Assembly: GCA_902794035.1 (NCBI GenBank)
Contig: CADBFN010000010.1
Span: forward strand, 1-50,394
DNA: 50,394 nucleotides
From: an uncultured bacterium
Lineage (GTDB): Bacteria; Cyanobacteriota; Vampirovibrionia; Gastranaerophilales; Gastranaerophilaceae
Direction of reading: 5' to 3'
Below the pieces are notes generated by a model. The model was not told where the DNA came from. It did no database searches and saw only the letters and a program-made list of their open reading frames with translations. How positions within the stretch are numbered: position 1 is the stretch's first letter; each line of letters opens with the position of its first letter. Position numbers and translations under genes: made by a program. Positions 1 through 50,394 of this stretch are shown here, piece after piece.

Positions 1-118
1 GTCCGGTAAATCTCTACACTATAAATCTGCCTCAAATCCCCGACAATTCGGCATCATAGCCAACAAAAACGCATCTAAACTGTCCTGAAAACCTATATCA
101 ATCACCCCTGATATTATA
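1..118. other. Window edge, no supported gene
   Basis: No gene is supported here. Two plus-strand frames stay open from the window edge: one stops at 57-59 (residues read PVNLYTINLPQIPDNSAS) and one at 86-88. Either could be the 3' end of a gene that starts outside the window. The minus strand also has a short open stretch. The sequence alone does not decide between them. Confidence 0.3.
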
Positions 119-152
119 AAAAAGAATTAGGCTTATGCCTTAATTCTTTTTT
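119..152 (-). terminator. Hairpin terminator after tRNA-Leu
   Basis: An AAAGAATTA-GGC / GCC-TTAATTCTTT inverted repeat with a TTAT loop is flanked by A and T runs. It begins 2 nt beyond the CCA end of the tRNA. It can act in both directions, so it may also end a plus-strand gene entering from the window edge. Confidence 0.75.
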
Positions 153-153
153 A

Positions 154-237
154 TGGTGTCGACGGGGGGACTTGAACCCCCACAGCTCTCGCCACATGCA
201 CCTCAAGCATGCGTGTCTACCATTCCACCACATCGAC
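154..237 (-). tRNA. tRNA-Leu (anticodon GAG), CCA encoded
   Basis: Read on the minus strand, the 7-bp acceptor stem GTCGATG/CGTCGAC is followed by discriminator A and a genome-encoded CCA (154-156). The anticodon arm is CATGC-TTGAGGT-GCATG, giving anticodon GAG for leucine CTC/CTT codons. The long variable arm and GGTTCAAGTCC T-arm fit a class II tRNA. It is 84 nt including CCA. The nearest convincing promoter on this strand lies far upstream at 673-701, so the precursor would have a leader of more than 400 nt containing repeated copies of the tRNA 5' end. Confidence 0.95.
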
Positions 238-654
238 ATGGTATTTGTTTTTTTTACAATTATACTATTTAATTGTCACTTGCCCAATACCGTCGCTGTG
301 CTGGATGTTGTCTTCGACAACCCTCTCCTCGAACGATACTTAATCGTCCTCGTCGGCAGAGTACCACATCGACATGGTATTTAATTATTTTACAATTAAA
401 CTATTAAATTGTCACTTGCCCAATACCGTCGCTGTGCCGGATGTTGTCTTCGACAACCCTCTCATCGGACGAGACTTAATCGTCCTCGTCTGTGCTGACG
501 CCTCGCTTGAAACGCCAACGCTTCCAATTAGTCAGAATATTCATTACTGACATAATTGTCAGACTCTCGCCTTGCAGGCTCGTGGCTCTGCTCGGCTTGT
601 ACCACATCGACATGGTATTTAATTATTTTACAATTAGACTATTAAATTGTCACT
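227..654. repeat. Triplicated tRNA-Leu 5' end plus leader segment
   Basis: ACCACATCGACATGG occurs at 227-241, 363-377 and 601-615. Each copy is followed by a nearly identical AT-rich block ending in AATTGTCACT. The first copy is the real 5' end of tRNA-Leu. The other two are fragments of about 12 tRNA bases joined to foreign sequence. The first two copies also share a G+C-richer block (about 287-340 and 420-475) with hairpins GTTGTC-TTC-GACAAC and GGACGA/TCGTCC-like. A further G+C-richer tract lies at about 488-600. This accounts for most of the 507-bp gap between tRNA-Leu and the next gene. Confidence 0.85.
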
Positions 655-672
655 GAGCTTTTAAGCAATATT

Positions 673-701
673 ATTATAGCATAAAATTTATTCTCATACA
701 A
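673..701 (-). promoter_or_regulatory. Promoter toward tRNA-Leu
   Basis: On the minus strand there is TTGTAT (696-701), a 17-bp spacer and TATAAT (673-678) preceded by TGC, which is an extended -10 box. It points at tRNA-Leu, with the repeated leader in between. It is back to back with the promoter of the gene at 745. Confidence 0.7.
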
Positions 702-709
702 AAAGATTA

Positions 710-737
710 TTGAAGTTATCATTTTCTGGTGTAATAT
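710..737 (+). promoter_or_regulatory. Promoter of the secreted barrel-like gene
   Basis: TTGAAG (710-715), a 16-bp spacer and TAATAT (732-737). The -10 box ends 7 nt before the ATG at 745 and no Shine-Dalgarno sequence is visible, so the transcript may begin at or next to the start codon. Confidence 0.5.
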
Positions 738-744
738 ATGGGAT

Positions 745-1686
745 ATGAGACGCTTTATCATAGCCAGTTTATTATTTTCATTTACATTTATGCCCGCATT
801 CTCACAAGAGTTTGACATAAATTCTTTTTTTGTTGCACAAAACGGCGTTTTTAAATATCACATACCTGATGATGACGATATTACAGAATCAGAAAATGAT
901 AGTAATAATTCAGCAACAAATATACAAGAAACTGAAACTCACGAAGATATTATAAGTGATGATATTACTGCTGACACATCCGGGATTGATAAATATGATC
1001 CTGAAACGGCGAATGAGAATAACGACAATGATAATGACAATTACAACATTGATGATATGTATAGCTACATACTGCAAGGGTATGCCGAATATTTTGATGA
1101 TGAAGAAAATACTGTTGCATTAGAATTACCGAAAAATGAATATTTGGCTTTAAATATAAAAAAGCCGTCTGTTGTAGAAGGAAAATATTTCGGTTATCTT
1201 CAATCTTCGCCATCATTATTTGACAATAATTACAGTAAATTTAATTCTACCGAATACAGCATAGCCCCAATATCAGGCTCAAGTTCAAAAAGCATTGGAG
1301 GATTTAGTGCCGGAACAACATACTCTCAGGGCATTGATTATGGAGAGCTTGAACAATCCTCAGGAATATTTTCAAAATATCAGTACAAAAATTTTGCAAT
1401 AAGCACCTCTTATGCAAAAACCGTAAATACAACAAACAACAATTATAATGATAATTTCTATATCATACCTGAGTTAAAATTGAATCAGTATTTAACTATA
1501 AAAAATATTCTTTCTGCTGATACCGCTAAAAAGCGCAAGAAAGCTGAAATTGTTTTATCTGTAAACCCGTTTGGCAAAAAGGATTATGACAGATTACGAA
1601 TAGAGTTTGGCGCAAGTGAAACTTATGACGAAATAACCAATTCTCTTAAAAATCAATTTAAATTCACAACAAATTACAGATTTTAG
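745..1686 (+). CDS. Secreted protein, possible outer-membrane beta-barrel
   Basis: I do not recognise the family. Residues 1-20 form a clear signal peptide with an A-F-S-Q cleavage region. Residues about 45-120 are low-complexity and very rich in Asp, Glu and Asn. From about 145 to the end the sequence alternates polar and hydrophobic residues in strand-like segments and ends in aromatic Phe (NYRF). A C-terminal Phe and strand-like segments are typical of outer-membrane barrel proteins, so an outer-membrane or surface location is my inference. The gene stands alone, divergent from the tRNA-Leu transcript. No ribosome binding site is visible; see the promoter at 710-737. A secreted non-barrel protein is also possible. 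Confidence 0.75.
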   Translation: MRRFIIASLLFSFTFMPAFSQEFDINSFFVAQNGVFKYHIPDDDDITESENDSNNSATNIQETETHEDIISDDITADTSGIDKYDPETANENNDNDNDNYNIDDMYSYILQGYAEYFDDEENTVALELPKNEYLALNIKKPSVVEGKYFGYLQSSPSLFDNNYSKFNSTEYSIAPISGSSSKSIGGFSAGTTYSQGIDYGELEQSSGIFSKYQYKNFAISTSYAKTVNTTNNNYNDNFYIIPELKLNQYLTIKNILSADTAKKRKKAEIVLSVNPFGKKDYDRLRIEFGASETYDEITNSLKNQFKFTTNYRF

Positions 1687-1802
1687 CTTTTTTACAAATC
1701 ATTGTAAATTATTGTTACAATCATCTTAAAAATTCTAAAGATTTTAATTATTTACTCCGATTACAAATATGTAGAGTTTAATACATATTAAGGAGTGTAG
1801 AA

Positions 1803-2012
1803 ATGTCAGAAAAGAGAATTATGGATGAAGAAGATTTGATGATTGATTATGCTGAAATGACCAGCTTTGATTTCGGAACATTATCAAATGAAGAAATGGA
1901 TACATTAAACAGAATAACAGATATTGAGTATATGAGAAAGCCCTATCCGTTTAAATATGGCAACTTTAAAATGGCAGATTTCTTCCACGAACTGTTGTCA
2001 GACAGAGGTTAA
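1803..2012 (+). CDS. Small acidic hypothetical protein (69 aa)
   Basis: The start is supported by an AAGGAG ribosome binding site 8 nt upstream (the A of the ATG is at 1803). The protein is acidic in its first 40 residues (MSEKRIMDEEDLMIDYAEM), then has a basic/aromatic patch near residue 45. There is no signal peptide or membrane segment. It is followed after 26 nt by another small gene, so the two are probably one transcript ending at the hairpin at 2311. I do not recognise a family. A role as a small cytosolic regulatory or adaptor protein would be a guess. Confidence 0.65.
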   Translation: MSEKRIMDEEDLMIDYAEMTSFDFGTLSNEEMDTLNRITDIEYMRKPYPFKYGNFKMADFFHELLSDRG

Positions 2013-2038
2013 TAGCTGAGATTTTGGAGATATGTGAC

Positions 2039-2278
2039 ATGGACAGCGACAGATGGTTATTTGAAAAAGGATGCTTTTTAGCAAATTGGAATGACGACAT
2101 AATTCCTGCTAAAAAAGAAACACCTGTTGAATCAGTTTCAAAATTGCAAGACAAAGATTTAAATACTTTACTTGCGGAACTAGAGGATATCAAACAACAC
2201 ATTCAGGATGTCAGAGAAAGACAGTGGCATTTGGCAAAGCTGATTGAATACCACAATCAGGGATTTGCACAAACATAA
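2039..2278 (+). CDS. Small hypothetical protein (79 aa), helical C-terminus
   Basis: I place the start at the ATG at 2039 because GGAG sits about 9 nt upstream at 2026-2029. A TTG further upstream at 2024 is in frame but has no such site. The N-terminal half (MDSDRWLFEKGCFLANWNDD) is rich in aromatics. The C-terminal half from about residue 40 is a heptad-like helix (LNTLLAELEDIKQHIQDVRE) suited to self-association. It follows the gene at 1803-2012 and precedes a strong hairpin terminator. Family unknown to me. Confidence 0.6.
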   Translation: MDSDRWLFEKGCFLANWNDDIIPAKKETPVESVSKLQDKDLNTLLAELEDIKQHIQDVRERQWHLAKLIEYHNQGFAQT

Positions 2279-2310
2279 CGGCTACCGGAAATATTTTTTA
2301 AAATTTAAAA

Positions 2311-2344
2311 GGCATAAACAGTATCGTTTATGCCTTATTGTTTT
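2311..2344 (+). terminator. Rho-independent terminator
   Basis: GGCATAAAC (2311-2319) pairs with GTTTATGCC (2326-2334) across a 6-nt loop and is followed by TTATTGTTTT. It ends the two small genes upstream. Confidence 0.8.
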
Positions 2345-2368
2345 ATCGCACCTTATATAAAATTCTTT

Positions 2369-2755
2369 TTAGTAATATGATTTCCAACCTTTGCCGCCGG
2401 CATTCCAATAAGAATTGCCTTGACTTCTTTGTTTTGTTCTTATTCTTACTCTTGGCTCTTTTTGAACAGTAACCGGTTCGCCTTTAGCTGCAGCATTTTG
2501 AGGAATCATATTCGGATCTGTTTCAATTGAAACTCCGTTTGGATTATAAGTAGCTTCGTAAATTCCGTTATTTACATTTGCTGTAGCATTAACACCACTA
2601 TTTGCATATTGATGAGCTTCAGTTGATATCAAAGAAGCTCCGGAATTTTCAGGTGCAACTGATAATACAGTTTTTAAAGGTAATAACCCTTCTGCACCGG
2701 CAAATGAAGGAACTAATACCATTACTGCCAATACTAATAATGCACTTTTTTTCAT
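2369..2755 (-). CDS. Small secreted protein
   Basis: A classic signal peptide (MKKSALLVLAVMVLVPSFAGA, cleavage after AGA) is followed by about 107 residues rich in Asn, Ala and Ser. The C-terminal tail is basic and aromatic (RVRIRTKQR then GGKGWKSYY). An AGGAG ribosome binding site lies 8 nt before the ATG. It is convergent with the small genes at 1803-2278 and divergent from lipA. I do not recognise the mature part. A small exported or surface-associated protein is the most that can be said. Confidence 0.75.
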   Translation of the reverse strand: MKKSALLVLAVMVLVPSFAGAEGLLPLKTVLSVAPENSGASLISTEAHQYANSGVNATANVNNGIYEATYNPNGVSIETDPNMIPQNAAAKGEPVTVQKEPRVRIRTKQRSQGNSYWNAGGKGWKSYY

Positions 2756-2871
2756 TTTTTACTCCTATTATTCATTTTATATTACAATTTATACTATAAT
2801 TATATTATAACATAAAGCAAAACAAAAATTAATTTGCTATATATATATATAAAACAAATGAGGGATAAAAT

Positions 2872-3714
2872 TTGCGTACAAGACTACCACAATATTTGAA
2901 AAGACCAATAATAGATACCGATAACACACGCGAAGTCAGACGAATATTAAAAGCAAACTGTCTTAATACAGTTTGTGAAAATGCCAGATGTCCAAATAAA
3001 AATGAATGTTATACCAAACATACTGCAACTTTTTTAATTATGGGGAATAATTGTACAAGAAATTGCAAATACTGCAATATAAATTGCGATAAGCCTGAGC
3101 CCTTAGATGAAAAAGAACCTCAAAATATCGCTCAGGCGGTTAAAGCTCTCGGGTTGAAATATGCAGTTATAACTTCTGTTACAAGAGATGACCTACCTGA
3201 CGGAGGAGCACTTCATTTTGCAAATTGCATTGAACAAATAAGAAAAATATGCCCGCAGACAAAAATTGAAATACTTACCCCTGATTTTAAAAATAATCAA
3301 AAAGCATTAGATATTATAATAAAAGCCCATCCTGATGTGTTTAATCATAATATCGAAGCGGTGAAAGATATATTTAAAATTGTCCGTCCTCAAGGGAATT
3401 ATGAAAATTCAATTTCGGTATTGTCTTATATCAAAAAACACAGTGACATTAAAACAAAATCAGGTCTGATTATTGGTCTGGGAGAAACTTTTGAACAAAT
3501 CAGAGAAACTATGCACGATTTATATGATGCAGGTTGTGATATTTTGACAATCGGGCAATACATTCAACCATCAAAGAAGCACTTTGAAGTCGCAAAATAT
3601 TACTCTCTCGAAGAATATGACATCCTAAAACAAATGGCTAAAGAAGCAGGATTTAAAAATTACCAAATCGGACCGCTGGTAAGAAGCTCCTATAACGCGT
3701 CAAACTTAATTTAA
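2872..3714 (+). CDS. lipA: Lipoyl synthase
   Basis: This radical SAM enzyme inserts two sulfurs into octanoyl groups on lipoyl carrier proteins. The auxiliary cluster cysteines are C35, C40 and C46 (CX4CX5C) and the radical SAM cluster cysteines are C61, C65 and C68 (CX3CX2C). The conserved RSSY motif lies near the C-terminus (VRSSYNAS). The 280-residue length is at the short end for the family. The start codon is TTG, supported by GAGGGA about 9 nt upstream and by the family N-terminus. No lipB or lipoyl-dependent dehydrogenase gene is adjacent. The gene stands alone and ends near the hairpin at 3742. Confidence 0.97.
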   Translation: MRTRLPQYLKRPIIDTDNTREVRRILKANCLNTVCENARCPNKNECYTKHTATFLIMGNNCTRNCKYCNINCDKPEPLDEKEPQNIAQAVKALGLKYAVITSVTRDDLPDGGALHFANCIEQIRKICPQTKIEILTPDFKNNQKALDIIIKAHPDVFNHNIEAVKDIFKIVRPQGNYENSISVLSYIKKHSDIKTKSGLIIGLGETFEQIRETMHDLYDAGCDILTIGQYIQPSKKHFEVAKYYSLEEYDILKQMAKEAGFKNYQIGPLVRSSYNASNLI

Positions 3715-3741
3715 ACCATTATTAGCAAACAAATCCTAAAA

Positions 3742-3770
3742 AAGCGGGCCTAAGTACCCGCTTAAACTTT
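3742..3770. terminator. Bidirectional terminator between convergent genes
   Basis: AAGCGGG (3742-3748) pairs with CCCGCTT (3757-3763), with A residues before and T-rich sequence after. It lies between lipA and the small convergent gene at 3770-3928 and can serve both. Confidence 0.75.
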
Positions 3771-3928
3771 TACATAAGACCTAAAACTTTTTTGTACCAA
3801 GAGAAAGACTCAAGTTCTGTACCATTGAAAGTTGTTTTTGCACACTGATGTTTCAAGTAATCTTCAAACTCATCAGCAAACGGTGATTTAATCTTTTTTA
3901 CTTCCTTTTCCGTTGTTACTGTTGCCAT
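3770..3928 (-). CDS. Small hypothetical protein (52 aa)
   Basis: I choose the ATG at 3928 because an AAAGGAG site lies 7 nt upstream. A longer in-frame start at 3976 would place that site inside the gene. The 52 residues begin MATVTTEKEVKKIKSPFADE and are charged, with a possible short helix around residues 17-30 and a C-terminal KKVLGLM. No signal peptide is visible. Family unknown. It is a single gene flanked by lipA on one side and a 225-bp gap on the other. Confidence 0.6.
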   Translation of the reverse strand: MATVTTEKEVKKIKSPFADEFEDYLKHQCAKTTFNGTELESFSWYKKVLGLM

Positions 3929-4138
3929 AAAACACTCCTTTACACTTTTTAGGTCATGCGACCCCCTATATGCCACTTATTATAACACACAATTAATATG
4001 TTTTAAAGTTATAAAACGCAGTCAGAAATTTTTTTGCTACTATTAAAGGGTTTTAGATGTAAATTTTTGTAAAGATGTTTTGTTTTTATAATCTTTTGCA
4101 CATTAATACAAAATTTTGGCAAAATTTTGAACTGTTTG

Positions 4139-4147
4139 TGCTATAAT
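4139..4147 (+). promoter_or_regulatory. Extended -10 box 6 nt before the start codon
   Basis: TGC-TATAAT (4139-4147) is followed by six bases and then ATG at 4154. A weak -35-like TTGGCA lies at 4116-4121 with a long 20-bp spacer. Transcription would start about at the ATG, predicting a leaderless mRNA for the pterin-binding gene and the operon behind it. Confidence 0.65.
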
Positions 4148-4153
4148 TTTTGT

Positions 4154-5065
4154 ATGATAATTATTGGAGAAAACATACATATAATCTCAAAAAATGTCCG
4201 TACAGCATTAGAAGAAAGAGACAGAAATTTTGTAGAAAATTTGATAAAAATTATGCAAAATTGTGATGCCATTGATTTTAATGTAGGTCCTGCCAAGGGA
4301 AAACTTGACATGGTTTTTGAATGGCTGATTTCATTATCTGACGGTAAAAATATATCTTTTGATTCTTCAAATATTGAAGCTATAGAAAATGGACTAAAGT
4401 TATCAGATAATTGTAAAAATTGTTTTATAAACAGCACAAATGCTGATGATGACAAACTGGAAAAATTAACAGATTTAGCATGCCGGTATGACTGTAATCT
4501 TATTGCATTAACTATGTCAAAAGAAACAAGTATTCCTCACAATGCGGATTTGAGAATGGAACTTGTCTTTAAAATCTATGAAAAATGTATGGAAAAAGGT
4601 ATAAGCTCTGATAAAATATTCTTTGATCCTTTGATTTTACCTGTCAAAGTTGATCAATCTCAGGCTCTTGAAGTTTTAAATACTATACAAATCATAAAAG
4701 AAAGCTTTGAACCAAAGGTTAATACCGTTGTCGGATTATCTAATATTTCTAACGGTTTACCAAATGAAATTCGTCCTTTGATTAATCGTGTGTATCTGGC
4801 AATGTTATTCGGTGCCGGACTGGATTGCGTTATCGCTGATGCTAAAGATGAAGAACTTATCAGGATAATAAGAATGTTAGAATGTAACAATCCGCAAAAA
4901 GATATTGATAATTTGTACATAAAACTTGCAAATATGATACAATGTTTTGGGAATATAGAAGATATTGAATATAATCAAAATGACACAGAACAAAAAAATA
5001 TAATAAAAACAGCAGCCATTTTGCTTAATAAAAAAATATTTTCTGACAGCTACATTCACATATAG
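4154..5065 (+). CDS. Pterin-binding methyltransferase-like protein (AcsE/MeTr type)
   Basis: The 303-residue TIM-barrel protein matches methyltetrahydrofolate:corrinoid methyltransferases. It has the N-terminal MIIIGENIH, the DFNVGPAKG strand-loop that binds the pterin, SFDSSNIEAIENGLK and FINSTNAD in order. These enzymes move a methyl group from methyl-THF to a corrinoid protein, as in MetH or the acetyl-CoA pathway. No corrinoid protein or CO dehydrogenase gene is in the window, so the acceptor is unknown; a split methionine synthase is one option. The start at 4154 is chosen because the protein family begins here and a promoter -10 box ends 6 nt upstream. It is followed 11 nt later by the TPR gene. 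Confidence 0.8.
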   Translation: MIIIGENIHIISKNVRTALEERDRNFVENLIKIMQNCDAIDFNVGPAKGKLDMVFEWLISLSDGKNISFDSSNIEAIENGLKLSDNCKNCFINSTNADDDKLEKLTDLACRYDCNLIALTMSKETSIPHNADLRMELVFKIYEKCMEKGISSDKIFFDPLILPVKVDQSQALEVLNTIQIIKESFEPKVNTVVGLSNISNGLPNEIRPLINRVYLAMLFGAGLDCVIADAKDEELIRIIRMLECNNPQKDIDNLYIKLANMIQCFGNIEDIEYNQNDTEQKNIIKTAAILLNKKIFSDSYIHI

Positions 5066-5076
5066 AGAATAAAAAG

Positions 5077-7173
5077 ATGATGATAAAAAAGAAATTATTA
5101 ACGGCATTTTTAATATCAGGTTTATTTATCGGTTCGGTTCCGGCATTTAGTTACATGCCGCCGGAAGCAAGTATTTTGTATCAACAGGCATGCAGTGATG
5201 AACACAATCAGGACTTAAAAGGTGCCATTGAAAAGCTCGAAAAAGCAATCTCTGTTTCAGGCGGAGATACAATGCTATATACAAAACTTGCAGGCATATA
5301 TTCGGAAATTGATGAATTTGACAAAGCATTGGAAAATTATAATAAAGTTATCGCGGTCAATCCTGATGATGCGTTTATATATATAAGTATCGGAAGCATA
5401 TATGAAAGTCAGGGAAAATATAAAGATGCTTTGGGCGCATACAACAAAGCGTTGGACATATTTCCGGAATACAAATACAATTATTTCAACTTAGGTAACG
5501 TAAACTACCAATTAAGAAATTACAAAGAAGCCATTAATGATTATAATTCATTTTTAGAAACATATTCAGGGCATGCCGAAGCAAGAGAAAATCTTGCAGC
5601 ATCGTATCTTGCAATAAAAGATTATAAAAACGCAAAAACACAGTATGCCTCAATATATGAAAAAAATCCTGAAAATTTCAAAAACAACTATGAGTATGGA
5701 ATAGCATTACTTAATAATGATGAACCGGAAAAAGCTGCTCAGTTTTTAGAAAAGGCAATAGAAACGGATGCCGAAAACAATTCTGCACATCTCGGATTAG
5801 CACAAGCATATCAGGATATGGGCAAAAATGATATGTCTTATGAACAGTATCAGATAGTCCTGAAAAAAGTACCAAACCTCAATACAGTCAGACTTGATTA
5901 TGCAAATTTGTTAGCTGACATGGAAAAAAATACCGAAGCGGTTGAACAGTATAACATGTATATTAAAGCTTTTCCTGATGATGTAAACGGCTACATAAAT
6001 ATTGCAAATGTTTATAAAAAATTGCAAAATTATGACAAGGCTATTGAAAATTATCTTATAGCAATTTCTAAAGATGATAAAAATTTAAATTTGAAAAAGG
6101 ATATCGCAAATTGTTATCATAATAAGAAAGATTACCAAACGGCTCTTAAATATTATGATGAAGTTTTGGAAGCGGAACCTGACAATTTTAATATTAGATT
6201 TAACAAAGCTCTGGCTTTGCACGCGCTTTATAAATATGAAGATGCAATTTCGTTATACAGAGAACTGTTAGCAATAAAAAATGAGAAATCAATAAAAAAT
6301 AATCTCAATGATGCATTGGTTTCGCGCGGTCATGAACTTGTAGCAGAAAAAAATACAAAAGAAGCTATTGCTGATTTTAAAGAAGCCATAAAAGGCGGAT
6401 ACAGTGAAGGATATGTTTACTATGGTTTGGCAAAAGCTTACAGGGCTGACGGAGACAACACAAAGGCTGCAGAAAATTACGAAAAAGCTATTGCTATCGA
6501 TCCCGAAAAGAATACTTATTCCTCAGAATACAGTGATTTTATTTCATCATTATACAGCACAAGTACAGAAATCGTTCACTCTGCAAATACGAGTGATTTA
6601 CCGGCGATAAATATAACTGTTAATGAAGCTGAAGGGGTTAAAGACACCGAAAAAGCAAAACCTGCTGAACCTAAGCAAAATAAACAAACTGTATCAGATG
6701 TCGCGGTCAAAAAAAGTGAAGATTTTATCACTCAGGGAGATCAAAATTACAAAAATAATAATTATGACGCGGCTATAAAGAATTATCAGGATGCGCTTCA
6801 GCTTGTTCCTAATGACGAAGTGACCCTTTTAAAACTTGGCAATATATATAAAATTAAGGAAGATAACACTAAAGCAATAAACTTTTATCAAAAATCGATA
6901 ATTGTTAATCCTGACTACACAGATGGCTGGTTTAACTTAGGTTTGGCATATGCCAACGAAAACAACCTGATTGAATCTCAAAAAAGTTTTGAAAAAGTTA
7001 TAGATTTGGATGCAAATTATAATTCAGGCTACGCATATTATGCCTTGGGTATGGCATTTGAGCATCAGGGTAAAAAGGACGAAGCCGTTAAAAATTATAA
7101 AACATTCATAAAACATAATAACAATAAAGAACTCATTAACACAGTTCAGGAAATGATTAAAAAGTTACAGTAG
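5077..7173 (+). CDS. Exported TPR-repeat protein
   Basis: The protein has 698 residues. An N-terminal signal peptide (about residues 1-26, cleavage near PAFS) is followed by a long array of tetratricopeptide repeats of 34 residues. Each repeat shows the W/Y-x-x-L/G-x-x-Y ... A-x-x-x-Y/F-x-x-A pattern and a DPxx turn. An Asp/Lys/Pro/Thr-rich linker lies around residues 505-545, then three further repeats run to the C-terminus. TPR arrays bind other proteins; exported ones commonly scaffold envelope complexes. The actual partner is unknown. It is preceded by the pterin-binding gene and followed after 27 nt by a lipoprotein gene, so it is likely part of the operon running to 8861. Confidence 0.85.
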   Translation: MMIKKKLLTAFLISGLFIGSVPAFSYMPPEASILYQQACSDEHNQDLKGAIEKLEKAISVSGGDTMLYTKLAGIYSEIDEFDKALENYNKVIAVNPDDAFIYISIGSIYESQGKYKDALGAYNKALDIFPEYKYNYFNLGNVNYQLRNYKEAINDYNSFLETYSGHAEARENLAASYLAIKDYKNAKTQYASIYEKNPENFKNNYEYGIALLNNDEPEKAAQFLEKAIETDAENNSAHLGLAQAYQDMGKNDMSYEQYQIVLKKVPNLNTVRLDYANLLADMEKNTEAVEQYNMYIKAFPDDVNGYINIANVYKKLQNYDKAIENYLIAISKDDKNLNLKKDIANCYHNKKDYQTALKYYDEVLEAEPDNFNIRFNKALALHALYKYEDAISLYRELLAIKNEKSIKNNLNDALVSRGHELVAEKNTKEAIADFKEAIKGGYSEGYVYYGLAKAYRADGDNTKAAENYEKAIAIDPEKNTYSSEYSDFISSLYSTSTEIVHSANTSDLPAINITVNEAEGVKDTEKAKPAEPKQNKQTVSDVAVKKSEDFITQGDQNYKNNNYDAAIKNYQDALQLVPNDEVTLLKLGNIYKIKEDNTKAINFYQKSIIVNPDYTDGWFNLGLAYANENNLIESQKSFEKVIDLDANYNSGYAYYALGMAFEHQGKKDEAVKNYKTFIKHNNNKELINTVQEMIKKLQ

Positions 7174-7200
7174 TGTAAAGCGACAGGACTACAAAACGAT

Positions 7201-7620
7201 ATGATTATAAAATCACTACATAAGTTTTTATTATTGATTATTTTGCTGTTTGTAATGATATTTACAACCGCCTGTGAAAAAGAAGCATATATTCTTTTTA
7301 ATAAATATCCGTTTAGTGAAGAAACAATGAGCGCAACAACAAATGTATTTAAACCGGGAGAAAAAGTATATTATCTGGTTACTACACCAAAAACAGTTAA
7401 ATCAAAACGCTTATTACTTCAGGTAATGAAAATGGGGAAATATGAGCGTCTTGGGTATGAAACTGTTTGGGGGAAAAATGTAAAAGTGCGTGATGAACAG
7501 GTATTTTATTACACAGATTATTTTGTATTTCACGAGGCGGGAGCTTATGAAATGAGGGCATACTCAAAAGACGAACCAACAAAACTTTTGACTACAAACT
7601 ATTTTTATATAAGGAACTAA
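7201..7620 (+). CDS. Putative small lipoprotein
   Basis: The 139-residue protein has a basic start, a hydrophobic run of about 18 residues and then TTAC (Cys25), which fits a lipobox although the -3 residue is Thr rather than Leu. If it is not lipidated, the hydrophobic run would be a membrane anchor. The mature part looks strand-rich (KVYYLVTTPKTVKSKRLLLQV, then QVFYYTDYFVF) and could be an Ig-like sandwich fold; this is inference. It sits between the exported TPR protein and the C_GCAxxG_C_C gene, with only 1 nt before the latter. No strong Shine-Dalgarno site is seen. Confidence 0.7.
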   Translation: MIIKSLHKFLLLIILLFVMIFTTACEKEAYILFNKYPFSEETMSATTNVFKPGEKVYYLVTTPKTVKSKRLLLQVMKMGKYERLGYETVWGKNVKVRDEQVFYYTDYFVFHEAGAYEMRAYSKDEPTKLLTTNYFYIRN

Positions 7621-7621
7621 A

Positions 7622-8020
7622 ATGATAAAAGAAAAAGCAATTAAATATTTTATGAATGGGTATTCTTGTTCGGAGTGCATAGTTCAGGCTTGTATAGATG
7701 AAGGAATTTGTGATGGGAGCCTTTTGCCTTGTGCAACTACATTTTCAGGCGGTATGTCCTCAGGTTGTGCCTGTGGCAGTGTGACAGGTTCTCAACTTAT
7801 ACTTGGGTATATATTTGGCAGAGGGAATAAATTCGGGAACACTATCAGCGCAAGAGAAAAAGCAGGTGAATTTGTGGAAGAATTCAAAAAACGCAACAAA
7901 GTAACCTGTTGCAGAATACTATCTTCAGGATTCAGCGGAAGTGAAAGAAAAAATCACTGCACCAAATTTGTATCTGATGCCTGCGATATTTTGGAAGAAC
8001 TAATGAAAGTGAAAGTATAA
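7622..8020 (+). CDS. C_GCAxxG_C_C family protein
   Basis: The 132 residues carry the family's cysteine pattern: YSCSECIVQA, then the SSGCACGSVTG core (GCAxxG), a CC pair near residue 99 and a late HC and DACD. The family is thought to be redox or metal related, but its reaction is not established as far as I know. There is no signal peptide. AGGA lies about 8 nt upstream, overlapping the end of the lipoprotein gene. The next gene begins 1 nt after its stop, so translation is probably coupled. Confidence 0.88.
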   Translation: MIKEKAIKYFMNGYSCSECIVQACIDEGICDGSLLPCATTFSGGMSSGCACGSVTGSQLILGYIFGRGNKFGNTISAREKAGEFVEEFKKRNKVTCCRILSSGFSGSERKNHCTKFVSDACDILEELMKVKV

Positions 8021-8021
8021 A

Positions 8022-8861
8022 ATGATAAAACCTGATAAATTGAATTTTTTAACGGCAGGAATGCCTTTACAGACAGACAAAAGAGGGTATCAGTCAGCAT
8101 TTGAAATTTTAAAAGATATGGAGCTTGACGGACTTGAAGTTGAATTTGTGCATGGAGTCAGAATGTCTGACGATACAAGAAAATATCTTAAACAAATTTC
8201 TCGGGAACAAGGATTTATTTTAACTTCTCACGGACCTTTTTATATTAATTTAAATTCGAAAGAAGAAGAAAAAGTTGAAGCAAGCGTTCAGAGAATAATT
8301 GAAACTGCACAAGCTGCAAACGATTTTGGCGGTTACAGTATAACTTATCATGCCGCATTTTATATGGGCGGAGAAAAAGAAACTGTTTATCAGCAGGTTA
8401 AAAAACAAACTGCAAAAATCATTGAAGCACTGCAAAAAGAAAAAATTGATGTTTGGATCAGACCTGAAACAACAGGTAAAGCAACTCAATGGGGAGATTA
8501 TGAAGAAATTATCAGACTGTCAAAAGAGTTTGAACAAGTGTTGCCTTGCGTTGATTTCTCTCATGTTCATGCAAGAACAGGCGGAGAGTATAACACTTAT
8601 GATGAATTTTGTCTTATTCTAGACAGAATTTCAAAAGAACTCGGACAAAAAGCAATAGATAATTTCCATGCACATCTTGCAGGAATTGATTATACCCCAA
8701 AAGGCGAAAAACGACACCTGATACTTGAAGAATCAGATATGAATTACAAAGACCTGCTCAAAGCATTAAAGTCTTTTGGGGTAAAAGGTGCTTTAGTCTG
8801 TGAAAGCCCAAATATCGAAACAGATACAAAAATCCTCAGAGATTACTATTACTCTATATAA
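8022..8861 (+). CDS. Endonuclease IV-like TIM-barrel protein
   Basis: The 279-residue protein resembles the AP endonuclease 2/Nfo family, which cuts DNA 5' of abasic sites with three metal ions. Likely metal ligands appear in order: SHGPFYINL, YHAAFY, RPETTGK, VDFSHVHAR, FHAHLAG and VCESPN. In E. coli Nfo a DxH pair follows; here that place reads GEKRHLI, so the His is present but the Asp is not obvious. A DNA repair role is the best guess, but sugar isomerase-like relatives share the fold. It is the last gene of the run starting at 4154. Confidence 0.8.
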   Translation: MIKPDKLNFLTAGMPLQTDKRGYQSAFEILKDMELDGLEVEFVHGVRMSDDTRKYLKQISREQGFILTSHGPFYINLNSKEEEKVEASVQRIIETAQAANDFGGYSITYHAAFYMGGEKETVYQQVKKQTAKIIEALQKEKIDVWIRPETTGKATQWGDYEEIIRLSKEFEQVLPCVDFSHVHARTGGEYNTYDEFCLILDRISKELGQKAIDNFHAHLAGIDYTPKGEKRHLILEESDMNYKDLLKALKSFGVKGALVCESPNIETDTKILRDYYYSI

Positions 8862-8915
8862 AATACTGTTTATCCTGTGCTATAGCCGAGATTGTATCGG
8901 TATAAATCATATTTT

Positions 8916-8924
8916 TGATATAAT
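8916..8924 (+). promoter_or_regulatory. Extended -10 box just before mfd
   Basis: TGA-TATAAT (8916-8924) ends six bases before the mfd ATG at 8931. No Shine-Dalgarno sequence is present, again predicting a leaderless transcript. Confidence 0.65.
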
Positions 8925-8930
8925 ATTACT

Positions 8931-11900
8931 ATGTTTAAAATTAATGAAAACGACATACCGTATCCTTATGAACGATTCAGAGCAAGATTAAAAGACGGTG
9001 AGTCTTTTGCGGTAACAGGTCTGACGACTTTTTTAAGACTTTATCTGCTCTCAAAAATAAAAAATTACACTAAGAAAAAAGTTCTGATGATTACTTCAAC
9101 AGAGCAAAGTGCGTTGAAATACCAAAGTGATTTGAAAACTATCTTCGATTTGGATACAGAGATCATGCCTTTTCAGGATATTTCACCTTATGAAACCGTT
9201 AATCCGAATTTATATGACTACGCAAAGCAAATTGAATTACTATTATCAAAACCAAATATTGTTATTTGTCCTGTAAAATCATTACTTGAAAAATTCCCAA
9301 ATTCTGATTTTTTCAAAAAAAACAGTTTTAAAATAAAAGTCGGAGATACCCTTGATTTGGGTAAACTTGCAAAAAAACTTGTGAATTTGGGATATAAAAA
9401 AACTACAATGGTTAGTGACATCTCAGAATTCAGTATTAGAGGAGATATTGCAGATATTTATTCCCTGAACTCTCACCCTGTGCGAATTGAATTGTGGGGA
9501 GATGAAGTTACGGATATAAGATATTTTGATAATGAAACACAAAAATCTGTAGAAAAAACAAAAGAAACTACCATTTACCCGATATACAAATTTATAACCG
9601 CAGGACAGGAAGAACTTGTACAGGCTTTGCAGGGGGAAACAGAAGATGATATTCCTGAAGAAAACTATTTTGAAGGAATAGAAGTTTATCAAAATTATTT
9701 CAATAAAAATTTGACAGGAATTTTGGATTATTTTAAAGATTACACCTTAGTTTTTGATGAAACGACAGAAATTTATTCGAAATATGAATTACTTGATGAA
9801 GAATCAGATAAAAGACTTGAAGAAAATTTAAAACAAGGTTTGATTAATAAAATTAACGAAGAAGATAGCATTTGCAATCATTATTCATATGAAGAATTTT
9901 TGCGTAAAACATCTTATTTTCAAAAAATCGGTTTTAATAATTTTATAGACGGAAGCATGTTTGATTTGATTGAATTTAATGCTCAGCCATTAAGGAACTT
10001 TGAAGCGAATTTAGAAGATATCTCAAATTATATAAAAGAGCATGCCGATTTTAAAATAATAATTGCGACAAACTATCCTGAACGAGTAAAAGAAATACTT
10101 TCCGAAAAAGAAATTTATAATATAGATTACGAACCCGCAACTGTATGTGGAGGCTGCATTTTAGAAGATTTCAGAACAATAATAATCACTGACCGTGAAA
10201 TGTTTAACAAACGTCCAAAGGAAGTAACTTCTGCTAAAAAGTCATATTATAAAGAAAAACCTGAATTTATCGAAAATATTAATGATATTAAAATCGGTGA
10301 ATATGTTGTTCATACAATTCATGGTTTGGGAATATACAAAGGCTTGTCAAAACAGGAAATTGACGGGCAGCTTAAAGATTATCTTACTATTGAATATGCA
10401 AACAAAGACAGATTGCATATTCCTGCCGAACAAATCAATCTTTTGTGCCGTTACAGAGGCTCAGGAACTGCAAAACCGAAATTATCAAAAATGGGCGGCA
10501 GAGATTGGGAAAACACAAAAACTAAAGTTAAAAAAGCAGTTGAAACAGTTGCGTATGACCTTCTGAGATTATATGCAAGACGTAAAATGCAGGGAGGAAT
10601 TGAATTTTTACCTGATACAAACTGGCAGATAGAAATGGAAGAAGCATTTGAATACACCGAAACTCCTGATCAGTTAAAAGCTATCACAGAAGTAAAATCT
10701 GATATGGAATCTTCTCAGCCTATGGACAGACTAATTTGCGGAGATGTGGGTTTTGGCAAAACAGAAGTTGCAATGCGTGCAATATTTAAAGCCATAACTT
10801 CAGGTAAACAGGCTGCCGTAATTGTACCTACAACAATTCTTGCTCTCCAGCACTATCAAACAATGGAAGAACGATTCAGACCATTTGGAGTAAAAGTTGA
10901 ATTATTATCAAGATTCAGAACACCAAAAGAACAAAAAGAAACAATTAAACATCTTGCAACAGGTGAATGTGATGTTGTTGTCGGGACTCACAGACTTTTA
11001 CAAGACGGTATTGTATTTAAAGATTTGGGAATACTTGTCATTGATGAAGAACACCGCTTTGGAGTCCGTCACAAAGAAAGATTAAAACAACTGCGGGAAA
11101 ATATTGATATTCTTTCAATGTCTGCAACTCCTATTCCAAGAACACTCTATATGTCACTTTCTGGAATAAAAGATATTTCATTAATTAATACTCCGCCTAA
11201 AAACAGACTGCCAATTAAGACATATGTCGGGAATTGGGATGAAAACATGGTCAGAAATGCCATAAATCATGAAATAGACAGAGAAGGACAGGTATTTTAT
11301 CTTTATAATCGCGTTGAAACAATAATGGAGATGAAAACTCTTTTACAAAGAATCGTTCCAAATGCAAGAATTGCGGTCGGGCATGGTCAAATGGATGAAA
11401 AAGAACTTGAAGAAGTTATTGTTAATTTTGCTAATCACGAATATGATATTTTACTTGCAACAACGATTATAGAAAACGGAATTGATATTCCAAATGCCAA
11501 TACAATGATTATTCATGGTGCTGACAGATTTGGACTTGCACAGTTATATCAACTTCGCGGACGTGTAGGCAGAAGTGAAAGGCAGGCTTATTGTTACTGT
11601 TTTTACAAACGCAGCAAAGAATTATCAAAAGACGCAACAGACAGACTAAAAGCTATAAAAGAATTCACCACATTAGGAAGCGGCTATCAAATAGCAATGA
11701 GAGATGTTGAAATCCGCGGAGTCGGGAATATCTTAGGAACAAAGCAGCATGGGCACATGGTCAATGTAGGTTTTGACACATATTGCGAACTATTGGAAGA
11801 AGCTGTAAAAGAGCTTCAGGGCGAAAAAATAAATAAAACACAACCTACGATTGTGGATATTAATATTACTGCATATATTCCTGATGAATGGGTTGGCTCA

Positions 11901-12317
11901 TCAGAACAAAAAATGATTGAATATAAACGTCTGGCGGATGTAAAAACAGAAACAGAACTTGATTATATAGTTGAGGAATGGAAAGACAGATTTTCAAAGC
12001 CGCCTGAATCTGTCGAGAATTTAATCAAGTTAATCAGATTACGTCTAAACGCAACTGATATAAGGATAAGTGCAATCAGAGAAACACAAGATAATATAAG
12101 AATTTATACACCATACTCAAAAGCGGAATGGAATCTTGTATCAAAAACTCTACCATCAAATATCTCAAGGAAAATAAAATTTACAATAGCTCCAAAGACT
12201 TGCACAGAGGGAACTTCCATTTTAATTTTTGACACATCTTATGTAAATTTTGATGAAATATTTAACATTTTGAATGATTTGTTTTATTATATACGCAAGG
12301 TTAGTTACGAATATTAA
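8931..12317 (+). CDS. mfd: Transcription-repair coupling factor Mfd
   Basis: At 1128 residues this is full length. Mfd removes stalled RNA polymerase and recruits UvrABC. The order is UvrB-like N-terminal modules, RNA polymerase-interacting domain near 450-520 (IGEYVVHTIHGLGIYKG opens it), SF2 helicase lobes, then the C-terminal TRCF domain. Walker A is GDVGFGKT at residues 604-611 and the Walker B box DEEH is at 705-708. SATPIPRT and the RGRVGRS box are both present. The ATG at 8931 is chosen because it matches the family start and follows the -10 box directly. The foldase gene starts 19 nt after its stop. Confidence 0.98.
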   Translation: MFKINENDIPYPYERFRARLKDGESFAVTGLTTFLRLYLLSKIKNYTKKKVLMITSTEQSALKYQSDLKTIFDLDTEIMPFQDISPYETVNPNLYDYAKQIELLLSKPNIVICPVKSLLEKFPNSDFFKKNSFKIKVGDTLDLGKLAKKLVNLGYKKTTMVSDISEFSIRGDIADIYSLNSHPVRIELWGDEVTDIRYFDNETQKSVEKTKETTIYPIYKFITAGQEELVQALQGETEDDIPEENYFEGIEVYQNYFNKNLTGILDYFKDYTLVFDETTEIYSKYELLDEESDKRLEENLKQGLINKINEEDSICNHYSYEEFLRKTSYFQKIGFNNFIDGSMFDLIEFNAQPLRNFEANLEDISNYIKEHADFKIIIATNYPERVKEILSEKEIYNIDYEPATVCGGCILEDFRTIIITDREMFNKRPKEVTSAKKSYYKEKPEFIENINDIKIGEYVVHTIHGLGIYKGLSKQEIDGQLKDYLTIEYANKDRLHIPAEQINLLCRYRGSGTAKPKLSKMGGRDWENTKTKVKKAVETVAYDLLRLYARRKMQGGIEFLPDTNWQIEMEEAFEYTETPDQLKAITEVKSDMESSQPMDRLICGDVGFGKTEVAMRAIFKAITSGKQAAVIVPTTILALQHYQTMEERFRPFGVKVELLSRFRTPKEQKETIKHLATGECDVVVGTHRLLQDGIVFKDLGILVIDEEHRFGVRHKERLKQLRENIDILSMSATPIPRTLYMSLSGIKDISLINTPPKNRLPIKTYVGNWDENMVRNAINHEIDREGQVFYLYNRVETIMEMKTLLQRIVPNARIAVGHGQMDEKELEEVIVNFANHEYDILLATTIIENGIDIPNANTMIIHGADRFGLAQLYQLRGRVGRSERQAYCYCFYKRSKELSKDATDRLKAIKEFTTLGSGYQIAMRDVEIRGVGNILGTKQHGHMVNVGFDTYCELLEEAVKELQGEKINKTQPTIVDINITAYIPDEWVGSSEQKMIEYKRLADVKTETELDYIVEEWKDRFSKPPESVENLIKLIRLRLNATDIRISAIRETQDNIRIYTPYSKAEWNLVSKTLPSNISRKIKFTIAPKTCTEGTSILIFDTSYVNFDEIFNILNDLFYYIRKVSYEY

Positions 12318-12336
12318 AAAAGAAAGAGGGATATAT

Positions 12337-13464
12337 ATGAAGACAACAAAACTAATAGCAACATTATTAGTTGCAGGAATGTTATTTACAGGATGCGGAG
12401 TAAAAAATTCCCAAGCTATTATCAAAGTAAATGATACTGTCATTACCCAAAATGATTTTGATAAATTAATGGATAAACAAATTGCAAGTTCTCCATTTGC
12501 AAAGATGGGAATGGATATTAAAAATGACAAAGATAGTGTTTTGTATGTTATGACAGAAAGAGCTGTTGTAACTCAATTAATTATTGACAAACTATTAGAT
12601 CAGGAAGCAAAAAACAGAGGAATTAAAGTCTCAAACAAAGAAGCAGATGAAGCTATTGACAAAATTATTGATAAATTAGGCGGCAAAGATAACTTGGCAA
12701 AATTATTAAAAGAAAATAATGTCAGTGCAAAACAATTTAAAGAAGACATCAAAACTCAGGTAAAACTACAAAAACTTGCCCGTACCGCAGGGAATGTAAA
12801 AGTTTCAGATAAAGAAGTGAAAGATTTTTATAATAAAAACATCAAAAATTTTAAACATGGCGAACAAGTAAGAGCTTCTCACATATTACTTATGACAGAC
12901 GAAAATCTTATAGGACAGGATATCAGAAATAATTCCAAAAAAGAATTAACTGACGACGAATTACAAAAAAAAGTTAAAGATAAAATCAAAGAAAACGGTC
13001 AGTTATCAAATAAATTAGCAGAAGAATTAAAAGCTGACAGCTCTAAATTCGCAAAATATGCAAAAAAATATTCTCAGGACAGTGCATCTGCGCAAAATGG
13101 CGGGGATTTAGGTTTCTTTGAAGCAAAAAATATGGTACCTGAATTTTCAAAAGCTGCATTCGGAGCAAAACCAAATACAGTAGTCGGACCGATACAAACA
13201 CAATTTGGTTATCACATTATCTTTGTTACAGACAGAAAAGCTGCAGGAACAGAATCTTTTGAAAAAGTTAAAAATAATTTAAAAGAAAGTCTGGCAAATG
13301 AAAAAGAACTTAAAGCTATAGATGACATTGTTAATGCCGCTAAGAAAAAAGCTAAAATTGAATTCATAGATAAACAATATAATCCTGATGAACTCACAAA
13401 AAAGCTGACAGAACAATTACAAGGTATGCAGCAGGAAATAAACAAACAAAATAAAGCAAAATAG
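12337..13464 (+). CDS. PrsA/SurA-like peptidyl-prolyl isomerase lipoprotein
   Basis: The 375-residue protein begins MKTTKLIATLLVAGMLFTGCG, with a lipobox-like FTGC and Cys at about residue 20. A SurA-like N-terminal helical domain (about 25-170) is followed by a parvulin domain: VRASHILL near residue 180, then QNGGDLGFF and the closing QFGYHIIFV. A charged Lys/Glu helix is inserted between the first parvulin strand and the rest (about 190-240). It probably folds exported proteins. An AGAGGG site precedes the ATG at 12337. An upstream in-frame start inside mfd is rejected because it would precede the signal peptide. Confidence 0.9.
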   Translation: MKTTKLIATLLVAGMLFTGCGVKNSQAIIKVNDTVITQNDFDKLMDKQIASSPFAKMGMDIKNDKDSVLYVMTERAVVTQLIIDKLLDQEAKNRGIKVSNKEADEAIDKIIDKLGGKDNLAKLLKENNVSAKQFKEDIKTQVKLQKLARTAGNVKVSDKEVKDFYNKNIKNFKHGEQVRASHILLMTDENLIGQDIRNNSKKELTDDELQKKVKDKIKENGQLSNKLAEELKADSSKFAKYAKKYSQDSASAQNGGDLGFFEAKNMVPEFSKAAFGAKPNTVVGPIQTQFGYHIIFVTDRKAAGTESFEKVKNNLKESLANEKELKAIDDIVNAAKKKAKIEFIDKQYNPDELTKKLTEQLQGMQQEINKQNKAK

Positions 13465-13490
13465 AGCAAAAAATAAATAACAAAGAACAA

Positions 13491-13520
13491 AAAATCCCAA
13501 ACAAATGTTTGGGATTTTTA
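13491..13520. terminator. Bidirectional terminator
   Basis: AAAATCCCAAACA (13491-13503) pairs with TGTTTGGGATTTT (13506-13518) across a very short loop, with A and T runs on both sides. It ends the foldase transcript. Its right arm touches the stop codon of the convergent membrane protein gene. Confidence 0.8.
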
Positions 13521-14276
13521 TTTCAGATAATATTTTTTCAAAATTTCTGCTAATCCTTTATAATAAACAAGATTAAGAATCATCTGTATATAAGAACTTA
13601 GACTTAAAACAAACAATATACAAAGAATTTGCTGTTCTCTTGAATTTACATATGAAACGAACGAAAAAATAATTCCGGAGATTATGAAAAAAACGAACCC
13701 TGCAAACAAGTACTGAACTAAAAATAACGCTGCAGGTACAAATGTTTTACTCATTAATTTTACTATTGTACTCGGATTAAATATTTGTTTACTATAGCTA
13801 AAATCTTTGGCAAAAATTATAAATACCATATTAACAAAAGGCAATAATATAAGAATCAGTATAATATATGCAAAAAATTCCAGTCTGTTTATTGTAAATA
13901 AAAAATAGCCCAATAATAACGCCAAACCAACATATACACTCCATATAAACATAACAGGGAATGTTTTTAAAAATATCGGGAAACAATCCATAGATATTGA
14001 AGCTAACTCTGTTTCACTACTATCAAAACATTCATGAGCAAATTTGAATAAATACCCCGAAAAATAAATAAACAACATAATTCCGGTTAAAGCAAATATT
14101 ATCACTTCACCTTCAGACGGAGCGGCAAAAACAGAATATAATGTGTTCCCTGTGAAAGCAGATACAACCTGATTTGCAGAAATTATCATAATGCCAATCA
14201 GCGAAAAAATTCCTAATTGTGCAATCAAATTACTTTTACCTGTATAAAGCTCTTTTATAATTTTAAAAATATTCAT
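13518..14276 (-). CDS. Multi-pass membrane protein of unknown function
   Basis: The 252 residues contain about six hydrophobic segments: about 20-40, 62-82, 108-128, 132-152, 178-203 and 213-233. The N-terminus (MNIFKIIKELYTGKS) looks like a cytoplasmic amphipathic lead. I do not recognise the family; the layout is similar to small membrane proteins of the DUF4013/YciC kind but I cannot confirm it. It is the last gene of gmk-coaBC-Nif3-like, 9 nt after the Nif3-like stop. No ribosome binding site is visible, so it may rely on coupling. Confidence 0.75.
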   Translation of the reverse strand: MNIFKIIKELYTGKSNLIAQLGIFSLIGIMIISANQVVSAFTGNTLYSVFAAPSEGEVIIFALTGIMLFIYFSGYLFKFAHECFDSSETELASISMDCFPIFLKTFPVMFIWSVYVGLALLLGYFLFTINRLEFFAYIILILILLPFVNMVFIIFAKDFSYSKQIFNPSTIVKLMSKTFVPAALFLVQYLFAGFVFFIISGIIFSFVSYVNSREQQILCILFVLSLSSYIQMILNLVYYKGLAEILKKYYLK

Positions 14277-14285
14277 ATAAAAATT

Positions 14286-15002
14286 CTATATCAAAACAAA
14301 CGGACTGTATTCATCTGCATAAACTATTTTTACATCATTACCGATAATTTTTGCAAACACAGGCAAAATAAGTATTTCGCTTTCAAAATGTCCGATATCA
14401 TATACGACAATACTACTATCTAATGCCGTATGAAATTTCAAATCGCCTGTAACAAGACAATCTGCACCAAATTCTTTCGCATCTTTTATAAATTCGCTTC
14501 CTGAACCGGCACAGAATGCAATTCTTTTCAGTTGCTCAACACGCTTATTATTTATAATTCTTGCATTTGGGGAAATTGGTTTTATTAGTTTATTAAACTC
14601 CGCAACAGTTGTTTTATAATCTATAATTCTTAAAAAATCATGTTCAACAGATATTTTATAATTGTTTAATCCAAGTTTTTCAATAATTGTATCTGTTGTA
14701 CCGCCCTGTGCTTTGTCCATATTAGTATGCGCACAATAAATATTAATTTGGGGAACATAAGATTCTGAAACAAGTTCAGAATGACAATTAATCCAAAACA
14801 TTGGGTGATGGGAAATTATCAAATCGCAATTTTGCTCTTTTGCCTGTTTGATAATATCATCTGTAACTGTCAGGCAAAGCATAATTTTATTAATTTCGTC
14901 ATAACCTTCAACATCAACCGCCCACCCGGAACAATCCCAATCTTCCTGAGTTTCAGTGGGCGCAAAATCTTCTATACGCTTTGCTATTTTGTACTTATCC
15001 AT
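14286..15002 (-). CDS. Nif3-like dinuclear metal centre protein with inserted repeat peptide
   Basis: This is a Nif3/YbgI family protein; the family forms rings with two metal ions per subunit, and its physiological reaction is unsettled. Visible motifs are EDWDCSGW (usually EDWDNVGL), ISHHPMFW and CAHTNMDKAQGG, and near the C-terminus the YDIGHFESE stretch (metal-binding His and Glu). At residues 73-81 it reads CHSELVSES, encoded by a palindromic repeat at 14762-14785 and replacing the usual segment between HHP and the Y-x-AHTN strand. The frame stays open and the other metal motifs are intact, so it may still work. It overlaps the coaBC 3' end by 19 nt. Confidence 0.88.
   Translation of the reverse strand: MDKYKIAKRIEDFAPTETQEDWDCSGWAVDVEGYDEINKIMLCLTVTDDIIKQAKEQNCDLIISHHPMFWINCHSELVSESYVPQINIYCAHTNMDKAQGGTTDTIIEKLGLNNYKISVEHDFLRIIDYKTTVAEFNKLIKPISPNARIINNKRVEQLKRIAFCAGSGSEFIKDAKEFGADCLVTGDLKFHTALDSSIVVYDIGHFESEILILPVFAKIIGNDVKIVYADEYSPFVLI
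14762..14785 (-). repeat. Palindromic repeat encoding CHSELVSES
   Basis: On the plus strand ATTCTGAA-ACAAG-TTCAGAAT is an inverted repeat followed by GAC. On the coding strand it is translated in frame as C-H-S-E-L-V-S-E-S inside the Nif3-like gene. I recall this same peptide and DNA word recurring as a dispersed repeat in unrelated bacteria; that memory needs a database check. Confidence 0.7.
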
Positions 15003-16204
15003 TCCAGAATTTTCCTTGCAATAATTTTTTTAGGTGCTTTTTCTAATTTGGTAATATTACCATTTTTATCTAAAATTGTAACTTCATTTTCATCAGAATT
15101 AAACCCAATATCCTTGCGGGAAATATCGTTTGCGATCAAAAAATCGCAGCCTTTTTTCTCAATTTTTGCTTTTGCATTTTCAAGTAAGTTTTCTGATTCC
15201 GCGCAAAAACCTACAATAATACAATTGCGTTCTCTCGCCCCTTTGGGGAGAGGGTAAGGGTGAGGGGCTAATTTCTTTTGGCACAAATCTGCCAAAATAT
15301 CGGGGTTTTTAACAAGTTCAAGGGTAATTGTATCTTCATCCCCTTTTTTGATTTTTTGTTCGGATTGTTCTTTTACTCTGTAATCAGCAACCGCAGCAGC
15401 CATAATTACATAATCTGCTGTTTCAAATTCTTTTTCAACTGCTTCTTTCATTTCAAGTGCTGATTTTACTATTACTTTTTTAAACGGGACTTCAAAATCT
15501 TTTGTAGTAATAAATACAACTTCCGCCCCCATATCATAAGCCGATTTTGCAAGTGCCAATCCCATTTTACCTGATGAATAATTTGAAATATAGCGAACCG
15601 GATCAATTTCTTCTATTGTTCCGCCTGCAGTAATTACAACTTTTTCCCCTTTTAATGTTTCACTGTAATTTAAGGCTTCATCAACTGCATTGTATATTTT
15701 TTTTAATGAACAAAGTCTGCCTTTACCATTATATCCGCAAGCCAAAAAACCTTCCTCAGGAGGCAAATATTCTATTCCCCTTGCCTGCAGTGTTTTAAGA
15801 TTTTTTTGTACCGATTCATTTTGCCACATGTTACAATTCATAGCCGGAGCAATAATCATTTTTTTTGAAAATGCACAGGCAACAGAAGTGAGCAAATTAT
15901 CTGCAATTCCTTGTGCGATTTTGCCTATTGTATTCGCAGTTGCAGGTGCAATAAGCATAATATCTGCCCAATCAGATAATGAAATATGTTCAGGCTTCCA
16001 GTTTTGCGGAGTAAATTCACCTTCATAAACTTCATTTTGACTCAAATTTTGCAGAGTTAATTTTGTGACAAAATTCAAGGCATTGGGAGTGCAGATTATT
16101 TTAACTTCTGCTCCTGATTTTTTAAAATCACGAATTAGACTGCAAATCTTATATGCAGCAATTCCGCCCGTTATACCTATTAAAATGTGTTTATTTTGCA
16201 TCAT
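14984..16204 (-). CDS. coaBC: Bifunctional CoaBC (phosphopantothenoylcysteine synthetase/decarboxylase)
   Basis: This enzyme makes 4'-phosphopantetheine for coenzyme A in two steps. The flavin-dependent decarboxylase domain (about 1-185) shows GITGGIAAYK, the catalytic His73 in EHISLSDWAD, PAMNCNMW and the Cys loop GFLACGYNGKGRL. The synthetase domain follows from ITAGGTIEEIDPVRYISN with KNPDI near residue 305. Between KNPDILADLCQKK and NCIIVGF about 14 extra residues (LAPHPYPLPKGARER) are inserted in frame by a repeat. They fall before the conserved strand leading to the E-x-EN-L-L-ENA motif. The gene overlaps gmk by 14 nt and the Nif3-like gene by 19 nt. No rpoZ lies between gmk and coaBC. 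Confidence 0.95.
   Translation of the reverse strand: MMQNKHILIGITGGIAAYKICSLIRDFKKSGAEVKIICTPNALNFVTKLTLQNLSQNEVYEGEFTPQNWKPEHISLSDWADIMLIAPATANTIGKIAQGIADNLLTSVACAFSKKMIIAPAMNCNMWQNESVQKNLKTLQARGIEYLPPEEGFLACGYNGKGRLCSLKKIYNAVDEALNYSETLKGEKVVITAGGTIEEIDPVRYISNYSSGKMGLALAKSAYDMGAEVVFITTKDFEVPFKKVIVKSALEMKEAVEKEFETADYVIMAAAVADYRVKEQSEQKIKKGDEDTITLELVKNPDILADLCQKKLAPHPYPLPKGARERNCIIVGFCAESENLLENAKAKIEKKGCDFLIANDISRKDIGFNSDENEVTILDKNGNITKLEKAPKKIIARKILEWISTK
15231..15268 (-). repeat. GC-rich palindromic repeat encoding HPYPLPKGARE
   Basis: The segment is far richer in G and C than its surroundings and contains CTCTCGCCCC-TTT-GGGGAGAGG, a near-palindrome. It is read in frame in coaBC as LAPHPYPLPKGARER. 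I recall the PHPxPLPKGARE peptide as a typical translated dispersed repeat in many bacteria; this is memory, not a search. Confidence 0.7.
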
Positions 16205-16751
16205 TTGATTTTACTATTCTTTCAATTTCTTCAACTGCACGATCTATGTTGTCATTAATCACAACGTAATCGTATTTTTCAGAACGTTCAAGTTCTGTTT
16301 TTACTTGCGCCAAACGTTTTTGAATAGTTGATTCATCTTCTGTATGACGACCGCGCAGGCGTTGTTCAAGTTCTTCCACACTAGGCGGAGCTATGAAAAT
16401 TAAAACAGCCTCAGGCATTTTTTCTTTAACCTGCAAAGCTCCATTTGTTTCAATTTCCAAAATTATGTTATAGCCTTCTTCAAATTTTTGTTTTATATAT
16501 TTTTTCTTTGTACCGTAATAATTTTCAGCAAATTGCGCATGTTCTAAAAACTTATCATCCTTGATATTTTGCTCAAATTTTTCTTTCGTCAAAAAGAAAT
16601 AATGAACACCGTCAATTTCTCCCTGACGGGGTTTTCTTGTTGTGCAGGAAACAGAAAGAATAAAGTCTTTATTTCTTTCCATAAATTTATTTATAACGGT
16701 GCCTTTGCCTACACCTGAACACCCTGATATTACAAACAATTTTTTATTCAT
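16191..16751 (-). CDS. gmk: Guanylate kinase
   Basis: This 186-residue enzyme phosphorylates GMP to GDP with ATP. The P-loop is SGCSGVGKGT at residues 9-18. The GMP-binding region follows with TTRKPRQGEIDGVHYFF, the ILEIETNGALQV strand (usually ILEIDVQGA) and the RLRGRHTEDE lid. The length is slightly short of the usual 200-210. The ATG at 16751 is preceded by six bases and then an extended -10 box, with no Shine-Dalgarno site. It heads the operon continuing into coaBC, the Nif3-like gene and the membrane protein gene. Confidence 0.96.
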   Translation of the reverse strand: MNKKLFVISGCSGVGKGTVINKFMERNKDFILSVSCTTRKPRQGEIDGVHYFFLTKEKFEQNIKDDKFLEHAQFAENYYGTKKKYIKQKFEEGYNIILEIETNGALQVKEKMPEAVLIFIAPPSVEELEQRLRGRHTEDESTIQKRLAQVKTELERSEKYDYVVINDNIDRAVEEIERIVKSNDAK

Positions 16752-16757
16752 GGATTA

Positions 16758-16766
16758 ATTATAGCA
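16758..16766 (-). promoter_or_regulatory. Extended -10 box for gmk, predicted leaderless start
   Basis: On the minus strand TGC-TATAAT ends six bases before the gmk start codon at 16751. The same spacing is seen before mfd and several other genes here. Confidence 0.65.
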
Positions 16767-16769
16767 TGA

Positions 16770-16902
16770 AAGTGAATACGTGAATAAGTGAATAAGTTCT
16801 TTACATTTATTATTATTTTAAAAATCGGACTTTAATTACAATATCAATAATCCGAAATGGACTTGATCCTTTGTCACTTTATCACTTGGTCACTCATTCA
16901 TT
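16770..16902. repeat. GTGAAT-type imperfect inverted repeat element
   Basis: GTGAATACGTGAATAAG at about 16772 faces a run of CACTTTATCACTT and TCACTCATTC at 16874-16900. The two arms are imperfect reverse complements, separated by about 80 bp. This resembles small non-autonomous repeat elements. A similar element precedes ispE at 38161-38265. It fills most of the 247-bp gap between gmk and groES. Confidence 0.45.
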
Positions 16903-16949
16903 CCAAAACATTAATTTTTCCTTAACTTTCTCAAAAAATAATAAAAACT

Positions 16950-16959
16950 GTTATATAAA
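16950..16959 (+). promoter_or_regulatory. Possible groESL -10 region
   Basis: TGT-TATATA is followed by AAT about 40 nt before groES. No convincing -35 box and no CIRCE operator (TTAGCACTC-N9-GAGTGCTAA) is visible between 16752 and 16998, so classical HrcA control is not supported by the sequence. Confidence 0.35.
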
Positions 16960-16998
16960 TGTAGAGTAAAGTTAATGTGTAAAGAAGGAGAAAATATT

Positions 16999-17283
16999 AT
17001 GATTAGACCATTAGGTGACAGAATTGTTATTAAAGTTATTGAAGATACAGAACAAACTTCAGGCGGAATTTTTATTCCTGACAGTGCAAAAGAAAAACCA
17101 CAAAAAGGTGAAGTTGTTGCTGTTGGTCAGGGTAAATTAAATGACAAAAATGAAAGACAGCCAATGGATGTAAAAGTTGGGGATAAAATTTTATATGCAA
17201 AATATGCAGGAACAGATGTAAAAGTTGATGGTGTTGAATACAAAATTCTTTCTGTTTCAGATGCGTTAGCAGTAATTGAATAA
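16999..17283 (+). CDS. groES: Co-chaperonin GroES
   Basis: The 94-residue protein begins [20 protein letters not shown] and carries the mobile loop [18 protein letters not shown] that contacts GroEL, then the base beta-sheet ending [12 protein letters not shown]. It caps the GroEL folding chamber. AAGGAG lies about 9 nt before the ATG at 16999. A longer in-frame start at 16975 (TGT-AAA... region) is rejected because it would contain that site and is not part of the family. groEL follows after 25 nt. Confidence 0.97.
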
Positions 17284-17290
17284 TATTTAA

Positions 17291-18955
<1,665 letters not shown>

Positions 18956-18981
18956 TTTTAAATTTAATTACAAAATATTCA

Positions 18982-19010
18982 AAAAAGCACATCTTTATGA
19001 TGTGCTTTTT
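18982..19010 (+). terminator. Terminator of groESL
   Basis: AAAAAGCACATC (18982-18993) pairs with GATGTGCTTTTT (18999-19010) around a TTTAT loop and is followed by GTTTT. Confidence 0.85.
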
Positions 19011-19074
19011 GTTTTGAAAAATATATTATATTTTAAAATGAATAATTATTTCACTGGACTTGAAAATAATAATC

Positions 19075-19083
19075 TGATAAAAT
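19075..19083 (+). promoter_or_regulatory. Extended -10 box before the receiver gene
   Basis: TGA-TAAAAT (19075-19083) ends 7 nt before the ATG at 19091. No Shine-Dalgarno site is present. Predicted leaderless start. Confidence 0.5.
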
Positions 19084-19090
19084 TACTGCT

Positions 19091-19471
19091 ATGAGAGTTT
19101 TAATAGTTGATGATGTCCCCGGGTGGATAAGATTTCATAAAAATAATCTCGAATACTTAAATATAGAGAATTTAGATATTGACACCGCAATCAGTGCAAA
19201 TGAAGCATTGGCAAAAATAGAAGTTTCTATAGACCAACCCTATGATGCAATATTTACAGACTTGCAAATGGAAAGCAATTTTTTACCAAAACTTGCTGGG
19301 GAATGGCTTATTGAGCAAATTCAAATGTTTAAGCAATACAATAAAGCCAAAATTACAATAATTTCCGCTTCAGCTGACATTGAACTGATTGCAAAAAAAT
19401 ATAATGTAAATTATTTATCAAAATTTAGTGCAAGAAATTCTGAAGCAGAAGTTTACAGACAATTTTTATAA
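19091..19471 (+). CDS. Single-domain response regulator (receiver domain)
   Basis: The 126 residues form one CheY-like receiver domain with no output domain. The acidic pair D7-D8, the phospho-acceptor D57 (in IFTDLQM), the switch residue S92 (in IIISAS) and the conserved K111 are all present. An unusually long stretch between D57 and S92 includes ESNFLPKLAGEWL. No histidine kinase is in the window, so the partner is unknown. Its last 19 nt overlap the 3' end of the convergent aldolase-like gene. Confidence 0.85.
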   Translation: MRVLIVDDVPGWIRFHKNNLEYLNIENLDIDTAISANEALAKIEVSIDQPYDAIFTDLQMESNFLPKLAGEWLIEQIQMFKQYNKAKITIISASADIELIAKKYNVNYLSKFSARNSEAEVYRQFL

Positions 19472-20151
19472 TCGTCCCAATTAAGATTCCCGCCTAAATT
19501 ATTTTGGCAGACATCTACTGAAAATGCTCCGCAGTTTATTGCTTTTAATGTGTTATCAAGTGCAAGATTTCTGTCATTATGTGCGTGAAAACTTATTTTA
19601 TCAAAACCGACACTTCTTAGTTTTTCAAAATACAAAGGTATATCTTTTGGCGTTACTGTACTGTAACTATCAGCAATATATATACTTTCGAGAATATCTT
19701 TATGCTCCCAATTTTTCAAAATATTATAATGTTCGTCCTTTACATTTGGAATTTCCATTAATTGTAAAAATACATTATATTTATTTTGTTTTAAGGCTTC
19801 GCAAACCAAAAGACTGTCAGCAATATCTGCAGGATGACAGGCGATTCTGACAAAATCAACGACATCATCAGTTGCAGAATTAAAATCTTTTATATTTATT
19901 CTTTTATAATCTGCCATAACACCTATTTTTAATGAGCCTTTATTATTAATAAATTGTTCCAAAAATAACCTGTCACAAGAAAAAAATTCCCCTTTGCTTT
20001 CTTTATCAATATAATTACGATACCCTATTTCACAATAATCTATCTTTTCGGATTTTAATTTTTCTATATAACGAAATACAAAATCTGCATCAAAATTCCA
20101 GTTATTTTGATGCCCGCCATCTCTGATACTACAGTCCAAAATCTTTACCAT
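19453..20151 (-). CDS. DRE-TIM aldolase/HMGL-like protein, short
   Basis: At 232 residues this covers one TIM barrel. It begins MVKILDCSIRDGGHQNNW, where RDGG is the family's metal and substrate motif. It later has SFHAHNDRNLALDNTL with the HxH metal ligands. The end, VDVCQNNLGGNLNWDD, stands where related aldolases have LGRGAGN. Relatives include 4-hydroxy-2-oxovalerate aldolase and HMG-CoA lyase, but the substrate cannot be told. It lacks the extra C-terminal domain of many relatives. The ATG at 20151 is chosen because an extended -10 box ends 6 nt upstream and the family begins there. It is divergent from the radical SAM gene. Confidence 0.75.
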   Translation of the reverse strand: MVKILDCSIRDGGHQNNWNFDADFVFRYIEKLKSEKIDYCEIGYRNYIDKESKGEFFSCDRLFLEQFINNKGSLKIGVMADYKRINIKDFNSATDDVVDFVRIACHPADIADSLLVCEALKQNKYNVFLQLMEIPNVKDEHYNILKNWEHKDILESIYIADSYSTVTPKDIPLYFEKLRSVGFDKISFHAHNDRNLALDNTLKAINCGAFSVDVCQNNLGGNLNWDDYKNCL

Positions 20152-20157
20152 AAGTGG

Positions 20158-20166
20158 ATTATAACA
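20158..20166 (-). promoter_or_regulatory. Extended -10 box for the aldolase-like gene
   Basis: On the minus strand TGT-TATAAT ends six bases before the ATG at 20151. No Shine-Dalgarno site. Predicted leaderless start. Confidence 0.6.
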
Positions 20167-20243
20167 CAAAGTACCAACTCGGGTAATTTATTTTTAGTTT
20201 TATAGATTTAATATAAATTATAAATTTATAAGGAGTTTAATTT

Positions 20244-21098
20244 ATGACTACAACTATCAGAAAATCTCAAATTGCAGTAATGAAAAGCTTTGATAATTTA
20301 TTTATAGAATTAAGTGCGAAAAATTGCAACCAAAAATGCCAAAATTGCTATATTGATTTCCCTCAATTCAAAAAAGTAGAAGATTTTATAGATATAACAA
20401 TTATAGAAAATGCCATTAATGATTTGAAAAATACAGATATTAAATGTATTTATCTGACCGGAGCAGAACCAATGACCCATCCGGATTTCAACACAATTCT
20501 GAGAATGTGTCTGAAAATGACAAATGTCTGCATTTGTACAAACGGCTCATTTATCAATGAAAAAAAAGCACGGTTTTTAAAAAAAGTTGAAGGCGAAAGT
20601 AACAATGAAATTATATTTCAGATAAGTATGGATTATTTTGAAGAAGTAAAAAATGACGATATCAGATACCGAGGGGCATACAGACACGCTATATTTGCGA
20701 TCAAAAATCTTGTTAAATACAATTTTATTCCAATTATAAGCGTAACAAATTTTTATAACGAAAATGAAAAATATTTATCTGATGGGTTTTATAATCTGCT
20801 CAAAGATTATGGTATAGATAAAAAACATATCCTTATCAGACCAAATTATTCAAAAAATTCTGATGTCGATTTTGAAATTGCGGGAAATGAGAATTGCAGA
20901 TTAGATTGCCAATACGGGAGAATTTTAACGGCAAAAGGTATTTATTCCTGTCCGTTTTTAGCTAATGATTACAGAGGCAGATGCGGAAGCAGTTTTATTG
21001 ATTTTGCACAAAATGTTCCGCTTGAAACTGATTTTTGCCAAACCTGCCAAAAATCACAAATCGGACTATTTGGAATAAATTTCACAACTTTCTGCTAA
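20244..21098 (+). CDS. Radical SAM protein, substrate unknown
   Basis: The 284-residue protein has the radical SAM cluster motif C28-X3-C32-X2-C35 (NCNQKCQNCY) and the GAEPMTHPDF glycine/SAM region (usually GGEP). C-terminal cysteines at CRLDCQYGR, YSCPFLAND, DFCQTCQKS and the final TTFC look like a SPASM-type auxiliary cluster. SPASM proteins modify peptides or proteins, but no precursor peptide or maturase partner is visible nearby. AAGGAG precedes the ATG. It is divergent from the aldolase-like gene with 92 bp between them, and convergent with the PilO-like gene with a gap of only 5 nt. Confidence 0.82.
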   Translation: MTTTIRKSQIAVMKSFDNLFIELSAKNCNQKCQNCYIDFPQFKKVEDFIDITIIENAINDLKNTDIKCIYLTGAEPMTHPDFNTILRMCLKMTNVCICTNGSFINEKKARFLKKVEGESNNEIIFQISMDYFEEVKNDDIRYRGAYRHAIFAIKNLVKYNFIPIISVTNFYNENEKYLSDGFYNLLKDYGIDKKHILIRPNYSKNSDVDFEIAGNENCRLDCQYGRILTAKGIYSCPFLANDYRGRCGSSFIDFAQNVPLETDFCQTCQKSQIGLFGINFTTFC

Positions 21099-21103
21099 CA
21101 AAA

Positions 21104-21694
21104 CTATCTTTCCTGAGAATATAATTTCAATTTAAAGTTAATAAGCAAAATTTGTTTATTCTTTCTGTAAGGTACAATTTCAACAGACTGAATGTCTAAA
21201 AAGTGATCATGCTTATAAAGTTCTTTCAGAAAATTGTTGTAACTTGTATAATTAGCAATCATTTCCATATTTAAACGGGCAGCTTTATATTTATTTCCTG
21301 CTCCTTTTACAAACGCATCATCCGAAGGATTATATTCATACTTTATTGTGCGGACTTTTATTCTATTAGCTCTGACAAGTTCTAATATCTCAGTAAATTC
21401 ACCTGCAATTATTGCTTCTGTATTCATACCGCTTGCTGCCGGTTTATAGAAAGGTTTACTTTTTGAAGCTGACTCAGCCAATTTTCTTGCTTCATCTGCT
21501 TCTTGTTTTTTAAGCTCTTCTAATTTATTTTTCTTTTCTGTTAATTCTTGTTCCTTAGTAGTAATTTGTCCCCTTAAATCAATCATTTCGGTTATATTAT
21601 TAAATAATTTCATCCCAATAAAGATTGCTAAGGCAAACGTGGCAATAACTATCAAAAGAGGTATTAAAAATTGTTTCAGCTTTTCATTATTCAT
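21104..21694 (-). CDS. PilO-like type IV pilus assembly protein
   Basis: The 196 residues consist of a short cytoplasmic start, one membrane helix (about 12-32), a coiled coil rich in Lys and Glu (about 40-75), and a C-terminal domain (about 88-196) with alternating strands and helices. That layout matches PilO, which pairs with PilN in the inner-membrane platform of type IV pili or type II secretion. Sequence similarity is weak to the eye; the call rests on layout and on following the PilM-PilN fusion by 14 nt. No pilP, pilQ, pilB or pilin gene is in the window. Confidence 0.7.
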   Translation of the reverse strand: MNNEKLKQFLIPLLIVIATFALAIFIGMKLFNNITEMIDLRGQITTKEQELTEKKNKLEELKKQEADEARKLAESASKSKPFYKPAASGMNTEAIIAGEFTEILELVRANRIKVRTIKYEYNPSDDAFVKGAGNKYKAARLNMEMIANYTSYNNFLKELYKHDHFLDIQSVEIVPYRKNKQILLINFKLKLYSQER

Positions 21695-21708
21695 ATATAA
21701 ATAATCCT

Positions 21709-23367
21709 TTAATTTCCTTTATTTTCGGGATTTTGTTTATCCTGATCAGGGTTATCATTTGATGAACCCCTCAAAGCGTTCATAAATGAAGACAACTGAC
21801 CATCATTCATATTTGTAATTTCAAAAACGTACGGAGCAGTAGAAACATTAGAAGAATTTTCAATAACATCTTCTAATGATGACGTTTTCATATCCAACTT
21901 ACTCAAACGTAATTTCGATTCTACAAGAGTATCTTTTAAATTTTGGAAAAATACATATACATCTTCAACTGAATTAGCAAATCCCTGTATATCAATATAT
22001 CCGTTATCACCTGTCATAAAATAACTCAAATATACATTTTTTGGAATTGAATCTCCAATTGCAGCATAAGCCATAATTTTTGTTCTGTTATACTTCAATA
22101 CCTTTTCAATTTCCTTATAAGGATTAAATTCAGTACCGCTATGAGCATTCTCCATCTTTTTTAATTGTGCAGTAACATCAGCAATTTCAGAATCCAGTTC
22201 TTCAACATGGCTTGTAAATTTTTGATTTAAAAAATATGTTCCTCCTGCAGCCAACCCCAGAGGCAATGCCAAAGCTAATAACAAAATCACGCTGTAAAGC
22301 ATTGCTTTAGGTTTTGTTAAAACAATAATATGATCATTGCTTATAGGTATTTCTATAATATCATCTCGGGTATAACCCTCTACACAAGTTAAAAAATTGA
22401 TTGCAATCGGGAAAATAGCAGGATCCGGAAACATACCCAGCAAATGCAAAGACACATCTGGCTGATATTCAGGAATTAAAGCTCTTGTAATATCAGATAA
22501 AGGTTTCTTCCTGAATGTATTATCTTCAATAACGGTAACTTTACCATTAAACTGAATTTTTTTAGCCAAAGCCTGTGCAGATACAGAATCCGTTTCAGAT
22601 ATCATTACAAGAGATTGGGCTGCAGAGCTCATGAGTGCAATTTGTGCGGCATTATCAATTGTTGAATATATTTCGTCCTGATCAAGAGATTTTATAGGAA
22701 GAGGTTCTTCATAAAAATCAGTTAATTTTTTGCCCTGAAATCCAAACAACTGGAATCCGCTATTACTGATTATCATTAGACTCCAGACTTTATCAGAGAT
22801 CATTTCATCCTCTGCTAAGCCATAATTTAAAAGTCCTTTTAAATCAGATGTCAAAGAACTGGTTATCTCAATCAGATTTGAACCCATTTCTTTAAAAATA
22901 TTTCTTAATGTTTCAATAGCATCAGATTGTATAGCGGTATAAAAAATACTTTTTGTATCCGTATCCAACGAAATAGGTGCATCAAACCAATAAGGAACAG
23001 GATCGGTTCTTTTGAAAATATAAGTTTGGTCTAACTCACTAAATACTATATTTTTAATATTTTCATCATTGCTGGTAATAGGAATATTATCTTTATATCC
23101 AAACCAAACCAAAGGAAGACTTATATGCACATTACACTTAGAAGGCTGAAGATCACATTCTTCAAACATTTTTTCTATTTTAGCCCTGAATATATCATAA
23201 TCTGTAATTTCTCTTGCCGCTTCATTATATTCAATTGAAGCCACCGCGTAAGATTTCATAAGATTTGTATGAGAATCCAACACCCCCAATTCCAATTTAT
23301 TGGATGTTGAAATTGCAATATAGACTTCTGCAGCTCCGCCGAAAATATCCTCTAAAAAATTTGACAT
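21709..23367 (-). CDS. PilM-PilN fusion-like pilus platform protein
   Basis: The 552-residue protein has an actin-like PilM-type N-terminal half (about 1-340; VYIAISTSNKLELGVLD opens it), one membrane helix at about 355-378 (SVILLLALALPLG) and a coiled coil (about 380-410). It ends in a PilN-type domain containing IPKNVYLSYF and YIDIQGFANSVEDVYVFFQNL. PilM is normally a separate cytoplasmic ATP-binding protein that grips the N-terminal tail of PilN; here both seem to be one chain. The last 25 residues are Asn/Asp/Pro-rich. The start at 23367 has AAAGG upstream and a TATAAT-containing promoter region near 23400. The PilO-like gene follows. Confidence 0.75.
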   Translation of the reverse strand: MSNFLEDIFGGAAEVYIAISTSNKLELGVLDSHTNLMKSYAVASIEYNEAAREITDYDIFRAKIEKMFEECDLQPSKCNVHISLPLVWFGYKDNIPITSNDENIKNIVFSELDQTYIFKRTDPVPYWFDAPISLDTDTKSIFYTAIQSDAIETLRNIFKEMGSNLIEITSSLTSDLKGLLNYGLAEDEMISDKVWSLMIISNSGFQLFGFQGKKLTDFYEEPLPIKSLDQDEIYSTIDNAAQIALMSSAAQSLVMISETDSVSAQALAKKIQFNGKVTVIEDNTFRKKPLSDITRALIPEYQPDVSLHLLGMFPDPAIFPIAINFLTCVEGYTRDDIIEIPISNDHIIVLTKPKAMLYSVILLLALALPLGLAAGGTYFLNQKFTSHVEELDSEIADVTAQLKKMENAHSGTEFNPYKEIEKVLKYNRTKIMAYAAIGDSIPKNVYLSYFMTGDNGYIDIQGFANSVEDVYVFFQNLKDTLVESKLRLSKLDMKTSSLEDVIENSSNVSTAPYVFEITNMNDGQLSSFMNALRGSSNDNPDQDKQNPENKGN

Positions 23368-23470
23368 ATATAACCTTTTTACTATAATCCTATTTTTATT
23401 ATACAATATATTTTAGAAATAAAAAAATCTTAACATAAATTTACACCCTGAAAGGACTTCAAAATATATT

Positions 23471-24379
23471 ATGACCAATATTATTGATAAAATTAAAACA
23501 TTAAAAAAACAAAAAAATGCGATAGTACTTGCACATTGTTATCAGCCGGTGGAGATTGATTTAGTTGCAGATTATGTTGGCGATTCGCTCTCTTTGAGCC
23601 AAATTGCAGCCAAAACAGATGCTGAAATTATAATATTTGCAGGGGTATATTTTATGGCACAAACAGCAAAATTACTTTCTCCAAACAAAAAAGTTCTTTT
23701 ACCCCAAATTGAAGCAGGCTGCAGAATGGCAGACATGCTTAGCCATCGCCAGTTAAAAGAATTTATGTCTAAACATCCGTCACTGCCTGCTGTTTGTTAT
23801 GTTAATTCAACCGCAGAAGTTAAAGCTGAATGTGATATTTGCTGCACAAGTTCTAATGCTGAGAAAATAGTAAAGAGTTTGGGTGTGAGCAAAGTCTTAT
23901 TTGTTCCTGATACATATTTAGGCAAATGGGTAGAAAAACAACTAGGCAATGTAGAAGTAATAACTTACCCGGGATTTTGTCCGACACATCTGCAGATAAG
24001 ACCTGTTGATATTGAAAATGCAAGAAAAAAATATCCGGATGCTTTGGTTTTAGCTCATCCGGAATGCCATATGTCCGTATCTTCAATTGCTGATTATGTT
24101 GGTTCAACAACCGGAATAATGAAATTTGTTGAGAAAAGCAAAAATAAAACATTTGTGATTGCAACCGAACAAGGAGTCGTTGATAGATTAAAACGCGATT
24201 ACCCAAATAAAAATATTATTCCAATCAAGAGCAACATAGTATGCCCTAACATGAAAATGACTTCTCTTGAAGATATATTACACGTTTTAGAAACAGGAGA
24301 AAATGAAATTTTTGTTAATAGTGATATTGCACAAAAAGCAGTACGTTGTTTAGACAGAATGTTAGAGGTTTCAAAATAA
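23471..24379 (+). CDS. nadA: Quinolinate synthase A
   Basis: NadA condenses iminoaspartate with dihydroxyacetone phosphate to quinolinate, the first ring in NAD synthesis. The 4Fe-4S ligands are C84 (GCRMADML), C170 (GFCPTH) and C258 (CPNMKMTSLEDI). VLAHCYQPVEI near the start and YVNSTAEVKAECDICCTS are also family motifs. 302 residues is normal for the short form of the family. nadB and nadC are not in the window. The ribosome binding site AAAGGA is unusually far (about 15 nt) from the ATG. Its stop shares one base with the next start (TAATG). Confidence 0.97.
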   Translation: MTNIIDKIKTLKKQKNAIVLAHCYQPVEIDLVADYVGDSLSLSQIAAKTDAEIIIFAGVYFMAQTAKLLSPNKKVLLPQIEAGCRMADMLSHRQLKEFMSKHPSLPAVCYVNSTAEVKAECDICCTSSNAEKIVKSLGVSKVLFVPDTYLGKWVEKQLGNVEVITYPGFCPTHLQIRPVDIENARKKYPDALVLAHPECHMSVSSIADYVGSTTGIMKFVEKSKNKTFVIATEQGVVDRLKRDYPNKNIIPIKSNIVCPNMKMTSLEDILHVLETGENEIFVNSDIAQKAVRCLDRMLEVSK

Positions 24380-25131
24380 TGGATAACAATTTTGATGTAA
24401 TTTATGGTAAAAACTCTGTTTTGGAAGCCTTAAATTCAGGAAACAGAGAAATAAATAAAATTCTTATATCCAAAAATATTCACACGGATGTGAAAATAGC
24501 AAAAATCAAAGAATTAGCTCAGCAAAAAGGTATTATATTCCAATTTGTCGGGAAAGAAAAATTTCAGCAATACGATGAATTTAACCATCAGGGTATAATT
24601 GCTCAAATTGCCCCCATAAAATATATGGAATTGGAAGAATTTATTGAGCAAAATGCCAATAAAGATAAATTTTCGTCACTTGTAATTCTTGATGGAGTAG
24701 AAGATTCTCACAACTTGGGAGCAATTATCAGAACATGCGTCTGCGCAGGAGTAGATGGGATTATTATCCCTTCAAGAAGAAATGTTTTAGTTAATTCTAC
24801 GGTAGAAAAAATCAGTGCAGGAGCAATTAATTTTATTCCTATTATAAAAGTAAATAGCCTGATTAACGCAATACAAAGATTAAAAGAAAATGACTGGTGG
24901 ATAATTGCAACAGATGCATCCGCAAACGATAATTACTATGATGTTAAGTACAACGATATGAATTTTGCGATTGTAATGGGTGCAGAACATGCAGGAGTAT
25001 CCAAGTCAATACTAAAAGCATCAGATTTTATTGTTAAAATTCCTATGCAGAATAATTTTAACTCGCTCAATGTTTCTAATGCCCTAAGCGCAATCATTTT
25101 TGAAACGTTACGACAAAAATTAAAGAAATAA
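24379..25131 (+). CDS. rlmB: SPOUT RNA 2'-O-ribose methyltransferase (RlmB/TrmH family)
   Basis: The 250-residue protein has an N-terminal substrate-binding domain ([15 protein letters not shown]) and a C-terminal SPOUT knot. Motif 1 is [16 protein letters not shown] (NxGAIxR), motif 2 is [11 protein letters not shown] (GxE) and motif 3 is [15 protein letters not shown] (SLNVS). It most likely methylates G2251 of 23S rRNA as RlmB, though other TrmH-family targets are possible. The ATG at 24379 overlaps the nadA stop, so translation is coupled. The sigma factor gene follows after 40 nt. Confidence 0.93.
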
Positions 25132-25145
25132 AATTCATTTCGTGC

Positions 25146-25151
25146 TATTAT
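25146..25151 (+). promoter_or_regulatory. Possible -10 box before the sigma factor gene
   Basis: TATTAT preceded by TGC (25143-25145) forms an extended -10 box, 20 nt before the ATG. An ACGAGG ribosome binding site lies between them. Confidence 0.5.
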
Positions 25152-25171
25152 ATATTTATACGAGGATAAAA

Positions 25172-26188
25172 ATGAGCAAAGAATTTGATAGTTTCGGAAT
25201 AATATCTGATGAGATTTCGGATGAGAGTGTTGATTTTCATAAGCTTCAACTTGAAAGCGAAGACGAAGATCAAGATGGCGAAGATGTATTAAAATCCGTT
25301 GAAACTCCAAAAATTCAGGAGAGCATCGGTTCTGTAAGCGCAGATGACAGTGTGAAAATATATTTAAGACAAATTGGGAAAATTCCTCTTTTAACGACAG
25401 AAGAAGAATTGGACCTTGCAAAAAAAATTCAGGAGAATAAAGATCGTTTTGCAAAAGATGTGCTTGTAAATGCGAATTTAAGGTTGGTAGTCAGTATCGC
25501 CAAAAAATATATTGGCAGAGGTTTATCATTCTTAGATTTAATTCAGGAAGGTAACGTTGGTTTAATAAAGGCTGCAGGGCGTTTTGATTATCGTAAAGGA
25601 TATAAATTTTCGACTTACGCAACCTGGTGGATTCAGCAATCAATTACCCGTGCTATTGCCGATAAGGCAAGAATTATCAGACTCCCTATTCACATGATAG
25701 ATTCAATAAGTAAGATACGAAAAGCAACTTTAGATTTGACATCTGAATTGGGCAGAACTCCTACAAAACAGGAAATTGCTTATCGTATGGGGTTATCAGT
25801 TCAAAAATTAACTTCTATTATAAAATCGGCTCAATCTACAATCAGCATGGATACACCTGCTACAAACGATGAAGAATCTTCAAAAATCGCAGATTTTATA
25901 GTAGATAATTCTACAATTACACCGGATAGCAGAGTATCACAGGATAATTTACTTGAAGACATCAGAACTATTTTGAATCAATTGAGTCAAAAAGAAAGAG
26001 ATGTTTTAATCTTGCGCTATGGACTTGATAATAATGGTTCAAAAAAGACTCTTGACGAAATCGGCACTCAATATGGAGTTTCCAGAGAAAGAATACGACA
26101 GATTGAAACAAGAGCGATTTCAAAACTTAAAAAATTATGTAAAAATGAGAAATTAAGAGACGGATTGGTAAATTATTTTGCAACATAA
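25172..26188 (+). CDS. RpoD-type RNA polymerase sigma factor
   Basis: The 338-residue protein starts with a short acidic stretch (about 1-55), then region 1.2 ([16 protein letters not shown]), region 2 with the promoter-melting motif [20 protein letters not shown], region 3 ([13 protein letters not shown]) and region 4.2 with [18 protein letters not shown]. It is a group 1 or group 2 sigma-70 that recognises TATAAT and TTGACA. No full-length region 1.1 is present and the protein is compact. Whether it is the primary sigma factor cannot be told without the rest of the genome. It ends at a strong terminator. Confidence 0.95.
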
Positions 26189-26190
26189 AA

Positions 26191-26219
26191 AAATCGGTAT
26201 TTAATACCGATTTTTTTAT
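26191..26219. terminator. Terminator between sigma factor and HD hydrolase genes
   Basis: AAATCGGTAT (26191-26200) and ATACCGATTT (26204-26213) are perfect complements around TTA, with A residues before and T7 after. It overlaps the stop codon region of the convergent HD gene and can act both ways. Confidence 0.85.
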
Positions 26220-27022
26220 AAATAACATTTACGTTCCTGACCTTCAACACCTGCATAAAGTTCAACAAACTTCTTTGCAGGGCTGGCATCTATTTTTGAT
26301 AACAGAACTTCCTCAATCTGAAAAAATCCAACTTCAGAAGTCATTTCAATATCAATTTTTATAGGCTTTCTCTCTCCGTGATGAATTCCTATCCATTTTA
26401 TTGCATTAGCACTATATTTATGAATATCGCCCACTTTAGGAGTTGTATTCAGTGCTAGCGGAATTCTTGCTCTGCCTTTTGTCATATCACATCCGTCAGC
26501 AATCAGAATTATACCGGCTTCAATAGAATGTATCTTATGTGATGACATATGACCGATAATGGCTTCTGTTGTCATTGCTCTGATAATTACACGTTTATGC
26601 AGATCATTTGGAAACATATGCATTAATGTACGTTCAATCAAAGGCTGAGCAAGCAGTGCAGACATTTTTTCATGTCCCTGTCTGCCGATTGACATTCCCA
26701 AATCGTGCATTAAACCTGCCATTATTACAGCGCACATACTGTCTTCAAAGGTGCCGATTTCTTCTTCTTCCAAAGAAGTTTTTATGCCAAAATCGTGCAA
26801 AATATTAAGCATCTTTATTGCATTGCCGACAACCTGACGCATATGAACAGGCCCATGATCGTTATAGCCAAGTCTTCTTATTGATACATTGTTTGAGTAT
26901 TCCTGCATTTCCTGCAATTCTGCATCATTGAACAAATAATTAACCAACTCAAGACAAACAGGATTATTTCTTAATCTGTTTTGTATTTTGGTTTCTGTTG
27001 AAATTTCCTTAACTGATTTCAT
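26216..27022 (-). CDS. HD-domain phosphohydrolase-like protein
   Basis: The 268-residue soluble protein has the HD-domain metal pattern: H56-G-P-V-H60, the H106-D107 pair in GLMHDLGM, and a later DGCDM near residue 180. The family includes nucleotide and (p)ppGpp-type phosphohydrolases, but the substrate here is unknown. The centre also carries GHMSSHKIHSIEAGIILIADGCD, where helices around an added His may hold a second metal. AAAGGTGA precedes the ATG. It is convergent with the sigma factor gene. It looks intact. Confidence 0.8.
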   Translation of the reverse strand: MKSVKEISTETKIQNRLRNNPVCLELVNYLFNDAELQEMQEYSNNVSIRRLGYNDHGPVHMRQVVGNAIKMLNILHDFGIKTSLEEEEIGTFEDSMCAVIMAGLMHDLGMSIGRQGHEKMSALLAQPLIERTLMHMFPNDLHKRVIIRAMTTEAIIGHMSSHKIHSIEAGIILIADGCDMTKGRARIPLALNTTPKVGDIHKYSANAIKWIGIHHGERKPIKIDIEMTSEVGFFQIEEVLLSKIDASPAKKFVELYAGVEGQERKCYL

Positions 27023-27167
27023 TGCTCACCTTTAGTTGCTAAACATATTACTATATTAATAATAAACCATAATTGTAAAAATGTTAAGTGTAATTTGTAA
27101 TTTTTTTTGAAATTTACTTCTCATTAGGCTTATAATATAACTTCCAAAATATTATGACCGTTATTCA

Positions 27168-27196
27168 TTGACCAATATTCAGTTGTTTGTTATAAT
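27168..27196 (+). promoter_or_regulatory. Near-consensus sigma-70 promoter
   Basis: TTGACC (27168-27173), a 17-bp spacer and TATAAT (27191-27196) preceded by TGT. It drives the broken acetyltransferase gene at 27245, with a leader of about 40 nt. Confidence 0.8.
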
Positions 27197-27244
27197 AAAA
27201 GGGAAATCTTGGAGTATGCAAACCGGAGGATTAAGAGGTAAATT

Positions 27245-27789
27245 ATGGAAGAAGTAAGAATTGATGTGAGAAACCAAAAACCGGAAAGAATTGAGGAAGC
27301 ACGAAGAAGTTCAGATTTATGCTTCAGAATAAATCATACAAACCCGACAACACCTGAATGTAAAGAACTTATAGACGAACTTTTTAATTACACATTGGGC
27401 GAAAATACAGTTCTTCATCCGCCAATTTTTACAATTTTGGCTGATAAAGTGAAAATCGGTAAAAATGTTACTATTTTGAATAATTTTCAATGCATGTCAG
27501 CAGGCGGTCTGACAATAGAAGACAACACAATGATTTCTCTCAATTGCACTATAGCTACAAATAATCACGATTTTTACGACAGATATGTTATCACATGCAA
27601 ACCTGTCCACATAAAGAAAAATGTATGGATTGGAGTTAATGTAACTATATTACCGGGGTTACCATAGGTGAAAATGCTATTGTCGGAGCAGGGGCCGTTG
27701 TAACAAAAGATGTCCCTGATAATGCGGTCGTTGTTGGTAATCCTGCAAGAGTAATAAAATATTTAGACCCTAAAAAATTTACGAAATAA
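27245..27789 (+). pseudogene. Hexapeptide-repeat acetyltransferase, frameshifted
   Basis: The first frame runs to 27667 with left-handed beta-helix repeats typical of the maltose/galactoside O-acetyltransferase family: VKIGKNVTILNNF, LTIEDNTMISLNC and [17 protein letters not shown]. It then stops after PGLP. One frame over, the missing end continues at once with [14 protein letters not shown], then [15 protein letters not shown] and a stop at 27787-27789. Adding one G to the G4 run at 27655-27658 restores a whole protein of about 181 residues with PGVTIGEN at the join. The promoter and ribosome binding site (AAGAGG) are intact. It is either a recent inactivation or a sequencing or assembly error. 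Confidence 0.85.
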
Positions 27790-27915
27790 AATATACATAA
27801 ACAACAATACACAATTAAACCCATTAGCAAAAATATGCTATCGATTTAATTCGGTGCAAAAGAACAATCGGTTTGAGAATTTTTAATAGAAAATTTGAAG
27901 ATTATTATAAAGATA

Positions 27916-28609
27916 TTATTTGTTCATTTTACTAATTAAATTGAATATTGTTTGACTATTATAACCAAATTTGTCTGCAACTTTAAATATATTTTCATTT
28001 ACTTGTTTGTAAAAAGCAAAAATTTCTTCCTTTAATTTTTCAATTGCAACAAGGTGATTTTGCTGATGAATTTTTTTTAAATTTTCCATATTTCCAAATT
28101 GAGATAATATTTTTCGAACAGCTGTTTTAGAGCAATTATACTTATTTGCTATATAACCAATATGATAACCTTTTTTATATAATTCAAGCATTTGATCTTG
28201 GATTTCTTGTTCAAAGCGTAATTCATTTTTATTTATAATTTGTAATTCTTTTGCATTGTGTTGTTTTTTTTATAATATTTCTAATAACTTGTGCATAGCA
28301 ATTGTATCTTTCTGCAATTTCAGTTACAGGAATACCTTGTTTATACATATCAATTATATCATTTTCTTTAAGTGTTGTTGCAATAAGATGTTTACTGTTA
28401 TATGCGTGTTGAGCTCTAATATCCTTTTCATCCGGTAAAACAGATAATATCTTTTTTAAACGAACAAACGAAAAACCTGTCTGCTTATAAATTTCATTTG
28501 TTGTAAGTCCTTGCTTATATAGGTCAACAACTTGTTTAGGATCAAATTCTTTTGCTTTTTTACCTTTAAATAAAATATTATGCGAAGTACCTGAGATTGT
28601 TATATTCAT
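27916..28609 (-). pseudogene. Triple helix-turn-helix repeat protein, frameshifted
   Basis: Two minus-strand frames belong together. The first (28609 to 28229, 126 aa) begins MNITISGTSHNILFKGKK and has two similar helical repeats: VVDLYKQGLTTNEIYKQTGF and IIDMYKQGIPVTEIAERYNC. The second (to 27916) has a third, MLELYKKGYHIGYIANKYNC. They look like short resolvase- or transposase-like HTH units. Removing one base from the A8 run (T8 at 28264-28271 on the plus strand) joins them without a stop. AAAGGA precedes the ATG at 28609. DNA binding is inferred from the repeat shape only. Function and family unknown. Confidence 0.7.
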
Positions 28610-28703
28610 AAATTAATTCCTTTATTTATAATTTATTATGTTATAAAACTTCTAAAAATAAAATTTGCTGTACATAATCAAAGACAGAGTCTGTAGTCTG
28701 TAG

Positions 28704-28723
28704 GTTGGGCATACTTGCCCAAC
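28704..28723. repeat. Hairpin GTTGGGCA-TACT-TGCCCAAC
   Basis: A perfect 8-bp inverted repeat with a 4-nt loop and no T run after it. Such GTTGGGCA...TGCCCAAC words look like a dispersed repeat rather than a terminator. No second copy was seen in the window. Confidence 0.55.
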
Positions 28724-28914
28724 AATAACTTTTGAGAGCGATTATTGGGACAAAAAGTGCAAATGAGTGGACATTTTTGTTACCGAAACCGGACATTCCG
28801 GACTTTTATACTCAACCAACTTCCGACCTTTTAAAATCGCTAAGACTACTAAACTTAGTGCTTTTAGCGACTAATTTTATTTACCCCTTCAGACCAAATG
28901 TCCTGTTAAAAGGT

Positions 28915-28935
28915 ATTCGGAAAAGGTGGGATTTG
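28915..28935. repeat. Copy of the tRNA-Ser 3' end
   Basis: These 21 bases are identical to 29107-29127, which cover the last 17 or so bases of tRNA-Ser plus its immediate 3' flank. The copies are 192 bp apart in direct orientation, as att sites of a small integrated element would be. No integrase is present in between. Confidence 0.75.
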
Positions 28936-29070
28936 TCTTGCTGCGCTCGCCATCGACGTGACTCCGCTGTTTGCTTTTTATGGCAGGTGTGCCAACAAGC
29001 AAACAGGCTCCGCACTTGGCTCGCTTGCGCTGAACCCACTTTAAGTGGCTTCGCAGCCTCACCTGTTAAT

Positions 29071-29108
29071 ATTAAAGTCCAGATGCCTTTTGGCATCTGG
29101 ACTTTAAT
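29071..29108. repeat. 17-bp perfect palindrome abutting tRNA-Ser
   Basis: ATTAAAGTCCAGATGCC (29071-29087) and its exact complement (29092-29108) flank TTTT. It begins 1 nt beyond the tRNA 3' end on the minus strand. It could terminate or process the tRNA transcript, but it lacks the usual T run, so I call it a hairpin only. Confidence 0.75.
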
Positions 29109-29109
29109 T

Positions 29110-29198
29110 CGGAAAAGGTGGGATTTGAACCCACGGTGCAGGTAACCCCACACAACACCTTAGCAGGGTGCCGCCTTAAGCCTCTCGGCCACTTTTCC
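29110..29198 (-). tRNA. tRNA-Ser (anticodon GCT), CCA not encoded
   Basis: Read on the minus strand, the acceptor stem is GGAAAAG/CTTTTCC, followed by discriminator G. The anticodon arm CACC-CTGCTAA-GGTG gives anticodon GCT for serine AGC/AGT codons. A long variable arm and GGTTCAAATCC T-arm fit tRNA-Ser. The bases after the discriminator are AAT, so CCA must be added by enzyme, unlike the tRNA-Leu at 154-237. It is 89 nt without CCA. Confidence 0.95.
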
Positions 29199-29331
29199 AA
29201 TACGGCATAACCTATACCAAGATTACATTCCCTATTCTAACACAAATTATTTTTTTTGAAAAGACTTTTAAAAAAAGTTTTTGTTCTGTATAATGAATTT
29301 ATCAGATATATTTATAAGAAAGGGTTTTATA

Positions 29332-29847
29332 ATGATTCAAATGAAAGTTATGGGTATTGCACTCGATACAAGAACAGGCTCTCCAATTGTTGTACTGCAT
29401 GACAAAGAAAACAGAAGGGCTTTGCCAATATGGATCGGATCTGCTGAAGCAAGTTCTATTATCAGAAAAATTGAAAATCTTTCTGTCGCAAGACCTATGA
29501 CACACGATTTGATTATTTCTATTGTTGAAAAAACAGGATACAAAATATCTAAAGTCGAAATTAGCGACGTAGAAAAAGAAACTTATTATGCAATAATATT
29601 TTTAGAAAATGATAAAGAAGAAGTTATTGAAATTGATGCTCGTCCATCTGATGCGATTGCAATTGCAATAAGAGTTGATGCCCCAATTTTTGTCAGTGCA
29701 AAAGTTCTTGCTACTGGTTCAGTTTCAACTGATAGCGCAAAAGATGCGCAGGAAGCAGAAGAATTTAAAAGCTTTATTCAGGATATAAAACCTTCTGATT
29801 TTGCAAAATTATTAAAAGATTCTGACCATCACGAAAATGATCAATAA
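29332..29847 (+). CDS. Bifunctional nuclease (BFN/DUF151) family protein
   Basis: The 171-residue protein has the full BFN domain: MKVMGIALDTRTGSPIVVL, the NRRALPIWIGSAEASSI core, RPMTHDLI and the IDARPSDAIAIAIR signature. Homologues in some bacteria and plants have been reported to cut DNA and RNA, and its true role here is unknown. The C-terminal 40 residues are acidic and likely disordered. The ATG at 29332 follows AAAGGG by 8 nt. A longer start at 29281 would carry an unrelated leader and is rejected. A TATAAT lies about 40 nt upstream. Confidence 0.92.
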   Translation: MIQMKVMGIALDTRTGSPIVVLHDKENRRALPIWIGSAEASSIIRKIENLSVARPMTHDLIISIVEKTGYKISKVEISDVEKETYYAIIFLENDKEEVIEIDARPSDAIAIAIRVDAPIFVSAKVLATGSVSTDSAKDAQEAEEFKSFIQDIKPSDFAKLLKDSDHHENDQ

Positions 29848-29870
29848 TTTTATTTTTAAATAATCCTTAA

Positions 29871-32480
29871 TTAACCCTTAATCATTTTTTCCAAGAGACT
29901 ATCATGCTTTTGGAACGTAAGATTTGCACCTGAATTGGTCACATCTGCAGAAGAGATTTGAGCAGAAGGTTCAGGCTGTTTACCTTTTGAAGGAACTTCA
30001 TAAGATTTAATCGAACGTTTTCCTGTCAATCTCTGCATAAAGTTATAATATTTTTTCGTAAAGCCTGTTGAATTATTTTGTTTAGTTTCAATATCAATTA
30101 ATTCATCTCTTGTATGCGCTTTTACAGGGATTCCGACTGAACTTCTGGTTAAAATTTCACCTAATGTTGTATCGGCTAATGTAACCCAGCTCATACCCAA
30201 AAGTGATGCATTGTACGAATTTCTGAATGTTGAGTTGAATAAATCAATTAATAATGTCTGATAGAATAGTCTTGAGCCTTCCTGAACAAATCTTTCTTTA
30301 AATTTGGTATTTGCACCATCTTTATCGTTCCCGTTAGATTTCAACATTACCATATTATAGTTATCTGTCATAAGGAACCATATTGTCGCAACTGATGCTG
30401 CAGTTTTTGCAAGGTTTGATAATTCAGCATTTGAAACATTGGACATTGAATCTCTGTTAAACGCATTTGTCATATTTATATTAATGAAATCTGCAAATTG
30501 TTCTTTTGTTATTTTGCCATTTTTTAAATCATCGGCTTTTCTGACAATCTTATCAATACCTTTTGCTAAAGCATCAATATCTTTTGATGCTTTCCTTGGA
30601 AGGGATTTTCTAAACAGGTTGCCTATTTTTTCATCTATCATCCAATAAGGAAGTGTTATAGTATTCCACATAAACTTAAATGGTGCAATTACAAAATTTA
30701 CTGCAGGTTTCAACAATCTGTCTTTTTTGCCGAAATCAATAACTCTCACTGCCTGATCGACTTTTTCTTTTGGCAATCCTTCCAAAGAATCAAAAATTTC
30801 TTCTCCGATTTTATACTTTTTAGAACCTTCAACGACCTTTTCTATTTCTTGTGCAAGTTCTTTATATTTTTCTACTTCTTTATATTGTCCGTTATCTAAA
30901 ACTTTTACTTTTATTCCTTTTAATGTATTTATAGAATTTTCAAATTCATTCAAATCCATAATATGCTTGGTTGTTGTGAGCTTTTTATACAATTGGGTAA
31001 ATGGTCTGAAAATAACTTTATCTTCAAAAGTTTTTACGGCATTTTTTAAATCTATTTCTTTATCGGATAATGAAGAATCTTTATACATTTGTCTGAATGC
31101 TTCTCTTTCATTATCAAATGCTTTTCCGACTTCTAATTTTTCATATTTTTCCGGATTGGCAGCCTTCATTTTTTCAAAATAGTTTAGTGCTAATGATTTT
31201 ATTTTTGGTATATTTTTAAATCCTTTTATAGCATAACCTGCAGCAAGAACAACTGCTGATGCTTTCATCAGAGTATCAAAAGATAATAAAGGTTTTTGCT
31301 GTTCTTTTGATTTCTCTTGTTTTGGCATTTGACCTGTTGAGGATACCTGATTTCCATTATGTTCATCCGGTTTAATTTTCGCTTCAGGAGCGTTTTCTTT
31401 TTCGTTAATTTTTCTTGCCTGCTCAGGAGTTAATCGTGTAATATGCTTTCCGTTTGACAAACGAGAAAACATTTCAGTAACAAGAACTGTTATACCTGTA
31501 GTCAATACAATACCAAATTTTGATTTATTAATAAATTTTTGAAAAGCACCCATAGTAATAAGCGTCAAATAACCGCTTGTCAAAATTCTGCTTGTTTCCT
31601 GCTTAAATCTTGTTTTGCGTTCCTTTTCCGCTGCTTTTGAATCATCGTCCATCATTCGGGATAAGTTATAAGCATCATTTGCCAAAAATACGGCAGGAGG
31701 TAAACCGGAAACTAATCTGTTTAATGCTCTTTCATGTTTTGTATCATAATTCCCTTTTGCATAGTCAAAAGGTTTCATTACTGTTTGGAATACACCGGAT
31801 TTAAAATTCTCTTCAACTTTTGAATGTATATCAGCCAAAGCTTTTGCATCAGGTTTTATTCCATGTTCTTTTTCGTATTTTGCAATGGCATCATTAATTT
31901 TTTCTTCTCTGTATGTAATCATGCCGGCAAGTGAATTGACCTTTTTATCGATTTTTGAACGTTGTCTGATATTTTTAAATATTTTATGAGACAAAACTGA
32001 TTCAGACCATTTTTTTAATGGAGGAATCTTACCAAGCAATTCAACAACACCATTTACCAAATCAAACGGCAATATTTTAAACGGATATAAAATACCATCC
32101 CATGCTAAGTGAGGGATGGTCTTTTTATAGACAGTTATATTGTCTCCGTCTAAATTTATTAATTTATTTGTTCTTTTCTTCTGAATAATAGTTATATCGT
32201 TAAGGAGTTCTTCTCCCAAATCGAAATAATGTTTTTTCGATAACTCGAGAAATTCTTTTTTACTGTATGTGCCAACTTTTTTATACATTTTCGGCATAAA
32301 AGAAAGACCTTCAAAACTTAAATCATGGTGATTATCGTTTAAAGGTCTCTCAATATCTCGATTATTATTTTGTAGATAGGAATTCTGAATACCGACAGAG
32401 GTTCCGATTTTCGGGGATAGATACCCCATCTTTTCTCGTTGGTCTTTTATTCGAAATTTTGTTACACTATCCACTAACAT
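29871..32480 (-). CDS. Large membrane protein of unknown function with internal duplication
   Basis: The 869-residue protein is unfamiliar. The N-terminus is soluble and includes DLSFEGLSFMPKM. Hydrophobic or helical segments occur near 300-345, 405-425 and 700-780. Two blocks are alike: about 260-350 (FLANDAYNLSRM, then RFKQETSRIL, then SNGK) and about 697-800 (FLMTDNYNMVML, then RFVQEGSRLF, then SSVG). A Pro/Lys/Gln-rich linker (about 365-395) and long Lys/Glu helices lie between them. It may be an envelope or inner-membrane scaffold. The start at 32480 has GAAG upstream. Shared motifs with the proteins at 42483-43618 suggest a lineage-specific family; see findings. Confidence 0.7.
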   Translation of the reverse strand: MLVDSVTKFRIKDQREKMGYLSPKIGTSVGIQNSYLQNNNRDIERPLNDNHHDLSFEGLSFMPKMYKKVGTYSKKEFLELSKKHYFDLGEELLNDITIIQKKRTNKLINLDGDNITVYKKTIPHLAWDGILYPFKILPFDLVNGVVELLGKIPPLKKWSESVLSHKIFKNIRQRSKIDKKVNSLAGMITYREEKINDAIAKYEKEHGIKPDAKALADIHSKVEENFKSGVFQTVMKPFDYAKGNYDTKHERALNRLVSGLPPAVFLANDAYNLSRMMDDDSKAAEKERKTRFKQETSRILTSGYLTLITMGAFQKFINKSKFGIVLTTGITVLVTEMFSRLSNGKHITRLTPEQARKINEKENAPEAKIKPDEHNGNQVSSTGQMPKQEKSKEQQKPLLSFDTLMKASAVVLAAGYAIKGFKNIPKIKSLALNYFEKMKAANPEKYEKLEVGKAFDNEREAFRQMYKDSSLSDKEIDLKNAVKTFEDKVIFRPFTQLYKKLTTTKHIMDLNEFENSINTLKGIKVKVLDNGQYKEVEKYKELAQEIEKVVEGSKKYKIGEEIFDSLEGLPKEKVDQAVRVIDFGKKDRLLKPAVNFVIAPFKFMWNTITLPYWMIDEKIGNLFRKSLPRKASKDIDALAKGIDKIVRKADDLKNGKITKEQFADFININMTNAFNRDSMSNVSNAELSNLAKTAASVATIWFLMTDNYNMVMLKSNGNDKDGANTKFKERFVQEGSRLFYQTLLIDLFNSTFRNSYNASLLGMSWVTLADTTLGEILTRSSVGIPVKAHTRDELIDIETKQNNSTGFTKKYYNFMQRLTGKRSIKSYEVPSKGKQPEPSAQISSADVTNSGANLTFQKHDSLLEKMIKG

Positions 32481-32604
32481 TTTTCTTCTTCCATCTTTTG
32501 GTATTCTCTGTCATTTAAAAACAAAAAGCAATATTTTTTTGCTCAAACTTTACATGATTTTACATTAATTTTAAATTTCAAGCTATTCAATAATTTTCAG
32601 TAAT

Positions 32605-32634
32605 AAAAAAGCCTTCTTTAAAGAAGGCTTTTTT
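32605..32634 (-). terminator. Terminator of the symporter-UDG operon
   Basis: AAAAAAGCCTTCTTT and AAAGAAGGCTTTTTT form one perfect 30-nt palindrome just beyond the UDG stop codon on the minus strand. It can also act on the other strand. Confidence 0.85.
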
Positions 32635-32645
32635 ATTTTTCGAAT

Positions 32646-33290
32646 TTATACCATAGTTAAACTTCCAAATTGTACATTTTTAACGGATTTTTCCGTATCA
32701 GATAAAAATTTCGATTTTATTTCCGCAAGATCCTGCTGCATTAAACGACGCGGAGAACCTTCATCCATTGAATGATTTCTTAAAAGATATGAAGGATGGA
32801 AAATTGCCATTGCAGGATATGTTTTTCCATTGATTGTAACGTCAAACCATTTGCCTCTTACCTTTGAAATCTGAACTTTTTTATCATCCCAAAAAGATTT
32901 TAATGATGTTGCACCACAAAATATAATTGCCTTAGGATTCATAATATCAATTTGGGCTGTCATATACTTCTCGCACAAAGATTTTTCGACCTCGGTCGGA
33001 ACTCTGTTTTCAGGAGGGCGACATTTTACCGTATTAATTATATATAAATCATCTTGTCTTGAAATTCCGGCCTCAGCCAAAAAATCATTTAGCAATTTGC
33101 CAGCACGACCAACAAAAGGAGTTCCTGTTTCATCTTCTGTTTCTCCCGGAGCTTCCCCTATCAAAACAACTCTTGCAGTTTCAGGATTCCCGTCTGAAAA
33201 TACAACATTATTTCTTGTATTACCCAAAATACAATCATGGCAATTTTCACATTTTTCGCGCACAATCTCAAGACATTCTTTTTTAATCAT
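32646..33290 (-). CDS. Uracil-DNA glycosylase, family 4 (4Fe-4S)
   Basis: This 214-residue enzyme removes uracil from DNA. The first cysteines of the iron-sulfur cluster are C14 and C17 (CENC), and later C-R-P-P-E-N (CRPPENR) and the SLCEKY Cys complete it. Motif A is GEAPGETEDETGTPFVGRAGKLL and motif B is HPSYLLRN. The ATG overlaps the stop of the symporter gene (TAATG), with GGAGAG upstream, so the two are translated in sequence. The pairing with an amino-acid symporter gives no functional clue. Confidence 0.95.
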   Translation of the reverse strand: MIKKECLEIVREKCENCHDCILGNTRNNVVFSDGNPETARVVLIGEAPGETEDETGTPFVGRAGKLLNDFLAEAGISRQDDLYIINTVKCRPPENRVPTEVEKSLCEKYMTAQIDIMNPKAIIFCGATSLKSFWDDKKVQISKVRGKWFDVTINGKTYPAMAIFHPSYLLRNHSMDEGSPRRLMQQDLAEIKSKFLSDTEKSVKNVQFGSLTMV

Positions 33291-34744
33291 TAATTCTCTC
33301 CCTTAAAAAATCCGATATTATATTTTTTACAATATCTGCGTAGTTCTTTCATTATTATACCTGATAATAAAAATACTGCAATCAAATTTGGAACAGCTAA
33401 AAATAAAGTGAATCCGTCAGACAGACCAACAACACTTTTTAAATTCATAGCCGAACCTATTATAATAAATATGCAATAAATTATCTGAAAAGTTCTTGTC
33501 TTAATTTTTGAATCCCCGAATAAAAATGTCCAGCTTTTCACACCGTAATATGAACCGCAAAGCATTGTTGAAAGTACAAAAAATGCGGCCATAACGGTTA
33601 AAAGCACAGGGAAATAAACCCACACACTTTCAAACGCATGCGAAGTTAATTCAATGCCGGCAGGAGTTCCCAAATAATCTTTATATGCGCCGGTAACAAC
33701 GATAATAAATGCCGTTGCCGAGCCTACTACTACCGTATCAACAAAAGGCTGAAGCATTGCAATAAACGCCTGCGCAACAGGTTTACTGGTTTTGACCGCT
33801 GAAAATGCAATAGGCGCAGTTCCAAGACCTGCTTCATTTGCGAACATTGCACGCCTGAATCCCCATAACATGCATCCGAAAACGCCTCCGCCGATGATTG
33901 CCTGAGGTTTAAAGGCTTCACTGACAATTAAACATATTGTATTTGGAATATTTTGTATATTTAAAACACAAATTAAAAATGCACTTAAAACATACAAACT
34001 GCACATTAAAGGAGTAACTTTTGAAGTAAATTTACCAATAGCTTTGATTCCGCCAATAACAGTAACATAAGTAATTACTGCAACTATTAAGCCAAACAGC
34101 CAACGACAATTAGTAAATAATCCGGTTACATTTGAAATCTGTGTCGTTATTGCATTTATCTGAAATAAATTCCAGCCGCCAATCATAGCAAAAATGCAGC
34201 ATACGGCATAAATATTGGCAAGATATTTTGTATAAGGTTTTATCCATTTTGCACGAAGCCCATTAATTATATAGTACATTGGACCGCCTGAAGATGAGCC
34301 GTCCTTGTTTATTTGACGAAATTTTATTCCTAACAAAACTTCTGAAAATTTTAATGCCATTGAAAATACACCGGCAGTAATCATCCAAAATATTACCCCC
34401 GGTCCGCCGATAGAAACAGCAAGAGCAGATCCGACAATGTTACCCATTCCGGCAGAGGCAGAAATTGTTGCCGTCAGCGCCTGAAATGATGAAACTTCAC
34501 CTTTTCTTTTTTTCTTTATTACGTCTTGATGTTTGTATTTTTGAGTCAGTAAATCAAGTGCATGTTTAAAACCCCAAATTCCGATAAATCTTGTCCTTAT
34601 TGTAAAGTACAGAGCAGCAATTATTAATAATGCAATCAAAAATTCGACACGCACACCATTTATAGTGACGTGAGAAAAAATTATCCCTGAAATTTTATTT
34701 GCTATAGGGGATAGAATACTATCAATTCGGCCATCTAAATTCAT
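33290..34744 (-). CDS. Sodium:alanine/glycine symporter (AGCS family)
   Basis: The 484-residue inner-membrane protein takes up small neutral amino acids with Na+. It has about 10-11 membrane helices and the family signature FANEAGLGTAPIAFSAV (around 305-325). GPMYYIINGL and the early SASAGMGNIVGSALA (about 92-106) are also family motifs. The amino acid specificity cannot be read from the sequence. The ATG at 34744 has an extended -10 box ending 6 nt upstream and no Shine-Dalgarno site. UDG follows in the same transcript. Confidence 0.95.
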   Translation of the reverse strand: MNLDGRIDSILSPIANKISGIIFSHVTINGVRVEFLIALLIIAALYFTIRTRFIGIWGFKHALDLLTQKYKHQDVIKKKRKGEVSSFQALTATISASAGMGNIVGSALAVSIGGPGVIFWMITAGVFSMALKFSEVLLGIKFRQINKDGSSSGGPMYYIINGLRAKWIKPYTKYLANIYAVCCIFAMIGGWNLFQINAITTQISNVTGLFTNCRWLFGLIVAVITYVTVIGGIKAIGKFTSKVTPLMCSLYVLSAFLICVLNIQNIPNTICLIVSEAFKPQAIIGGGVFGCMLWGFRRAMFANEAGLGTAPIAFSAVKTSKPVAQAFIAMLQPFVDTVVVGSATAFIIVVTGAYKDYLGTPAGIELTSHAFESVWVYFPVLLTVMAAFFVLSTMLCGSYYGVKSWTFLFGDSKIKTRTFQIIYCIFIIIGSAMNLKSVVGLSDGFTLFLAVPNLIAVFLLSGIIMKELRRYCKKYNIGFFKGEN

Positions 34745-34750
34745 AAAACA

Positions 34751-34759
34751 ATAATATCA
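34751..34759 (-). promoter_or_regulatory. Extended -10 box for the symporter gene
   Basis: On the minus strand TGA-TATTAT ends six bases before the ATG at 34744. Predicted leaderless start. Confidence 0.6.
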
Positions 34760-34812
34760 TGAACATGAAAAATGTTAATTTAAATACTCATATAGAATTA
34801 TCTCTTTTTTGA

Positions 34813-34840
34813 TTGACATTTTTATAAAATAAAATATAAT
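34813..34840 (+). promoter_or_regulatory. Consensus sigma-70 promoter
   Basis: TTGACA (34813-34818), a 16-bp spacer and TATAAT (34835-34840). It drives the lipoprotein gene at 34869, with an AGGAGAG ribosome binding site in the leader. Confidence 0.85.
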
Positions 34841-34868
34841 GAAAATGTCGTACATATTAGGAGAGAGT

Positions 34869-35321
34869 ATGAAAAAAATAATCCTTTTATTATGTGGAGT
34901 TTTACTTCTGTCAGGATGCACAATTAGCGAGGATTCAAATACTGTAAACGGAATAAAGTTTCCCAAAAAAGGGAATTATTTTTGTCCGGGAAAAAATTAT
35001 GACGGATCTTACATTCTTGCAGAAGATATGTTTGATGCATCTGAGAAATGCGAAGACTACAAATCCGATTTTTGGATGGCAACATCACCTGAATCTTATG
35101 ACAATTGCCTTAAAAACAAAAAAAAGTTTGTTGAAAGATTCCAACTCGGAACCTGCTCTCCGGTACTCAAAAAGACATATAATGTTAAAAAATCAGGCTG
35201 TTTATTTGAACTTGCAACAAAGTATAATAAAGTTGTTAAGTATTCTTGTTACGGGCCAAGTATTCCTGCAGTCATGAGAATTATTAAAGCAAAATATGAA
35301 GTGCTGCCGACAGTAAAATAG
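34869..35321 (+). CDS. Small cysteine-containing lipoprotein
   Basis: The 150-residue protein begins MKKIILLLCGVLLLSGC, a textbook lipobox with lipidated Cys17. The mature part has cysteines in FCPGKNY, KCEDYK, NCLKNK, TCSPV, SGCLF and YSCYG, an even number that could form disulfides in the periplasm. I do not recognise the family. The ATG at 34869 has AGGAGAG upstream; an earlier in-frame start at 34839 precedes the signal peptide and is rejected. Its stop lies 2 nt from the convergent methyltransferase stop, inside the palindrome AAAATAGATCTATTTT (35316-35331). Confidence 0.85.
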   Translation: MKKIILLLCGVLLLSGCTISEDSNTVNGIKFPKKGNYFCPGKNYDGSYILAEDMFDASEKCEDYKSDFWMATSPESYDNCLKNKKKFVERFQLGTCSPVLKKTYNVKKSGCLFELATKYNKVVKYSCYGPSIPAVMRIIKAKYEVLPTVK

Positions 35322-35323
35322 AT

Positions 35324-36199
35324 CTATTTTTGGAATACAAATATATATTCGTGGTTAAATATAGAGAAACCGCCTGCCAATGCTCTGTATCTCCAGAGGT
35401 TTGCAGTTCTGCCTTTAGCTCTTTCATTACCCTGAATATCTTTAACTATTGTCGATTTTAATTTGAAACCGACTTTTCTCATTCTATCCATACATTCAAA
35501 ACCCAAAGGCTGAACTTCGGAATTTTTATAACTGTCACCTATTATCAGGCAGGCAAAACGGCCTTTTTCCAATAAATCGTATCCGTTTTGAGCAACTTTT
35601 TCAAACATATCGTAAAATTGTTCAGTAGATTCGCAATTAGATAAATCTTCTTTTTTATCAGAAAACTTGATAATATCATCATACGGCGGATGAAGCATCA
35701 AAAACTGAGCTTGCTTTTCGCCCATAATTTCGAGTCTTGCTTTTACCTTTTCGACTGCATCATTACTTGTTGAATCGGAGCATACGATATTAACGTCTGT
35801 GACAAGTTGTTTTTGAGTAAATTTATTTGAAACACTATCTACCAAATCCTGTTTCAATTCTACACCTATACAACGTCTGTCCATATTGATTGCTTCAATT
35901 CCTGATGTACCTGAGCCAAAAAACATATCAAGAACAACGTCTCCTTTTTTGGTATAACGTTCATACATTTGCTGAGCAATTTGAGGAATATAATTACCAT
36001 GGTAATCATTTGAATGACCATGTTCTTTTAATCTTGACGGAAAAAGCCACAAAGAATTGGTAATAATGTGTGCGTAATCCTTCCATTTGTTCAAATTTAT
36101 GTCACTGTATTTTGTCGTTTTAATATCAGGTTTTTGAACAACGCGTAAATCTGCTTTCTTTTTAGGTTTTAACTTCGCATTATTTAAAATTCTTGCCAA
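35324..36199 (-). CDS. Orphan DNA (adenine-N6 or cytosine-N4) methyltransferase
   Basis: The 291-residue protein has the SAM-binding motif VLDMFFGSGTSGIEA (about 88-102), CIGVELK as the next strand, and the catalytic motif as LHPPYDDIIKFS (about 168-179), where many relatives have DPPY or SPPY. The C-terminal part may contact DNA target bases. No restriction endonuclease lies nearby, so it may be an epigenetic or protective orphan. An RNA or protein target cannot be ruled out. The start codon is TTG with GGGAGGAG upstream; it reads TTG-GCA-AGA, the same opening as mutL nearby. Confidence 0.82.
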   Translation of the reverse strand: MARILNNAKLKPKKKADLRVVQKPDIKTTKYSDINLNKWKDYAHIITNSLWLFPSRLKEHGHSNDYHGNYIPQIAQQMYERYTKKGDVVLDMFFGSGTSGIEAINMDRRCIGVELKQDLVDSVSNKFTQKQLVTDVNIVCSDSTSNDAVEKVKARLEIMGEKQAQFLMLHPPYDDIIKFSDKKEDLSNCESTEQFYDMFEKVAQNGYDLLEKGRFACLIIGDSYKNSEVQPLGFECMDRMRKVGFKLKSTIVKDIQGNERAKGRTANLWRYRALAGGFSIFNHEYIFVFQK

Positions 36200-36277
36200 A
36201 ATTCTCTCCTCCCGTATTTAACCATATAATCTTATAAAACCTTCATGAATTTGTAATCAAACAAAAAGAGGATTTTG

Positions 36278-36286
36278 TGATATTAT
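36278..36286 (+). promoter_or_regulatory. Extended -10 box upstream of mutL
   Basis: TGA-TATTAT (36278-36286) lies about 85 nt before the mutL start, giving a normal leader with a GAGGGGG ribosome binding site. Confidence 0.45.
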
Positions 36287-36371
36287 TTGTATAGATAAAA
36301 GGATTGATTTCTTAAAAATCTTGGACAATTTTAGGTAAAAATGTTCAAAGGGCCAAGAGGGGGTACGTTAG

Positions 36372-38159
36372 TTGGCAAGAATAAAACAATTATCAAAAAA
36401 TCTTATAAATCAGATAGCTGCAGGAGAAGTAATTGAACGCCCTGCCTCTGTAGTAAAAGAATTGACCGAGAATTCAATTGATGCGGGAGCGACGAAAGTA
36501 AGTATTGATATAACAAATGATTGTCGTGATATCAGAATAGCAGACAACGGTTCAGGAATTCATCCGGATGATATTTTACTTGCATTTTCAAAGCACGCCA
36601 CAAGCAAAATACAAGAAGATGACGATTTGTATAATATTCATACATTTGGTTTCAGAGGGGAAGCACTTGCAAGTATAATTTCTATATCAAAACTTACCTG
36701 CATAACACGAACCCCCGATTTTGAAACAGGGACAAAAGTAAAATGTGAAAATTCCGAAGTAACTCAGGTTGAAACAGGTTGTGCAATAGGTACCATTATG
36801 GAAGTCAAGGATTTATTCTATAACCTGCCTGTTAGATTAAAATTTTTAAAAAGTTCTTCAACAGAATTTTCATACATTCAGGAAATTGTCCAATCCATTG
36901 CACTTTCACATCCTGAAGTCTCCATTGATTTAAAGAAATATGGTAAAACGGTTTTAAAAACCACAGGGCAGAATAACTTAACCCAAACTATTAAGGAAGT
37001 TTATTCATCAGACGTTACAAACAATCTCAAAGAAGTATTGAAAACAGACGAACTTTCTGGGCTAAAAATTTCAGGATTTGTAAGCACTCCTGACTATACC
37101 CGTTCAAGTAAGAAAAGTTATTACACATATATAAATTCAAGAGCCGTAAAATGTCCGGTATTTCAAAAAGCAATAGATACGGCATACAGGACCTTAACTG
37201 CAAATAATAAATATCCGTTTGTTGTTCTGAATCTTGAAATTCCGCCTCATGATGTTGATGTAAACGTACATCCGACCAAAAAGGAAGTAAGGTATAAAAA
37301 TCCTAATCAGATATTTAATTTTATATTTACGGCAATTCAGGGAGGACTTTCAAACTATGTTGAAGCCGGGAATGTAAAATCATTTAATAACACACAAAAC
37401 ACGCCGGCTCCAATCAGCCAAAGTTCATCACCAATTGTTCAATTTCCAAAAGCAAACAATGATATTTATGTTGATGAGCAATCTGATACTATGTTTGTTT
37501 CCCAAAATATAATGGGAAAAATGGAGCATACTTACACTTCACAAACTCCATCACAAAGCATTCAGCAAAATCAGATGTTTGAAGTTCAATCTCCTGTTGA
37601 AGAAAACGGAGATAAAATTATCGGGCAATACAAAGACACATATATTCTCATTGAAACCGACGAAGGACTTGAAATTGTCGATCAGCACATTGCGCAAGAA
37701 AGATATAATTATGAAAAACTGCAAAACGACCGCGAAATCATTTCACAAATGCTGTTTGTATCAGATGTAATAGAGATTTCCGCATCAGAATGCGAACTTA
37801 TAAAAGAAAATTTGGCAAAATTTGAAAGATACGGCTACGGAATTGAATTTGTAAGTGATAAAGAAATAATATTCCGTAAAATCCCGCAAATGCTTTCAAA
37901 AATAAATCCGAAAGATATAATTGCTGAAATTCTGCAAAATCTTGACGGTAATATTGATTCGTTAGAGGAAAATATTTTAAAAACTACAGCCTGCAAAGCA
38001 TCTGTCAAGGCAAATACACCGCTTACTATTTGGCAGATGCAGGATATAATAAAAAAATGGCGAACAACAAAAATGCCTTATACCTGTCCTCATGGCAGAC
38101 CGATTTGCCATACAATACAACACAAAGAACTTGCAGGATTCTTTGAGAGGAATAAATAA
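36372..38159 (+). CDS. mutL: DNA mismatch repair protein MutL with endonuclease motif
   Basis: The 595-residue protein joins MutS to downstream repair steps. The GHKL ATPase half has E30 and N34 (ELTENSIDAGAT), DNGSGIHPDD and GFRGEALASI. A glutamine/serine-rich linker spans about 330-415. The C-terminal domain has the nuclease motif DQHIAQERYNYE at 437-448, matching DQHA(X)2E(X)4E with Ile in place of Ala, and ends with CPHGRPICH. It should therefore nick DNA itself, as in bacteria without MutH. The start codon is TTG with GAGGGGG upstream. No mutS is in the window. Confidence 0.97.
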   Translation: MARIKQLSKNLINQIAAGEVIERPASVVKELTENSIDAGATKVSIDITNDCRDIRIADNGSGIHPDDILLAFSKHATSKIQEDDDLYNIHTFGFRGEALASIISISKLTCITRTPDFETGTKVKCENSEVTQVETGCAIGTIMEVKDLFYNLPVRLKFLKSSSTEFSYIQEIVQSIALSHPEVSIDLKKYGKTVLKTTGQNNLTQTIKEVYSSDVTNNLKEVLKTDELSGLKISGFVSTPDYTRSSKKSYYTYINSRAVKCPVFQKAIDTAYRTLTANNKYPFVVLNLEIPPHDVDVNVHPTKKEVRYKNPNQIFNFIFTAIQGGLSNYVEAGNVKSFNNTQNTPAPISQSSSPIVQFPKANNDIYVDEQSDTMFVSQNIMGKMEHTYTSQTPSQSIQQNQMFEVQSPVEENGDKIIGQYKDTYILIETDEGLEIVDQHIAQERYNYEKLQNDREIISQMLFVSDVIEISASECELIKENLAKFERYGYGIEFVSDKEIIFRKIPQMLSKINPKDIIAEILQNLDGNIDSLEENILKTTACKASVKANTPLTIWQMQDIIKKWRTTKMPYTCPHGRPICHTIQHKELAGFFERNK

Positions 38160-38160
38160 A

Positions 38161-38265
38161 ATGAATAGTGAGGAGTGAATAGTGAATTGACCTTTACGGA
38201 TTTAATAATTATAAAATATGCGATAGTACAGATATGGACAATTCACAATTCACGATTTGCAATTC
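38161..38265. repeat. GTGAAT-type inverted repeat element
   Basis: GTGAATAGTGAATTG (38174-38188) faces CAATTCACAATTCAC (38239-38253), a near-perfect complement 50 bp away, with further AATTCAC copies beyond. The arms recall the element at 16770-16902. The gap also has CCCC-TTAAAA-GGGGG at about 38276. Together they fill the space between mutL and ispE. Confidence 0.65.
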
Positions 38266-38300
38266 ACAAATTTTCCCCTTAAAAGGGGGCAGAGGTATTT

Positions 38301-39095
38301 ATGCAAGCAATAAAAATACAGTGTCCGGCAAAAATCAATTTAAATTTAAAAATCACAGGAAAACTTCCAAATGGTTTTCATGAGATTGAAAGTATAATGC
38401 AAACAATAAGTTTGTATGATTATTTAACGATTAATATTGAAGATAACGAACAAAATGAAATCATATTATCTGGAAACCGTTTAGAAATTCCCTATGATGA
38501 GTCTAATCTGGTTTTCAAAGCAGCAAAATTGTTTTTAGAAACTGCAGGAATTAAAAATAAAAAAATAGATATTTATATAGAAAAAAATATCCCTGTTGCA
38601 GCAGGTCTTGCAGGAGGAAGTACTGATGGAGCCGGAACTTTTTACGGACTTAATAAAATATTTAAAATTTTTGATGAAAAGAAAATTGATGAATTATGTT
38701 CTTTGCTTGGTTCTGATTTGAATGTTTGTCTGCATGGAGGGAAAATTTTGGCAAAAGGCAGAGGAGAAATTATTACCCCTCTTGAATTTGAAGATTTTAA
38801 TGTGAGTTTAATTAAACCCCTCAATCTTGGCATAAGTGCAAAAGAGGCTTACACAAAATATTCTCAAAAGGAAAAATCAAACCATAATTACGAAAATGAT
38901 CTTGAGTGGGCAATAATTGATGATTATAAAGAATTACAGCATATTAAACAAAAATACCCTGATTCAATTATGACAGGTTCAGGTTCAACTTATTTTATGA
39001 TTGACGGCAATTTTGAAAACGAAGACGGTTACTGGGTCAAAAATAATTTACATGCCGTTAAACTAGGTGTACAAATAGTACAAGCCGAAGAATAA
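38301..39095 (+). CDS. ispE: 4-diphosphocytidyl-2-C-methyl-D-erythritol kinase
   Basis: IspE phosphorylates CDP-methylerythritol in the MEP isoprenoid pathway. The 264-residue GHMP kinase has CPAKINLNLKITGK at the start, the ATP-binding glycine loop PVAAGLAGGSTDGAG at about 98-112, and MTGSGSTYF in the third motif. It is slightly short of the usual 280-300. AGAGG lies 6-10 nt before the ATG. Its last codons (QAEE) form the left arm of the terminator and its TAA is the loop. Confidence 0.95.
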   Translation: MQAIKIQCPAKINLNLKITGKLPNGFHEIESIMQTISLYDYLTINIEDNEQNEIILSGNRLEIPYDESNLVFKAAKLFLETAGIKNKKIDIYIEKNIPVAAGLAGGSTDGAGTFYGLNKIFKIFDEKKIDELCSLLGSDLNVCLHGGKILAKGRGEIITPLEFEDFNVSLIKPLNLGISAKEAYTKYSQKEKSNHNYENDLEWAIIDDYKELQHIKQKYPDSIMTGSGSTYFMIDGNFENEDGYWVKNNLHAVKLGVQIVQAEE

Positions 39096-39112
39096 TTCTT
39101 CGGCTTGTATTT
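39081..39112 (+). terminator. Terminator that includes the ispE stop codon
   Basis: CAAGCCGAAGAA (39081-39092) pairs perfectly with TTCTTCGGCTTG (39096-39107). The 3-nt loop TAA is the ispE stop codon. TATTTT follows. Confidence 0.75.
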
Positions 39113-39131
39113 TAAGATTATTGTTTTGTCT

Positions 39132-41573
39132 TTATTGCTGATTATTCAACTCTTCAGCACGTTTTCTTGCTCTTTCTCGTGCTCCTCTACCTGTATATGA
39201 ATCTACAACTGTTTCACCGTTGTGAGATCCTTCATGCGCTTTGCCTTCATATACGGCACCTCTTTCCTGAGCATCTGTTCTGGTAGGTCTGTATTTTATA
39301 CGTTTACCGCCTATATGCTTTTTAGCTGCAGCATCACCAGGTTTAACTCCATCAACTTCCGGCAGTTCTAATACCTGACCTGTACGCAAACTGTTTATAT
39401 CTCTTAGTCCGTTAGCTTTTTTAATAGCTTCCATTGCTCTTAGCGGATTAACTCCCGGATATTTAGCTCTTACAATGTTGCCTAAGATGTCATTCTTTTC
39501 AACAGTGTATGTATTATTACCATCTGCGTGATATTCTTTTTTAGGTGCTGGCTGAGTTGGCGGTGTTTCCTCTTGTGGCGGTGTTTCCTCTTGTGGCGGT
39601 GTTTCCTCTTGTGGCGGAAGTTTTTTGAATTTATCAACTTCAGTCTTAATCGCATCCAAATGAGCCAAAGCACTTCTGAGTTCTCTTGTTGTCGGTGTTG
39701 TATTTTGTGAACCTATATCATGATCAAGAACTGCAACAATCAACGCTCTGTCAATAGCTTTATCACCTGTAATCTGACCTGCCATCTGAATTATTTGGTT
39801 ACCAATATTTTTGTTCCTGTTCTTTTTGAATACATCAACGTAAGTTGCCATTTTTTGAGTATTTACACCTGCTTGTGTTGCACTGATTTCTGCAGGTCTC
39901 TTAGCAAAACCTGCTAAGAATGCCAATGCAGGAGCCGCAATTAAACCGGCCGGGGTTAAAGTTGCTACTGCTTCACAAGCTGCCGTTGCAGATGCAAATG
40001 CCTTTGCATGAGCTTCTGCGTGAGCATTTGCCGTTGCTACCGCTTCATAGTATTCGGTTACGGATTCAGTTGCCCCTGCAACACGTTTATGAATTTCTTC
40101 TCCTGTGTATGGATCTGTCCAATCAAATTTATATCCAGGAGTTGATGCCGTTGCAGTAACCTCACCATTTATAACTGTTGTCTGAGTAGCATCTGCTACA
40201 GCATGATCTTCTGCAGTTGATTCTGCATGCGATTCAGCCCCTGCTTTATTCTTGGTCAAGATATAACTCAAGCCCATTGATGCAGCAACAGGTGCGGCTG
40301 CTATCAAACCATTGACAATACGTTTGCCGATTGGATGCGGTGCTTCAAAACCATAAGTTTTGAATGCGTGTCTTACTTGTGACATTGACATGCCGGTTTC
40401 TTTCGAAATTATTTGCTGTTCTGTATAATTCAAACGCATATCACCACCGGTAAGATCAATCAATGCATCCTGAACTTTTCTGGTATCAACTTTATCTAAA
40501 GGTATATCATTACCGTTTTCATCTTTAAATATACCTGCCAATTCCTGCCATAAAGCTTTTTCATTAGGTGAACTTGCTTCTGACATATGGCGTTGGGCAG
40601 TTGCACTTAATTGTTGTAATACCATTAAGTCTTCTGTTGTTGCAACTTTAATCGTTTTACCCTTATTTGCAGGATCTTTTTCAGCAGCTTCAGCTTCTGC
40701 ATCAGTGAAATAAACCTCACGATTTACAAGTCTGTTATTAGCTTTAACATTTTTGTTATATGCTCTTGTATCTCCGCCTATGCCACGTCCTTTTGAAGCT
40801 TTATGAGCTTGACGAACCTGAGAATATTCTTCTGCAGCTTCATCTCTTTGAGCAGCTAATTCGCCGGATTTTTTAGTCAATTCTTTTACTCTTGCTTCTG
40901 CTTTTTCTAAATCAGCAGCTGATGCTTCTCCTTTTGCAACTTTTGCTCTTAACTCTACAAGCTGTTCATTTGCCTGTTTTAATTCTTTATTTGTAGCTTT
41001 TAAATCTTTTTTAGCCTGTTTTTTATCAGCTTTCAGTTCCTGACGTTTTTCTCTTAATTCTGCACGAACTTCTTTTATTGTTTTACCATCTGATACTTCA
41101 ATCCACTTGCCTGTTTTTTCATCATAATAACGGGCCATTCTTTCTTGTTCTTTAGCTTTTGTTGTTTTAGTCTGCTCTTTATCCGGGGCTTTTATATCGA
41201 ATGTATAAGCAGTACCATCACCATGAGAAGTAATTACACCTTCTTGTGTTGTTACACCGCCTTTTTTAACCTGCGCAACTTTATCTTCCTTTGAAGCCGC
41301 AGCTGCCTGAGCTTTCATCTGAGCAACTTCTTCTTCCTGCTGAGCTTTTGCCTTATCTTTTGCCTCTTTTTGCTCAGAAGTTAATTCCTGACTGGCAGGA
41401 TTTTGCTCAACTTGCAATCCATAAAATGCATTATCCTTATGCTCATTTTTGAACAAAATTAATGCATTAAAGTTCTCGGTAGATAATTCTCCATTTCTTA
41501 GAGCTTCGGTTGCGGCACTAATAGTTGTATATTTTGCCGCTAATTGTTGCACATCAACTGGATTCACACTCAT
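39132..41573 (-). CDS. Large coiled-coil protein with C-terminal LysM domain
   Basis: The 813-residue protein is unfamiliar as a whole. It has an N-terminal helical part, a long coiled coil (about 170-260, RAELREKRQELKADKKQAKK onwards), a hydrophobic Ala/Gly-rich stretch (about 430-445) and an Ala/His/Glu-rich part (about 455-550). A proline-glutamate linker of three PPQEET repeats (about 650-670) follows, then a LysM-like domain (about 685-745; YTVEKNDILGNIV then LRTGQVLELPEV). LysM binds peptidoglycan-type glycans, so the C-terminus may hold the cell wall. No classical signal peptide is seen. AAAGGA precedes the ATG at 41573. Confidence 0.78.
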   Translation of the reverse strand: MSVNPVDVQQLAAKYTTISAATEALRNGELSTENFNALILFKNEHKDNAFYGLQVEQNPASQELTSEQKEAKDKAKAQQEEEVAQMKAQAAAASKEDKVAQVKKGGVTTQEGVITSHGDGTAYTFDIKAPDKEQTKTTKAKEQERMARYYDEKTGKWIEVSDGKTIKEVRAELREKRQELKADKKQAKKDLKATNKELKQANEQLVELRAKVAKGEASAADLEKAEARVKELTKKSGELAAQRDEAAEEYSQVRQAHKASKGRGIGGDTRAYNKNVKANNRLVNREVYFTDAEAEAAEKDPANKGKTIKVATTEDLMVLQQLSATAQRHMSEASSPNEKALWQELAGIFKDENGNDIPLDKVDTRKVQDALIDLTGGDMRLNYTEQQIISKETGMSMSQVRHAFKTYGFEAPHPIGKRIVNGLIAAAPVAASMGLSYILTKNKAGAESHAESTAEDHAVADATQTTVINGEVTATASTPGYKFDWTDPYTGEEIHKRVAGATESVTEYYEAVATANAHAEAHAKAFASATAACEAVATLTPAGLIAAPALAFLAGFAKRPAEISATQAGVNTQKMATYVDVFKKNRNKNIGNQIIQMAGQITGDKAIDRALIVAVLDHDIGSQNTTPTTRELRSALAHLDAIKTEVDKFKKLPPQEETPPQEETPPQEETPPTQPAPKKEYHADGNNTYTVEKNDILGNIVRAKYPGVNPLRAMEAIKKANGLRDINSLRTGQVLELPEVDGVKPGDAAAKKHIGGKRIKYRPTRTDAQERGAVYEGKAHEGSHNGETVVDSYTGRGARERARKRAEELNNQQ
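39568..39621. repeat. 18-bp tandem repeat, three copies
   Basis: An 18-bp unit built on CTCTTGTGGCGGTGTTTC is repeated three times inside the LysM protein gene and encodes PPQEET copies. Units are nearly identical, so copy number may vary between strains. Confidence 0.8.
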
Positions 41574-41935
41574 GTTCGTATCCTTTCTTTGTATTCTAAT
41601 TTTTATCAATATTTACTATAAATTTATAAACGCTTTTTCTATATAAAAATTGACTTTTAGTATTTAATATTTATATACTTTATACCTAAAAAGCAATCAT
41701 ATCGTATATCTTCATTTGTAAAGATATATTACAAAGCCAATAAATTTACACAGGTTTGCCTCTTACACAGTATTTCATTTTTACCTTTCTAAATACATGA
41801 AATTTCTACGCTATCCATGATTTCGGCAATATTTGACATGAACTTTAATAAAAGCAGTAAAAATGTAAAAAAAGTTTACAAAAGCTCTATATCCAAATAT
41901 AACGACCTTTTAGGCATAATATAAAATTTCAGAGT
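41574..41935. other. 362-bp intergenic region
   Basis: The region lies between the LysM protein gene and tag, both on the minus strand. It is very AT-rich and probably carries the promoter of the LysM gene and the end of the tag transcript. I see no gene, clear terminator or repeat in it. Confidence 0.5.
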
Positions 41936-42478
41936 TTAATATCTGAAACAAGTTGTTTCATGGTCATTAACAATTCCTGCAGCCTGAAGATAAGAATAAA
42001 TTATAACTGTTCCGACATATTTCATGCCACGTTTTTTTAAATCTTTTGAAATTTCATCAGATAGTGGTGTCGAAACTTTAAATTTATCATTTTTGTTTTT
42101 AATAACTTTTCCGTTTGTAAACTTCCATATATAATTTGAAAACGAACCAAATTCTTTTTGAATTGAAATGAAAATATTTGCATTTAAAATTGCAGAGCGT
42201 ATTTTGTTTTGGCTTCTTATAATACCTTCATTATTGAGCAATTCATTTATTTTATTCTCATCATAATTTGCTACTTTATTTACATCAAAGTTATCAAAAG
42301 CCTTCATGAAAGCATCACGCTTTTTTAAAACAGTAATCCATGACAAACCTGCCTGAAAAGACTCTAAAATCAACAATTCAAAAAGTTCTTTATCATCATA
42401 CTTTGGAACACCCCATTCGTTGTCATGATAATCTTTATATATTTGAGAATTTTCATCAACCCAAAAACATCTTTTCAT
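41936..42478 (-). CDS. tag: DNA-3-methyladenine glycosylase I
   Basis: The 180-residue enzyme excises 3-methyladenine from alkylated DNA. Its zinc snap is visible at both ends: C4 and H18, then H173 and C177 (DHETTCFRY). The opening RCFWVDENSQIYKDYHDNEWG and ESFQAGLSWITVLKKR (with the catalytic Glu/Trp region) are typical. It follows the small membrane protein gene by 4 nt, with AAAGG in the upstream gene's end. The link to those membrane proteins is probably only transcriptional. Confidence 0.95.
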   Translation of the reverse strand: MKRCFWVDENSQIYKDYHDNEWGVPKYDDKELFELLILESFQAGLSWITVLKKRDAFMKAFDNFDVNKVANYDENKINELLNNEGIIRSQNKIRSAILNANIFISIQKEFGSFSNYIWKFTNGKVIKNKNDKFKVSTPLSDEISKDLKKRGMKYVGTVIIYSYLQAAGIVNDHETTCFRY

Positions 42479-42482
42479 AAAT

Positions 42483-43067
42483 TTATGCCTTTACATCAAC
42501 TTTTGCGGAGTCAGACTGTTGTTTAGAATCATTTTTATTCTCTGCCATGCCAAGAGCTTTTAATACAGGTCGGATAAAAGGTCTTGAAATCAAAGGAGAC
42601 AAAATTGACAAACCTAAAATTGACCCCGCAATAGATGTCACTTCTATCATACCTTTGGCAAGATTTTCATTTATATCTTCAGGTTTGAAATTTTTACCTG
42701 TTGCGGTATTTATTTCATTTAATTTGATTATCTTATCGTTCGTTGATAATTTTCGATATTTCATAAAATCATCTGATTTTTTAAAAGCATGAAATACTGC
42801 TTCATCTTTAAATAATTTCCTTGCAATAGCAAACGACCCTTTTTTAAATACAGGAATTACAATCCCAAGTGACAATCCAAGACATGTTAATTGATATAAA
42901 AATTCTTTCATAGAAGAATATTTTTTAGTATTTTTATCTATGCCATTGTCAAGTAAAATGAATCCCGGACGTCCGATTGCCTTTAATCCTGTTTCAATCG
43001 CGACCTGTGCCTGAGTAGTTTGAGTAATATTGTAGATTGTTTGGTTCGTTAATATCGGAGGTATCAT
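42483..43067 (-). CDS. Small membrane protein related to its upstream neighbour
   Basis: The 194-residue protein has two hydrophobic segments, at about 54-78 (CLGLSLGIVIPVF) and 146-165 (SIAGSILGLSILS). The stretch KKYSSMKEFLYQLT then ARKLFKDE lines up with RKYAALREFATECV then GAKLFKDN of the protein encoded at 43064-43618, which suggests that the two are paralogs. Function unknown. An AAAGGAGG site precedes the ATG, which overlaps the upstream stop as ATGA, so translation is coupled. Confidence 0.7.
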   Translation of the reverse strand: MIPPILTNQTIYNITQTTQAQVAIETGLKAIGRPGFILLDNGIDKNTKKYSSMKEFLYQLTCLGLSLGIVIPVFKKGSFAIARKLFKDEAVFHAFKKSDDFMKYRKLSTNDKIIKLNEINTATGKNFKPEDINENLAKGMIEVTSIAGSILGLSILSPLISRPFIRPVLKALGMAENKNDSKQQSDSAKVDVKA

Positions 43068-43618
43068 ATTTTTAATCCTCCTTTATTCAAAAAAGTACTC
43101 ATATTAGGTCTGTACATATTTTGTCCAAATTTTGTCTGAATATCAGTATGAACCTGCATTTCAGGAGCATTTGATGTAATATCTAATTTTGCGGGTTCCT
43201 GATTTTCTTTTTCGCAGGCATTTTTCCCTGTAATTTTATCCAAAATTTTCAAAGCGACAGAGCAAACAGCAGGAATAACTAACAGAGCCGCTGCACAAAC
43301 ACCCAAAAACATCATATTGGCTTTTGCAATAGCTCTTTTTTCAGGATTATCTTTAAATAATTTTGCGCCCAACGCCCCAGCTCCGACACCGCAAGCCCAA
43401 TACGTCGGAACAGCAACACATTCTGTTGCAAACTCACGCAATGCCGCATATTTCCTTGCTTCAGGCTTTTCTTTTTTATCTGTCAGAGATGATATAGGCT
43501 TAAAAATTCCATTTGCGGCCGCAATTGCCATGACAGCATAAGTCGGTTTATTATTTTTACCGACAGAAATTAATATTTTTTTCCCAATATCAGATATTTT
43601 CCCCATCAAGCCTGCCAT
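43064..43618 (-). CDS. Small membrane protein, first of a coupled pair
   Basis: The 184-residue protein has hydrophobic segments at about 27-43 (YAVMAIAAANGIF), 68-88 and 98-122 (MMFLGVCAAALLVIPAVC). The RKYAALREFATEC...AKLFKDN stretch matches the neighbour at 42483-43067 and resembles part of the 869-aa protein at 29871. The C-terminal 50 residues are soluble. No ribosome binding site is obvious in front of the ATG at 43618. I do not recognise the family. Confidence 0.7.
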   Translation of the reverse strand: MAGLMGKISDIGKKILISVGKNNKPTYAVMAIAAANGIFKPISSLTDKKEKPEARKYAALREFATECVAVPTYWACGVGAGALGAKLFKDNPEKRAIAKANMMFLGVCAAALLVIPAVCSVALKILDKITGKNACEKENQEPAKLDITSNAPEMQVHTDIQTKFGQNMYRPNMSTFLNKGGLKI

Positions 43619-43756
43619 TTAATTTCTGCAATGTAAGATATTTTATAGTATATAACTATACCGTGTTATATTATAACAACAAAAAAAATTTTTGAACAGC
43701 AAATTATAAAATAAACAAAGAAATGTAAAAAAATTTTTAAAATATCGTTTCTATTG

Positions 43757-43762
43757 TATAAT
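43757..43762 (+). promoter_or_regulatory. Possible -10 box for the TPR/coiled-coil gene
   Basis: TATAAT lies 26 nt before the ATG at 43788, with an AGGGG ribosome binding site between. No clear -35 box. Confidence 0.5.
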
Positions 43763-43787
43763 TTTAGTAAAAAGACTAGGGGTAAAA

Positions 43788-46700
43788 ATGAAAAATAATA
43801 AAAAAATCGGAATTTTTGTGTTAATAACACTTTTAAGTTTATCTAATTGTGTACTTGCAGATGACAATATTGACTATACATTAAATAATGATGCATCTGT
43901 AGAAAAAATCAAAGCTAATAAAGATACCATCTCAAAAGCTCAAGCTGCAATGAATGAAAAAGATTATCAGACCGCAATCAATTTACTGTCAGGATATATC
44001 AACGAAAAATCAAAAAAATATGAAGTATATAAAATGCGGGGAGATGCATACTATGCTCTGAGAAGATATGATCTGGCGCAAAAAGATTATCAGACCGCTA
44101 TTGATTTAAAATCGTCCGGTGATAAATTGATGACAAACACAAAATACATAAGCGCAATAGTACTTGGGGCCGATAAAAATGAACAATTACAAAATACAGA
44201 ATTAGGCGATCTGTACGGAGCATTGATGTATGCTCAAAAAGCACAAAATGATCCGGCTTACACTGCATCTTACGAACAGGCAGTTAAATATAATTCTCAT
44301 ATATACCTGCCTCAGCCAAACAAAAATCTTATAAACCGAATAAATTGTCCGCAAAAATACGGTAAAATTATTAATCCGCAGGGAATAGATGCAAAAATAT
44401 ACGGCGCAATTAACGATATTGAAAGCAATAATTTCAATGAAGCCATTTATAAATTGCATTCCGTAACAAGTGAATACCCTAATTACTATCTTGGGCATTA
44501 CTTAATGGGAGTTGCGCTGTCAGAACTTGAAAAAGACGAAGATGCAATAAACTCCTTTAACAAAGCAATATCATTAAATCCTTATGATTTTGAATCTTAT
44601 GCAAGTTTGGGAAGAATATATTACTTAAAAGCGGAAACAACATTCTCAAATGATTATGCAAAACAATCTGTAAATTATTTTAAAAAAGCAATAAATTTAA
44701 ATAAAAATTGTCCGACTTATTATTTCTATATAGGAATGAATGAGCTTCAATCAGGGAACACAAATGCTGCAATTTACAATTTTAATCAGGCGTTGAAAAT
44801 TAATTCATCAGACTATAACAGTTTGTATTATAAACTTATTGCGCAATATATGGAAGGTAATTACCAAGATGTTGCAGAAGGAGCTACAAAGCTTATTTAC
44901 AGACATGTTTCTAATTACAACTCTGTGCTGTATCTCAGAGCCTTAGCTTATACAAAACTGAATGATACAGAAAGAGCATTACAGGATTTGAATTCTATTG
45001 AAAATAATATAGAAGACATTTTTAATACGGACATTAAACAAACAAGTGCAAGAGAAAAGAGTTTAGAAAGTTACACTCATTATCTTAAATCCGAAATACA
45101 ACATTTAAAAGGTGCAGGTGCAGCTTCAGATAATTCAGTTGCATACTCAAACCCTATAATCAACAGACTTGTAAATGCAAAGAAAGCTATTCAGCCTTAT
45201 GAAAAATCTCTTGAAGGAGAAACTATTTCATTATCAGACTATAAAAAATATAATAACTTCTATTCAACAGCATTACCAAAACTATTGGAATCAGGAGCAA
45301 TTATAACATATGAAGATATTGATAATCAGTACGATTATATAAGAACAACATTTGATGATATAGGGGTAAGCTTTGTATATTTAAATCCAAATTACAAAAT
45401 TACTACAATAAAAGATTATCCTTATAAGAAATACGCCTCAAAATTATCTCAGGCTGACAGAGAAATAATTTCTAAAGATTTATCTTCAGATACGCAAGAT
45501 ATTGAATTAAAAAATAATTCTGAGGGGTTAAGAAAATCAACTCCTCAGACAGAATTACTTGTACAGTCAGGACAACAGTCTATAGCTCAACTGCTGGCAT
45601 CAAATGATCTGGCAAAAGCTCAAAAAATAGAACATCCGCAATCCGCATCTCAACTTAAACAAATAAGTACAGCCCCGGAACAAGCTGTCAATCAACAAAG
45701 TTTTAAGTCTGAAGCCCCTGATGCGGAAAAGATTGATGTATCAAAAAATATTGCCTCTGGTGACATCTACGAAAGAAAAACTCCATTAGTAGATAAAAAT
45801 AATAATCAGAAAGTTAAAAGTCTCTTAAATGAAGAAAACACCATCAATAATGATCTACCGACACTCAGACCACAAGATAAAAGTGTCGAAACATCTCCTG
45901 ACGGTGCAGTTAAAATTTCAGTAAAAAATCCTTTACCATCCGAAAATGTTGAAGCAGGATTAAAAGTCGAAGCAAAAGAAATAAAACAAACTGATGATGT
46001 TGTAATAAAATACCAAAATGTAAAGCCCGTCACAAGTATAGTTGCACAAACAACCCAAACAAGTTCAGCTATAACTTCAAATGCAACAGAAGCAGTATCA
46101 TCTGCTAATAATCAGATTGCAGAGGTTAAAGAAGACATAAAATCTAATGTAAAACAAGAAAAACTTGCATTGAAGCAGAAAATTAAAGAAGAAAAGGAAG
46201 CGGCAAAACGAGCTCAGCAAGAAGCAAAAGAACAATTAAAACAAGAAAAGCTAGCAGCAGAACAACTTGAGAAACAAAAAAAGGCTGAATTAAAAGCGCA
46301 ATTGCGTGAACAAAAACAAGCAACACAACAATTAGAAAAAGAGCAAAAAGAACAACTTAAAGCTCAGTTAGATGCACAAAAACAAATTGCAAAACAATTG
46401 GAAGAAGAACAAAAAGAACAATTATTAGCACAGAAAAAAACGGCAGCTCAAATTAAAGAAAAACATGCCAATATAAATACGAAAGATTACGGGATTGCGC
46501 AAACAAAAAATCAGGTCAGTATAGATAATATTGAAGATGTTGTTGAATTAAAAGCAGATTCATCAATAACAAAAATGACTCCTGACAGTGATTTATTCAC
46601 GAAAAAAACTATTTTTACCAAACCTCAAACTACAGCAGAAATAACTCCGCCTATAGTACTTCCGGAAGAACCTGCCGCACAGGTTAATAAACAAGTACAA

Positions 46701-47600
46701 AATGTAAATACAAATATTACAGAAAAAATAGCAAATAATAATGCAACCGTACAGGAACAAACTCCGGAAATTCAAATTCCTGAACTTAAAGTATCGGAAA
46801 ACACAAATAATACAAAAAAAGAAATTAATTTAAAAGAAAACAGCACAGAAACAATTAATGCAGAATTAAATGGAAATGTTACAAAGGCAGAATTAGATCA
46901 ATCATATGTAAAAGAAAAACTTTCTGAAATCATAGATAAAGCCCTGCCTGCAACAGAAGAAGAAAAACCTGTTAATTCAGTGAAAAATGCAACCGAAAGC
47001 AGCGTAAAAGAAACACTAAAAGATGCAAAAGAAATAAAAGCTAAAAGATTACAAATTAAAAGTGATAAACAACTTGCCAAACAACAACAAAAAGCATTAA
47101 AGAAAAAAGCAAAAGAAGAATTAAAACTTCAAAAAGAACAAGGTAAAACAATCATATCGAAACACAAAACAGAAATCAAAGAACAACAACAAACAAAAGA
47201 AGCCCTATTAAAACAACAAAAATTAAAAGTAAAACAAGATGAAAAAATTCAAAAAGTTTTTTCTAAAGAACAAAAAAAACTTGAAGAAAACAAGGCAAAA
47301 GAAATATCAACTCTGCAAAATAAAGTAGCTAAGGAGCAAGCAAAAGCAGTTCAGGCAAATGATGAGACAAAAATACAACGTCTTAAAGCACGTCTGGCTT
47401 CAGAAAGGGGCAATCGGGTTTTATCCAGAGAAGAAAAAGAAGCATTAAATGCCAAATATAAAGCAGATAAAGCAGCAGCAAAAGAAAGATATAAAGCTCG
47501 TCAAGCTGCTAAAAAAGCAGCATTAAAAGCCCAAAAAGAAAAAGCTGATTCGACATCTAAAAAAACATTCTTTTCCAAATTGAAATTTTGGGAGAAATAA
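43788..47600 (+). CDS. Exported 1270-aa TPR and coiled-coil protein
   Basis: A signal peptide (about 1-24, cleavage near VLA-DD) is followed by tetratricopeptide-like repeats at about 45-110 and 205-410 (for example GHYLMGVALSELEKDEDAI). A conserved-looking linker contains YDYIRTTFDDIGVSFVYLN near residue 520. From about 785 a long highly charged coiled coil runs as KQEK/KEEK/QEAKEQLKQEK-type repeats, then a Pro/Thr/Asn-rich part, then a second coil to the end (about 1060-1265). Coil-rich exported proteins often tether or span the envelope; the function here is unknown. An AGGGG site precedes the ATG. It is followed by a terminator. Confidence 0.8.
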   Translation: MKNNKKIGIFVLITLLSLSNCVLADDNIDYTLNNDASVEKIKANKDTISKAQAAMNEKDYQTAINLLSGYINEKSKKYEVYKMRGDAYYALRRYDLAQKDYQTAIDLKSSGDKLMTNTKYISAIVLGADKNEQLQNTELGDLYGALMYAQKAQNDPAYTASYEQAVKYNSHIYLPQPNKNLINRINCPQKYGKIINPQGIDAKIYGAINDIESNNFNEAIYKLHSVTSEYPNYYLGHYLMGVALSELEKDEDAINSFNKAISLNPYDFESYASLGRIYYLKAETTFSNDYAKQSVNYFKKAINLNKNCPTYYFYIGMNELQSGNTNAAIYNFNQALKINSSDYNSLYYKLIAQYMEGNYQDVAEGATKLIYRHVSNYNSVLYLRALAYTKLNDTERALQDLNSIENNIEDIFNTDIKQTSAREKSLESYTHYLKSEIQHLKGAGAASDNSVAYSNPIINRLVNAKKAIQPYEKSLEGETISLSDYKKYNNFYSTALPKLLESGAIITYEDIDNQYDYIRTTFDDIGVSFVYLNPNYKITTIKDYPYKKYASKLSQADREIISKDLSSDTQDIELKNNSEGLRKSTPQTELLVQSGQQSIAQLLASNDLAKAQKIEHPQSASQLKQISTAPEQAVNQQSFKSEAPDAEKIDVSKNIASGDIYERKTPLVDKNNNQKVKSLLNEENTINNDLPTLRPQDKSVETSPDGAVKISVKNPLPSENVEAGLKVEAKEIKQTDDVVIKYQNVKPVTSIVAQTTQTSSAITSNATEAVSSANNQIAEVKEDIKSNVKQEKLALKQKIKEEKEAAKRAQQEAKEQLKQEKLAAEQLEKQKKAELKAQLREQKQATQQLEKEQKEQLKAQLDAQKQIAKQLEEEQKEQLLAQKKTAAQIKEKHANINTKDYGIAQTKNQVSIDNIEDVVELKADSSITKMTPDSDLFTKKTIFTKPQTTAEITPPIVLPEEPAAQVNKQVQNVNTNITEKIANNNATVQEQTPEIQIPELKVSENTNNTKKEINLKENSTETINAELNGNVTKAELDQSYVKEKLSEIIDKALPATEEEKPVNSVKNATESSVKETLKDAKEIKAKRLQIKSDKQLAKQQQKALKKKAKEELKLQKEQGKTIISKHKTEIKEQQQTKEALLKQQKLKVKQDEKIQKVFSKEQKKLEENKAKEISTLQNKVAKEQAKAVQANDETKIQRLKARLASERGNRVLSREEKEALNAKYKADKAAAKERYKARQAAKKAALKAQKEKADSTSKKTFFSKLKFWEK

Positions 47601-47607
47601 ATAAAAT

Positions 47608-47638
47608 TTAAAAACCGCAATATGAATTGCGGTTTTTA
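47608..47638 (+). terminator. Terminator of the TPR/coiled-coil gene
   Basis: TTTAAAAACCGCAAT and ATTGCGGTTTTTAAA pair around a short loop, giving a strong hairpin with a T run. Confidence 0.85.
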
Positions 47639-47736
47639 AATATAAATATTTAATGTTAATAAAATTTAATAAAATTCTTATATCACTAGCAAAAAAGTTT
47701 TTTAGGTGCTTTCATGCTAAAAAAGGAGTACTTTAC

Positions 47737-48105
47737 ATGCAAATTAATATGGATACAAGAAATAACAGTCAGTCATTTACAGCCTTCAAATTATGTGGAG
47801 GAGCGGAAAGTCAGCTTAAAAAAGTCTTAAAACCTAAAGATTGGGTAAAATTTAATGAAATTGTAGATGATCAGTTATCAAATCCGGTAGATATAAATTT
47901 ATTTGCTCATAGCGGAGACAGATTTTATGGACGAATAGTCACAAATAATAATTATGTAAAAGGTAAAGATGTATATCAATACCCGTTTTTTGAATCTGCA
48001 ATAAACTTTTTCAAAAGAATAGCCCAAAAAGCAGATCATACATTTGAACAAATAAAAGAAATGCCGGAAATTAACATTGAAGACATTATAGGTAAAATCA
48101 AATAA
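47737..48105 (+). CDS. Small protein, first of three tandem paralogs
   Basis: The 122-residue protein begins MQINMDTRNNSQSFTAFKL. The ATG at 47737 has AAAGGAG upstream; an earlier in-frame start at 47653 would place that site inside the gene. Its middle reads QLSNPVDINLFAHSGDRFYGRIV, which aligns with NNPIDIYVSVINKNGKDKIEAEV and NPYDIYLSIAEKANGKKVLQAEV in the next two genes. It is the most diverged of the three and contains no signal peptide. Family unknown. Confidence 0.7.
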   Translation: MQINMDTRNNSQSFTAFKLCGGAESQLKKVLKPKDWVKFNEIVDDQLSNPVDINLFAHSGDRFYGRIVTNNNYVKGKDVYQYPFFESAINFFKRIAQKADHTFEQIKEMPEINIEDIIGKIK

Positions 48106-48116
48106 TAGGAGAGAAT

Positions 48117-48476
48117 ATGCGAGTTCAAAAAACAGATAATACAAACTTTGGTATGGCAATCATATGCAAACCAAACGAAAATGTACTTACAAATTATATG
48201 TTTAAAAAATTTAATGCTTCTCAATATCGTAAAGTAACTGAATCAATACTGGTTCAAAGAAATAACCCCATTGACATATATGTGTCAGTTATTAATAAAA
48301 ACGGGAAAGACAAAATTGAAGCTGAAGTTGGGCCAAAAACATTTAAAGAAAACTGGGTTACAACCGGAGCAAAAGTAATAACGAAAGCAATAAAATATGC
48401 AGATAAACTGAATGCAGAACAAATAAAAATGAATGAAAATTTAAAAGGTTTTAAAGCACCGAAATTAGATATGTAA
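48117..48476 (+). CDS. Small protein, second tandem paralog
   Basis: The 119-residue protein begins MRVQKTDNTNFGMAIICKPNENV. The FGMA box is shared with the third gene, and RNNPIDIYVSV with both neighbours. AGGAGAG lies 6 nt before the ATG, 11 nt after the previous stop. The C-terminal helix (about 80-110, TKAIKYADKLNAEQIKM) matches the third gene's AESFADKLHKEKQEL. Function unknown. Confidence 0.75.
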   Translation: MRVQKTDNTNFGMAIICKPNENVLTNYMFKKFNASQYRKVTESILVQRNNPIDIYVSVINKNGKDKIEAEVGPKTFKENWVTTGAKVITKAIKYADKLNAEQIKMNENLKGFKAPKLDM

Positions 48477-48503
48477 TTTAACAAAAAAATAAAGGAAGTA
48501 ACT

Positions 48504-48842
48504 ATGGAAATTCAAAAAATCAACAATCAAACATTTGGAATGGCAGTTCGTTATCGTCCTAATTATGAAACAGTAAGAGGTTTTATATATGAAAATTACG
48601 GGCGTGCAGTAAATGATAAAGTTGGAATCATGACAAAATTTCAGGAAAGAAACCCTTATGATATCTATTTGTCAATTGCAGAAAAAGCGAATGGTAAAAA
48701 AGTATTGCAGGCAGAAGTAGAAAGCAATACTTATACTGAAGGCTTTTGGAGAAGCGCAAAAGGAGTTTTATCAGCGGCTGAAAGTTTTGCTGATAAATTA
48801 CACAAAGAAAAACAAGAATTAGACAGATTGTTAAACAGATAG
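48504..48842 (+). CDS. Small protein, third tandem paralog
   Basis: The 112-residue protein begins MEIQKINNQTFGMAVRYRPNYETV and carries RNPYDIYLSIAEKANGKK and a C-terminal helix. It aligns along its whole length with the second gene. AAAGGAAG precedes the ATG. It is followed by a strong terminator shared with serS. Function unknown. Confidence 0.75.
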   Translation: MEIQKINNQTFGMAVRYRPNYETVRGFIYENYGRAVNDKVGIMTKFQERNPYDIYLSIAEKANGKKVLQAEVESNTYTEGFWRSAKGVLSAAESFADKLHKEKQELDRLLNR

Positions 48843-48864
48843 AATTTCCAAGAATTATATATTT

Positions 48865-48895
48865 AAAAAAGACTCCCTAACAGGGAGTCTTTTTT
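48865..48895. terminator. Bidirectional terminator before serS 3' end
   Basis: AAAAAAGACTCCC (48865-48877) pairs with GGGAGTCTTTTTT (48883-48895) around TAACA. It lies between convergent genes and can end both transcripts. Confidence 0.9.
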
Positions 48896-48914
48896 GATTA
48901 TATCTTATATCTTT

Positions 48915-50180
48915 TTAGATTTTATCAAATCCGGTATATTTTCTTAAAACTTCAGGAATAATAATAGTACCATCAGCTTGCTGGAAGTTTTCAACGATTG
49001 CGGCAAATGTTCTTCCGACTGCAAGCCCTGAACCGTTTATTGTATGAACAAATCTTATTTTCCCTGTTGCTTTATCTTTGTATCGGATATTTGCTCTGCG
49101 AGCCTGATAATCTCCATAATTAGAGCAGCTTGAAATTTCTTTATATGTATTATAAGAAGGTAACCAAACTTCTAGATCCCAGCATTTATTTGCACTAAAA
49201 CCAATATCAGCAGTGCATAATGCAACTTTTCTGTATGGAAGCCCTAGTAACTGAAGCATTCTTTCGCCGTCTTGTGTTAATTTTTCATGTTCGGCAGGAG
49301 AATTTTCAGGAGTTGTATATTTAACCATTTCAACTTTGTTAAACTGATGAACTCTTATAAGTCCTCTTGTATCTTTACCTGCGGAGCCTGCTTCACGTCT
49401 GAAGCATGGAGTATAAGCGGTCATATATTTTGGCAGGTCATCTTCAGATAAAATTTCACCTGCATATATATTTGTGACTGGAACTTCTGCAGTTGGAATA
49501 AGGTAAAGATCTTCATTTTCACATTTATACATATCTTCTTTAAATTTTGGAAGTTGCCCTGTACCGGTCATTGTAGCAGCATTTGCCATGAATGGAGGTA
49601 AAATTTCTTCGTAGCCCTCATTTTCTGTATGCTGATCGAGGAAAAAGTTTATTATTGCACGTTCTAATCGTGCGCCCTTGCCTCTGTACAAAGTAAATCT
49701 TGACTGAGATAATTTAACACCTCTTTCAAAATCCACGAGATTTTTTTCTTCGCACAAATCCCAATGGGCTTTAGGTTCAAAATCAAATTTAGTAGGTTCT
49801 CCCCAGGTTGAAACTACAATATTGTCGTCTTCTGATGTACCGACAGGTGTTGTTTCATCAGGGATATTCGGGATATGAAGAAGAACATTTTTTTGTTTTG
49901 CATCAAGCTCATTTTGTTTTTCTTCAAGAGCTTTAATTTCGTCACCTAACTCTCTGACTTCTTCCTGAATAGCGTCAGTATTTTCGCCATTTTTTTTCAT
50001 CATGCCGATTTTTTGAGATTCATTTTTTCTTTTTGCGCGCAATTCATCAGCCTGAGTCTGAATTTTTCTTCTTTCTTCGTCAATTTCAAGCACTTCATCA
50101 ATAGACCATTGCGGATTTCTTCTTTTAAGAAGTTCATTTATTTTTTCAGGATTTTCCCTGATAATTTTAATGTCTAACAT
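48915..50180 (-). CDS. serS: Seryl-tRNA synthetase
   Basis: The 421-residue class II synthetase charges tRNA-Ser, such as the one at 29110-29198. The N-terminal coiled coil (about 25-100) that grips the tRNA's long arm is present. It has [10 protein letters not shown] and [15 protein letters not shown]. Motif 2 is [22 protein letters not shown] and motif 3 is [19 protein letters not shown]. The ATG at 50180 follows AGAGGG and matches the family N-terminus [14 protein letters not shown]. No T-box or other leader element is visible upstream. Confidence 0.98.
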
Positions 50181-50280
50181 ATTTCCCTCTTTTCTGTAAT
50201 CTTTTTGCAAATTAATAATAGTGTAAACAATAGTCATAATCAAGGGAAAATATTACATAAAACATATTATATGTATATAA

Positions 50281-50394
50281 ATATATGCTCCGCAAGGTCC
50301 TCCGGACAGGGGCACTTTTGATGGCAAAAGTGCCTCAAAACCACGACCTGAACTCCGTTCGCTAATAAATTGTATATGCTCAAGTACAAGGCGG
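50281..50394. other. G+C-richer tract with hairpin at the window edge
   Basis: This stretch is visibly richer in G and C than its surroundings and contains the perfect hairpin GGCACTTTTG-ATGG-CAAAAGTGCC (50311-50334). No gene can be assigned. It may be repeat sequence like that beside the two tRNA genes, or the end of a gene outside the window. Confidence 0.5.

Follow-up and report, generated by a model that had tools for sequence, protein, structure and literature searches.

Several genes of the genome analysed here, which belongs to a lineage of gut-dwelling relatives of cyanobacteria, are preceded by a sequence resembling the -10 box of a promoter only a few nucleotides before the start codon. 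This raises the question whether these boxes give rise to mRNAs without a 5' leader, or whether they are accidental, serve transcripts with very short leaders, or represent secondary sites within longer transcripts.

Candidate sites in the window

A preliminary description of the window, i.e. the whole stretch of 50,394 nucleotides that was analysed, had listed seven such boxes at 6-7 nt from an ATG, and all of them (7/7) are present in the sequence with the spacings claimed:

732..737, plus strand: TAATAT, without TGn, 7 nt before the ATG at 745; leaderless status unsupported
4139..4147, plus strand: extended -10 box TGCTATAAT, 6 nt before the ATG at 4154
4154..5065, plus strand: Pterin_bind (PF00809) protein, 303 aa; leaderless candidate
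8916..8924, plus strand: extended -10 box TGATATAAT, 6 nt before the ATG at 8931
8931..12317, plus strand: mfd (transcription-repair coupling factor) with TRCF, CarD_TRCF_RID, UvrB_inter and helicase domains; leaderless candidate
16758..16766, minus strand: extended -10 box TGCTATAAT, 6 nt before the ATG at 16751
16191..16751, minus strand: gmk (guanylate kinase, PF00625); leaderless candidate
19075..19083, plus strand: extended -10 box TGATAAAAT, less certain, 7 nt before the ATG at 19091; accepted by the motif model with this 7-nt spacing
19091..19471, plus strand: short response-regulator receiver protein (PF00072); may have no leader or one of 1 nt
20158..20166, minus strand: extended -10 box TGTTATAAT, 6 nt before the ATG at 20151; taken from the window sequence only
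19453..20151, minus strand: HMGL-like protein (PF00682); leaderless candidate
34751..34759, minus strand: extended -10 box TGATATTAT, 6 nt before the ATG at 34744
33290..34744, minus strand: sodium:alanine symporter family protein (PF01235); leaderless candidate

According to the window sequence, the form TGnTATAAT followed by 6 nt is found at 4154, 8931, 16751 (minus) and 20151 (minus). The suggestion that 745 is a possible leaderless start found no support, as its box lacks TGn and the gene is absent from the 56 genes selected by the motif model described below; single sites of this kind may be due to chance. Two other matches of the model in the window were dropped by eye, one at 14984, which overlaps the upstream gene, and one at 29292, where a Shine-Dalgarno (SD)-like run precedes an earlier ATG.

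Spacing of the box in the genome and in its relatives

In the window, the strict pattern TGnTATAAT-N6-ATG occurs 4 times compared to a mean of 0.083 expected, and none of 300 dinucleotide shuffles reached this number. For the loose pattern TGnTAwwwT-N6/7-ATG, 6 occurrences were determined compared to 2.5 expected, and 10 of 300 shuffles reached 6. The earlier statement that the repeated spacing is hard to explain by chance is thus borne out for the strict form, which lies far above chance, whereas for the loose form the window alone gives a marginal result. Genome-wide, TGnTATAAT-N6/7-ATG was found at 46 sites, compared to 6 for the reversed pattern.

A genome-wide distance profile, as had been proposed in the preliminary description, was determined for 850,394 bases of this genome (40 stretches of 20 kb and the window) by counting how far TGnTATAAT lies from an ATG that opens a frame of 70 codons or more. 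The profile showed a spike of 18 sites at 6 nt, compared to 0, 2, 0, 1, 0 and 0 at 0 to 5 nt and 2, 0 and 2 at 7 to 9 nt, and a broad second hump at about 23-34 nt. In the same bases the reversed motif gave at most 2 at any distance, while neither GTG nor TTG was found at 6 nt from TGnTATAAT (0 and 0). TATAAT without TGn likewise peaked at 6 nt, with 26 sites compared to 1-15 elsewhere.

The motif model, applied to 795 called genes, placed 48 at 6 nt and 0-8 at each other distance from 0 to 20 nt; it was trained on 6-nt sites and therefore leans to this spacing, a lean that the raw distance profile does not have. The gene starts originated from a simple, purpose-made and non-standard caller based on coding potential only. 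Genes with a strong motif are accordingly a minority (48/795, about 6%), of which 2-7 are possibly chance, judged from the in-frame distances. Among the 48 sites the frequency of T at -15 was 0.95 and that of G at -14 was 0.73, in a model that had been partly seeded on TGn. The best match to TTGACA upstream of the candidates reached a mean of 3.34 out of 6, compared to 3.09 for shuffles and 3.54 for leadered promoters.

If the A of the ATG were the first base of the transcript, a pyrimidine would be expected directly before it. This base was a pyrimidine in 47/48 of the six-nt genes compared to 358/598 of the other ATG genes (Fisher p 3e-9), and in 31/33 of the strict sites of this genome. In a related genome, G345, a pyrimidine was found at 67/72 N6 sites, or 71/76 together with the remaining four (ending C, T, T, T), while sites from more distant members of the phylum showed no such bias (41 of the 99 compared).

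The genome is a member of the Candidatus Gastranaerophilales (Melainabacteria), as many of the mfd sequences closest to its own are labelled so. The same spacing is favoured throughout the family, where N6 exceeded N9 in all 170 of 170 sampled genomes (7009 compared to 1964 sites). Outside the class the difference was small, with 1468 compared to 1211 sites and N6 above N9 in 107/203 genomes. N6 also lay above N9 in the families f9 and, weakly, f32. Within the genus, N6 amounted to 936 sites in 20 genomes (46.8 per genome) and N9 to 288 sites in 20 genomes (14.4 per genome), while N7, determined in a different draw of 21 genomes, amounted to 321 sites (15.3 per genome) compared to 6.5 for the reversed control. 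The claimed spacing of 6-7 nt can therefore be narrowed: the 6-nt part is strong genome-wide, whereas in the genus 7 nt does not stand out against 9 nt, and the 7-nt sites (19091 and 745) are weaker as a class than the 6-nt sites. The raw N6 counts include some chance matches, since among 30 N6 sites in G345 there are 5 with frames shorter than 20 codons. When these 30 of the 76 N6 sites of G345 were searched in the sample of this genome, in order to find leaderless genes shared by both, 11/30 could be placed, of which at least three (L235, L239, L244) carry a 6-nt box in both genomes and at least two (L220, L221) show an SD-like run in this genome.

The SD class stands alongside. An SD-like site was found at the called start of 289/739 other genes, compared to 0/56 candidates, in which, as the -10 box occupies most of the scanned stretch, this absence is largely built in. 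The 16S gene was sought in this genome and not found. Of 21 genomes of the genus, 2 yielded a 16S gene, each with the CCTCC anti-SD intact. These data agree with the earlier suggestion that two classes of translation start may coexist.

Orthologous loci

The mfd loci comprised the best 80 of 363, and several in-frame starts were tried per locus. A -10-type hexamer exactly 6 nt from an in-frame ATG or GTG was found in 56/80, and 15 of the remaining 24 showed TATAAT at 7 nt (chosen by eye). Altogether 71/80 loci have a -10 box at 6 or 7 nt, all with T at -1 (71/71), and 9/80 have no such box. TG precedes the hexamer in 47/56 of the six-nt loci, which were not selected for TG, but in only 4/15 of the seven-nt loci. 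While the DNA further upstream of the box varies, its spacing to the ATG stays fixed. The flanks of the 80 loci contain 27 sites at 6 nt, but also 14 at 37 nt, numbers that stem from homologous and thus not independent loci.

A terminator-like hairpin with a perfect stem was present in 12/56 of the six-nt loci, its arm ending 22-32 nt upstream of the start, so that the stem lies about where the -35 region of these 12 loci would be. At locus L109 a stem of 12 pairs with a T run leaves 21 nt to the ATG, and a promoter scan found no two-hexamer promoter on that strand.

GTG serves as start in 6/56 of the six-nt mfd loci, and N6-GTG is in excess in 21 genus genomes (5.8 compared to 2.4 per genome). 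A strict use of AUG only, as suggested by the complete lack of GTG starts at 6 nt among the called genes of this genome, has therefore to be softened.

For three of the other genes the 30 best of 61 (gmk), 39 (pterin-binding) and more than 80 (symporter) loci were compared, which lean to near relatives. The hexamer stands at a distance of 6 nt in 18/30 gmk loci, with 3 more at 7 nt, in 20/30 pterin-binding loci, and in 17/29 placed symporter loci, with 6 more at 7 nt. In some symporter loci the distance of the box is 9 or 10 nt, so that the transcript would have a short leader, and some gmk and pterin-binding orthologues have SD-like sites in place of the box. For many genes the box state is not conserved.

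Interpretation and comparison with known systems

The data can very probably be explained by a minority of genes with extended -10 promoters giving rise to predicted leaderless mRNAs, beside ordinary SD-led genes. What the sequences contain is a position-specific excess at 6 nt, which recurs in every sampled genome of the family, conservation among orthologues, the expected base before the initiator A, and terminators abutting the promoter in some relatives. These observations support the reading given in the preliminary description, in which the word "predicted" is to be kept. The promoter would be an extended -10 box with a consensus near T-R-T-G-n-T-A-w-A-A-T. The A of the start codon lies 7 bases past the last T of the box, the normal place for a transcription start, and RNA polymerase would initiate at the A of the AUG, with T or C at -1 and A at +1. 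The resulting mRNA would have no 5' leader, and ribosomes would have to start on it without SD contact, while the remaining genes would use ordinary promoters further upstream together with SD sites. We infer the RNA 5' end, the sigma factor used and leaderless translation, the last from what is known of leaderless mRNAs elsewhere.

An alignment of TATAAT-like strings with ATG by mere chance, picked out by the reader of an AT-rich sequence, is hardly credible for the class as a whole. The genome sample has a GC content of 33%, TAwwwT without TGn shows no 6-nt spike in the 850,394 bases, the loose motif is marginal in the window, and some of the N6 sites in G345 open very short frames, all of which fit chance; yet the excess of the strict form, the spike at a single spacing, the surplus of N6 over N9 in all sampled family genomes, the orthologous conservation and the bias at -1 do not. 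Pure chance was rejected for the class after comparison with shuffled sequence, with reversed motifs, with further spacings and with genomes of other clades. Very short leaders, with transcription starting 1-4 nt upstream of an AUG that is merely near the 5' end, would accommodate the 7-nt spacing in 15/80 mfd loci and the 9- and 10-nt spacings at the symporter. However, the seven-nt mfd cases keep the T before the A of the AUG (15/15) and 7 nt is no more frequent than 9 nt in the genus, which makes such leaders an improbable explanation.

It is also hard to believe that the main mRNA comes from further upstream and that the boxes merely act as secondary promoters or bind a regulator. Read-through is possible for the 6/56 candidates that lie less than 40 nt behind a gene on the same strand. 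On the other hand, the neighbour is divergent in 30/56 candidates compared to 262/795 genes overall, a terminator-like hairpin immediately precedes the mfd box in 12/56 of the six-nt loci, and the box keeps its distance to the ATG although the sequence upstream of it varies.

Beyond the leaderless reading itself, promoter and translation start may have fused family-wide into a single element, TRTGn-TAwAAT-n5-Y-ATG, with a length of about 18-20 bases. Such an element would tolerate a terminator immediately upstream, would have been kept whole in most of the family at mfd and similar genes, and would be replaced in some other lineages by a start led by an SD site. The leaderless regime of the Gastranaerophilales would then be lineage-specific and not shared by most photosynthetic sisters. 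This extension is tentative and was judged less likely, because PMC5397173, in the part available, credits Cyanobacteria with leaderless mRNAs and because N6 also exceeds N9 in f9 and, weakly, in f32.

Leaderless genes as such are familiar from other bacteria. According to the available parts of PMC12340547 and PMC3160421, a -10 motif adjoins the open reading frame in leaderless mRNAs of Deinococcus-Thermus, about 6-7 nt from the start codon and, as here, beside genes led by a ribosome-binding site. In that high-GC group, however, the motif is TAnnnT and concerns nearly one third of the genes of D. radiodurans, compared to a TGn-extended TAwAAT, about 6% of the called genes and 33% GC in this genome. 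Low-GC Firmicutes such as Lactococcus, as far as described in PMC3160421, have leaderless genes whose Pribnow box follows a strong TG, and this TG is said to stand in for the -35 region. They share with this genome the low GC content and the TGn-extended -10 box adjoining the start, but are an unrelated lineage.

Cyanobacteria and Melainabacteria are absent from the list of groups with leaderless genes in the accessible text of PMC3160421, and that of PMC9581028 names Cyanobacteria to illustrate an upstream signal that is both weak and unexplained. For photosynthetic Cyanobacteria, the part of PMC9938897 at hand describes leaderless mRNAs of cvkR and cas12k of Anabaena and cites 51 in Synechocystis; in this related lineage (PMC9938897, PMC5397173) transcription starts were mapped at start codons. 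The family differs from more distant genomes, as the 203 genomes outside the class show a small excess of TGnTAwAAT-N6-ATG and the pyrimidine bias is lacking at the 99 sites of distant phylum members. A search of openly accessible journal papers found no earlier report of leaderless genes in Gastranaerophilales or Melainabacteria, nor, judging by title, any on transcription starts in Vampirovibrio, and for this clade they appear unreported in the papers searched.

With this finding, the map of leaderless initiation would gain a lineage related to Cyanobacteria. Starts of this kind may be misplaced by gene callers that rely on SD sites; the caller based on coding potential put 14 of the 56 model-selected starts elsewhere. 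The mfd promoter offers a compact and conserved case for testing leaderless transcription.

Distance between the extended -10 box and the start codon

The preliminary description had listed seven sites with a -10 box 6 or 7 nt before an ATG, and all boxes and spacings are present in the sequence as described.

Sites in the window (start position, strand, box and distance, product by Pfam)
4154, plus strand: TGnTATAAT, 6 nt before ATG; Pterin_bind protein
8931, plus strand: TGnTATAAT, 6 nt before ATG; Mfd
16751, minus strand: TGnTATAAT, 6 nt before ATG; guanylate kinase, gmk
20151, minus strand: TGnTATAAT, 6 nt before ATG; HMGL-like protein
34744, minus strand: TGATATTAT, 6 nt before ATG; sodium:alanine symporter
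19091, plus strand: TGATAAAAT, 7 nt before ATG; response-regulator receiver
745, plus strand: TAATAT without TGn, 7 nt before ATG; no Pfam match at E 0.001

The strict form TGnTATAAT-N6-ATG occurs four times in the window compared to a mean of 0.083 in 300 dinucleotide shuffles of it, none of which reaches four. For the loose form (TGnTAwwwT with 6 or 7 nt), six sites compare to a mean of 2.5, and 10 of the 300 shuffles reach six.

The window is contig 10 of an assembly of 1.79 Mb (94.5% complete, 47 contigs). A distance profile was determined for the window and 40 stretches of 20 kb (850,394 bases) by counting each TGnTATAAT ahead of an ATG with an open frame of 70 codons or more, with every distance handled equally. 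The profile showed 18 sites at 6 nt, compared to 0, 2, 0, 1, 0 and 0 at 0 to 5 nt and 2, 0 and 2 at 7 to 9 nt, and was almost empty from there up to a second, broad hump at about 23-34 nt. The profile proposed in the preliminary description hence yields an excess at 6 nt, and its two humps match the two coexisting start classes guessed there. In the same sample, the reversed motif gave at most 2 at every distance, and no GTG or TTG was found 6 nt after TGnTATAAT. TATAAT without TGn also peaked at 6 nt (26 versus 1-15 at other distances), while the looser TAwwwT without TGn showed no peak there. With a position weight model applied to 795 genes called by coding potential, 48 genes scored at 6 nt and 0 to 8 at each of the remaining distances between 0 and 20 nt, the model being biased in favour of the 6-nt sites on which it was trained. 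The matches at the in-frame distances 0, 3, 9, 12 and 15 (7, 6, 5, 2 and 4 genes) are taken as chance level.

Initiator base, ribosome binding and gene position

Bacterial transcription usually initiates at a pyrimidine followed by a purine, with a usual gap of 6 nt between the -10 hexamer and +1. The base at -1, which played no part in site selection, was T or C in 47 of the 48 six-nt genes and in 31 of 33 strict sites of the genome, compared to 358/598 other ATG genes and 183/285 of those without a Shine-Dalgarno (SD)-like site. A genome of a different genus (G345) showed T or C in 67 of 72 typed sites (71/76 including four rows first omitted), and more distant phylum members in 41 of 99.

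An SD-like site was found at the called start of 289 of 739 other genes and in none of the 56 candidates picked by the motif model, the latter carrying little weight as the -10 box occupies most of the scanned stretch. The 16S gene was not found in the assembly itself; in 2 of 21 genomes of the genus it was, both times with the usual CCTCC end. A divergent neighbour was determined for 30 of the 56 candidates versus 262 of the 795 genes overall, and 19 further candidates are separated by 40 nt or more from a preceding gene on the same strand; the candidates thus tend to head transcription units. The -35 box is at best weak in candidates and likewise in leadered promoters. The window also encodes a sigma-70 type factor (25142-26188, plus strand; Pfam regions 1.2, 2, 3 and 4), whose region 3 presumably keeps the histidine reading the TG of extended -10 promoters.

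Upstream regions in relatives

Among the best 80 mfd loci, mostly from metagenome assemblies and many titled Candidatus Gastranaerophilales or Melainabacteria, 56 had precisely 6 nt between a -10-type hexamer and an in-frame start codon (50 ATG, 6 GTG); T stands at -1 in 56/56, and TG occurs in 47/56. Among the 24 loci left, TATAAT stands at 7 nt in 15 (T at -1 in 15/15, TG in 4/15). The remaining nine, without a box at 6 or 7 nt, have mutually similar upstream DNA of coding appearance by eye, as if mfd lay directly behind another gene. The records of three close mfd relatives (L061, L078, L112) bear the titles Muribaculaceae, Brachyspira and Fusobacterium and appear to be assemblies that were mislabelled or mixed.

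In loci with a box, the sequence upstream of it varies widely. In 12 of the 56 six-nt loci, 22-32 nt separate the start from the end of a perfectly paired stem with a T run. At one mfd locus (L109), a terminator scan gave a 12-pair stem leaving 21 nt before the ATG, and a scan of the mfd strand found no two-hexamer promoter. At this locus, a transcript from further upstream would meet the terminator, and a -35 box would fall inside the stem. In the flanks of the mfd loci L051-L130, TGnTAwAAT lies 6 nt before an ATG opening at least 70 codons at 27 sites and 37 nt before one at 14, the latter probably one conserved leadered promoter counted repeatedly.

For the 30 best loci of each of three further genes, the hexamer was found at 6 nt in 18/30 (gmk), 20/30 (pterin-binding gene) and 17/29 placed (symporter), at 7 nt in 3, 0 and 6 more, and an SD-like site in 4, 4 and 0 of the rest. 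According to these counts, many near relatives retain the box and others have lost it. Upstream of gmk, a -10-type hexamer also occurs at 0 nt in 13/30 loci (L151-L180); several of these relatives carry a pair of adjoining TATAAT strings, of which the downstream one abuts the ATG.

Distribution in the phylum and proposed mechanism

For TGnTAwAAT, spacing of 6 nt (N6) exceeded that of 9 nt (N9) in all 20 genomes of the genus (936 vs 288 sites) and in 150/150 of the rest of the family (6073 vs 1676). The spacing of 6-7 nt described before narrows to 6 nt, since N7 in the genus amounts to 15.3 sites per genome, about equal to N9. Outside the family the N6 excess is small: 48 vs 24 in the order (3 genomes), 111 vs 79 in the class (10 genomes) and 1468 vs 1211 in the rest of the phylum (203 genomes), with N6 above N9 in 107. 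Somewhat exceptional are two families of the phylum, f32 (57 vs 26 in 57 genomes) and the distant f9 (76 vs 36 in G004, G010, G018, G032 and G038), which is perhaps a second leaderless lineage. A few TGnTAwAAT-N6-GTG strings, e.g. ending CTGATTGTG, are identical across several genomes of the genus, which suggests conserved leaderless GUG genes.

The spacing, its conservation, the initiator base and the terminators abutting in some relatives are best read as an extended -10 promoter from which transcription begins with the A of AUG. Such a promoter would place +1 on this A, and an mRNA beginning there would be leaderless; we infer the RNA end at the AUG, the sigma factor and the translation of this message.

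Leaderless genes with an adjoining -10 box occur in many bacteria, according to passages of PMC3160421 and PMC12340547 mostly in Actinobacteria and Deinococcus-Thermus, and a survey cited in PMC9581028 puts the share of bacterial species predicted to have leaderless transcription at 21.6%. As in the low-GC Lactococcus, for which a passage of PMC3160421 describes leaderless genes with a strong TG, the TGn is strong here too. A literature search for 'leaderless' with 'Gastranaerophilales' or 'Melainabacteria' found no paper joining them. Since leaderless genes are known elsewhere and this search gave no match for the clade, the finding is considered a known kind, predicted leaderless genes with an adjoining -10 box, in a new clade, with tight spacing and a strong TGn.
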